The notes under the pieces were generated by a model. The model was not told the origin of the DNA, ran no database searches, and saw only the letters and a program-made list of their open reading frames with translations. From positions 39,980,243 through 40,044,242 of the forward strand of contig OZ017796.1 in assembly GCA_963969395.1 (NCBI GenBank): a DNA stretch of 64,000 nt, read 5' to 3'. Numbering within the stretch: the first letter of the stretch is position 1; every line of letters begins with the position of its first letter. Below are positions 1 to 64,000 of the stretch, in pieces. Source of the stretch: Pseudoscleropodium purum (Eukaryota > Streptophyta > Bryopsida > Hypnales > Brachytheciaceae). Both the position numbers and the translations under genes were made by a program.

Positions 1-1324
1 CAGCAACCAGCAAGGAAAGCCAGCGGGAGTCTGCGAGGCTTCTAAGAAACGAGGATAGTGTGGACCTTGGTGAGAGCCTTTTGCTACGGGAACTCTGGAA
101 GGGTGGCCTACCGGACGCGCGGTCCAACGCACGTTCGTACGCGTGACTACCGGTCTTTGCTCGGTTTGGTGGCTCCTTCTAGGGATCTTCGAGGAATCTT
201 CTTGGCACTTGCTATTTGGAGCATTTACAATGGCTTGGGTCTTTAGGAGTGCCGGTGTTAGGTGCCATATCTGGTCCAACGTGGATATGGCGGCAGGCAC
301 ATTAGAATATGCGTAAAAATCAAATTGAACACCACTGCTGACCAGGACTCAGCGTTTCAGTTTCTAGAAGAACTGTTTGGGGGTGGGGGGGAGATAGCCA
401 CTTTGAACTGCCACTTCTCACTCACTTGCAAAATGAAATAAATAAAATTATATTGCTTGTGAAATACTCCCTCTATCCCGAATTGATCTTCTTGTTGTTA
501 GAGAAAATGTTGTAGATTAAAGTTAAAAATAACATTTTTAAACCCCATTTTTCACTTGTAAGTAGAGTCTAGTTTTTAGTTGTGAAGCAACGAAGAATAA
601 GGTTTAGGGGCCATTTTGAAGGAACATTGCTAGCCAATCATTTCTTAAGCTCCTTGGTTGCAAGTTGTGTCTTTTTGTCTTCCCACACTTTGTATTGTCA
701 TTGCCACGCTTGCTCTGTAGACAACTCATTTTACCGAATCAATTAGCATAAAAAAGTCAAGGTAGAGCGCATGATTCTTATTTCATTTGTTTATAAGAAA
801 ATCAACGGCATTTGTAGTAGTAGGTAGGAGTGGGACTAGTATCAAAAGTTTTGAAGATCAATGGCAGGAGAGGGGAGGATCAAATTCTCTTGAGAAAAAC
901 AAACAACCTAGGTTTTTCCTTATATGTGGTGGTAGGCAAGGGTAAAGGTGTTTGCCACTTTTTAGTAGATAGTAATCTCTTTTGTCAAAAAATGAAAAGA
1001 GCATCCCCAAAATTGCCATTTTTTGCTTTTTCCATCTAATTATTGTTATTAAACTAGTCAAATTTTCATATTTTCTTTTTGGCAAGTGAAAGGAGGTTTC
1101 TACACACCAAAGATTCCAAAGAACGTGATGTGCATTTGGATACTATATGCAAATGTCATAAAGGTCAAAGTTATTTTGGTGGAGGTTCTAAAATTGTTTC
1201 TTCTAATTGATACATTTTGATTTTGGAGATCAACACTAATTAATAATGACACTTTAGGAGGTGCCCATCTCTAATTAGAGGTTGCTTTTGTGGTGGATGT
1301 AGCAAGATTTTGGAAAAAAACAAA
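1..1324. other. Left flank, no supported gene
   Basis: The first 300 bases are relatively GC-rich and contain a 62-codon open frame (58-246) without recognisable motifs; it could be the end of an exon of a gene lying further left, but nothing proves this. From about 420 to 1,324 the sequence is AT-rich with only short chance frames. Homology to the duplicated segment begins near 1,325, so this stretch is the outer flank of copy 1. Confidence 0.5.
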
Positions 1325-3148
1325 AACATTGATATTTGACTCAATGAATTTTCATTCAATTCTTTGGATTTTAAAAAAAACATCTTTACATTTCTTTGCA
1401 CATTCAGCTGTCTGGTTCCAGAATTAGCATAAAAGTTTGGTACTCCGTACTTCATGAAAAAAAAAAATCTAAACCACGCTTTCTAATGAAGTGCGGAGTA
1501 TAATGGCGTGCAAATTGCCGTGAACTGAAGAATTGCCTTGAACTTACCGAATGCCCATGGAGGACCACCGAATGACATGTCAAAAAAGGGCAAAAAGCTT
1601 AGTCGCCCTATAAAGTCCTCGGTCGCTGTACCGGAGTTCATCATTATCTCAGCAGATATCGGTTCCGGCAAATCTTACATCGAGACCCATCGACTCTTTA
1701 GCCTTCTAACGGACTGATGTTGCAGTTTCCCACAGAAATTTTCCAGAATTTTTGTTGATCAAATTATTAGTTTTCATGGCTTTCAAGCTTTTAAACGGAC
1801 TCATTTTGCGGTTTTCCAGAGAAATTTCGAAGAGTTTTAGTTCATCAAATAATTCGTTTTTTGGATGTCCACTTACAACTCTTTCGGAATGAAGACTTCC
1901 CATAATCCAAATACGAATTCTACATTATGCATGATCAAAATGGTCATTTTCAATTCGTGAATCATTGATGAAATCCATGAAATCCATTTTCGAGATTTAC
2001 ATCCATGGAATCTTGATACGTACGACAGAGGATGCGCATTCCAGGCTGCATCAAAAATCGTACTGGTCATCCCTGACTGTTAGAACATGTATGTAGCCGA
2101 AAATAGATCGCAAGCAAAAGGTTCAGGATTACAGTTATGTGGATTCTCATCACCAATTTCAGACTTTGATGGTACAAATAATCAGCACTGCAGACTTGCC
2201 ACCATACGTTCTCAGAACACGAAAAAGAACCATCAACCGAACTAGTTTACAGAGCTAACAACTAATCCACATTGTCTTCAGGGTCTGCTTGCTGTCAACA
2301 GTGCCTTGCGGCAATCAGGTCTCAAAAATTATAGACAACATCAACAGGCTCAAATAACGGAATTCGAAATAACAAGACTCAGAGATTAAAGCCGAAATGA
2401 AAAGATGACTTCGGCTGCACCCGTCAGGTAGTGATTCCAAGTTGGTAACAGCACAGCCGAAACTCTGATGACCGTCGTGATGCAAAATCTCATCAGATGG
2501 GCAAAAACAGAACATCTTTCCAATATTTCTATCAGTCAGTTCCTGATTCTCTCTGGCAAATGCCTCGTTTATACTTCAGAGTAACTGGAGAGCCAGCGGT
2601 TGACAAGAGTCAGCAGCGCTGCGTAACACCACGATAATACATCGCAATGCCAGCCGCACCAACAGTCACTTGAGCCTTAAACTCAGATTCGTCATTTAAA
2701 AGTCGTCATCACCGAGAATCCAAGACCGAAACCCTAAATCATAACAGAGATTCAAATACTGTGAAGACCAAACCAGATCGATGACTGCGATCCAAAAACA
2801 ATACCGAGGTCACATGTTGAAAAGACATTTAAGCATACATCAATGACCGGTAACACAAAAACAGAAAGCAGCTTGTCCCATCGATGAAGTTTCCAACTCA
2901 AGAGGTAAGATTCAACAAAATGACTGAAGAGAGGTAAATGCATCCCATTGGTGTAATGTGATTCAGTTTCATTGCACAGATGTTGAACCAATCTCATTGC
3001 ACAGATGAGAACCACTAACTAGGGAACCATGTACACTTCCGTCATCTGAAAGACAAGGAATTAATGAAGACTCATCACCAAAATCAGTTGCGCGCAGTTG
3101 GAAATGAAATCCTGAAATGGCTTCACTGCCAGCCCCACACCAACAGGT

Positions 3149-4374
3149 TCACGGTGCAGCACTCCACCGAAGTTCACACATCAAGACGTGCTCAATATCA
3201 TTGAAACAGTCATATCCAGGTATGGCCGGAAGGACGTGCCAATTGTAGGTAGACAAGTTGTATAGCCACACATGCAAATATTGATCACTACCCCCATACT
3301 TATGTGGCATAGGCTCATACTTATGAGCCAGGACCATCAAATATCCGTTGCAAGCTTCCAAATAGAAATAGTGGTCATCGTCTGGATAGCCATCTAAAGG
3401 CTCGCAACCGTGGGTTCCCCCTTCCACCCAAGCAGCGGCATTTCGCCGTAGATGATACTCGGAAATAATGAGCTTCAATGTAGGATTCTCTTGATTTAAA
3501 TTGGAAGGGTCTTCACGTTCCTCTGAGTACAAAATAAATAACCGGTCCTGAAACATCGCATACCTCACTGTATAAGGTGCATGCTCATGCTTTTTCGCAA
3601 TCGCAAAATCATAAACCGCACCTGTTAATTAGCAGCTGTTCTTCTGCAAAGTCTTGCAAACCTGGACCCCGGCGTCTTCCAATGGAACAATCACTGTCAG
3701 AACCCCAATCATAGACTTGCCCTGAAATGCAACCCCATGACTTCTCTCTTGATCCAACTATGCTCCACTCTTTGGTCTGAGAGTCATACACTTGAGTTAA
3801 GAGACCCTCGTTACCACTTTCAATGCAACCCACAAAATAAACCAGATAATGATTGTTTTTCCGGTTCATCTTGAGATGCAACATCGAGGTGCGAATGGTG
3901 GGCAACACATCATGCATGCCGAGTAAACGAGGGAGCTCAACTTTCTTTCCTGTTAACGGGTTCATCACAACTATAGTCAGGAAGTCCTTCGCAGTATTGG
4001 AAACAAAACAAACCAGTCCTCCATCGGCTGCACCAATTGTGAACTTCTCACCGACTGAAGGATCGATCTCACGGACACACCATCGGTCTTGGTTCACATC
4101 AAACATCCATATACCCGGCACACTCGGCGGCACAGCCCGCTTCGACTTCATCCCTATGGGACCAAACAGGTTCGGGTAAACTTGGTCTTCAAGCAACAGG
4201 TTAAAATGTGATTCTACCGAATCAATGGCTGCCTTCCAGAGCTTGGAAAGAAGGCGAAGCTGACTCATTTGAGCAGCAGGAAGACGAAGGAACACAAGGT
4301 CCAAGAGACAAGGTGTGAGAGTTCCCCATAGAGCAGGCTCCAAAGGCCGTCCACTTCAAACTTGGACAAGACAT
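3149..4374 (-). pseudogene. F-box gene, broken duplicate
   Basis: This is the inverted duplicate of the intact F-box gene at 25,563-26,822. The equivalent of its ATG lies at 4374-4372, but a 14-base deletion a few codons later shifts the frame, so the F-box segment (LWGTL..CLLDLVFLRLPAAQ) has no in-frame upstream ATG. A second lesion in the middle, around 3,570-3,700, removes the part corresponding to an acidic insert of the intact protein and shifts frame again, leaving separate open parts at 3609-4343 and 3149-3568. The N-terminal half is almost identical to the intact copy, while the C-terminal part differs at roughly one base in ten. A downstream methionine (MSQLR) could start a shortened product, but the second frameshift would still truncate it. 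Confidence 0.8.
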
Positions 4375-5067
4375 CCTAAAAGAAGCAAACAAGCCGTGAG
4401 CAAGAAAATGGGAAGATATGCGACTGAGCTTGTTAAGAAGTAAATAGAAAACTTTCCGGAAAAGTTAAACCTACTGGCTCCGGATTAAATTCTTCACTCA
4501 AGCAGCTAGGAGGCTGAAGTCAGGAATCAATCAATACTGGATTTCAGAATGGACCAAGTCGTTTTCAAACTGCGTGGAAATACGAAGCTATTGAAAACCC
4601 ACATGCATTAAGCTCCTAACGAAACTTGATAATGCGTGCCAACCACTGCGCCCAGAAGTTCATCAGCGCAAACATCCTTGACATACCAATGGCCAAGCTA
4701 GATCGAAATACGTTTTCCTTGATTCCGATCCCTCAAGAGAATACCAACAGTTTCCCAAACGATTTCATTTGCAGCAGGACGAAGAAGCTCATGAAGAAGC
4801 AATTGGAATTTGCTTGAAATGCAGGACAAGCTCAAATTAAACTGAAGCGAACATATTTTTCGAGAGTTTGAAACCCAGAGACAAACTTTAATTTCGGCAC
4901 GGACCAAGGCGCTTCCAATTGGTGATTGCAGAGCTCTCAGCTGCTCACGACATGTGCAGCACTCAAGATCCCCACGAAGATTGAGAATGCATCGGCTCCG
5001 TGCGCTCCAATTCAAAACTCGGATTGGGCACGTGCAGGGGCACGACGTTCAAGCCAGCCCACGAAGT

Positions 5068-8000
5068 CAAATCACAATGCACTCTAACTATGAACACAAG
5101 ATGTACTTATTACAAGAACGTTACACAATAGCTCAAACCACCCGACCATAGAGAGATCAATCTCCAAGAAAAGACTAACTCCTCACCCCTTAGCTCCATC
5201 TTATATCTTTGAGACTATTATAAAAACTATTAGTCCTTTATATAGACTAGGACTTCTTTTCTACTTATAGCCTTCTATCTATGGTTCTTTCTAAAACCAT
5301 TCACTAAAATAAAAGTCCTAGTTACACTTCCCCAAATTATATCTTATCTAAATCTCTTCTTTATATCTTAATCTTCTATTTGGAGTTATGTAACTCCAAG
5401 TTCCATTTGCTTGTCTTACTTACACAATTGCACAATATTACATAGTTTGAAAAGTGTATATCATATGGCATTGACAAATCTTGTAAGTAGTCAACTACAA
5501 AATTGTGTATTATTTGAGCTATTGAAACAATAATACATTATGATAAAATGCATTGGTTCTTTTTTCAAAAAGTTTGGATGGTTCTATAAACAATGATTAA
5601 ACAATGGCACAAATATCAATGAAGAATAGGAATTCAAATAACTATGTCAAGTATAGCATTTAATACAATAAATTAACCACATTCAAATTCCATTTGTAGG
5701 TTATTTTTCCAAAATATTGTTGTTTTCAATAATGAGAATACTTTGACATTAGAAGATTTTTGGGGCTTCCAAATGTCTTCGAGTTATCATAGTTTGTGAA
5801 CTCAAGGAATAGTACTATTGCAGTGGAATGACATGGCCGAGACCTTGCCACATCATTGTCCAAATTTTTTTATTTTTTTCTCAACTTTTTTTGGCATTTG
5901 AAGAATCAATTTTTTTTTTTTTAATATTTTTTTTCCTAATAGTAGGCCGTTTCCTCCATTGGGAGGAACAACTATGGGGGAACAAGCTAGAAATGGGCTT
6001 TTGGAGCCCCCCCAAATCTTCTAATGTATTCAATCATGTCTTATATGATATTGGTTCACATCTTGATATACTAGCAAAGGCACTAAATTCTCAAGGATTT
6101 TTCAATTGCACTCTAAACTCTATTGTTGTTCCATTTAGTTTAGAGATCTAAAAAAAGATAGTTCATTGTTTGGTTCATTGTCATTAAAGATGCTAATGTG
6201 GGTTTAATAATTCCCTACACCATTGCAATGATGATCCAAAAATGTCATCAAAGAGTGGAAAAAAAAAGAATCCCTTTCATTTGTAAACAACCTCATGCCT
6301 CCATGTATTAATTCATTGTATCATCCAAGTCCAAACATTTGAAGCCCTATTCCACTCTTAAACCTCCATGTGCCTTAAACTCATTACAACTTTCATTACA
6401 ATAGGATAGAATAGAGTGTAATTGCATCCAATTGTTGCGGTCAAGCAAGTGGACTTCTATCTTATGATTTGGGTCATGCTATGGAGCAAGGTAGGAATAC
6501 CATAAAATGGATAATTTAAGCATTTTAGCATATAGGATATGGGAAATTCATTGTGAAATTGAGCTCTCCATGTGCAAATACAAGGATGAGGAAGAGTGCC
6601 AAACAAAAGATGAATCCAGAATGAATATTTTATTCAAGATGAATGTAAACTTTTCATTTGAACCCAATCATGTCCCATGATTCAAGACACCCTATTGTAC
6701 CATTAGAGGGAACCTCTCCATTTATGGTATTCCTATCCTACGCTATTCCATTCCTGAGTCAAAAAAGTGTTTGAAAGCATTTGAGCTCTACAATGACTAC
6801 AATTTGAGTTATTCTATTGTATGGTGGTGTGGCCACAAAATAAAGGACAATTCAAGGCCCAAATGCTAAAGTAAAAAGCATAAAATGAACTTTAAAAGAA
6901 ATTTAGCCCGAAAAACCTTTCTCAAAAAACCACATGATCCATGTTAAGACCACATAGAATCTCTAAGTTCACACCTTGTGTGGACGAAAGTGATTAATTG
7001 TGTCCAGATTGGTCATCCTTGATGATGACAAATTGAAACAGAGACATACTGAAAAAATATTCTTGACTTTCAAGTTCTCCTGGTCTCAAACTTCCAATTG
7101 CAATTTTCTTCAAATGTAAGCCTACCCATGATTTCACTCATCCTATAACTAAAGCTGCTTTTACAAAACTCATGACCTCCTCGTAAACTATCCAAATGAC
7201 AAGAATTTTAGAGCACTGGAATCTCCTCAAGGTCACGAACTGAAGGTGACCCACACACCAAAAAATTAATAGAATATCCACTCCAAAATCAAACCTACTC
7301 ATATCTCCATGCATGTCTGGAGTGTGATACTGAGGATCAATATTGGTGTAGAGAAAATCGTCAATCACGCTCGACAACCTACAGAGAAACTCTCTAACCA
7401 AGACCAGCTTCCAAGATCTTACACGGTTCAGAAACAAGCAAAACTTCAAAATCAACAGATGGGAGTAGATACATTATATATCTATCACATTAAGCATTTA
7501 ACATATGAAGGAGGCTATTTGAGGGGAATTGTATGCAACCGTAAAGAGCCAAATCTCTTGAGATCAAATTTTTAGAACTACGTATGAGTTTCTTATGCAT
7601 TTTCAAAGTGAGAGGTTGTTGACCACTATTCCTTAGTGACTTGAGAACACCATTTCCATTCAAAGATCGGTCTGAGGTCATAGACCATTACGCAAGTTGT
7701 GCTTACACCACCTTGCTGTTGGTCATAATAGGAGACAAGATGAGATATCTAAAGGATTTCGTATCGTCAATGCTGCATACAAGTGTCGCCCTGGCCAGAT
7801 GAAATCCTACATACTAGTAGTTCCGACGTCATGGGCAACAATAGAGCAAACTCTGCCAAAGTTCTGGACGTATCGTTCGCTACAACTTCATGCAGAAGAA
7901 TGTCGAGCAGTTGCAGGGTACAGCACACAGATTATACTCGTACTTCCTAAGGTCATTCAAGAGCAGTGATTTGTAAAAAAAACGATCTGACAATGGACAT

Positions 8001-9203
8001 TTCAAGAAAGGGTAACTAAAACTTTGGAAAACTGTTTTGGCTTCAAGAAAAGAAAAAGTTATTACATTTTGTGTTGCAATCATCTATCAACAGACAAAGG
8101 CAGACAACCTGAAAGTTCAAACTCACTGTTCCCATAAAGCCAAAAATATAACGCCATTCAATTATAAAGGAGGCGCAGTGCTTTCAACCCAGTGCAGAGG
8201 TGATCATCCAACGATACCCAAGAGAACATGATACGACTACAAAAATCTCCATTTCGGACCACGGATACCTATGCCCAAGAGATTCCAAGCGTGGAGCAAG
8301 CATGATGACCATTGCGACTTGAAGTGCACCCTCCAGAAAGGTTGGTCCAATCAAAATTGAAACGCGCCAGGAACCCGACAGTTCACGTCATCTGAGATCT
8401 TCGATGGACAAAAGCAGGAGAGTGCTGCTGATGTTGACTTTGCGAATACAGTGCGACATATGTGAGCACATTGGGCATTGCAAGCCTTCACGTTGGACTC
8501 GTGAGCTGCAATCAGAAGCATAATCAGAGCATAATCAGTCGTTTTCAAAACAAAATTACTAATGCCATGTCACCACCGTGAAACAGGGATCTACACAATC
8601 TCGAATTGAATTGAATCTTGCAGGAGTGATCGACTTGACTTAAATCGTTCAACACACTCAAAGAACATGGTGAGAACATTCATCGTATTTGTGAAAGACT
8701 TACGAGCCAGATGGGAAGTGATGAAGAGAAACGACTTGTCGTCGAATTGTAACCGAACGGCTGCAGCATCCTTCTGTTTACCCACAACACCACTCGGACA
8801 CTTCTCCCACACTTTGTCCACGTTCACACCTGCTTCCCAACAGCACGCAATCAGGACCTCTGCCGAGGTCTGAGATTTCGATCCTGGGCTTTCGAATTCT
8901 GAGACTTTGATCTTGGGTTTGGGGATTTTGTGAGGCGGATTCTAGGGTTCTGAGTTCCGATTGCTGCGGTTTCGATGAGACATTTTTGTGATTTCAAAAT
9001 TTTGAAACAGACAGCACTGCATGCCGAGGAGCATCGTCGGAGCACGGCGCACGAGCTTGCTGCGCCTGGTTGAGAACCGGGTGAGCGGGTATGTGATAGC
9101 GGGTGGATGAAGAGGTGGGCAGTGGGCGGGCAGAAGGCTGGGGTTTCGAGGGAGGGCAGCGGGCAACAGGCGTTTCCTTTAATCCCACTGAGACTTAGTG
9201 CCG
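5068..9203. other. 4.1 kb segment present only in copy 1
   Basis: In copy 2 the sequences matching 5067 and 9204 are separated by only about 20 unrelated bases (24,043-24,062), whereas here they are 4,136 bases apart. The left two thirds (5,150-7,700) are AT-rich with no recognisable gene; a short plus-strand frame ending near 7,970 was not identified. The right part holds two exon-like pieces of a 5-phosphatase gene on the minus strand, and 8,850-9,200 is GC-richer and resembles a leader region. The segment may be an insertion into copy 1 or the remnant of something deleted from copy 2. No terminal inverted repeats or target duplication were seen at its ends. Confidence 0.6.
8387..8859 (-). 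pseudogene. Inositol polyphosphate 5-phosphatase-like gene fragment
   Basis: Two exon-like pieces read on the minus strand. The first (about 8859-8704) encodes a stretch ending AAVRLQFDDKSFLFITSHLA and stops at a GT donor (C|GTAAGTC). The second begins at 8505 after a tgcag acceptor and continues HESNVKACNAQCAHICRTVF. Joined in phase they resemble the 5-phosphatase core, where a GNKG-type glycine motif precedes a (V/A)xRF(Q) strand, then SHLAAH, then a conserved RNxDYxxI. Here GNKG is replaced by GKQKD, the second alanine of SHLAAH becomes proline, and the arginine of RN becomes cysteine. The later catalytic GDLNYR and SDHxP motifs were not found nearby. It is therefore most likely a decayed or captured fragment, not a working enzyme. 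Exon limits are approximate. Confidence 0.5.
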
Positions 9204-10182
9204 AGGTAACGATCAAGGCATTGTTAATGAAAAAGTTGCCAAAAGTAACTGCAGTTGGGCTCCACTGACCTCAGTTCAGCTCAGGGAGCCAACTCATTTC
9301 TGACCACTTAAGGAGTTTGTGGTATCTGCAAGGCTGATTTTTTCACAGGATAAATTTCAGCATGTGTAGAAATAGGCATTAGAAGGTATGCATAGTTTTT
9401 CAGATTTTTTTTCCTCAACATAGAATTACTGTGAATTTTTTAGTGGAATATGGACTTGCTTCCATTCTGATGATGTAGACCCTCCTCTCTCCAACCAAGA
9501 GCTGGTTGCAATATTGAAAGTCTTGTTCGCCAATCATAATGTACCACAGATGTGTGAAAATTGCATCATAATTAATTGATGTGGAATTGTTAATTCTTTT
9601 GCACAAAAAGATAATAGCCTACATATTTAGAATGGGGGTGACAGTTAGGAATGGGTTGCCTCTCATAATGACATGATGCCCATGGCCAGCTTTCTTTTAA
9701 ATCTACTCCACAAAATAGGCTAGACTTTTGCAAATTTTGAATGCTAGATGTTCATAAAAAAAAGGGCCAGTTTATACTTGGGGACAGATTGAAGGCCAAT
9801 TGGAATTCTCTAAGTTTAAAATAATAGTATCACTCAATTTCTCCAAATTAGGCCCAAGGGTTTTATACTTAAGGCTAGATAGAACTACAACTCATCTTAC
9901 GTGTTACCTTAGGTAGCATGGTTTGGGCACCAAATCTTCCAATCCTAAGGGAGCAATCAGAATAAAGTTTTGGGTGGCCCAAACTCCCATCTAGGGTCTG
10001 ATTGGGCTCTTCCATTGGATTGCACAAATCTCCACCATTCAATTTGTTCCTAAAGATTTTTTTTTTTTAAAATCCAAGAAACATCCAATGAATCAACCCA
10101 ATTCTTAGGAAGATTATATTGACCTCATTGCATGTAGTGAAGTGGACTCAACTATGACTTCCAAGTAGTTGGGTGCAGGTTG
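9204..10182. other. Duplicated AT-rich spacer, no gene
   Basis: Both parts of this spacer recur in copy 2 (9204-9312 at 23,917-24,042, and 9314-10,182 at 32,497-33,371). It has no supportable coding frame. Position 9313 is the point at which copy 2 is opened. The divergence from copy 2 is high, roughly 15-20% by eye, as expected for unconstrained sequence. Confidence 0.6.
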
Positions 10183-12462
10183 TTTTTTTCATTTTTTATG
10201 AAGTGCCAAAGTAGCCATATAAAATGTTATAGTGGTGATCCAAATTTTTACATTCATTCACATATCGGATAGAGAATATCACATTGGTATATATCTCATA
10301 TCTATAATTTTGTTTCAAACACAATTTGACAATTTCATCCAATTTTTTTTTTCTTAACCTAAAGTTTTTTGGCAAAAAACTTCATAAACTAACATTGTTT
10401 ATTAGCCAAAATATTTTTTTCTTGTGCAATCTAACACTATAAAAGATAAAAAAACAAACCACGGTTGGGTGGTAGGATAGACTAGAATTGATGAGACTCA
10501 AATGTGCAATTTCATTTTTAATTCCCAATTATATCCTCAAGTTTTAAAATCTAAATGTAGTTCAACTTTAGAAAATTTTGCTTGGATTCCTAAGTTCTAC
10601 GACTATGTTTTCACCAAAAACACTCAAAAACTACCATTTTTAGTATAAATAACAAATTTTTGAAAAAAAACTTTTTTTTGACACTTGAAAACATAGGATC
10701 CTGTAGCATAGTAACTTAAAAACCTGTGGTTAAAGTTTTCAAGATTTCCATACTATGGATTGTAAGATATAAGCATTCAGATTTGCTAAAATTATTTTCT
10801 TGTTCTTACAAAAAACAACGCAGCTACACTTCACAAGCTCACTCTTCTACCAAAAAATGTTCAAAATGGTGGTACTTCTTTGGATTCTCTTTCCTAGAAA
10901 AGTTTTTCACATGCTTGAAAATTTTCAAATCATTTGGAATTGTACAGCATATAAGAAAAAGATAGTAAGTAGACAATAGTTGAAAATGATTCAAAAAACT
11001 AAATTGTTAAAAATGAAATTATGGAATTGAAAAATGCCAATTCCAATGGTTGGAATGTTGTAATAAACAATTTACATCCTATGATTTTATTTTATTTCAA
11101 AAATATTAAAAATTGAGTAAAATCAATAACTTCAAAGTTTATTTTAGAGTAGAAAATCCATAACTACCCGCAAATAAAAAATCCTCATAACTTTTAACTC
11201 ATTGATCAAAATGGATTGATTCAAATCTTTTCATGTATATATAATTCTAGAAAATCAATTTTAAATTTTTTTCTAAAAGAAGTAATTTTTTCTGATTTGC
11301 CCAAATTGCCCATTTACAAAAAAAAGCAATATATTAGCTATAACTTTTGACTCTTATTTTCAATTGTCATAAAATTTAGTGCATATGAAAGATATTCCTT
11401 GTCTTCACCTTCTATTAAAATTTGGATCAAAGATCTAAAAATCTCTAATCACACACACTTGCCCAAAAATTTTATATAGCCAAAAAATGTAGCTTGGTCC
11501 TTTAATTCGGATTTTATTGAATTCTTAAAAAAAAAATTATTTAAAAATAGAAAATAATAAAAAGCATTCACAATTAAAAAAAATTTAGAAAACTGAAATA
11601 TATTATATATTTTTGTACAAATAATTCTACTGTTATTTATGTATAATTGTTCTTACCAAATAACATGAGATGTTTATTTGATACATGTTTAATAATACAA
11701 AAATTTGATACATTTTTTATTCTACTTGTTTGAAGATGAGATATTAAATTGGTTCCATCTACTAATTTGTTCTATTTACATTATATGTTTATTTGGTTAA
11801 CAACAATGGTTTTAGGGTATAATTTTTAGACACGTTCCTTGTTAGAATATAATATGCAAATGAAAGTCACTTTGTTGAAGTTATGTGACAGATTTTGACA
11901 TCTGTGAGATGATGTGTGAATTTACTAATTTCAATTACAGATACTTGAAAAAAGAATATGATAAAGAAAGATTATGGTATTAGGAACAATATATATGGTA
12001 AAACCTGATTTACATTTACCATTGAATTCTCTCAGAATAAAAATTTACATATTTAAAAAAAATTAGAAAAAGTTAAAATATAGATACAAAAGAAATTGAC
12101 AAAAGAGATGTTTTCTTGAATTGTGAGTTTAGTTGTGTGATTATTTTCAAACCATTAAAGTCACAAGGCCAAAACTATTAATTTGTTTGAATTTCTTGAA
12201 ATTTTTATGAAAATAAATAACAACTAATTATTGTAGAATAATTTGGCTAAAAAATGATGGTGATTTATGAAGTTTTTTGTTAGAAAACTTCAAATTGAGA
12301 AAAAAATCTTGAATGAAGTCATTAGATTGTGGATGAAAATAAAATTATAGATATGTGATATATGCTAGTGTGATATTTTCTATTGAATGTTGAAATTTGG
12401 AGCACCACTATAACATTTTAGATCGCCACTTTGGCACTTCATAAAAAATGATAAAAAAAAAA
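10183..12462. mobile_element. Non-autonomous TIR DNA transposon, copy in duplication arm 1
   Basis: The ends are long inverted repeats. From the left edge inward and from the right edge inward (reverse complement) both read poly-T, then tcattttttatgaagtgcca, followed by similar sequence for at least 150 bases, including the motif aaaatgttatagtggtg. The 2.3 kb interior is very AT-rich and has no transposase frame, so it would depend on an element elsewhere. It lacks about 480 bases near its right end that are present in the copy 2 version, and those extra bases extend the inverted repeat to roughly 240 bases. Long terminal repeats suggest a Mutator-like element, but no clear 9-base target duplication was seen, so the superfamily is open. 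Confidence 0.7.
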
Positions 12463-13536
12463 GCCCTGCTGTCGAGGTTCGTATTGCAGTTGCTAATCAC
12501 TCTGCATTGGTAATTGGGACTCACAGCATTACATGTGGTGAAGCTGGATCACCGAACTGAGGACGGATTTGAGAGCCTCCATGCCGAGCTAAATGCCGAG
12601 CAATGCCAAGTTTTCTGCAGAAGTCTTGTGATTTAGGGTTTCGATTCATCAGAAGCCAAGTTTTGACGGTTGCTGCACACTTTGGACCTTCGTTACTTGG
12701 GAACCAGCATGGATTCTCGTCCTGCTGAAAGACTTGATATTTTAGGTTAGGTGTGGTCTTGGCAGAGGGAGGTTGCTATGATTCTTTCGGTTGCTTGATA
12801 ACTTGGGTTGATGATAATGTTGGAATGGCGAGAGAGTGCAGGCACCGATCCACCGTTTGAAGTTTGTATGCTGGTTCTTTGTGGAAAGGTGAAAATTGGA
12901 GCGTTCCTACTTTCTGCCATTGCAGTCAGAATTCTGGCTGACAGGTCGTTGCTTCGCATTCCCACGCTCAATCCAGACCTCGTGGGATAGGGTTTAGAAG
13001 CCTAGCAGCAATCAAGGGAGCTGTTAACATTTAGATGCATGATTAAGTGCAAACTGCTCAGAATCAGACGAAGCCCACTGGGCTAATGTGCAGGCGTCTT
13101 TTTGAGGAATGGAGTGTGGAGTAGAAGGGCATGGCAGAGCGGATTCTTAGCATGCGCCATCAACTCTATGATGCTTTGCAGGCTCCTTGTGGGTTACCCT
13201 TTCTCAGCAGGGATCACTACTTTGAGAAATCTCGAAGTTGCAGGTGCGCACCTCATACCAAAGCATAGTAGTTTGGAGAAGGGAATAGAACGGAGCAGAT
13301 TCATTGATACGTATTTGCTGCTTTCTCAAGGTTTCTGAAGCAGAATTCATTTGGTGGGGGCGAAGTCTTCGAGGGATTGATTTGTACACTTCCTGCAGAT
13401 AAGAAGTTAGATTTTCGTTTGCGGTGTAGCAGAGTAACATTCCTTTCATGGTTTGGATGCCGAGCGACAAATGTTTGCATTCGTGCGCCGTGGGCAACAA
13501 CGGAGAGGTCTTTTGGTGTGTGGAGCTGGTGCACAG
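12463..13536 (+). other. Presumed 5' leader exon of the PPR gene, near-identical in both copies
   Basis: This block starts exactly at the edge of the TIR element and ends at a consensus donor (GCACAG|GTGAGT at 13,536/13,537). It is moderately GC-rich, unlike its surroundings, contains leader-like gtgatttagggtttcgattc, and lies upstream of the PPR frame with further splice-like sites between. By eye it is essentially identical to the reverse complement of 28,367-29,438. Short frames on both strands (for example 60 and 78 codons on plus, 122 on minus) are preserved only because the whole block is. I infer an untranslated exon; a non-coding RNA is the alternative. Confidence 0.45.
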
Positions 13537-14923
13537 GTGAGTGAGTGTTGATTGACTTATGTTCGAACACATGCTTATATGGAAATTTATGCCTCTTTTT
13601 AAATGGAAATTTGGTATTTGAGCTTTATTTTTTATTTTTTGTAATCTTTGTTTATAAATTTCCGAAAATTTAAGCGGTCGGATGATTTGTGACTTCAGTT
13701 GAATTCAATTATTCCAATGTACTCAAGTCTCCTTCACTGCAATGTTCTGAATGTTTCTCCAAATTGGCAGGACATATACTGAACCTGAAACAGGAATTAT
13801 CAGTATCGATGAGAAGTTTATGCAGCTGCTAACATGCCCTGTGACGCGCTTTTGGGTTTTATGTGACCAGGATCGCCATGCCATCACGTTTTTCGAGTAT
13901 TCATGGCTTTCATCATCATCAGTTTGGAGAAGACCATCTTCAAGTACAAATGCGTCAGGTGCGTTCATAATTTAGGGTTAGGGTTTAAGGTGTGGTTTGC
14001 CTCACCTGGAAAGACTGGGACTGACATGGATGAAGTACGTTTTCTGTGGATGCAGGCGAAGCACAAACGATTGATCAAGTTTGGGAGGAGTATTTTGCGG
14101 ATCGTTCACAGTGGTGGGACATCAGAATTGACAAGGTATCACTGGTTAGTTGATGTTGGAACATTGCTGGAAAACAGTGAGCATGATATTTCGTGTACAC
14201 GGTTATGGGCGTTCCGGGATACATGGAAAATATTTCATTCTTGGAATTTATTGAAGGATAACTGAATCACTCCAGCGCTTTTCAACGTAAGTATATACCT
14301 TGATTGTGTTTCTGTATTTTATTGTTGGTTGTATTGCCTACAGAGGAATTCCAAATCACCTGACTTCGAACATAAGGTGACAAGAAAAGCTCTTTGGATA
14401 GATGGTTGGTCGACTCCACCGTGGGTGAAGACTATGCTCAAGTCGGTGACGCAAGGCAACTTACAACCTCGTGTTGGTTATCAAAGCAATGATTTTGAAG
14501 ACACTGCACAGTCAACTAGGTATCGGCATGAGCATGTAATTCTACAAATGATTTATTTCTAGCCTTTGACAAGGAGTACATGAAATCTATGCGCTGGAGT
14601 CAAACTCCTGCTTTGAGATTTGTTTTTATTAAAGTAAGTGCAATTTGAATTTGTAAATTGATCGGTTTGAGGATTTGGTTTGTGTAACGTGTGCTTTTCT
14701 TTGTTTTCTTTGTGATTTTCACTGTTTCAATATCTCTTAGGTGCATTAAAGTGTGATGAATTCTGAGAACGACTGCAAAGATACATTGAAGTATGTTTAC
14801 ATTGAAAATTTTGATTATAGTTTTTCCAGTTTATGATGGTTGATCTCATCCCTAATACGTTTATGACTCAGGTTATCCAAGGCCGATGTTCGAACTGTAC
14901 CGGGTGGCGGTGGCAACATAGCC
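13537..14923 (+). other. Probable spliced 5' leader of the PPR gene
   Basis: No protein frame is recognisable. Splice-like signals support a multi-exon leader: an acceptor before 13,772 (ttggcag|gacata), a possible donor near 13,959 (gtcag|gtgcg), an acceptor near 14,056 (gatgcag|gcgaag), a donor near 14,287 (caac|gtaagt) and an acceptor near 14,740 (tcttag|gtgcat). Short upstream frames occur and could dampen translation. The duplication boundary of copy 1 falls at about 13,655, inside the first inferred intron. Confidence 0.35.
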
Positions 14924-17635
14924 ATGCAAAGTGCATATACCACTAGTGAGGCGATCGTTGTTTTGAAGAATCGTTTACAAAAAGGCATTGTGATAGACTC
15001 ATACATGTATGTTGATGTTCTAAAGCAATGTTTGAAGCAGAAAGACCTTTCAGCGGCCAAGCAAATTCATGACTGCATCATGAAGAGCAAAATGGACCAA
15101 AATCTGTATGTGGCAAACAACCTAATGAATGTCTATATCAGATGCGGGAGATTGCTAGATGCACACCGAGTATTTGATGAACTTGTGAAGAAAGACGTCA
15201 TTATTTGGAACGTGATTATTGGGGGTTATGCTCAGCACAATCGTGCTAAAGAGGCAATGGAACTTTTCAATCAAATGCGTCGAGAAGGGTTCCAGCCAGA
15301 CGAGGTTTCATACGTATGCATCCTGAAGGCATGTGCCAGCCCTTCAACTCTAAAATGGGGCAAAGAGATCCATGAGTACATCAGACATTCTGGCCTCGAA
15401 TCACGTGTGCGTGTGGGGACTGCGCTCGTTCAAATGTATGCGAAGTGCGAGCACGTTAAAGAGGCAAGGACAATTTTTGATAAGTTGACAAGTCAGAGTG
15501 TCATTTCCTGGAATGTGATGATCAAATCATATGCAGAGAGTGGTTGTTGGGAGGAAGCTTATCAACTGTTGCTCCAAATGAAACGAGAAGGGTTCATGCC
15601 AAATGCGATCACCTTTCTGAGCATCCTGAATGCATTTAAGAGTGCAGGGTCTTTGCATTGGGCGAAAAAGGTTCATAGCCATGTCCTGGAAGCGGGACTT
15701 GAATCAGATATACGTGTGAGCACTGCGCTCTTACATGTCTATGCAAAGAGTGGCAGTATTGATGATGCTCGACTAGTTTTCGACAGAATGGAGGAACGCA
15801 ATGTAATCACTTGGACTGCGTTGATTGGAGCATATGCAGCAAGTGGTTGTGGTGCTGAAGCATACGAACTGTTTCTCCAAATGCAGCGGGAAGGCTTCAT
15901 ACCCGATGCATACACTTACGTGAGCATATTGAATGCTTCTGCTAGCGTAGGGGCTTTGGAGTGGGTGAGAGAGGTTCACAGACATGCAATCGAATCAGGA
16001 CTTGAGTTGGATATGCGTGTAGGTAGCGCACTTGTCCACATGTATGCAAAGAGTGGGAGTGTTGATGACGCCCGACTAGTTTTTGACAGGATGGAAGTAC
16101 GCAATTTAGTCACATGGACTGTGATGATCGGTGCACTTGCACAACATCGATGTGGGCGTGAAGTATATGAATTATTTCTTCAAATGCAACGGGAAGGCTT
16201 CAAACCAAATGCTGTGACTTACGCAAGCCTCCTGAAGGCGTGTGCGAGTGCAAGGGATTTGAAGTGGGTGAAGAAGGTTCACAGGCATGCCCAGGAAGCA
16301 GGACTTGAGTTAGATTTGCGTTTGGGCAGCGCGCTTGTTCACGCTTATGCAAAGAGTGGCAGTGTTGATGATGCCCGACTAATTTTTGACAAAATGGAGG
16401 AACTCAACATATTCACATGGACTACGATGGTTAGAGCATATGCAGAAAGTTTTTATTGTATTGAAGCGTATGAGCTGTTTCTCCAAATGCAACGGGAAGG
16501 CTTCATACCTCATACGTTCACTTACGTGAGCATTTTGAAAGCTTGTGCAAGCGCAGGAGCTTTGGAGTGGGTGAGAGAGGTTCACAGGCATGCAATCGAA
16601 GCAGGACTTGAGTTGGATTTGCGTGTGGGCAGTGCTCTCGTTCACACGTACGCAAAGAGTGGAAGTATTGATGATGCACGACTAGTTTTTGACAGAATGG
16701 AAGGACGTGATTTAGTCACATGGAATTCGATGATTGGTGGACTTGCTCAGCATGGATTTGGGTATGAAGCTCTGGAAGTCTTCAGCAAGATGAATGCGGC
16801 CGGCGTGAAGCCTGATGAGTCTACATGTGTGGCTGTGTTGTCGGCTTGTAGTCACGCAGGCCTTGTTGATGAAGGCCGCCGATTATTTCTGGGTATGGCG
16901 CAAAATTATGGCATTGAACCCGACGTGGTTCATTATACTTGCATGGTGGATCTTCTTGGGCGGGCTGGGCACTTGGAGGAAGCCAGGCTCTTTATTTATA
17001 ACATGCCAGTTGGTCCAGATGAAGTTACTTGGGGAGCCTTGCTTGGTGCTTGTAGAAATTATGGTAACGTGGAGTTGGGTGAACTTGCTGCGAAAGAGCT
17101 TATGAAGTTGAAACCCAAGAGCGCCTCTGCGTATGTGCTCCTCTCCAACATCTACGCTGCAGCTGGCAAGTGGAAGGAGGTGTCATTGGTGCGCACTTGG
17201 ATGCAGGAAAGTGGTATACACAAGGAAACGGGGCGTAGCTGGATTGAAATTGATAGCAAGATCCATTCTTTCGTTTCAGGGGATACATCTCATCCAGAAC
17301 AGCTGGAGGTTTATACTGAGTTGAGCAAATTGACTGAGAAAATCAAGGCTGAAGGCTACCTTCCTGATACCGGGGTTGTGTTGCGTAATGTTGACGAGAA
17401 GGATAAAGAATTCGCTCTCTGCTCTCATAGTGAGAAGCTAGCAATCGTGTATGGACTTATCCACATTCCCTGTGGTGTACCAGTTCGTGTTTACAAGAAC
17501 CTTCGGGTGTGTTCAGATTGCCATAACGCAACCAAGTTTATCTCCAAGGTGACTAGAAAAGAGATCGTGGTCAGGGATGCAAATCGCTTTCATCACTTCA
17601 AAGGTGGCGTGTGTTCCTGTCAAGATTACTGGTGA
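14924..17635 (+). CDS. PLS-class pentatricopeptide repeat protein with DYW domain
   Basis: This intact single-exon frame of 903 codons encodes an RNA-binding protein of the PLS-DYW class, which in plants performs site-specific C-to-U editing of chloroplast or mitochondrial transcripts. Pentatricopeptide motifs fill roughly residues 35-690, arranged in triplets of about 101 residues whose recurrent phrase is YAKSGSxDDARLVFDRME. E and E+ motifs follow, with GRSWIEI near 770, and then a complete DYW deaminase: H835-S-E837 active-site signature, zinc ligands C863-x2-C866, a second metal site at H890/H891 and C897-x-C899, and the terminal DYW. The start chosen is the first ATG in the frame; the N-terminus shows no obvious long transit peptide, so targeting is not certain and a spliced upstream start cannot be excluded. 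At least four triplets are nearly identical at base level with a 303-base period. Confidence 0.93.
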   Translation: MQSAYTTSEAIVVLKNRLQKGIVIDSYMYVDVLKQCLKQKDLSAAKQIHDCIMKSKMDQNLYVANNLMNVYIRCGRLLDAHRVFDELVKKDVIIWNVIIGGYAQHNRAKEAMELFNQMRREGFQPDEVSYVCILKACASPSTLKWGKEIHEYIRHSGLESRVRVGTALVQMYAKCEHVKEARTIFDKLTSQSVISWNVMIKSYAESGCWEEAYQLLLQMKREGFMPNAITFLSILNAFKSAGSLHWAKKVHSHVLEAGLESDIRVSTALLHVYAKSGSIDDARLVFDRMEERNVITWTALIGAYAASGCGAEAYELFLQMQREGFIPDAYTYVSILNASASVGALEWVREVHRHAIESGLELDMRVGSALVHMYAKSGSVDDARLVFDRMEVRNLVTWTVMIGALAQHRCGREVYELFLQMQREGFKPNAVTYASLLKACASARDLKWVKKVHRHAQEAGLELDLRLGSALVHAYAKSGSVDDARLIFDKMEELNIFTWTTMVRAYAESFYCIEAYELFLQMQREGFIPHTFTYVSILKACASAGALEWVREVHRHAIEAGLELDLRVGSALVHTYAKSGSIDDARLVFDRMEGRDLVTWNSMIGGLAQHGFGYEALEVFSKMNAAGVKPDESTCVAVLSACSHAGLVDEGRRLFLGMAQNYGIEPDVVHYTCMVDLLGRAGHLEEARLFIYNMPVGPDEVTWGALLGACRNYGNVELGELAAKELMKLKPKSASAYVLLSNIYAAAGKWKEVSLVRTWMQESGIHKETGRSWIEIDSKIHSFVSGDTSHPEQLEVYTELSKLTEKIKAEGYLPDTGVVLRNVDEKDKEFALCSHSEKLAIVYGLIHIPCGVPVRVYKNLRVCSDCHNATKFISKVTRKEIVVRDANRFHHFKGGVCSCQDYW
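15743..16954 (+). repeat. 303-base tandem repeats inside the PPR gene
   Basis: The phrase beginning gcaaagagtgg recurs at 15,743, 16,046, 16,349 and 16,652, exactly 303 bases apart each time. Flanking sequence is also highly similar at base level, for example the phrase for LFLQMQREGF and the phrase for VREVHRHAIE. This corresponds to one PLS triplet of 101 residues, so the array grew by tandem duplication of whole triplets, more recently than the outer, more diverged triplets. Confidence 0.85.
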
Positions 17636-19108
17636 CCAGTTTGACTATCGCAACTAATTGTGACAATTTAGCCCTCTTCAGTGATTTGTGGAGAGAATCG
17701 TCTTCTCGCAACACGGTTAAATACATTAGTGACGGGTCCGGCATAACAGTTTAGGATCAGTCTAACAAAGCTGATGAAGATGTTACCAGCACACTGCAAC
17801 GAGAAGGTAAATGTGGGGGAATGACACATCCCTCTACTGCATCGATGTCCTGGATTGAAGTAGAAGCAAGATCTTCTTAATCTCTGGTTGAACTGTAGCA
17901 CATAGATTGTTTTTCTCCAGTTGGTTTGATAACCATTATCTTGCTTTTGAGAAATTTATTAGGTACTGGAAGTTGTTTCTGAGGTTAAAGAAAATTAATT
18001 TGGACTGTTTAGAAAGAACTGTTTTTAAAATTTCTTTCTTGAATATTTTCCTTACCTACATTATTGAAGCACAGAGCTTTTTACATGAAGATGCTACTAC
18101 GGCATGTGAAAGTTTTTTCTCAAGTAGACAGGTCTTCTTTTGAATGCATATATGCCAGCTTTTTCAGGTAGTTGGGTTACGCACCTTACAACCAAGAGAG
18201 ACAGCGTAACTAGAATTGACATGCCCTGTTGGACTCTCCCACTCCTTTGCATCCATCTACGTCACTATAGCTGTAGTTTTAGTCACTGGAGGTGGTACCT
18301 GATGCATTCACCAGTACTCTTTTGTTTCACTGGTCAATTTGCTATTGAAGTCATTAGTCATTACGTACTGTACTATTTTCGACTTTGTTATTGTAACCGG
18401 AACTATTAATGTCTGTCCCAGACAAGACTTTTTCCATGCAAAGGATTCACCATGGCGAATCTGCACAATCTTTCTTGTGAGAAAAAAATATGGTAAACAT
18501 CTAACACCAAGACTGTAATGTTGAACATATCTTATGCATAACATAAGGACACATCCTTCACTCTTGCAAATTCAATTGAACATTCAATTTCAAAGCCCTC
18601 GAGGCAAGGTAATAACATCTAAAAGTGTCTAAATAAGCAATTGAGCAATTGAGCGTAATTCCTATTATTAAATTGCCTAATTTTATGTTGGATGTTGCTA
18701 GAAGTCCAAAGAAGATTCTAGATTCTCTCATGCATTTTTTGAACATCATATGAAAAAACTATGACTTCTCAAAGTGTTGAATAATAAGTGTACTAGAAGG
18801 CATCTGTAAACTCTAGCAAATAGAGGATGTATATTTTAGGCAAGACTCTGTAAGGATTGGTAGAGAAAGGGGTTGCAATTAGGAGTGGTTATCTTATTGG
18901 AGCCTTTCTTGATTCATCTTGTGACTGAAAGTAAAAGATTCAACAAAATAGTGCATGAAAAATCTAAATGAATTAAATGAGAGTAAACTACATCTACAAT
19001 TGCCAAGATCGATTGTCAAGCACGGAGGTTTCATTTTCTAATTGGGCAACTGAAAAACCACCGAATACTAGCCATTCAAAAAATCTTCAACTCTGTTACA
19101 ATAAGTTT
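17636..19108. other. PPR 3' region and intergenic sequence, no gene seen
   Basis: This stretch follows the PPR stop codon. It has only short unconvincing frames and no recognisable RNA gene or element. The first few hundred bases are presumably the 3' untranslated region. The DUF4057-like gene approaches from the opposite strand, so the two genes converge here. Confidence 0.5.
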
Positions 19109-19500
19109 CCAATTCCATGAGCTTGGTTCTGATGTTGTCAGCAGTCCTACTTCTGCAGTCCTTTAATCCGAATCTCAGTCAATCTATGCTTACTTGCAAT
19201 AAGTGGCGATTCTCGGTGCACACACCTACTCTATGCAAGAATTTAATACTCTGCTCAAGAACGTTATGCATTGTCCAAGGTTCCAACAAACTTACAATTC
19301 CATGAGCTTGGTTGTGATGTTGTAGGCCTTCTCCATTTTTCATTCAAATTCCAGCCAATCTAGTGTGAATTGTAATTAGCGGCGATTCTGGGTGCAAATA
19401 CCTACTCTGATCAAGGATCTCACTCTCTTCAAAGAATGGAAGTTAATGCAAGGCCAAAGGTTCCAACAAGCTTACAATTCTAGCTATAAGCTTGGGTCCG
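19109..19500. repeat. About 180-base tandem repeat at the 3' end of the DUF4057-like gene
   Basis: Units begin near 19,109, 19,292 and 19,472 with similar wording (aattccatgagcttgg, then gttgtgatgttg). Two full units and one partial unit are visible, sharing phrases such as ggcgattctgggtgca and aaggttccaacaa. The partial unit overlaps the last codons and stop of the DUF4057-like frame, so the repeats form its 3' untranslated region. Confidence 0.65.
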
Positions 19501-22500
19501 CTGTTGCAGGGTACCGACCCAGGTCGTTCACCATGAGCGCCTGCGGGTCCACATCCCAAGATCGCTGGCAACAAGGGCCGACGTGACGCTTTCCGCAAGG
19601 GGCTGACGAGGGCAGGTCCCAAGGATTCTCAGGATGGCCGTCTCCGAAGATGTTGTTGCCACGGATGTCACGACGCCGTGCTAATTTACTCAGACTGAAA
19701 TGCTCCTCGTCCTCGACCTCGTTCCGAGGCTCGTCGTTAAACTCGAAGATGTGGTTCCCTTGAAACGCCCGCGTCTTGGCCTCCTCCACCAGTCTTGCCC
19801 GGGCAAACACGTCGTTGCCGTTGCTCTGGAGTTCAAATGCGGATGAGGAGGGACACGTTGTGGGTCTGGTTGCTGGCTCCTCGCAGTCTGGGGCTCCAAG
19901 GATGTGGCTCTCGAACTTTCGGGGCTGCATTTAAAAACGCATTCCAAGTGTGAGCTTGGTGACTTCCAGGACGGCAACACACTCAAACCTCTTGATCGGA
20001 ATCTTACCACCCGAACATCCAGCTATGTCACGATGACATTGTTCAAGGTAGAGTAGCCTGATCTGGATACTTTTAACTATTTCAACACATTTGCACTTAG
20101 CTTGGTTTTTTGGAGACTGAAGTTTTATTGTGATTAGATATTAACACAAACAAGCTGAATTTGAATGATTTTCTTACAGTTTTTGCAAATGAGCATTGGT
20201 AGATCCTGCATAAGTACGTGACCATAGCAACGATCTATTAAATTACCATGGCAAGTTACTCAATTGACGACAACAATTTGTGTTTGCATTGAGTTGCAAA
20301 AGTTGCAAATTCCTCAAATGTAAGTATTTCACACCAACGTACCCCACCCGGGACATCCATCTATTTCACTATGATATTGTTAAAGGTAGGGGAGCCTGAT
20401 CTGGGTAATTTAAGTACTTCAACACGTTCGTACTTAGCTTGTTTTTTTTCATAAAATTCACTGTAGATGGTTAGTAGTACACATAACGTGAATTTGAATG
20501 ATTCTTCGACAATTTTTGCACAAGAGCATTGGTAGACCCAAAAGTAAGTACGTGACCATATGAATGATCTATTAAGTGACCACAGCAAGTTACTCAATTG
20601 ATGACAACAATTTATGTTTGCATTGAGTTCAGAAATTTGCAAATTTCTTAATTTCAAGTAGTATTTTTGAAGTAGATTAACTTCTTCGCAATTAATGTAT
20701 CCCACAGTCAATTGCAAATTATGGTGTAGCTGTAAGTTTTTAAGAAAACAGTAGATGGGACTTTACTTGGTCTTCAAGTAGAAACTACAAATTTAGCAGG
20801 ACATGACAAGTGAATCTTCGAACGTTTGCATTACATGGATTTGGATTGACAGGATACGTACATTGCGGGGCATGTTGTGGGGTGGGATGACCCGCTCCTT
20901 GGGCATGTACGGCACTACTGGAGGTGGCGGTGGCGTGTCACTTGCGTTGGCGAAGGCGAACACGTTGTGGCCTGCAAGCTCCTGCGTTTTACTGCTAGAG
21001 CTGGGCCGCTGGAGATCGACAAACATCATATATAAAAATATATACTGCATAGTACTTTAATATAAAAATTTAGACACTAAAACTGTTCTGGACTTGATCC
21101 CATGTCCTATACAGATGGAGTATAGGAGACGTTATTAGCAGCAGATCTTTTCATACTCTTGGTTAGTCTTCAATTACGAAATTATTCTGTAATTTCGCAG
21201 CACTTGGCTTAAAACGTCTTTCGCCATTCATCTTCGAAATGGAAACGTCGGTTGTCCCTCCAACTACAGTCACTAGAACCTCCCACTTTGAATGATAGCA
21301 TCCGTAGTGATAAAAATTTGATCTCAAGTGGGTTTGACTCTAACTTGTATCTAAAATGGTCAATCTCTAAACAGCTCAACACTGGTCTTACAATGAAATA
21401 TTAGCACACTCCCACATATGTGTTTGAATGCTTGAAGTGAAGCAAATAGTAACTCCTACCACTGCCAGCTCAATGAGTTCCCAATGTGAAAAATATACAC
21501 TGTCATCGGTGCCATATCATGTGCCTGGTGCCAAAATTGTGCTTACAAGGGATTCAATATGGGCTGTTATTCGCCTTACAGTTTAAGATGTTTTCAGTGG
21601 CAAACTGAAATCATGTATGTTTGCAGCAGAGAGGAACGACAGTACCTTAGGGCAGCAACCAGTGATGTCCGATCCATCACCAACGCCATTTTCCTGCCCT
21701 GGATTCGGCCCCTCAAAAATGTGGTGCCCTGTCAACTCCCGCTGCTTACACTCCGAACCAGGCCTCCTGCAATTGCCAAAACGACGTACATACAACAGTG
21801 ACGAGTGAGGACCTTGCATACCCTGCAATCTCCACCAGAGAAATCGAAAAATCCCACAGACTCAATTCCATTGTGCAACTATGGAATTTCACAGCTTTGG
21901 TGTGGAGTTTTGAACTCTATTCCAAATATTCTCAAGTTGTGAATTCCACAGTTGTGCCATAGAATTAAGTTTGTGGACTTTCGGGGTTTATCTGGAGCTC
22001 CTGACGAAGTAACCTACAGATGAGTCGAAACCCAGACCAACCACTAACGTTTTCAAACGCAAATCTGGTAGTGTCATATCCAACAGAAAAAGATTGAGTG
22101 ATCAACTCAAACTCACCTTACGAGCGATGCGTCAGCTTCTTGTGGGGTCATAGCCTCGCCAAACCGAATGTGGCTCTCTCCCCTCAAAAACGGCTGCACA
22201 AGAAACTCTAAAACTGGTGAGCTTCAACTGAGTGCCAAAGTTTCTTTAAGCATGGTGATGTGAGGCAGAGGACACTAAGGTTGTTAGTAAGGACCCGATC
22301 CCAACTCCTCTTGACTGACCCTGTTATCAACAAATACTCAATCATTTCTTCCAATACACTTGGGGTTGGCTTTCAGTTAGCAAGCGATGTAAGCAAGAAT
22401 TGGAAAAATGTTCATGATTTGAATAGAAAATAGGGTTGTCGATTATCCCTTCAATATATGACCTCAAAGATGATGCTCTTGTATCCTAGGCGATCTCTAG

Positions 22501-23051
22501 AGCTTTACACTGATGTCCCAATGAAAGCGTGCACACTCCTACACGTCGATCAAATGCTTAAAGAGTGTCCTCTACGTAATGTGCAATAAAGAAATCACCG
22601 AAGAAGGCTGTAAAACCAGCAGCACCAGGTTCTGTTCTCTCACTTTCAAAATACCATAAAAATGACTCGGAGTGTATACAAAGGCCTGATAGCCTCAACA
22701 GATTTGGTTCTTGCACACAGAGATCTGATATGCCTTTTGTGCTCGGGATACATTACCGAAGAATGCAACATAAGCCGCAGTAATTGAAGCTAGGCAGTCT
22801 ACCTGCATCGGCCGATTCGAGCGTCTTGGATTGTCACTACTTTGGACGTCGGCGTCATGAATGTCTCGAGCAGTCTCCAGAAAGGGATTCCGTTTCTCCA
22901 CAACAGAATCGTTGTACACACGGCTTGCAAACGGAGGATCACTCTTTGTATCATAGTCATCTTTGCTTCTGAAAATGTCGAACGACGATGCCCCTGCAGA
23001 TCGTGTCAAGGACCTCTTCCCCGCAGGAGGTTGGCATATATCCACCGGCAT
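19484..23051 (-). CDS. DUF4057-like protein, five exons
   Basis: I joined five minus-strand exons: 23051-22803, 22193-22117, 21766-21646, 21008-20862 and 19924-19484. All introns have GT-AG ends and the reading phase is kept throughout, giving 344 residues. The protein carries five copies of a short motif G-[HN]-[HND]-[IV]-F at about residues 122-126, 162-166, 234-238, 254-258 and 287-291, usually preceded by a charged residue and EL, plus a related SSFDIF near 22-27. Residues 90-109 (SHIRFGEAMTPQEAD) resemble the early conserved segment of plant DUF4057 proteins, whose defining feature is the repeated LSGxxIF motif. The role of that family is not established; it is low-complexity and probably disordered. 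The start is the first ATG in exon 1, preceded by an AAC. The last intron contains a tandem duplication and the stop lies in a repeat. The last exon could splice onward near 19,500 to a different C-terminus. Confidence 0.72.
20007..20710. repeat. Tandem duplication of about 335 bases in the last intron of the DUF4057-like gene
   Basis: Two adjacent units begin near 20,007 (acatccagctatgtcacgat) and 20,340 (acatccatctatttcactat). They share long similar stretches, for example gagcattggtaga, agtacgtgacca and gcaagttactcaattgacga with one or two changes. Both lie between exons 4 and 5 of the DUF4057-like gene. The divergence of roughly 15% points to an old duplication. Confidence 0.7.
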
Positions 23052-23916
23052 GTTGTTTGTCCCTTGGACCCCACTTCTTAGGTTCAAATTCCGAGTAGAA
23101 CAACAATCACAGAACAAGCAATTTGAAAAATCTCCTTTACAGACAAGCTCTGAATGATTTCACAAGCACGCCCAACACTGTAAGGTTCTTGTGGGAGAGA
23201 GTAACAGACTACTGAGGACTCCAACAACTTGAGTATGCATGCTTCAAATTCTTGACTGATGAGAAATCTATGCTCACAAGTAACAAACCACCAGCTGCGG
23301 TGATGATTACAAGAACGCAACCCTAAACTTAAATTCCTTGCTCATGAAATTTATCAGTTTGCATGCCCCAAAACAGAAGAAGAGTTGTTGTGGAGGAGGG
23401 TAACAACAAACTCTGAGGACTTTAACTACTACATGCTTCTACAACGTCAATTTCGTTATACTGACACAAACCAGAGCGCCAAAATTGAAACATTCAACTA
23501 AACAAATTGAAATCTTTCAAACTGGTATTGATTTTCATTGCCAGAGGCCTGCGTTTGAAAGTGAACATTTGAAAGTGAAGAAATTTGAAAATGTAAAAGA
23601 AATTCACGTTTTCTTGACGGGTGAGAGATTCACACAAGAAAGGGGGATTCAAATGTCAAGAACCCGGGCATGGGAGAGGGGGAAACGTACAGGAAACCCA
23701 ACTAACTGAAGCCGCAGGAATCTGAAACAGAGATGGGTGCCAGAATTTATTTAATTCGGGGTACATTTAAAATAATTAATTAATTCAGTAAAATATAGTT
23801 TTATTGAATATTTTATAAATTTTGTATGTGTTTCTGAATATTCTTAAAAAATATTTTTATATGAGTTTCAGACTTTGACAATTTGGTGCAGTTGGTAAAA
23901 TGTTAGATAACCATCT
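23052..23916. other. Upstream region of the DUF4057-like gene and left flank of copy 2
   Basis: The first few hundred bases should hold the 5' untranslated region and promoter of the minus-strand DUF4057-like gene; no clear TATA box was singled out. Beyond about 23,700 the sequence becomes very AT-rich. A tRNA-like phrase at about 23,883-23,945 is described separately. No coding frame is supported. Confidence 0.4.
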
Positions 23917-23990
23917 TAAGTGGTCAGAAATGGGTTGGCTCCCTTAACTGAGCTGAACTGAAGTTAGTGAAGTGCAGTTAGTGGAGCCCA
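23883..23990 (+). repeat. Possible tRNA-derived (SINE-like) head spanning the copy 2 left boundary
   Basis: The phrase tggtgcagttgg fits the pol III A-box pattern, and about 45 bases later ggtcagaaatgggttggctc resembles a degraded T-arm/B-box with one base missing. Together they look like a decayed tRNA-related SINE head. The duplication boundary (23,917) falls between the two boxes: copy 1 has the second half but not the first. This is a weak, partial match. Confidence 0.25.
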
Positions 23991-24415
23991 ACTGCAGTTA
24001 CTTTTGGCAACTTTTTCATCAACTATGCCTTGATCGTTACCTTAAACACCTACGGGGCCGCCACTTCGTAGGTTGGCTTTAACGTCGTGCCGCCCAATCC
24101 GAGTTTTGAATTGGAGAGCGCGGAGCCGATCCATTCTCAATCTTCGTGGGGATGTTGAGTGCTGCACATGTCGTGAACAGCTGAGAGCTCTGCAATCTCC
24201 AATTTAAAGCGCCTTGGTCCGTGCCGAATTTAAGGTTTCTCTCTGGGCTTCAAACTCTCGAAAAATATGTTCGCTTCAGTTTCGTTCAATTTGAGCTTTC
24301 CTGCATTTCAAGAAACTTCAATTGCTTCTTCGTCCTGCTGCGAACGACTTGGTCCATTCTGAAATCCGTTTGGGAAACTGTTGGTATTCTCTTGAGGGAT
24401 CGGAATCAAGGAAAC

Positions 24416-24578
24416 GTTAGAGCCAGCGGAAAAATTTGAGGCACACATATCCCTGTCCTGTTGACAATCCGGGGAACCGGGAATGGCTGGCTATCCGGGA
24501 ACTATAGATAATCTCTCGGTGCTCATTAGTGTATCTCATTCTTTGTTTTGCGACCTCACTTCTCATCATTCTGCAGAG
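24416..24578 (+). other. 163-base GT-AG segment present only in copy 2
   Basis: Copy 1 reads through the equivalent site without it (aaggaaaacgtatttcg at 4720-4704), while copy 2 has aaggaaac, then GTTAG...CTGCAGAG, then gtatttcg. The segment begins GT, ends AG and has a pyrimidine-rich tract before its end, so it can be read as an intron in the F-box leader. It could equally be a small insertion, since the expected splice at CAG would not give exactly the copy 1 sequence. Confidence 0.45.
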
Positions 24579-24689
24579 GTATTTCGATCTAGCTTGGCCA
24601 TTGGTATCTCAAGGATGTTTGCGCTGATGAACTTCTGGGCGCAGTGGTTGGCATGCATTATCAAGTTTCGTTAGGAGCTTAATGCATGT

Positions 24690-25545
24690 GGGTTTTCAAT
24701 AGCTTCGTTTCTCCTCGCAGTTTGGAAACGACTTGGTCCATTCTGAAATCCATTATTGATTGATTCCTGACTTCTGTCTCCTAGCTGCTTGAGCGAAGAA
24801 TTTAATTGGAAGCCAGTTGGTTCAACTATCCGAGAAATTTTCAATTTATTCTTCACGAGCTTAGTCGCATATCTTCCCATTTCCTCATCAGACAGGTATT
24901 TAAGGCCCGAGGAGGAATAATGGGGACTTATGCGGATGAACTTCGATATTTAGCATATAATGTACTAGTTTCTGGGCCATTGCAGACGATTCAATAGATG
25001 CCCTAAGATCAACAGAGCAAAGTGAATCGCAGGAGGTGGAGTTTGACACATGCTGACTTGTTTGAACTGTGGGGAGCAACGCGTGTATATAGGGTTTGGT
25101 TCTATCAGGCAGAAAAATTTAGGTATGGCTTGCATAAATTCTGTGCTAACAACAATAGTGTTATACGCAGCCAGTTGCAGTGTATTCGGATCGAGGCTTC
25201 GTTCATGAAGAGATTTAGGATTAATGAATGAATTGCAGAACGTTTAACGCATATCTGGCTGCGACTGAGTCTGTATTAACAAGGGAACCGCCGTAATCAG
25301 CGCAACGTTAGAATGACTAGCCCCCAGCGTCACCCTAAACCACTCACCAATCCCGAAAGTGCAAACCTTCATGCAGTTCGGAATCGACTTGGTCCATTCC
25401 GAAATCCAGTTTTGATCCCGGACATAGTCTCGTAACTGCTTGAGTGAAGAATTTAATTCGGAGCCAGTAGGTTCAACTTTTTCGGAAAGTTTTTAATCTC
25501 TTCACGAGCTTAGTCGCATATCTTCCCATTTTCTTGCTCACGGCT
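24690..25545 (+). repeat. Direct repeat, period about 650 bases, upstream of the intact F-box gene
   Basis: A stretch of about 150 bases at 24,735-24,890 recurs at 25,385-25,540, sharing gacttggtccattc, gcttgag, gaagaattta and gagcttagtcgcatatcttc. Copy 1 has only one such unit (around 4,390-4,600); its upstream part matches the first repeat here and its downstream part matches the second. Copy 1 therefore looks like a crossover product between the repeats, unless copy 2 gained a duplication. Confidence 0.65.
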
Positions 25546-25562
25546 TGTTTGCTTCTTTTAGG

Positions 25563-26822
25563 ATGTCTTGTCCAAGTTTGAAGAGGACGGCCTTGGCGTT
25601 GGAGGACTTGGAGCCTGCTCTATGGGGAACTCTCACACCTTGTCTCTTGGACCTTGTGTTCCTTCGTCTTCCTGCTGCTCAAATGAGTCAGCTTCGCCTT
25701 CTTTCCAAGCTCTGGAAGGCAGCCATTGATTCGGTAGAATCACATTTTAACCTGTTGCTTGAAGACCAAGTTTACCCGAACCTGTTTGGTCTCACAGGGA
25801 TGAAGTCGAAGCGGGCTGTGCCGCCGAATGTGCCGGGTATATGGATGTTTGATGTGAACCAAGACCGATGGTGTGTCCGTGAGATCGATCCTTCAGTCGG
25901 TGAGAAGTTCACAATTGGTGCAGCCGATGGAGGACTGGTTTGTTTTGTTTCCAATACTGCGAAGGACTTCCTGACTATAGTTGTGATGAACCCGTTAACA
26001 GGAAAGAAAGTTGAGCTCCCTCGTTTACTCGGCATGCATGATGTGTTGCCCACCATTCGCACCTCGATGTTGCATCTCAAGATGAACCGGAAAAACAATC
26101 ATTATCTGGTTTATTTTGTGGGCTGCATTGAAAGTGGTAACGAGGGTCTCTTAGCTCAAGTGTATGACTCTCAGACCAAAGAGTGGAGTATAGTGGGATC
26201 AAGAGAGAAGTCATGGGGTTGCATTTCAGGGCACTTGTATGATTGGGGTAACTTCATTGATTCCAACGGTGATTCTGACTACCCTGCCGATGGAATTTAC
26301 GATGGAAGACGCCGGGGTCCAGGTTTGTATGACTTTGCACAAGAAGAGCTGCCAACAGCTGCGATTTATGATGGCGCGATTGCGAATGCAAATTCGAGTG
26401 AGAATGAGCATGCACCTTATACAGTGAGGTATACGATGTTTCGGGACCGGTTATTTCTTTTGCACTCAGAGGAACTTGAAAATCCTTCCAATTTGAATCA
26501 GGAGAATCCTACATTTAAGCTCATTATTTCCGAGTATCATCTTCAGCGAAATGCCGCTGCTTGGGTGGAAGGGGGAACCCACGGTTGCGAGCCTTTAGAT
26601 GGCTATTCAGAAGATGACCACGATTTCTATTTGGAAGCATGCAACGGATATTTGATAGTCACGGCACATAATTTTTTGCATAGTGATCAATATTTGCATG
26701 CGTGGCTATATAACTTGTCTACCTACAGTTGGCACGTCCTTCCGGACATACCTGGATATGACTATTACAATAGTCAAGAGCACGTCTTGATGTGTGAACT
26801 TCGGTGGAGTGCTACACCGTGA
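25563..26822 (+). CDS. F-box protein with C-terminal kelch/F-box-associated-like region
   Basis: The frame of 419 residues starts at the ATG at 25,563, directly after an acceptor-like ttctttta-g|g, so the leader is probably spliced. Residues about 20-58 form an F-box (LWGTLTPCLLDLVFLRLPAA..SQLRLLSKLWKAA), the module that binds SKP1 in SCF ubiquitin ligases. The remainder has hydrophobic strands with conserved tryptophans (WMFDVNQDRWCV, VYDSQTKEWSIVGS, LYNLSTYSWHVLP), the pattern of a kelch-like or F-box-associated beta-propeller that would recognise a substrate. An acidic, tyrosine- and aspartate-rich insert lies at about 240-290. The substrate is unknown. The gene is the intact partner of the broken copy at 3149-4374 and is likely the functional member. 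Confidence 0.85.
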   Translation: MSCPSLKRTALALEDLEPALWGTLTPCLLDLVFLRLPAAQMSQLRLLSKLWKAAIDSVESHFNLLLEDQVYPNLFGLTGMKSKRAVPPNVPGIWMFDVNQDRWCVREIDPSVGEKFTIGAADGGLVCFVSNTAKDFLTIVVMNPLTGKKVELPRLLGMHDVLPTIRTSMLHLKMNRKNNHYLVYFVGCIESGNEGLLAQVYDSQTKEWSIVGSREKSWGCISGHLYDWGNFIDSNGDSDYPADGIYDGRRRGPGLYDFAQEELPTAAIYDGAIANANSSENEHAPYTVRYTMFRDRLFLLHSEELENPSNLNQENPTFKLIISEYHLQRNAAAWVEGGTHGCEPLDGYSEDDHDFYLEACNGYLIVTAHNFLHSDQYLHAWLYNLSTYSWHVLPDIPGYDYYNSQEHVLMCELRWSATP

Positions 26823-28366
26823 ACCTGTTTATGTGAGGTTTTGTTGAATCTTACCACTTGAGTTGGAAACTTCATCGAGTTGGACATGCTGCCTTTCTGT
26901 TTTTATGTTACCGGTCATTAATGTATGCTTAAATGTCTTTTCAACATGTGACCTAGGTCTTGTTTTTGGATTGTATATGAATTTCTGATCTGATTTGGGG
27001 TTTCGGTCTTGGGTTCTCGGTGATGACGACTTTTAGATGACGAATCTGAGTTTTAAGGCGCAAGTGACTGTTGGTGCGGCTGGCACTGCGATGTGTTATC
27101 GTGGTGTTACGCGGCGCTGCTGACTCTTGTCAACCGCTGGTTCTCCAGTTCCTCCGAAGCCTAAACGAGGCATTTTCCTGGGAGAATCAGGAACTGAATG
27201 ATAGAAATATTGGAAAGATGTTCTGTTTTTGCCCATCTGATGAGATTTTCCATCACGACGGTCATCAGAGTTTCGGCTATGCTGTTACCAACTTGGAATC
27301 ACTGCCTGTCGGGTGCAGCCGAAGTCATCTTTTCATTTCGGCTTTAATCTCTGAGTCTTGTTATTTCGAATTCCGTTATTTGAGCCTGCTGATGTTGTCT
27401 ATAATCTTTGAGACCTGATTGCCGCAAGGCACTGTTGACAGCAAGCAGACCCTGAAGGCTACGTGAACTAGTTGTGGCTATGTAAACTAGTTCGGTTGAT
27501 GGTTCTTTTTGGTGGTTTGAGAACGTATGGTGGCACGCCTGCAGTGCTGATTATTTGTAGCATCAAAGCCTGAAATTGGTGATGAAAATCCACATAACTG
27601 TAATCCTGAGCTTTTTGCTTGCGATCAAATGTACGGCTAGCAGTCATATTTTAATAGTGTCTTTGGAATGCGCACCATCAGATTCCATGGATTCAATCGA
27701 TGATTTGAGATTAGAAAATGACCATTTAGATTGAGCGTATTGTGGAACTCGGAATAGGATTACGGGAAATCTTGTTTTGCGAAAGACTTGCAAGTGTACA
27801 TCCAGAAGAACTCATTATTTGATCGAACTAGAATTCTGCAAAGCTTCTCTGGAAAACTGCAACAAGAGTCCGTTAGAAGGCTTAGAAGTCAATGGGTCTC
27901 GAAGTAAGATTGCCCTGTAACCGACGCTCATGCTGAAGCAGATAAAGATAAATTCCGGTGCGGTGAACAGAGAGTTTCATGGGGTGACTCATCTTTATGC
28001 CCTTCAGTCTTTTCACATGTCGTTCGGCGGTTCTCCACGGCAAGTTGAAGGCAATTTGGACACTACTGTGCTTGGATAGAAGGTTCGGCTTAAATTTTTT
28101 TTCTTAAAGTGTTGAATTTTTCTGCTAATTCCATGACCAGACAATCAAATCTACAAATAGAAGTAAAAGATAGTTATTCCAAAATGCAAAGAATCCAATG
28201 ACAATCCACTGAGTGAAACACCAATTTATCATAAAACCGATCTCAAATAAACAAAGATTACAAAAAGTAAAAAATGAACCTCAAATACCAAATTCTCTTT
28301 TAAAAAGGGGCATAAATTTCCGTATAAGCATGTGTTCGAACATAAGTCAATCAACACTCACTCACT
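26823..28366. other. F-box 3' region and permutation junction
   Basis: This stretch follows the F-box stop and matches copy 1 positions 3148-1325. A frame at 27,071-27,418 has a shorter counterpart in copy 1 but no recognisable domain and is probably untranslated. At about 28,235-28,240 the homology jumps to the other end of copy 1 (about 13,655), which is the joined-ends junction of the permuted duplicate. Confidence 0.6.
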
Positions 28367-29438
28367 TGTGCACCAGCTCCACACACCAAAAGACCTCTCC
28401 GTTGTTGCCCACGGCGCACGAATGCAAACATTTGTCGCTCGGCATCCAAACCATGAAAGGAATGTTACTCTGCTACACCGCAAACGAAAATCTAACTTCT
28501 TATCTGCAGGAAGTGTACAAATCAATCCCTCGAAGACTTCGCCCCCACCAAATGAATTCTGCTTCAGAAACCTTGAGAAAGCAGCAAATACGTATCAATG
28601 AATCTGCTCCGTTCTATTCCCTTCTCCAAACTACTATGCTTTGGTATGAGGTGCGCACCTGCAACTTCGAGATTTCTCAAAGTAGTGATCCCTGCTGAGA
28701 AAGGGTAACCCACAAGGAGCCTGCAAAGCATCATAGAGTTGATGGCGCATGCTAAGAATCCGCTCTGCCATGCCCTTCTACTCCACACTCCATTCCTCAA
28801 AAAGACGCCTGCACATTAGCCCAGTGGGCTTCGTCTGATTCTGAGCAGTTTGCACTTAATCATGCATCTAAATGTTAACAGCTCCCTTGATTGCTGCTAG
28901 GCTTCTAAACCCTATCCCACGAGGTCTGGATTGAGCGTGGGAATGCGAAGCAACGACCTGTCAGCCAGAATTCTGACTGCAATGGCAGAAAGTAGGAACG
29001 CTCCAATTTTCACCTTTCCACAAAGAACCAGCATACAAACTTCAAACGGTGGATCGGTGCCTGCACTCTCTCGCCATTCCAACATTATCATCAACCCAAG
29101 TTATCAAGCAACCGAAAGAATCATAGCAACCTCCCTCTGCCAAGACCACACCTAACCTAAAATATCAAGTCTTTCAGCAGGACGAGAATCCATGCTGGTT
29201 CCCAAGTAACGAAGGTCCAAAGTGTGCAGCAACCGTCAAAACTTGGCTTCTGATGAATCGAAACCCTAAATCACAAGACTTCTGCAGAAAACTTGGCATT
29301 GCTCGGCATTTAGCTCGGCATGGAGGCTCTCAAATCCGTCCTCAGTTCGGTGATCCAGCTTCACCACATGTAATGCTGTGAGTCCCAATTACCAATGCAG
29401 AGTGATTAGCAACTGCAATACGAACCTCGACAGCAGGG
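28367..29438 (-). repeat. Near-identical copy of the PPR leader block
   Basis: It is the reverse complement of 12,463-13,536 with essentially no differences seen by eye, although sequence on both sides differs markedly. The base just before the donor is changed (copy 1 GCACAG|GTGAG, here GCACAAGTGAG), which would weaken splicing. There is no PPR coding region next to it. Frames of 161 codons (plus) and 60 and 78 codons (minus) mirror copy 1 and are not evidence for proteins. Confidence 0.75.
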
Positions 29439-29439
29439 C

Positions 29440-32400
29440 TTTTTTTTAATCATTTTTTATTATGAAGTGCCAAAGTGGCGATCTAAAATGTTATAGTGGT
29501 GCTCCAAATTTCAACATTCAATAGAAAATATCACACCAGCACATATCACATATCTATAATTTTATTTTCATCCACAATCTAATGATTTCATTCAAGACTT
29601 TTTTCTTAATTCGAAGTTTTCTAGCAAAAAACTTCATAAATTGTCATCATTTTTTAGCCAAAAATTACTATTTTCTAGTGCAATTTGGCACCATAAAGTC
29701 AAACAAAAGGTTGTTCTAAACACCTTCTTAAAGATGGGTTTATACTATGTCTAGGGTTGAAAGGAAGGCAAGCTAGATTTCCTTTCAATTGAGCCCTCTA
29801 TCCAACCCTAGTTAATGATAAGCCCTTGGGATAGATTTTAGGGCCAAATTTCCAATTCATATGCTCTTGGATTTTCTCAATGCTCAATTAAATAATATAT
29901 AAAAATATACATATTTATCGGGGGGGTTTTCCTATTTTAAAAAAAGATCTTATTTTTTTATTTTTTTATTTTTCTTCCTATTTGTTCTATTTCTAAAATA
30001 GAAGAAAAAGTGTTTTTGCTTTTTATAACCTACTTTGTTCTCTTCTGATTTTTTCTATTTGAAAAAAAAAAAGGAGTTCTTTGAATGAATTCTTTTAAAC
30101 CTTTTCCTTTTGTTTAATGTTGAAATTAGAGTTGAAGCCCTAAAGTAGTTGTCATTTATTTTCATGAGAACTTGAAAAATTTCAAAAAATTAATAGTTTT
30201 GGTCTTGTAACTTTAAGGGTTTGAAAATAATCACACAACAAAATTCACAATTCAAAAAATCATCTCTGTTTTTTATCTCAGTTTTTATCTATATTTTCCT
30301 TTTTATTTATTTTTTTAAATGTAAATTTCTTTTTTGTTATGAGAACTTAAATGAATTCAATAGTAAATGTAAATCAGGTTTTACCATACATATTATTTCC
30401 AGTAATATAATCTTTGTTTCTCATATTCTTTATTCAGGTATCTATCATCGAAATTGGTAAATTCACACATCATCTCACACAGATGTCAAAGTCCGTTACA
30501 TAACTTCAACAAAATGACTTTCATTTATATTTTTTTTGACAAGAAATGTACCTAAAAATTGTACCAAAAAACCATTGTTCTAAACCAAATAAACATCCCA
30601 TGTAAATGGAACCAATTAGTAGATGGAACCAAATTAACATCTCATGTTCAAACAAGTAGAATAAGAAATGTAATAATTTTTTTTTATTATTAAGCATGTA
30701 CCACATAAACATCCAATGTTATTTGGTAAAAAGAATTATATATAAATAATAGTAGAATTATCTATATGAGTATAAAATATATTTAAGTTTCTTAAAAATT
30801 ATTTTATTTTGAATGCTTTTTATTATTATTTTTTTAATAAATGTTTTCTTAAGAATTCAATAAACCTTCAATTAAAAGACCAAGCTGGTTTTTTTGGCTA
30901 TATAAAAATTCTGGGCATGTGTGTGTGACTAGATTTTCATATAGTTTTGACTAAAATTTTAATAGAAGGTGACAACAAGGAATATCTCTCATATGTGCTA
31001 AATTTTATGACATTTTAAAATAGGAGTCAAAAGTTATAGCCTAATATGTTGCTTTGTTTTGTAAATGGACAATTTGGATAAATAAATAAAAATTACTTTT
31101 TTTAGAAACAAGAATTTGAAATTGGTTTTTGAAAATTATATATGCATGAAAAGCTTTGAATCATTCTTTTTTTATCAATGAGTCGAAAGTTACGAGGAAT
31201 TTTTGTTTTGTGGGTAGTTTTGGTTTTTCTACTCTTAGATAAACTTTGAAGTCCACAACCTTAATCAATTTTCAATATTTAAAAAATAAATAAAATCATA
31301 GGATGTAGATTGTTTATTACAACATTTCCAACCATTATTATTGGCATTTTTTAATTTTCATAATTTAATTCTTAACAATTTAGTATTTTGAATCATTCTC
31401 TACTATTATCTACTTACTATTATTTTCCTACATGTTGTACAATTCAAAATAATTTGAAAATTTTCAAGCATGTAAAAAACTTGTTTAGGAAAAAGAATCC
31501 AAAAAGCACCACCATTCTAGACATTTTTTTGTAGAAAAGTGAGCTTGTGAAGTATATCTGCCTTGTTTTTTGGAGGGCCTAAAAAATGATTATTACAAAA
31601 AATTTCAACCCTCAGGAGGTTTGCGAGTTTTGAACCCCTTGGGTGCAATTATAGAGGAAATAATATTGTTTTTATTTTTTATTAATTTTTAATGAAAGTT
31701 GATGATGTGGCATTACTTGTGCCACATCAACACCACATCAAGTTTTCATACTTTTATTTTTTTATTTTTTTAATATATATAGAGAGAGAGATTGAGTGTA
31801 AAAAAATTATTTTTTTAATTTTCTATACTTACATTACGGGGCGCCAAAAAAAAAATCCTTAATGGCCCTCCGTAGGGTTCAAATTTTTTCTAATGTTCAA
31901 TAAATTTGAATGCTTATATCTTGCAATCCACGTTGGAGAAAATTTTGAAATTTTTACCACATGTTGTTAAGTTATTATTCAACAAGATCCTATGGTTACA
32001 AGTGTCAAAAAATTCAAAAAAATTTTACTTATATTAAAAGTGGCAATTTTTGAGCATTTCCAATGAAAACATAGTCAAAGAACTTTAGCATTTAAAGCAA
32101 AATTTTCTAAAGTTGAATAAAATTGAGATTTAGAAAATTGAAGATATAATTGGGAATTAATAATCAAATGCACTTTTGAGTCTCATTAATCCTAATCTAT
32201 TCCACCACCCAACCATGGTTTTTTTTTTTTGGCTTTATAGTCCTAGATTGCACAAGAAAAAAATATTTTGGCTAAAAAACGATGTCAATTTATAAAAAAT
32301 TTTGACTGAAAAATTCATATTAAAAAAAAAATCTTGGATGAAATTGTCACATTGTGGATGAAAACAAAATTGTAGATATGTTATATATACCAATGTGATA

Positions 32401-32496
32401 TTTTCTATCCAATACATGAATGAATGTTGAAATTTGGAGCACTACTATAACCTTTTATATGGCTACTTTGGCACTTTATAAAAAATGAAAAAAAAA
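29440..32496. mobile_element. Non-autonomous TIR DNA transposon, copy in duplication arm 2
   Basis: This is the 3.06 kb counterpart of 10,183-12,462 in inverted orientation. It keeps about 480 bases (29,670-30,150) lost from copy 1, which makes its terminal repeats longer: the inner phrases tttagccaaaa and tagtgcaatttggcaccata near 29,650-29,695 mirror ggctttatag...gattgcacaagaaaaaa and attttggctaaaa near 32,230-32,275. It also contains a 300-base MITE. No transposase frame is present. Confidence 0.7.
31572..31871. mobile_element. MITE with GGAGGGCC terminal repeats
   Basis: The insert begins GGAGGGCCTAA and ends with the inverse TTAATGGCCCTCC. Copy 1 lacks it at the equivalent site near 10,800, where gttttttg runs straight into taagaac, so the empty site is seen directly. 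It must have inserted after the duplication, or been lost cleanly from copy 1. It is 300 bases long, contains a poly-AT interior with a short GA run, and has no coding capacity. No clear target duplication was found. Confidence 0.6.
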
Positions 32497-35400
32497 CCTT
32501 GCATCCAACCACTTTGAACTTATGGTTGAGTTCACTTCACCACTTGCAATGGGATCAACTTAATCTTCCTAAGAATTGGGTTGATTCAATTGGTGTTTCT
32601 TGGATTTTTTATTTAAAATCTTTGGAAACAAATAGAATGGTGGAGATTTGTACAATCCAATGGAAGAGCCCAATCCACTCCTAGATGGGGGTGGGCCACC
32701 CCAATCTTGTCTTAATTGCTTCCTTAGGATTGGAAGATTTGGCGCCCAAACCATGCTACCTAAGGTAATATGTAAGATGAGTTGTAGTTCCATCCGGCCC
32801 CAATCATAAAGCCCTTGGGCCAAAATTGGAGAAATTGAGTGGTCATATTGGTTCAAACTTGGAGAGTTTTGGTTGGCCTTCAATCCAGCCCTAGTATAAA
32901 CCAACCTTTTTTTTTTCTCAACATCCGGCATTCAAAATTTGCAAAAATCTAACCTACTAGGCCAGCTTTGAGGATTGGATTTCAGAAAAAAAAACCCATC
33001 ATGGGTACCATGTCATTGTGAGAGGCAACCCATTCCTAATTGTCAACCCTATTCAAAATATGTAGGCTATTCTCTTTCTATACAAAAGAATTAACAATTC
33101 CACAACAATGAATTATGGTGTAGTTTCTGAACCGCTCTAGTACATTATGATTGGCTAACAAGACTCTCAATATTGCAACCAACTCTTGGTTGGAAAGAAG
33201 GTTTACATTACCAAAATGGAAGCAAGCCCATCTTCAATAAAATTTTTACAGTAATTCTATGTTATGTTGAGGAAAAAATTATGAGAAATTATGCATACCT
33301 TCTAATGCCTATTTCTACACATACAAGAATTTACCTTGTGAATAAATTAGCCTTGTAGATACCACAAACTACTTTAGCATGAGCAAAACAATTAATGAAA
33401 ATGTTTGTTTTTATTAACATGTTCATGAGTTTCAAACTTGAAAATGGTATGGTCCCTATTATTTAAATTGTCAATTATGTTTAACCTTGCTGGCAATTGT
33501 AATGGAATGGTACTCTACAATGATTTCTCTTTGATAATATATTTTTGATATGATGTGCATAAATTATGATTTTGAAAATGTTGACTTACAGGACATTGAC
33601 CCTAGGTTCTCATATTCTAAGGGTTTATGTTTTAGGATAGAATCTAAAGAGATAAGTAATTTCGTTAAAATGGCAGTTTGAATAGTTTAGACTGCACATC
33701 TTGAAGTGTTTTTTCTGTACTAGAATCTATACTTGTTATAGATTTTGAAATCTACATATCTCCTAGATATCTAAAATCTTATACCAATCCTAGATTTTTC
33801 AGATTGCTTGGTCTAATATCTATGTTTGTCCTAGATTTCTGAAATCTAAAACTGACCTAGATGTTAGCAATGTATACTTGTCCTAGATGTCAAGATGTCA
33901 AAATGGCATTTGGAATACCGCCAATTTAACAAAATTTGCCAAAGAGACAATCTTAGTAACATTGTTGAAATTAAGTATATTTACCTTAATATAAAGATTC
34001 ATTCAAAATGAATACTCAAATTAATTAAAATAGTGCAAGATCCCCTATTAAATGAATATATTTGGATGAATTTTGAATGAATGTCATCTAATTTATTTAG
34101 TGTGAATATATAATTGAAGTTTTACTAACTAAGATGGACAGAATTAAGATGAAATGAAGATAAAATTAGGATGAAAACAAATGAAAATTAAATAACTATT
34201 ACACAATTTGAGCCATTGTATTAAAATAGTGTAGACCACATTGATTAGAGTTCTTATATAAACATGAAATGTAGCCATCTGCTTGGTCCATAGTTTACTT
34301 TTTATTCTAAATGTCAATTGAATTTTTATTCAACTTGCATTTTGGGGACAATGACAACAAAGAGTAATGAAATTATTGTTATTGAAACAACAACAAAACA
34401 TGATCAAGTTATTATTATTATTGCATGGCATTTAATTGAATTAACTCAATTACACTACATATGAGTTAGTTTCATAAATAATCAAGCAAAATTTGAAGCA
34501 TGTCCCAAACCAATAGCCCTCCCAAAGGAATTTACTTGAAGTTTATAGTTCTCAATGAAATGCCAAAAATCATAAAATTTTCTAATATCATAGTCGACAT
34601 GGCTTTCATTTTTGCAATGACAATTTTTTTTTTTTTTTCCACCCAAAGTGGCTTGTTTACAGTTATATTATTTAAAGATGATTTTAGTTATGTAGTCTTG
34701 TAAATATTTCACAATTCGTCATTTCTTTATTGTAAATGAATTTCACATATTTTCAAATATAAAAGAATCATGAAAGCAAAAATATATAATTACTAAAATT
34801 TTGTTTATAGGTGGAAGAGTGGGCCTTGAAATAGTTCAATTTGTAAAGTGGTTCAATTTGTTAACACTGGATTTATTAAAAGCATTTTGATATTTGTGAA
34901 TATGAATGCCAATTAATGTGATTCATGTATTGCACTAACTCTTGTTCATCTAAGCAAAGTGCTAAAGAGTTACACACTCTTAAATACCATCATAATCATG
35001 TTAGCCACCAATTCTAAAACCTTCTAACATTGGCCCTTTATTAGTGAAGTTTTTGACAAGGCTCTTACTTATTTTCTTTAAATTTTGTTATTTGTTTCAT
35101 AAATTTTTATAAAAATTCGAATCTTACACTAATGAATTCCTCAGTGATAAAAAAACAAAAGCCATGTCACATTGTGGAAATCTGAAAATTAACAATGACG
35201 TTATGTAAGTACAGTCTGAATTCCATGTCCGCACACAAGTGTTTAAAAGTGAAAGTTTGGAAAAAGTAAAAAGGCCTCGACTGTTTACAACCGGACCCCG
35301 ACGATCGAGAACCAGTACGTCGGGGTATGTGCTTCCAACATTATACCCGAACCCGACGATCGAGAACCACGATATCAGGGTATATGCAGCAACTGGTTCC

Positions 35401-35954
35401 TTCAGCCTGGCACATTCTCTCCGCCTCACGATTGATGTCGGTTGCTTCGTTTTCACGACATCCGCGCTCTCACGCTGCCGTTCTGACTTGGAATGCGGCG
35501 CGCTTTGATCAAATCCTGCGCTGGAGTACTCCCTTCTCTCCCGGATTGTTCGAATTTCAGTGCCTGCAACGTTTGATGCGCTTGCTGAACGCGTGAGCAG
35601 TGTTTGTTGTTGTGATCAATTCGAGGTATGCGTCTGCTTGTGCTTCGATTTGGCGAGGTTGCGCTTTTTGTTCATCGTTTGTTGGTCCATCGTGTGTCGA
35701 GGTATCCGTTTGGGATTTAATACAACTTTTCGTTTCTCCGGGAAAAGTTGGTTTGGATGTTTGTGCTTTGCGGTTGTCTGATTTAGGGATTTAGGGGTTT
35801 TCGGGGTTTTCGCGGATGTTTTATTGTGTTTGTCATTCTGTTTTTGGTGCAGTGTTTTTGTGAGAGAGCATTTTGACGGAGGGTCGACCACATTGTTACT
35901 GCAGAGAGTTGGGGATTCTGTGGATTTCGGAAATTGAGTTGCTCGGCTCCAAAG
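32497..35954. other. AT-rich flank and ARL8 upstream region, no gene seen
   Basis: Up to 33,371 this is the duplicated spacer. From 33,372 to about 35,200 it is AT-rich with no supportable frame. From about 35,240 the GC content rises and the leader of ARL8 is expected; a possible leader intron ends near 35,850 (tttggtgcag|tgtttttg). Short frames at 35,239-35,794 overlap each other in several frames and show no family features. Two similar phrases near 35,290 and 35,350 (cgacgatcgagaaccac) form a short direct repeat. Confidence 0.45.
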
Positions 35955-37793
35955 ATGATGGGAATGTGGGATTCGTTTCTCAATTGGCTCAGAAGGTAAG
36001 TGAATTTGCGGAATTTGGCGTTCCACGGTCAGCTTTGGGCATGTTCTAGGGTTTCCGGATTTCTTGGATTTCTCAGATTTGGGCATGTTTTTAGGGGTTT
36101 TAGTGATGTGAAACTGCTGCTAATTTTTCTTGGTAAGTTATTGAGAATTTGATGTGTTTTGGAATTTGATTTTGGGGAGAAATTGATTGTGGCAGCTTGT
36201 TTTTCAAGCAAGAGATGGAGTTGTCTCTAATAGGTCTGCAGAATGCTGGGAAAACGTCGCTTGTCAACGTCATCGCGGTTAGTTCTTCTTTTTATATGCA
36301 TTTAATTTTCTATGACATGAAGTATTAGTTCTTTTCACCTTATAAGACTCGATAGATATATAAATATAATGAACTTCATTTATTGGTTATTCTGATTAGT
36401 GTTATATCTCTTTTTATGATGTGCTTACTATTTGGTGGCCGTGTTTTTATTGTTCAGACGGGTGGTTACAGCGAAGATATGATTCCCACTGTAAGTGTTT
36501 TGATTTTTGATTTTTTGTGGTACATGGGATTGTAGAGGACATTGATAGGTTGTCGTTGATAAGATAAGCACGTAAGATTTAGGTTCTGTTCACTACAGAA
36601 TTCAAGAAATACTGAAATCAGGTATAGATCCGTTACCTCCATCCTGTCTTTCAAATATCACAACTGATAGCTTGTACTGGTTTCTGTGGAAAGGTGGGCT
36701 TCAATATGCGGAAGGTGTCTAAAGGCAATGTGACTATCAAACTGTGGGATTTGGGTGGTCAACCCCGTTTTCGTAGTATGTGGGAGCGATACTGCCGTGG
36801 GGTGTCGGCCATTGTGTAAGCACTGTGTGTCCATTGTTTCTCTATAATTGGGTGCTATGTTAGTATCATGTTTATTTTTCACATTGAATTTCTGCTTCTC
36901 ATGGGCAAGACTCCATGAATATTTCACTAAAGTGACCAAGGATTTATGATTTGAAAACGATCAATTCGATTGACCATATGGAGAAAAATATAATTCAGAT
37001 GGGGACTAAACTTTAAATTACTAGAATCAGGGAAGAACATTGCATTGTTTTGTCAATAAATTTTTTTTTAATATTTTTAATATTTTAGTTTGGACAAAAA
37101 GGAATGTTCTTATGACCTTAAAATTGCTGAGAAAACCATGAGGCTCAATTCGGGACTCTTGATCCTTTAGGGATTAATTGTTCCCCCTCTACCTGATTTC
37201 TTGTCTCGTGAGATGTGGAGTTTCTTTTGAAGTTTCAATTATTTATACACTTTAATGATTCTTCTTTTTAGAGCCGTCGAAATATTCGTGCTGAGGTTGC
37301 CTGTGTTGCGTTGTGTGGCAGGTATGTAGTTGACGCTGCAGACAGAGACAACATTGCAATCTCCAGAAATGAGCTCCATGATTTACTGAATAAGCCTTCT
37401 CTCCATGGTATTCCCCTCCTTGTGTTGGGTAACAAAATGGACAAGCCTGAGGCAATCTCAAAGCAAGCTCTCATTGATCAAATGTACGCTCGCTTACCCC
37501 ACCCTCAGACTTCGTTTCATCATACCTTGTTTATGATAAAAACAGGACCCTTGTTCTTTTGCATGAATTCGACTATTGAAAGAGTTAGTTTGTTAAAATC
37601 TCAATATGCTTGAAATGTTCTGTGCTTTAGAACAGTAGTGATGGTGGTGTGCTTCTTGGTTTGGAAACACAGGGGGCTTCAAGGATTGAGCGACAGGGAG
37701 GTGGCATGCTATTATATTTCATGCAAAAACTCAACCAACATAGACATGGTCATTGACTGGCTTGTGAAGCACTCAAGGACTGCCAAGAGTTGA
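35955..37793 (+). CDS. ARL8: ARL8-type small GTPase
   Basis: Six exons join in phase: 35955-35995, 36196-36277, 36458-36490, 36694-36815, 37322-37483 and 37673-37793, giving 186 residues, the normal ARL8 length. The GTPase motifs are intact: P-loop GLQNAGKT (27-34), switch I threonine T52 after SEDMIP, DLGGQ (71-75), NKMD (130-133) and SCK (163-165). The segment [20 protein letters not shown] and [12 protein letters not shown] are ARL8 hallmarks. ARL8 binds the lysosome or vacuole membrane and directs organelle positioning and fusion in eukaryotes; plant ARL8 is also known as a host factor for tobamovirus replication. Three ATG codons lie at the start (35955, 35958, 35964); the second or third would also give a normal N-terminal amphipathic helix (W-x-S-F-L-N-W-L). 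All introns are GT-AG. Confidence 0.95.
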
Positions 37794-39507
37794 TTGAAAT
37801 CGCATTGATTTGGGCGATTTTAACCTTTCTGGGGTTTTATTCTCAAGGTTGAATTACTGTGTCATAGGTGCTTTAGGTTGTAATTGAATTGTGGTTAGAT
37901 TGTTCTAGTCAGAGCTACTCTGAAGGAGGTTTCAGGGAAAAGATTATTTTACGCACCTTTTGGTTGTAGAGCTACAAATAATATCGTAGCAATGCTAGGG
38001 AAACGTAATGCTGTTCAGATTAATTTGTCTGGTCAGTGATCGCCTTGTGTATACAGTTTCACGTTCATCAAAGAAGTTTGTATTTATACGTTTTAGACAG
38101 TTCTCACAGATCTGGTCATGCGTTTTCTCATGGTAATCTATCTCGTTGTGTCACATAGAGACTTGCTCGAGAAAGATTTCACCTATCAAAGAGGGTTTTG
38201 AACTTAGGGTTTCTGGAGGTCCAAGGTGCTCCAGGAGATAAACATCTCTTTCACCATATGTAGTTTGCCCCTTCATGTTGAACCTAGTACGTTTAGAAGC
38301 CTGAAAGGTGCTCAATAAATAGCTTGCCCGGATGCTTTTGAAATAGTGAAATCCAGATGCTTCTCAATCCACATCATTGGGAGACCAATATACAGGGTTA
38401 GGATGGACATAAGCGAGTGGTTCTACCAAGACGTGGAGTGCATGAATTGGTGAATCGAATCTGAGGACCGTTACTGTAACAAATTTGAGCTGTGGCGATG
38501 GTATCAAACAACGCGAGTAATGATGGTGATTTAATAAGAGAAAATATTATCATGAAATTTGTGTGGTTAGTATGTGGAACCTTGAATTTGTGGTGCCGTT
38601 TCTGTTCGGGTTATCAGATTCCAATAGTTTCCTTTTTGATTCAAAGTTCTGTGAGATATGACTTGCTTTTGAGGTAAGCCCTTTTCTCATCACCTGTCGT
38701 TGTTTTATTTTTTTATTGCAGGTTCAGATATACGTTTACTTCGTGCTGAAGTTTGCAGTTATCAGTTTTCGTTATTGTCACGCAGTACTATCTCCCGTGG
38801 TCCAAGCGCTCGTGGCTTTATTCCTGGCCTCTCATCAAAGACTCGGCGCCTTGCCTACCATGGCAGCTACGTGAGCAACATATCCCAAGAATGGTTCAAA
38901 CAACTCTCTGTAACATATCACAAATTGCTAGGATCGTTAAAGATCAAGTTGATGGCCAATCAACTCTGCCCTGAACGCTGCGTCACTGACTAGTGCATCC
39001 AGCAATAGAATCAATGGGTGTTCGTACTGGCTATGCATGAGAACTGCACTTGGAGACTACACTTGAACTAATTCCCTTGACCGTGAATACAATGAGACTG
39101 TATACATGTACTATACATGTACTGTGTACTACCCCGAGGTTCATTAATCGAGATAAAGTTTTGACCATTTTGTACGTAAAACCAGCCCTACAGGCCTACA
39201 CCAGTATGTTCAGATTGTGTACATCCCTGCGACCCATATCTGACTACTTTGTAGGCAAGAATCTCTAGTGCTTGCTCTGGGAAAGGGTTGCCACCATTTG
39301 TACTTCCTCACACTGTCATCTTCCTGTGACATGCCACTTCAGTTGCGCTAAAAATAAATGAATCACCCGGATGAATTATGTTAGGGGATTTGTGTAGTAA
39401 CTAGTTAATTATTTGTGCTGGGTTCTGCACTTGGGATTGCAAGTAGCCGCTATAAGAACAAATGATAACTGGTTGAGATTGAATATGTTGAATATCCACT
39501 AGACTGT
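37794..39507. other. ARL8 3' region and spacer, no gene seen
   Basis: The first several hundred bases should be the ARL8 3' untranslated region. Frames at 38,700-39,000 overlap in two phases and have no recognisable domain. Nothing else is supported. Confidence 0.45.
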
Positions 39508-40077
39508 TTGCAATTTCAGTTCATGAGCTTGGTGTCTTTCACGTTAGACCAGCATTTAGAGTATGGGCAGGGCCTCGTGGTCAGTCGAAGACGTTGTCAT
39601 TGGTCAGTTGATATCCTTCATGGATCCGCAATTGCTAACAATGTTGCTCAATTGGTGCATGTAGACTTACTCTGGAACATGACCTCCCGTTTGCAAGCGG
39701 CCCCGTTACGCGGTGTTCAAAAGCAACAATGGTCGCTATATGCACCGAGAAGATCCCCACCTCTGTCGCTGGTTGAATATGCCTTCAAAAAAACTTACTC
39801 CGGGGCACACGAGGTGCATTTCTTAGGCCAGAACTTTGTCCTGATCCAGTGCCTCTCCAGCAAGAAGTTCCTGAGGAGGGACTTAAACTGCATCAAGGCA
39901 GCCCATTCTGAGGCTCACCCGGTCAGGTGGATCCCTGATATCTCCTCGGTGGAGGGGACTGTGTCCGACGAGTTGAGCTGCACAACTGAGATTGGAAAAG
40001 AGAGTACAACAACCAGAAGAGTCAGCACCACCGACAGCACCAAGATGTGGTTTGGGGTGAGGAGTAAGTTTTTTTGA
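39508..40077 (+). CDS. Unassigned 189-codon open frame
   Basis: This is the longest unexplained frame in the middle of the window. It is moderately GC-rich compared with its neighbours and begins just before an acceptor-like tttgcaatttcag|ttcatg, so it might be an exon. The translation has no recognised domain, signal peptide or membrane segment; it is basic at about residues 25-80 and serine/threonine-rich near the end. It may be a chance frame, part of the ARL8 transcript, or a remnant of an element. Confidence 0.2.
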   Translation: MQFQFMSLVSFTLDQHLEYGQGLVVSRRRCHWSVDILHGSAIANNVAQLVHVDLLWNMTSRLQAAPLRGVQKQQWSLYAPRRSPPLSLVEYAFKKTYSGAHEVHFLGQNFVLIQCLSSKKFLRRDLNCIKAAHSEAHPVRWIPDISSVEGTVSDELSCTTEIGKESTTTRRVSTTDSTKMWFGVRSKFF

Positions 40078-41379
40078 AGGCATTGACCAAGTAATTGCAT
40101 GCTGGCTTCTATACCTGGTTGCATTCTTTTGATTGATTGCTCTCTGTTGCATGTTGGTTTAGGTCACTGCTTGCATCGTTCAAGTTCAGGTTCTTCCACT
40201 GGTAGGACACGCGGGTGGACGGTGTCGAGTTGTCCGAGGACACTGGCACTGACTGTATTTTCACGGGTGTTCAATTGATCAACATTAGGAGGTGGCGGCT
40301 GATATGAATGGAACGCATTATAGATTGCAGTTCTAAAGTTGAGAGGATTAATCATGAGTGTTTACTATGTGAGTTTAGTTTTGATGGTGTGCTTACTGTT
40401 TGAGTCTATTTTTTATATGAGCTTTTACTCCGTGACCATCGATCAGATATTAGAGGATGTTCACTCAGATGTTTACATGGGTAATACGTAGTCTCCTATA
40501 ACCAACCTCTAAAGGATCATTTGTTCGCTTGGGAGACAAATGGGAGCTCGGGTAGGCTCTTGTACTCTCGGGAATAACTAATTTTAAAGCTTTCACAACT
40601 AGTAGGTCTTTTTCAAGGACTTGCAGAAGTGGTGAACGAATTGTTAGCCTCCCGTGTTGTTCAGTGCATAGTAATTTCAGTTTTTATTATTTAAGTGCTG
40701 AAGTCATTGATCATGGAAGTAGTATCTTAGCTACCTGCTCAAGTCACTATCATCCGGCTGTAATAGAGCAGTAAGGAAGCAGCGGTGCACCTCTGGCCTT
40801 GATTATATTGAGATATCGATAGTGTGAGTGAAGGATTTTGATGTTTGAGATTTCAGGATGGACGCATCACCTTTCGGGGATGATATTAGCAGTGGTTAGA
40901 ATTTTCTCTGGTGCTTATTGACGAGTATTTCTAGTCTTCTGATTGTTTGAAGCTGCAATATGCCAATTTTTCTTAATTTGCCAATGTAGTGCTCAATTGA
41001 CTACCATTATTTTTCAATGAATCATCATGCAAAATCATAAAAATTCACCAAAAATAGAGTTTGGATTTTGTGAAACTAAATTTGGTATACTTAATTGTAA
41101 TTGCATAAGAATTGGATGTAAATTAATCAAGATAAAAAACACCAATTCTATTCTACATTATGCAAAATTCTTTGAATGATACACACTACTAGGCAATTTG
41201 TAAATGAATTAGACCCCATTGTATAGTATCTAGAAGAAATGTTATGGAATGCCCTAAGATTGAAAGAATTCTTCATAAAATAAAATAGAATTGATTTTTT
41301 ATCTTGCATAATTAACATTTGATTTTTACACAATTCTAAGCAAGCATATCAAATTTGGGTTTCAAAAAATCAAGATTTT
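40078..41379. other. Spacer, no gene seen
   Basis: The region turns from moderate GC to AT-rich at about 40,950. Only short frames without motifs occur. Confidence 0.45.
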
Positions 41380-42000
41380 AATTCTGGAGAATTGTTTCAC
41401 TTAACCTCTAAAGATTTCTGACTATATTTTCACCGAAAACTCTCTAAAACTACCATTTCTAGTACAAGAACCAAATTTCAGAAATAAAAATATTTTTGGA
41501 CACATAACCATAGGATCTTGTAGTGCATTGGTTCGGAAAGATGTAGGAATTTTTTTTTTAATTTTCACTATATAGATTGCATGACATTACCATTAATCAA
41601 TTGATTTATTGTAGGCATATTTTATATATTTGATTTTTCTTAGAAAGTTGCATAAAATTTTAAATGTAGGGAAATTTTTTTTTTAAATTTACTATATAGA
41701 TTGCAAGACATTACCATTTGAATTGAAGAAAAAAAAATTGGGGCCTTGTGAAAAAATTGGGAGCTACACTTTACAAGGTCACATTTGTATGAAAAAAATG
41801 TCTTACAAAGTGGTGCTTCTTTAGATTCATTCCTCAATGCAACTATGCAAGTTGGCTACATGCAAGTAAAATTTCAAATGATTTGAAATTTCACAGCCTA
41901 TAGGAAAATATAGTAAGTAGAAAGAAGTAAAGAATAATTCAAAGTACTAAATTGTTAACAATTTATTTATGAAATTGAAAAATGACAATTCCAATCGTTG
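41380..42000 (+). repeat. Truncated third member of the TIR element family
   Basis: The sequence matches the interior of the TIR element at about 10,560-11,055 in the same orientation, sharing ttttcaccaaaaac-like, aactaccattt, cataggatc(c/t)tgtag, gctacacttcacaag-like and tagtaagtaga phrases in the same order. Neither terminal repeat is recognisable here. It shows that the element exists outside the duplication and is a dispersed family. Confidence 0.65.
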
Positions 42001-44449
42001 CAATCAACCTTTTTAAGCCTCTCTAAATTTTGAAGTAATTCACCATCCAATTACGTGCTTTGATTTCCCCACTAGTAAAAGCAAGGTAAAAATAGCGTTT
42101 AATAGCCTTATTGATAATGTTTTTTGGGGAATGGTGTCAATACTTCCTTGTTGGCAGTCACAATGTAGCCATATAAAAGTCAACAAATTTTCTTTCTTCA
42201 ATACCTACTCTTGATTGGTAGCTAGTACTTTATCAATCTTGGTCATTGAAGTTGAATGATACCGCCAACACCCTCTATCATATGTGTAGTTGTAGCTAAA
42301 CTCAATTGTACTTCATTGTGTCTTTGCTAGCAAGAAACTTTAGATATGGGAGACCTATCACCATGATACTTTGTATAAAAGATTCTTGGGGAGCCATAAT
42401 ATCCATGCAACATGGGAGATGTAGCCTAACTTCTCATGTAGTTTATATTTTATATTTTATTTTGACCTCAACATGGAGTGGTGGAGTTTTTTACTTCTTT
42501 TAAACTTTGGCACCAAAAAAAATAGCTTTTTGATATTTCTCTACTTGAGTTAGAGTAGATTCCATTTCCTTTTCCATAATCATATTCAATTTTAGCCATA
42601 TTGCTTTGTCTTAGTATTAAAACAAAAACTTATTAACTATATAAACAAAGACTACATATTTAAACGAAATCATGCATTTCAAATTAAAAACAGATCACCT
42701 TTGTATGTAAGGCTATGTTTGATTAAAGTTGTAATCTATTAAGTTGTAAAACAAAACTTGAAATCAATTGCTATTTGCTATCAATTGAGTAGTAACCAAG
42801 CTTAAAAACTAAGAAGCCAAATCATCGCATGATAAGACACCAAAGAATGCAAGGTATATATATCACGAAATATATACAATATGAGGTAATCCTTATTTGT
42901 ATCCATATCTCAATAGTAAACAATTAGTGTGCTATTCGACATGTACGAGGTGTCTTCAAACTGCCACTATTTGTCATTGTATATTCACCTAAGAAAGACA
43001 TCTCTCCAACCTTTACTCAAAAAAACAATGTTAATAACATTTAACAAACATTTTTCAATTAGCTATGAAACAAAGCAACACTTGTTCGCCATTGTTTTGT
43101 GACCTAAGTACCATCGTAGGAAGTAATTGCACACATTTGTACACTACTAAGTATGAAAAGAGTCCAAGTAACAATTACTAGTTTATCTTTACAAAACAAT
43201 AGTCTGGACTTCGGACCATTTTACAAACTTAGTGAGAGAGCTATCAAACAGAGTGCGGCAATTTGGCTTTCATATTATGCCAGTTGTCTTTACTGTCCTT
43301 CAAACAAGCTTAACATCCTTGATTAAGGCATAGATCTCCATGGTACCGGCAAATGTATGCTTAACTTATTCCAATGTATGCTTTGATACAAGATCTTAAG
43401 GCTATAATTTACAATAGTATCTGAGGTTTTGTATTGTCAAGAAATCAGTTATAACAAATATATATGTTGCTCTCTAAGAACTCATTGGTTCCTAAGTTGT
43501 AATTTTAGAAGTTTTAGTCAACACAACAAATTCTTTTTTTGAGGTATTTTAAAATAGAATACATATCTAGGGAAGATATAATTCAAATTATATTTTCATA
43601 GGTATATTTGACATATGTATCAAATATGTCTATTATAATCGTGACACAACAATAGATTAAGTAAGACCTTGAAAAAATCCAAGAGTTTTAATCTAAAAAA
43701 TAAATATAAATAAATTATATATATATATGTATGTATGTATGTATGTGTATGTGTGTGTGTGTCATGGTGACATACTTGACCCTATAGCTTTTTTTCGACC
43801 AAAGTATCAAGATTAGAAGATAGAAAACATTAGATTTGTGAAGAAAGATTGAGAAGATTGATTTCAAAACCTAGGTTGAGTTTGATCACTTTCATGGCCC
43901 ATGCAAGATTGAGTCATGAACTCTTGCAAATCAAGAAGGAAAAGGAACATCTACACCATCACATGTGAACTTTCAAAGTATATATCAAGGTGAGAATTCC
44001 ATTACTCTCTCTTTATTTACAACTTACATATACTACCAGATGCCTATGCATAAGTTGCAAAACTTTTGTGGAGCTTGATTTCCATTTTTCAAGTGATTGG
44101 AAGAACTCAAAATATTGTGACAACAAGTGAAATACAAGTGAAAACACTATACTTATGTATTTTGGAAATATATGGTTGAGGCCTTCAAGGTGATCAACAC
44201 CAAATTTTGGATGCCTCTGATAGGACCATTATTATAAATCTCAAACTATTGTAACATGCACCTTATGTTCTTCAAAATCACATTATTTTAATCAACTTGT
44301 AGGTGTAGCTTTTTATTTGAACATCATTTCATCTGTTTTCTTGTCAAATAGTCTATTCTTATAAAGAATGTCTACTTGTCTAATGATCTTTTAGTAGTTT
44401 TGAGTAGGTACTATAACTACTATTTGGACTTTATTACATTTTTGATTGT
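42001..44449. other. AT-rich intergenic stretch
   Basis: There is no supportable gene. The only distinct feature is a compound microsatellite, listed separately. Confidence 0.5.
43715..43762. repeat. Compound microsatellite (TA)n-(TATG)n-(TG)n
   Basis: An uninterrupted run passes from TA repeats through TATG repeats to TG repeats, typical of stepwise slippage. It is likely polymorphic. Confidence 0.9.
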
Positions 44450-46810
44450 TTGTATATATTGCTAGGAACAAAATGGGGAAATTTGTTCATAGCAGAGAAA
44501 CTCCAAAGAGTAGTAGCAATAGTACAAGAATTGTTAACAATGGCTAAGGCAAAGGTGGAAGCATTGCAAGAGGTGCCTTGATAAGAGTGCTAGTGGTAAA
44601 GCTCCAAACAATGAATATAATGCTAGCCTCAAGGATACAACAACTAGAAGCAAAGACTTCATTGCCATTCTTATCCAAGCTAGAGGAGAGCCAAGAATTA
44701 AAAAAAAAAGACTGGAAACTTCAAAGCGAATGACCCAAACAAATTTCCTTCTGCACTATTTCAACAATAGTTAAAATTCTTTGAACATTGGACTACTTGA
44801 TACAATTTCAATGGCAACTACCCACCCAAATTCATAATGCCTATCTCAAACAATAACTAACCTTTTTATACAAAGGCAAGAACAAAGGCCAAGAGTGCAA
44901 GAAATGTTCCTATGGATTGATTCTCCTAGGTGAGATGAGGGCAACTTTCCAATACACATGCCACGGCTCCATAGTCATACTAGCCGCAAGGGCAAAGAAC
45001 ATATCTTAGGGACTTCAAAGTCTAGAGCAAAAAGAAAAGAGAATGTACTTGAAGACTTCTTGGTTTGCGTACCCATTCCCATGGATGTTGATATTGTTGA
45101 TGATGCTCAAGTATTTGTAAAATGCTCTAATAAAGAGACATTGATTGTTGTTAGTGGAGATAACACATATGAATTGCAAGAAGGAGAGACCAAGGTAATG
45201 CTTGTACCAAACCCTATTCTTTAGCATCAACAATTTGAGGCATCTAAGTGCTTTTAAGACATGTGGCCAATTAAGTTGCCATGGGCTAAGAAGATAGTTG
45301 AAGGTGATGACCACATTTGCCAAATCAAATGCTTTATCTGCTTGGCCATATAGCACTTGACATTAAATTCCTACTCACAAAATGCAATACACTCACAAAG
45401 CATGCATGCCACCAAAGAGTAGATTGTGACATATGAAGCATGGCCAAAAGAAGAGTGTACTACTATTCCCAAAATTGCACACAATCATGCTAAAAATGTG
45501 ATACTATATGTGTCTCAAGGGCCTCAAATAATTGTTGAGATGACATGGAGCAATGCTAGAGAGTGTTCTTGTTCGCAATTGTATTCCACATACTTGTAGA
45601 AGGTTGGCCAATGGTTGATAATGAGTCTTTGATTTCGTTTTTTAGCTTTTTATAGGTCTACCATCTTTGGAAGAAGTACTAGTTCGACAACTCTGGTTGG
45701 AAAATGGCTAAAGTGTTGTATACACTAAGAAAACCTTGTTTTAGATGACATTCAATATAACAATTGGCACGAAAAAGAACAAATTTTAGGTGACATCTAA
45801 GGTCACATAAAAAATAACAACCATGTTTTTATGTCAACAATGATGTTCATTGATGTTACATTGAACATGATTGTTGACATAAAAATATAGGCCATTTTTT
45901 TTAATGTCACCTAAAATCTATTTCTTTTGACATCAAAAAACTTTGGTTTCTTATAGTGATACTTTGTTAAAGACAAAAGTAGAAGAGACTCAAACAAATG
46001 CAAAATTTTTTGCAATTACCTATCATAAAGTTACGAGTATTGACAACCAATCATGGCTCAAAATACACATGTACACCATGAAAGACTAGATTTGACAACT
46101 ATACCTTTTAATGTTGAAGTGTTGTATGTGTTAATGGAGGGTCAACAAATAACATGAAGGAAGTGGTTGTGAATGCAATAATAGGTAAGGGTGCATAATC
46201 ATGTAAAGATATTGATGTGAAGTTTGTCTCCTTTGACACTAATGGCATCAACGTCTTCTAGGAACACTGGTGTCACCCAACAGGTGAAAGAAAACCATGC
46301 TCCTTGGATGGATGGCAATCATTGCATGTCACATTGCTTATAGCTTGCCATTGCTATATTGTTGAAGATGGCAATGGTTTCAAGCATTGAAGATATTCTC
46401 AATAGCCTATACAACTACTTTAGCCATTGACACAAGAGTCACAATGAATTTATAATTAAAGTTGGCAACTATGATGAATGGAAGCTATGGCAAAATATTT
46501 CAACAAGTGAAATCATGGTGGATAAGTAAGATGAAGCCGACAAAGAGGGTGCTTGTACAATTTATTATACAAGATGGCAATTTATTGTACAAGATGCATT
46601 TCAATGCACCTACTATAAAAGCAGCAGGATTTAATCTTGATCTACTTTGCGGTGTTGAGACACTACTTTGTGGTGTTGAGACACTACTAGGTTTAAATTG
46701 TTTGTTGCTGTTACTCAAGACTATGATTGGCATCATTAAGTTCTCTCAAGGACATAATATCTTTGTTTGTGACTTTGTTTAAGTTAAATGAGCATGCCAA
46801 ATAGAGTTGT
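44450..46810 (+). pseudogene. Decayed hAT-like transposase gene
   Basis: Several plus-strand fragments in order match the plan of plant hAT-like transposases with a BED-type zinc finger. At 45,260-45,350 KLPWAKKIVEGDDHICQIKC resembles the finger (W...FPW, Cx2C). At 46,190-46,280 there is a segment like the DDE strand (KDIDVKFVSFDTNGINVF), followed by TGVTQQVKENHAPWM and GNHCMSHCL. At 46,360-46,440 comes VSSIEDILNSLYNYFSH, and at 46,530-46,780 KRVLVQFIIQDGNLLYKMHF and FNLDLLCGVETLLGL. Stops and frameshifts separate the fragments, so it is not functional. A MITE at 45,723-45,958 interrupts it. The exact ends and any terminal repeats were not found; the family call rests on recalled patterns and was not searched. 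Confidence 0.6.
45723..45958. mobile_element. CACTA-type MITE inside the hAT remnant
   Basis: It starts CACTAAGAAAACC and ends GGTTTCTTATAGTG, an inverted match with the CACTA/TAGTG termini of the CMC superfamily. It is flanked by a perfect 3-base direct repeat ATA, the size expected for this superfamily. The arms are inverted over most of the 236 bases (tgacat...aggtgacat against atgtcacct...atgtca), so a transcript would fold into a hairpin. There is no coding capacity. Confidence 0.85.
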
Positions 46811-49800
46811 TTCAAGATTATTGTTATCCTAATTTGGCATTCACAAGCCTAGCTTTTTTTGAGTTCAAAACCCTAGCTAGTTGAGTTCACCTATGGCAAG
46901 CTCTAGTTCAAAGTGAAGGAAGATTTGAACACTTGTAAGAGACAACTTGTGTTCGTTGTTGGAGGTGCACACATCTAGACAAAGTCCAAATCCAAGATTA
47001 GTGGGGCATACAAATTTGTAAGCAAGATAAAGAGGGCTAAGATTGAGGGCAAAGTGAAGGTGGCATGTAAGAGTAAGCTTTTGACTCTTCTATTAATATG
47101 TAGATTTTCAATATCAAATATGATATTCAATCAACTATATTTGAATTTACAATTAATGTTCATGTTTTTGGCTTTCCAAAAGTGGTAGAAAATGTTTCAA
47201 TAGGAATCAACACCCAATTCCTTGCAATTCCAATGATGGATGGATTAGATATACATGTTTTATCGACAATATTGGTTGTTGAAGGAGAATTCCAAGCATT
47301 TTGATCAACACCTCATAATTCTGAAGGACCATTACTCAGGCTAGAGCCACATAATAGGTACTAATACCTTTGAAGAGATATTTGTTGACCCCATTATCTC
47401 ATGGGCTTGTCTCAATTACAAGTTTGGCATGTTCAAATGACGGTGCAAAATAATGCACCAACAGTAATGGAACCCCCTATTGTTGTCAACCCTTTCACAA
47501 CCTTGTGGAGGATGTTGTCTACCAACACACATTTGCAGTCACACATCAAGTAATTCATGAAGTTAGTTGAAACCACTTGTGTACAATCCTAAAATCCAGT
47601 GTAAAATATGTGGAGCTTGGAGCCAAACTGCACTTGAATTTATGATATCATTGCCAAGTTTTTTCCTTTGAATTTTAGTATGTGGCCAAATGAGCCACAA
47701 AGAAAATGCTACAGTAGCCAATAACATTGATGGTTTAAAATGGATTGTACCTAGTGTACTTAGGTAACTTGTCAAATTTTGTAATAGCGACTTTTATACA
47801 ACACTTTCATACTAAGTGCCAACTATTTCATTGTGATAAGTTTTAGTGTACGTAGCCAAATACAAAAATGTAGGCTAGGGAATATCGCCACCACTTTAAA
47901 GATGTTTTTTTTTTTCTAAAAAGCCTTGAACTTAGCAAAATCTAAGAGGAGTTCATAGGTGACCTTCATAAGCTAGATGGTCTTAGAATGGATATTCTCT
48001 AGGTTGATCTATAGAGTACATGCGTTCTCCATTACAGAAAGTCTTGGCCCTATAGAGAGCCGTTTGACTTTGAATAGATGTACAAAAACAGAGAATTGTT
48101 TTAATTTACAAATAAATAAATAATAAAATTTTAATCAAAAATTTGATGCGGTATAGATTCTGACTATTGTTGACAATTTTGTAATGAGATAGTTTGGGCC
48201 AATATTTTTGTATTTGCACAATTACATGCAATCAAATGGCCCAATTTGGGCTTGAATTTTTTTGTAATTCTCTACAAGAGATCACCTTGACTTTGTACAA
48301 TTCTTTGCCTAACATGTTGTGTAATTCCTAGTTAGTTTTATTTCTATAAAATCAAGAGTGGGTGTAATAGAATCATATACTATAATGAGGACAAACCTTC
48401 AGTTGGTAGAAGACTTTTTCCAAGTTGAGTGTGTATTTGATCACCCATAGAGGAGACATGGACATTGACCAATTGCTTGGGATCATGTTGAGAATTTCCT
48501 CAATTTTTCTAATTGTAATTCTAACGTTGTAAGGTATGTACATCCATAATCTTCAATTCATCATTGCTCAACATTTGACACCTACATTAGGATTCAAAAA
48601 AGACACAAAAACCTAGATATTGATGATACAAGATGACACAATCAAAATATGAGAGCTTAGGAATGTCTAGTGTCAATTATTAGTACAATCACCTATAAAC
48701 AATACCTTAAAATTTTACAACTTATTTGAATGGTATTCAAATTATATATATTAGAGTGCATTAGAATATTCCTTCACTTGCCATGAAAATTCAAATAAAA
48801 AATTTATATTTTATTATAGTAAGGATACTTAGTTGCTATACAATTGCTCTAAAAATATTTTGCACTTACAAAAATCGCAATAGCTAAAGATTTTCAACAA
48901 AATATGGACATATTGTGGTACAAGTAATTCACTTGTAATGGACACATTAAAAAAAGTTAAAATAATTTTTGATTTTAAAAAAAATTTATCAAATTCTTTT
49001 GTGGATAAACTTTTTTAATATAATTAAAAATTTTCAAGATGTTTAATAAGTGGAATCAGTAATCGATTTGGAATTTTGTAGTAAGAGTTTTTTTGTTTTA
49101 TTTTAAAAATTCAGAGGAAAACATTCTTGACTAAAATATGACTTTGAATATTTAGATTTTTTATAATATATTCTAAGAATCTCCAAAAATTATAGAAAAC
49201 TTGAGAAGTTTATAAAATTTTTGGAATAGATTATTTTAAAAATGAAAAATATTCTACTCCAAAAATTTATTTCTCATGATTTTTTGGGAGATTTTTTTGA
49301 GAAGATTGTAAAACAATGCAAATATTGAAATCATATTTCATTCAATAAAAAATTTTGATTTGTGAATTTCTTACCACAGAATTTCAAAAATAATTTTCAT
49401 TCCACATACTAAAGAATCTTCAAAAAAAATTCCTTGAATTGAAAGGATTTTTTTCACTAATAAAAGCAATTAAATTTTTAAGAAAATAAAAAAATTGTTT
49501 AAGTTTTTTTGAAAAATCATTTAATATAAGTGTGACATACATGTACTTGAACATTTCGAAATTTAAAAAAAATATATATTATTTATCAGTTTCTTCTTTC
49601 TCATTTCGAATTGTATAGAAACTTATGTAAAGTGCTCATTCTGAGTTTCATACAATTCAAAATGATCAAGATTAAAATTTATATTTACATTGAAACGGCG
49701 ATAGGGTGCCAACGGAGTTAGGTCTTTTCCCGTGACCGCGGATAGAAGGGTCTGGCCGTCTGGACTTTCCTCCACTACGCCTCGCAGCTGTTCTTCGTCT

Positions 49801-49825
49801 CCAGTTTCATCTCCAACTTGCAGCA
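46811..49825. other. AT-rich spacer between hAT remnant and tRNA-synthetase gene
   Basis: Up to about 47,500 there may be more of the decayed element, but no family features could be read. From 47,500 to 49,650 the sequence is very AT-rich with nothing recognisable. From about 49,690 the GC content rises and the leader of the tryptophanyl-tRNA synthetase gene begins. Confidence 0.45.
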
Positions 49826-55442
<5,617 letters not shown>

Positions 55443-58279
55443 TCTAACCGTTAACTTGATGTTGATATTTTAAGATAAGAAAAGCATTGGTTGGTTTCTC
55501 TTTAGGCCGGAATTTCTTGCGCAGCATTATCAAGACATTACAGGAGAGTAGAGAAAATTGAATTAGGCGTTGGTTTAGTTATCTCCTTGGCACATTTACT
55601 AGTTTCACTGAAAGTTTCCAAGTGTCGCCTTACTTCAATTGAACAGAATTTTATGCTGATTTAATTTCCAAAATTCTTGAGGAGCTGACTCAATACACTA
55701 GGGCAAAATGCATCATAATTTGGGGAATATTGTTCTTAGTTCGAACTCCCTGCATATTTGTATCATCACATCTTTTGATATCACGTGACGTTGTAATGTA
55801 AATGTGATAGTATGGAGGGAATGAATTGTAAAAGGGGTCGAATTGTTTGACATTGGTGATTACATTGCTGATTTAGAGTCAAGGGTTTAGGGTGTCACAC
55901 ATCTTTGTCACACAATCTTTTTGGCACTTCTTTGTTATAACACCTCATGTACCAAAAAGATGCAAACATCTGTACCTTGGTTTGTCCCTAGTTTGAAAAA
56001 TCTTGTGTTGTCGAATGGGAAAGGGAATAAATGAAAGTATCAAGGATGACATACAATCGTCAACTTTTGAGGTATAGCAATAAGAGATGTTTGGGTACAA
56101 TTTTTACAAAACAAAGTATTTAATTTCCTTAAATACTAAAAATTTCCTAAGAAATGTGGAGATTGGATTTAGATCATAGACTTTCATTGTACAAAATCTA
56201 TTTTAGTCTAAAAAGAATTGTTCAAATGAAGCAAAGTTTATTGCTATATGAGTGCATTGTTAATCTTGAAATATTCAAGGCTTGTTTTGAGCTTCTTTGA
56301 ATTTGCTCTAAATTGAACAAAATGTCAACATCTTAATAAGTTGTATCAATTTTTTTGAATTATAGCCATACAAATTCAAATTACACATGCTAGAGATTTA
56401 TAGGAAAAAAAAACACAACAATATCGCTTATGGAAGATTATAATGTTTGACCATGAGGGTGTTAAAATTGCAAAAGTGATGTGAAGTCTTTCAATCCTTT
56501 TTTCACAAATCAAATCTAAAAAGGTAGTGACCAAAAAAATATGAGGTTAAAGGACCTAACATATATTGCCCAAATCAACTTATGGCTTCTTAAAATCTAT
56601 TCTAAAATTTTTTTAAATGAATTTAGAATGTGATTTTTTTCTCCAAGATCTAGTGTATTTGAAGCTCAAGAGCTTTTAACACTATGGGAAGTCAAGATTG
56701 CAATGGGTACCCTTGCCCAAAATTTTGAATAGAAAAATCACTATCGTTTATTTTCAAGATGGGATTTTGATATTAAAAATAGACTTCAAGAAGAACTTTC
56801 CTAAAATAGAAACTACTAAAAATAGAAACTTGGTTAGGTTTTATTTAACTTCAAAGTTTTGCAAACACCAAATTTTGGTGCCTCAAGCAATTAGGGGTTA
56901 AAGCCCAAAATTACTTCAAAATGCTTGTATCCAAAACAAGACTGAAATTCTCATCTATATTTATTCTTTAACAAAACCTATTGTAAGTTATATCCTCCTT
57001 TTTACAAGTTCAATGTAATGAAACTTAAATAAGCTTGTTTTTCTTGCCTTTTCCAAAGGTGAAGTTTTGGTTTTCAACATTTTTGTAAAAAAACACATAT
57101 GTCCCAGAATTTGTACCTTTTAGTCCATATGTTGAAAAAAATGGGTTGAAAATAAATAGAAAGAAATTTAACTAAAGAAACTTTCAAATTCATCTTTTAG
57201 AAATTTATAAAGTAGAAGGTGGTATTTGATGAAAGAAAAAACAAAATAGTTGACAATTTTGACAAAAAATTAATTTTACAAATTGAATTATCTAATTTTT
57301 TCTTCAATCCTAATACCAATTGAAAAAAGATTTCAAGTTCTATTACCCTACTTGAAGGACAAATCCAAATATAAATTAAGTATTTTTTTTAAATGTTCAA
57401 ATGTTTGGAATATTACAAGTAAAATTTCTAAAATGTTGCAAAAAAATTTCATTTATATGCCTAATTTTTTGAATATTTTTAGAAATCTACATCATGCCTT
57501 AAACCCCACATGATAGGTTTCCTACAACAAAAAAACTCACAAGCCACTAAACACAAGAAAACTTGAACATTAGAATGCAAAAATTCTAACATGAATAGTT
57601 CCACCTACCAAACCCCTTCACGCACAAAAAAAAAGTATTTCGACACTTAAGTGCCAAATCAAACCTTCATGTTTGCACTAGAAGAAAACTATGTAACTAT
57701 CAACAGAAGCGATCTAACATTTTTGTAAAATGTGTTGCAACCAACAAGGATTTTCTAAGACTACATTGTAGTTAACACAAAAAAACAGAAAATGTCAACT
57801 AGCTTTTGTTGATAGTTACACAATTTTCTTCTAGTGATGGTAGTATGTATTTTTGGTCACTAAATGAAATAAAGTATGAATTTTCATAAAGTGAGCATTT
57901 TAAATAAGAATCTTTAAAGTAATCTTTTCTACAACAAGGTTAGAACTAATTTTTTAAGAGAATAAGGTACCAATAATTGATTTGGTTTATTGGAATTGAT
58001 CAACAAATTTTTCAATAGGTTCTCATTAGCAATTATAATCATGCACTTTTCATCCATCCACCCAAGTGCTCGAGAGTCGCTGCACTTCCTTGAGAGAGCT
58101 TCAAGGTCCAATTTCAAGTGTCTTTGAGTTTTGTTTTGTTTTGTTTTCTGCAAATTCACTTCCAATGCGTTATGGCGATCAAATTGATAGGTTGTCCTTA
58201 GTATTTCAAGTTAACTAGTGCGATCTAAACATCTTTAGAAGAGTAGGGTTTCAATCAAATTTCACAACTAAGGCTTAAT
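55443..58279. other. Synthetase 3' region and AT-rich spacer
   Basis: The first few hundred bases hold the 3' untranslated region. The rest is AT-rich without a supportable frame; the frames at 56,698-56,901 and 57,283-57,513 are compositional. A CACTA-type MITE lies at 57,676-57,836. Confidence 0.5.
57676..57836. mobile_element. Second CACTA-type MITE
   Basis: It begins CACTAGAAGAAAACTATGTA and ends with the inverse TTTTCTTCTAGTG, with about 30 bases of inverted repeat that include aactatcaaca / tgttgatagtt. It is 161 bases long with no coding capacity. Flanking triplets are TTG and ATG, so the target duplication is imperfect. Its terminal bases after CACTA differ from those of the element at 45,723, so it belongs to a different subfamily. 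Confidence 0.75.
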
Positions 58280-61200
58280 TTAGGTCCAGATTCCTTGGGG
58301 TTACATAGATCGTGTTTGTGCTGATTATGAGAGCAAGGCGATTTTAGATTAGATCATAGAGAGAGCCTATTTGCTAACATCAAAGTAGAAAAGCACAACA
58401 CTGATAGAGAGTTAGGGTTTCCGCCGCATTTAGGTCATGTGTCAAAATAGTCCAATTTCTATAGGATAGTCTGGTTTTTCAAGTGAAGTTGGAGATAGAT
58501 CATAGCACTAGGTTGAGAAATTGTGAGTCTTAGTCCCTCCCCGAGAAGTCTAGGGTTTTGCCAAGAGTCTGTGGAACATTTTAGGGTTGATTGAGATTCA
58601 TCCTTTTTTTAATCCTATGTTTTGGTCTTGGCAATCATTTGGGAAGATGGAAGGTCATCGACAAAGTAGAATACTAGAACTTAGGAGTCTTAGGCCTACT
58701 AGTGAAAGATTGCGGTGAGTTAGGATAGAATTAGGGTTCAAGGTGATCGTTGGAGTGAGAAGTATTGGACATTCAACACTGTGGAACAACGATCAATATT
58801 AGGGAAAAGTTCTTGATTGTGCTATAGCATTCAATTTATTGGGCGTTAAAACATCAAATTTGTTACTTCGTTGAAAGATGCAATTGCCATTCTTTGCACG
58901 AAATTTTGCTTTGAACTAATATTCAATCATGGATTGTATAATAGAAGACACACAAATTTCACAACTCTCCAACATTGAGGGAGGAAGATGGCACACTTCA
59001 CAGGGCCCTAATGTAGTAGGACAGAAGGAGGTCATCCATCCAAGGAGTTCAACGATATAGGGAGAATCAAAAGGTTCTGGCTTAGAACAACCAACAAGAG
59101 AGATGGAAGGGGTTTTGTACGTGATAGCCATTGCATCGGAGCTCAAGGATATTGAAGAGGCTACTAAAACAAAAATTGACAAAGATTTTAAAAAGCATCT
59201 CACCCTATCAAATGAGCAAATTGACAATATACGAGCTTCAAGGGAGGTGGTGCATACTAGGATGGTATTGGGAAGATCATTGCGGCGATCACTAGAATAT
59301 GTTACAATCCACAAACTCCTCTCAAATCATTTTAAGAATGCATTGAAATCAGTCTAAAACCTTGCCAAGGGTTTTTTTAGAGTAGAATTCGTATCACAAG
59401 AGATAGCTACAAAGGCCCTAGGACTAGACACTTTGCATGATGAAGGGAAAATGGTGAAATTTTTTCCATGGAGAATAGGCTTCTTGCCAAAGAACCCTCC
59501 AAGAGACTTAGATGTAGGTTATCTAATCAGAATCCAGTTTCTTGGACTAGATCCAGTTTTCCTGTTGGAGGAGTCGCTAAAAGCATTGGCATCTCTCATA
59601 GGAGAGGTCATTTCAATAGAGAACAAGGAATAGGCATATAAGAGGCCAAGGGGCCCTCTCGTGTTGGTGAGGGTCAAGGATATATCCACATTCATAGGGT
59701 TCATTTGTATTCTAGGCTTATCTGCAGATCCTAAGAAGGAGCCTTTTTTGGAACAAGAGGTGAGCTATTTTGGCCTGCCTAACCAATGCAACAGGTGCAA
59801 ATAGTTTGGGCATAATGCTACAGCGTGACCATTAAATAAGTCCAAAACACAAAATCCTCTAGTGTAGCAGGAAAGAAGGAAGGATTTCATTGCTCAAATA
59901 AAGGAGGGGCACAAAGGAGAGGAGGAATTCATACAAGTCACAAAGAAAAACAAAAACAAAAACAAACTAAGTAGCTAAACAAGAACTGCCTAGAGAGAAA
60001 AAGATGGAGCTTTAGAGAAGGAGGAACCAAATCTGGTTAGCAAATGAGAAGCTAAAAAAGAAAATAGGGAACAAGCATGCTCTACAGAGCCAACAATCTC
60101 AAAGAAGGGCGAGGGAGACAAGAGGAAAGGAGAGACCAAGGCCAGTAAAACCTATCGCTAGTATAGGATCTGGACAATCAAAGATGGATAAGGTTTAAGA
60201 TGTACCAAATCAACAAGTGGATCAACCTTCACAGGTTTCTAAACATGTGAAGGGGGGAAAGGTTCCTGGCTCCATCAAGGAAGTGGCCTCTGGAAGAGGT
60301 CAAAAACAAGTAGTGGCAAAAGAGCCCTCTCCTTAGAGGGAAAGGACGGAATTCAAATCTTTAGCCCAACAAAGTAAAGAAGGGGAAGGTTCATCGAAGA
60401 AGGGTCTAGAGAGGACAAATCAAAAAGAATCGGGTTTATAGCAAAGTTAACTATCCGAAGTGGATCCGATATGGTCGAAGGTCCCGGAGCCAATTGAGTT
60501 AGAATAGGCCAGGAAGGCCTTGGTAGAAAAACTGCAAATTAGGCTTGAATTCCACATTGCAAAAGTGGAGGAAGGGTCATTAGAGCAACAACCTAATAAT
60601 CCTTTTGGAGAAGTAAGAGGTTGGCAAGAAGCAAATTTTTCCACCTCTCAAAGTCTAATTTTCGGTTCAAAGAGAAAAAAATGACAAACAGACCAAGGCA
60701 AATTATGAGTACCTTATCTCAAAGAAGGCTTGGAACCAAAGAAAAGAGAGGTAGTCATCTCATGTTCTTGAAGCATAGTAGGCAACATGGCTGAAAGAAG
60801 AGATGGACAAGGCATTCCAAATTTACCGTCCATTGGAGAATCACTTGGCAATTAAATATTTTTTGATTTGGCCCGTCATATACAAGGATAGGGAAGGAGG
60901 TCAGAATATCCTCGTAGCATTAAAGGAGGACCAAATGGTGACCATTCTAGAGCCATTAAGCCTATAGTTCAATTGTGACACATACATAATGGCATCAATC
61001 AAGGACTAGATCTGGTTAGCCCTACAAGCGCACATGAAAGCATCAGTCAGGAAACCAACAACATTTTTGATAGATTAACTTGGTAGATGGAATCAGAAGA
61101 ACAATGCACACGAACTCACGATTCTAGCTGTATTATAGGTGACACATAAAGCAAGATGCTTGAAAATTGTCCCATTGAATTGGATACACAAGAAGTAGTT

Positions 61201-64000
61201 GGACAATCTCACACTAGGGGGAGGTCAATCCAAGATAAACTCACTACTTCAAGACTGGGCAGGCTTATACAAATTTACAAAGTCATTGGAGGAGTGGAAA
61301 CCATGTCTTCAGGCATTGCCAAGGCCAAAAGGAAAGAAAAAAAAGGACCGATACAAGTCCGGTCACATTGTCATTAGATTTGACTTCAAATACTAGAGAT
61401 GTTGAAATGGAGGAGAATCCTACAATGAACTTGCAATGATGGATATACAACTCTCGATAACAACCCTGAACATAAGGGGTACAGGGGTTGGCATTAAAGG
61501 ATTGCAGAAACAAGTACATATCATACATATAGTAGGGAGAATGATTGATCCTCCACCAATTCTCTTAATTTAGGAGCATTAGATGTCAGAAGAAAGGTGT
61601 AGAAGGTGGTATCATAGTCTTCCATTTGCCGAGGGATTCTAGGGCTGGAATCCAACAATCAGGAATCTTAGGGGGTTTGAATGTTAGAAGGCAAGGATGG
61701 CCATCATGGTTAATAAGTAGTTTGCTAAGAGGATCAAACATCATGAGATGATAGTAGAGGGGAGGGCGCAATTCTTAAAGCTACAATCTAACTCTCAGGC
61801 TTTGCTGACAATCATTGATGTGTATACATCACCTACATCCAAAGAAAGGATTGAACTTTGGCACAAGTTAATAGATGCAAACATTACCGAGGATAGGTAT
61901 ATATTGGCAAGTGATTTTAATATGGTTGAGGAGAACAAGGACAAGGATGGGAGCACATAGAAATGCACTATCCCTAACAGAGTAGATGTTGGCTTAGTTG
62001 AGGCTATTGTATCATTATGGATTGGAGGATATATGGCACTCGGAGCAGTTCAGGAAGATTTTGGGGCTGAAACTCTCATGGGACAATAATAGAACCAACT
62101 TAGCCCATCAGAGGACCAGATTGGACAGGATATACGTATCCAACACATTATGTAGATAAGGTGGTTCTTTGATTATGCACCCACATTCAAAGGTTTTGAA
62201 TCATACACCATTACAAATTAATTTGTTATCTAACAGGAAGCCAATTATTAGACCGTCCTCATTCAAGCTTGAAACATTAAGGAAGGAGAGCTCAAGAGAG
62301 AGACTCATCAAGGCATGGAATGAGGAAGATAAACTGGTTGATAATGGTCCATAGATGAAATGGATCACGGACGCCCAAAATAGAGTGGCAAAGGGAGCCA
62401 TAAGGATTTAGAAGGAAGAAAGGATACATAAATACAAAGAGAAAAACAAAGCATGAAAGGAATTTAAAATGGTAGAGTTGGCTTTACAAGAGCAGCCATA
62501 TGATGAAGTAGCCCAGCATTGGAACATGGCAAAGTCGCAACTTTACAATCTCACACTAGACAACCTAGAGTCACAATACCATGAGGTGGCAACCAATTGG
62601 CTCAAGAATGGAGATAGATGTACAAAAGAATTTTTCAAAGTTTTAAAAGACGCAAACAAGAAGGTAAATATTGTGCAACTCCAAGTGGAAGCAAACATCG
62701 TTACAGAGGAAAGGGAAAAGACATTAGTAATTACTGATTTCTTTAGGAATTTATATAAAGAAGAACTGGATTCAACAAACATATTGAGGGCGAGGGCGAG
62801 GGTCCTTAGTAGCATCCCTAAAGACGTATCGGTCCAACAAAATAAAGGAATAATCGGTGAAGTCTCAACTTAGGAACTAAAAGAGGCAATTAGGGAGCTC
62901 TCTACAAGCCATGCGGCGAGAGAAGATGGCATTTCAACAAATTCTTACAAATATTTTTGAGACCATTTGGAAGGAAACTTATTGCAAGCAGTAAAGGAGG
63001 TCATGAGAAGCAAAGAATTGTCAAGGGATCTCAACAAAAGGATTATTATCCTATTGCCAAAAGGGGGGAGACCCGATGCTCATCAAGAATTATAGGCCCA
63101 TCATGTTGCTATCATCATTCTGTAAGATAGTGGCCAAAATTCTAGCAATAAGATTACAAAAGATTCTCCTCGCCATCATCAGACCAAATTAGACTGGTTT
63201 TGTTAAAGGGAGATGCATAATAGATAATATTTTCCTAGCACAGGAATCAATTCATCATGCTAAGGAGACAATCCAAGATCTAGTCTTATTCCTATTAGAT
63301 TTTGAAAAAGTTTATGATAAAATCTCTTGGATGTTCATGAGGGCAGTACTGGAGAAGTGAGGATTTCACAAAGAGTTCGTATTTGGGATAATGGCTTTGT
63401 ATAAAAACACATCCTCAGCTATCTTAGTCAATGGGAAGGTGGGAGAGACCTTTGGCTTACAAAGATCAATTCAACAGTGTTGCCCATTGGCTCCCTTTCT
63501 TTTTATTGTGGTGTTTTATGCTTTGGGTTTCATATTGGATGATCTAAAATATGGAATTCAAGGCTTTAGACTTTCGAATGGGAGAACAATGAAGGATGCA
63601 ATTTTTGCAGATAATGCAGCTTTATACTTATCTAGAAAAAAGAAGAACTTAGGTAAAACAACAACAATTCTGGACCTATTCTATGTTGCATTGGGCTCAA
63701 GGATTAATTGGGAGAAACAAATGCAATCTGGGCTTGAAGGAGGACCAGAGATTTCAACTAAGGAGAAGAAATTGGACTAAAATGGGTAAAGGAAGGGGAA
63801 GGGGCAAAGTATTTAGATCTGCAAATTAGATTTCATTTGCTTATAAATGCAAACACGGCGCCCCTAATGGACCTAATAAAGAAGAAACTTAAGTCATGGG
63901 CAACTAAAATTGTATCCTAGCTTGAACATGTGTTAATTAGCAACTAGGTCTTCTTAGCAACTTGTTGGTATGTAGCAGTGTACGCTGGGATTTCGCCTAA
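58280..64000 (+). mobile_element. Decayed LINE retrotransposon, cut by the window edge
   Basis: The order of fragments is that of a plant L1-like LINE. An ORF1-like region (about 58,900-60,650) includes FFPWRIGFLPKNPP-type nucleic-acid-binding sequence and a degraded zinc knuckle near 59,786-59,830 (CNRCK, stop, FGHNATA, stop in place of the last cysteine). ORF2 begins near 61,440 with an endonuclease-like start (TTLNIRGTG) and contains SDFNMVE at about 61,910. Reverse transcriptase follows at about 62,880-63,780. Multiple stops and frameshifts show it is dead. The 5' limit is uncertain; sequence from about 58,280 looks like a leader. The element continues past position 64,000. Confidence 0.8.
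62469..63780 (+). pseudogene. LINE ORF2 reverse transcriptase region, inactivated
   Basis: The recognisable motifs are TGFVKGRCIIDNIFLAQE (about 63,195-63,250), LFLLDFEKVYDKISW (63,288-63,332, equivalent to the LDFEKAYDxVxW catalytic block), an STRxxQ-like GLQRSIQQCCPLAPFLF (63,455-63,510), and FADN (about 63,605-63,616) where active enzymes have FADD. The asparagine replaces a catalytic aspartate. A stop codon interrupts the frame at about 63,358. The upstream open piece at 62,469-62,873 includes LKNGDRCTKEFFKVLK, matching the WxxxGDxNTKFFH segment of plant LINEs. Confidence 0.75.

Follow-up and report, generated by a model that had tools for sequence, protein, structure and literature searches.

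Arrangement and content of the two copies

The window (the whole stretch of 64,000 nucleotides of Pseudoscleropodium purum analysed here, without any N) contains two copies of a segment of ~8 to 12 kb that carries an F-box gene, and the copies lie ~10 kb apart (Table 1). Self-BLAST of the window aligned copy 2 with copy 1 in inverted collinearity with a rotated block order rather than in plain collinear order, and the best E-values of 0.0 rule out similarity by chance. The inverted duplication with a permuted second copy that the preliminary description had claimed is thereby confirmed; of the limits given there, the start at 1,325 moves to 1328 and copy 2 (23,917–33,371) to 23915–33377, with the right end of copy 1 holding at 13655. 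In copy 1, block B adjoins block A, and in copy 2, both blocks are inverted and their order is exchanged. The relative orientation of A and B is the same in both copies, the ends of copy 1 meet inside copy 2, and the ends of copy 2 are adjacent in copy 1 at 9307–9312, which is the arrangement sought in duplications through a circular intermediate.

The element with terminal inverted repeats predates the duplication because both copies carry it. Codon-position bias was rejected as an indication of constraint on the F-box copies, with no marked third-position excess (0 of 15 pairs; largest 106/100/122). A tRNA scan and an Rfam scan of the window gave no matches.

Table 1. Positions of the copies, their blocks and aligned segments, and the repeats and genes in the window
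Feature	Position	Strand	Basis or remark
Copy 1 (order B then A), putative donor	1328–13655	+	Self-alignment; donor status from genome repeats
Block B of copy 1, including the copy-1-only part	1328–9312	+	Self-alignment
Block A of copy 1	9307–13655	+	Self-alignment
4.1 kb in copy 1 only	5068–9203	.	20 bp at the same place in copy 2
Copy 2 (minus-strand reading A then B), putative derivative	23915–33377	-	Self-alignment
Block B of copy 2	23915–28225	-	Self-alignment
Block A of copy 2	28247–33377	-	Self-alignment
Closing scar, 21 bp between former ends 13655 and 1328	28226–28246	.	Self-alignment
Block A aligned segment (copy 2 = copy 1)	33377→31902 = 9307→10784		Self-BLAST
Block A aligned segment (copy 2 = copy 1)	31599→30143 = 10782→12229		Self-BLAST
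Block A aligned segment (copy 2 = copy 1)	29662→28247 = 12242→13655		Self-BLAST
Block B aligned segment (copy 2 = copy 1)	28225→28115 = 1328→1437		Self-BLAST
Block B aligned segment (copy 2 = copy 1)	28056→27809 = 1531→1772		Self-BLAST
Block B aligned segment (copy 2 = copy 1)	27891→26839 = 1777→2920		Self-BLAST
Block B aligned segment (copy 2 = copy 1)	26838→25370 = 3133→4576		Self-BLAST
Block B aligned segment (copy 2 = copy 1)	24885→24579 = 4403→4711		Self-BLAST
Block B aligned segment (copy 2 = copy 1)	24414→24063 = 4714→5067		Self-BLAST
Block B aligned segment (copy 2 = copy 1)	24042→23915 = 9204→9312		Self-BLAST
Dispersed MITE-like repeat, ~385 bp, across the opening point in copy 1	9283–9667	+	Genome matches
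First ~30 bp of this repeat, left end of copy 2	23915–23946	-	Genome matches
Rest of this repeat, right end of copy 2 (inner limit approximate)	33017–33377	-	Self-alignment and genome matches
Multicopy gene-like family across the right edge of copy 1, cut in copy 2	13361–14167	+	Genome matches
F-box gene of copy 1, reading frame broken	3149–4355	-
F-box gene of copy 2, open frame, 419 codons from first ATG	25563–26822	+	PF00646
Element with ~240 bp terminal inverted repeats, in both copies	10180–12460	.	Ends dispersed in the genome

The identity between the copies is 78–87% per 200 bp in 9307–12199 and 72–81% per 200 bp in 1328–2199, rises to 98.5–99.5% in 3800–4399, and is complete over 1082 consecutive columns at 12454–13535, where the permutation maximum was 109 (n = 2000). 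Strong gene conversion between the inverted copies would best explain this mosaic of 72–100% identity. An assembly artefact, in which the 1082 identical columns could mask a collapsed or copied stretch, is hardly credible, as no N occurs in the window, divergence between the copies reaches 28% per 200 bp, and the junction sequences share no mutual homology. The least converted parts are unequally diverged, with ~13–22% in 9307–12199 and 19–28% in 1328–2199, so a single clean event fits only with early conversion or rate differences.

Dispersed repeats and the direction of copying

Donor and derivative were told apart by the relatives of repeats within the same 313 Mb genome, not by outgroup species. 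The MITE-like repeat at the opening point has ends that resemble inverted repeats when judged by eye. All 39 other listed matches of this repeat cross 9312/9313 (best 40 of 1063 candidates scored, a set that relatives stopping at the break could escape), and 30 of them end at 9657–9670. In copy 2, the repeat is split, with the first ~30 bp at one end, the remainder at the other, and ~3–6 bp shared. The bases to the left of the break match two repeat members at 23/28 and 22/26, compared with at most 18 in the controls (194,000 one-strand positions, query excluded). At the other edge, the nine other listed places that match the multicopy family inside 13655 all match outside it too, and the counterpart in copy 2 ends at 28247.

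In the genome matches listed, the order of copy 1 is that of the relatives both at 9313 and at 13655. These two separate comparisons point to copy 1 as the probable donor and copy 2 as the derivative, because the repeat and the family run on in their relatives, yet both are broken in copy 2. The opposite direction, in which the ends of copy 2 were joined to produce copy 1, would agree with the F-box frames, of which copy 2 has the open and copy 1 the broken one; however, both copies carry derived indels, so gene integrity does not settle the parentage. Furthermore, the joining would have had to recreate a whole dispersed repeat and, across 13655, an unbroken gene-like unit of the multicopy family, and we regard copy 2 as the parent with very little confidence.

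Of the best genome candidates scored, only these two copies span the greater part of the three probes (A-right, A-left, and the F-box portion of B), and no third copy appeared. A repeat-rich stretch at 26.0–26.2 Mb of C1 was rejected as an older whole-unit copy, since only a 0.5 kb piece and elements of the dispersed kind matched there. On the left side, the repeat at 1000–1259 was rejected as a sign of the ancestral flank, since it is dispersed and ends before 1328, and the weak match from 1329 is AT-rich and was rejected as a repeat boundary. For the left flank 501–915 (query numbering of the search with the left end of copy 2), the genome contains no relatives.

Breakpoints and the route of duplication

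The former ends of copy 1, placed together at about 28,238 in the preliminary description, are indeed joined in copy 2, with the 21 bp scar in between. The scar has no good match elsewhere within the window, and a template from within the window was rejected accordingly. The left break of copy 2 is pinned at 23915 (corresponding to 9312) because all 14 other genomic matches of the repeat end begin at 23914–23917. With this break, the right start most probably lies at 9307–9310, leaving 3–6 shared bases. The posterior for the bases common to both ends of copy 2, computed with match probabilities that we set, is broad (1–14) and peaks at 6. The loss of one base between 9312 and 9314 at the opening finds no support, as a right start at 9314 has, given the pinned left break, a probability of 0.036 and ~3–6 shared bases are likelier.

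When the 1-kb surroundings of the six breakpoints were compared (E 0.01), no homology was detected between breakpoints within a copy, and repeat–repeat recombination was rejected as the source of the block ends, since the breakpoints that would recombine share no homology at this threshold. A transposon-borne duplication is not supported either: 9312 lies ~30 bp inside the repeat and 13655 inside the multicopy unit, and neither of these two block ends is an element end.

We consider it probable that copy 2 derived from copy 1 through a circular DNA of one unit, a circle of either ~8.2 or ~12.3 kb that we infer from the sequence; such re-insertion, suggested at the outset, is supported as the route with the fewest coincidences. 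End joining would have connected the donor ends 13655 and 1328, with ~21 bp added or altered in the process, and the circle would then have been broken ~30 bp inside the MITE-like repeat. The opened circle may have been inserted in reverse ~10 kb off, with ~3–6 bp of microhomology or micro-duplication, after which the copies would have diverged while gene conversion recurred between them.

The same block order arises without a circle when an inverted array of at least two units is cut back from either side to the same point, so that one rotated unit is left, and tandem duplication with partial deletion is a typical false positive according to excerpts of PMC7188851. However, this trimming needs two independent breaks at the same base, as argued previously, for which the chance within ±6 bp is ~0.11–0.16% under a uniform model, and no third copy of the probes was found among the best candidates scored; we therefore judge it unlikely. 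A single linear template switch (MMBIR/FoSTeS), copying from 9313 to 13655, jumping to 1328 and stopping at 9312, is consistent with the microhomology and the short scars, and sections of PMC7450558 state that end joining and MMBIR are inseparable from breakpoint features. Such a switch, which we hold to be highly unlikely, must stop within a few bases of its start, whereas re-insertion of a circle gives this without an extra assumption.

Comparison with known systems and implications

Re-insertion of eccDNA that yields fixed duplicates has been reported in cattle, human, and yeast. The KIT translocations of colour-sided cattle, reportedly described by Durkin et al. in 2012, are said to have proceeded via circular intermediates; as far as partial accounts go, they resemble the present pair in this respect and differ in being animal, large, and recent. 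The human circular-DNA-mediated segmental duplication pairs (cSDPs) are 22–3918 kb in size and at least 0.09 Mb apart in the portions of PMC7450558 considered, with junctions of microhomology only and short indels (1–27 bp reported) and with breakpoints frequently within dispersed repeats and without mutual homology. The present pair shares with them the block-order swap, the junction type, the breakpoint in a dispersed repeat, and the lack of breakpoint homology, but it is a plant pair of 8–12 kb, ~10 kb apart, inverted, and strongly gene-converted, and its donor was told from dispersed repeats instead of from other primates. The same dot-plot signature characterises the human eccDNA-mediated duplications, with three strong candidates in excerpts of PMC7188851, and some of the common false positives named there were weighed for the present locus. 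In the wine yeast, the Zygosaccharomyces segment is likewise inserted via a circle and non-homologous joining, with 2–3 bp common at the junctions, but it is a 17 kb segment of horizontal origin with a functional ARS and many recent copies (PMC3053389, in part).

In plants, the EPSPS replicon of Palmer amaranth is also a gene-carrying circular DNA, but it is maintained as a circle, and partial accounts of it describe no re-insertion of a chromosomal segment. According to passages of an Arabidopsis eccDNA paper, TE circles are generally held to be a dead end, and integration has been suggested for yeast, cattle, and cancer cells (PMC10462705). We found no plant case of such re-insertion in the open-access literature searched, and we tentatively suggest that the locus may represent a base-resolved, polarised plant case of germ-line gene-segment duplication by circle re-insertion, with the donor told by dispersed repeats without an outgroup. 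Where the opening point falls inside a dispersed repeat, the split repeat would offer a means to separate donor from derivative, and a polarised plant case would make the question testable by scanning long-read plant assemblies for rotated pairs. If the reading is true and there are more such pairs, gene families in bryophytes would regularly grow locally by way of circle re-insertion.

Layout and junctions of the two copies

Self-comparison of the window (C40:39980243-40044242 in a genome of 313 Mb and 52 contigs; zero N in the window) revealed two long blocks, A and B, each present twice and in opposite orientation. The order is B-A in copy 1 and A-B in the minus-strand copy 2, as expected from the inverted, rotated duplication of the preliminary description. 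The copies are separated by a spacer of ~10.3 kb, and the PPR reading frame within it contains four ~303 bp tandem units (15528-16737).

Features of the window (positions counted within the window)
Feature	Position	Remark	Basis
Block B, copy 1	1328-9312		self-comparison
Block A, copy 1	9307-13655		self-comparison
Block A, copy 2	33377-28247	minus strand, read downwards, first	self-comparison
Block B, copy 2	28225-23915	minus strand, read downwards, second	self-comparison
Long PPR-DYW reading frame	14867-17635	in spacer between copies	
Arf-family small GTPase exon	37272-37613		PF00025, E 3e-11

Terminal inverted repeats of ~240 bp flank an element found at 10180-12460 and again at 29440-32496, for which no clear target-site duplication was seen; the end of this element matches 36 other genomic places, and 41359-42004 is a diverged piece from its inside. 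A 1.24 kb direct duplication with 98.6% identity (C1:26053712-26054949 and C1:26143367-26144610, 90 kb apart) includes 0.5 kb related to 12740-13233. A high-copy dispersed repeat (33659-33941) lies in the right flank of copy 2; it does not cross the junction and shows 88-92% identity to most relatives among the matches listed. Short interstitial AAACCCT-type (plant telomere-like) repeats are located at 51047-51082.

At the closing point in copy 2, the former copy 1 ends 13655 and 1328 do meet as first described, with 21 bp (28226-28246) between them. The best match to this scar elsewhere in the window was 15/21, within the range of 200 shuffled 21-mers (mean 14.8, maximum 17 matches). At the opening point (9312|9313 of copy 1), the left end of copy 2 (23915) matches copy 1 up to 9312 and the right end (33377) matches from about 9307. 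A likelihood calculation across possible break positions, using match rates set by the analyst, gave a broad posterior of 1-14 bases shared by both ends, with a peak at 6. With the left break fixed at 23915, because other genomic repeat-end matches start at 23914-23917, 3-6 shared bases would be most probable; the loss of about one base claimed earlier, which places the right start at 9314 (posterior 0.036), is thus disfavoured. In the 1-kb surroundings of six breakpoints, no homology between breakpoints of one copy was found at E 0.01, and all matches were donor-derivative ones.

Donor copy and proposed route of duplication

Copy 1 matches the whole of query 9250-10170, and copy 2 matches it from 9307 onwards. 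In the whole genome, the best 40 of 1063 candidates gave 39 further matches, 38 with starts in 9280-9292 and a single one starting at 9305. Each of the 39 crosses 9312|9313, although members stopping at the break could be missed among best-scoring candidates, and 30 of them stop at 9657-9670. Copy 1 thus carries at its B/A border a complete dispersed repeat of ~385 bp, called MITE-like because inspection by eye suggests imperfect inverted repeats at its termini. In copy 2 the repeat is split: one end carries its first ~30 bp and the opposite end, some 9.5 kb away, carries the rest. This placement of complementary parts is independent of the candidate scoring limit. Query 23000-24060 (20/20 candidates scored) gave 18 matches beyond the window and copy 1: 14 to the short repeat end, every one starting at 23914-23917, and four at 441-535 of the query. 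To the left of the break, two repeat members agree at 23/28 and 22/26 bases; among 194,000 one-strand control positions, none exceeded 18 except the query itself.

The right edge of copy 1 was searched with query 13300-14300, for which the best 40 of 90 candidates yielded 49 matches; in copy 2 the similarity to this query stops at 13655. Beyond the window, nine listed places match the block A side of the edge (13361-13584), and 9/9 also match outside (13905-14167 or part), with strand and order conserved and the distance between starts deviating by -63 to +35 bp from that in copy 1; these nine were found beside outside matches, so inside-only places may be under-sampled. Outside matches numbered 38 among the same candidates, 29 of them having no listed inside match. 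By eye, the family across 13655 resembles pieces of a spliced gene (exon end ~13540, exon ~14058-14139); its translation is reminiscent of the PDF motif in OSB proteins of plants, and Pfam gave no match for two of its reading frames. At the left edge (1328), the nearby repeat 1000-1259 ends before the edge. We infer that copy 1 is the donor and copy 2 the derivative, a direction first left undecided.

In the proposed route, joining of 13655 to 1328 would have sealed a one-unit circle, which would then have opened at 9312 and integrated in reverse orientation as copy 2. We regard this circle as the likely origin of copy 2, since single breaks account for every junction. The trimming of an array to one rotated unit is improbable: it requires two breaks a few bases apart, and a uniform model puts the chance of their falling within ±6 bp at 0.11-0.16%. 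Among the best-scoring candidates of the genome searches, just copies 1 and 2 cover most of the A-right, F-box-part-of-B and A-left probes, giving no sign of an array. Linear template switching, whose end must coincide with its own start, is less probable still. A 4.1 kb stretch (5068-9203) occurs in copy 1 only and was either inserted there or deleted from copy 2, so the circle would have measured about 8.2 or 12.3 kb.

Probable gene conversion and the F-box gene

K80 between the copies is 0.13 in block A and 0.108 in the main part of B, and the identity profile is a mosaic. A run of 1082 consecutive identical columns (12454-13535 = about 28367-29448; permutation maximum 109) lies beside sequence differing by 13-22%, runs of 294 and 193 fall within 3829-4352 (permutation maximum 121), and 1328-2199 is just 72-81% identical. 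The natural reading of this mosaic is recurrent gene conversion between the oppositely oriented copies; the longest run may reflect recent conversion, with an assembly effect as the less likely source. Identity is 89% over the final 56 columns up to 13655, so the converted tract ends short of that edge. Mean divergence gives no age for the duplication, and the disagreement of the least converted parts (13-22% vs 19-28% divergence) speaks mildly against one clean event.

Block B carries an F-box gene (PF00646), whose reading frame is open in copy 2 and broken in copy 1. It has at least four further relatives, two at C1:36.38 Mb and others at C42:12.40 and 12.48 Mb; the C42 members (C42:12394454-12396989 and C42:12479502-12482100) form another pair of this family, 91% identical, inverted relative to each other and separated by about 84 kb. 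No marked third-position excess was found in any of 15 F-box pairs, with differences by codon position of 26/26/21 for copy 1 vs copy 2 and 106/100/122 for the largest pair. The copy 2 gene has a derived deletion of 21 bp, the stretch being kept in 5/5 others, and 33 bp that are probably an insertion, since neither copy 1 nor either C1 relative has them. A separate deletion, of 14 bp, is particular to copy 1. The 212 bp at 2921-3132 occur in copy 1 only, and their F-box-side ~120 bp are also present in the C1 relatives, which points to loss of that part from copy 2.

Comparison with known systems

The same block-order swap is described for human pairs (PMC7450558), human eccDNA duplications (PMC7188851) and a yeast segment (PMC3053389). 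For the human pairs, PMC7450558 gives 24 found, 16 characterised and eight with resolved breakpoints, with microhomologies of 1-2 bp and scars of 1-27 bp at the junctions. Among the papers listed in open-access searches, no comparable plant example came up, which is weak evidence of absence. The kind of event is already known; the present case lies in an unusual lineage and comes with a polarity test free of an outgroup.
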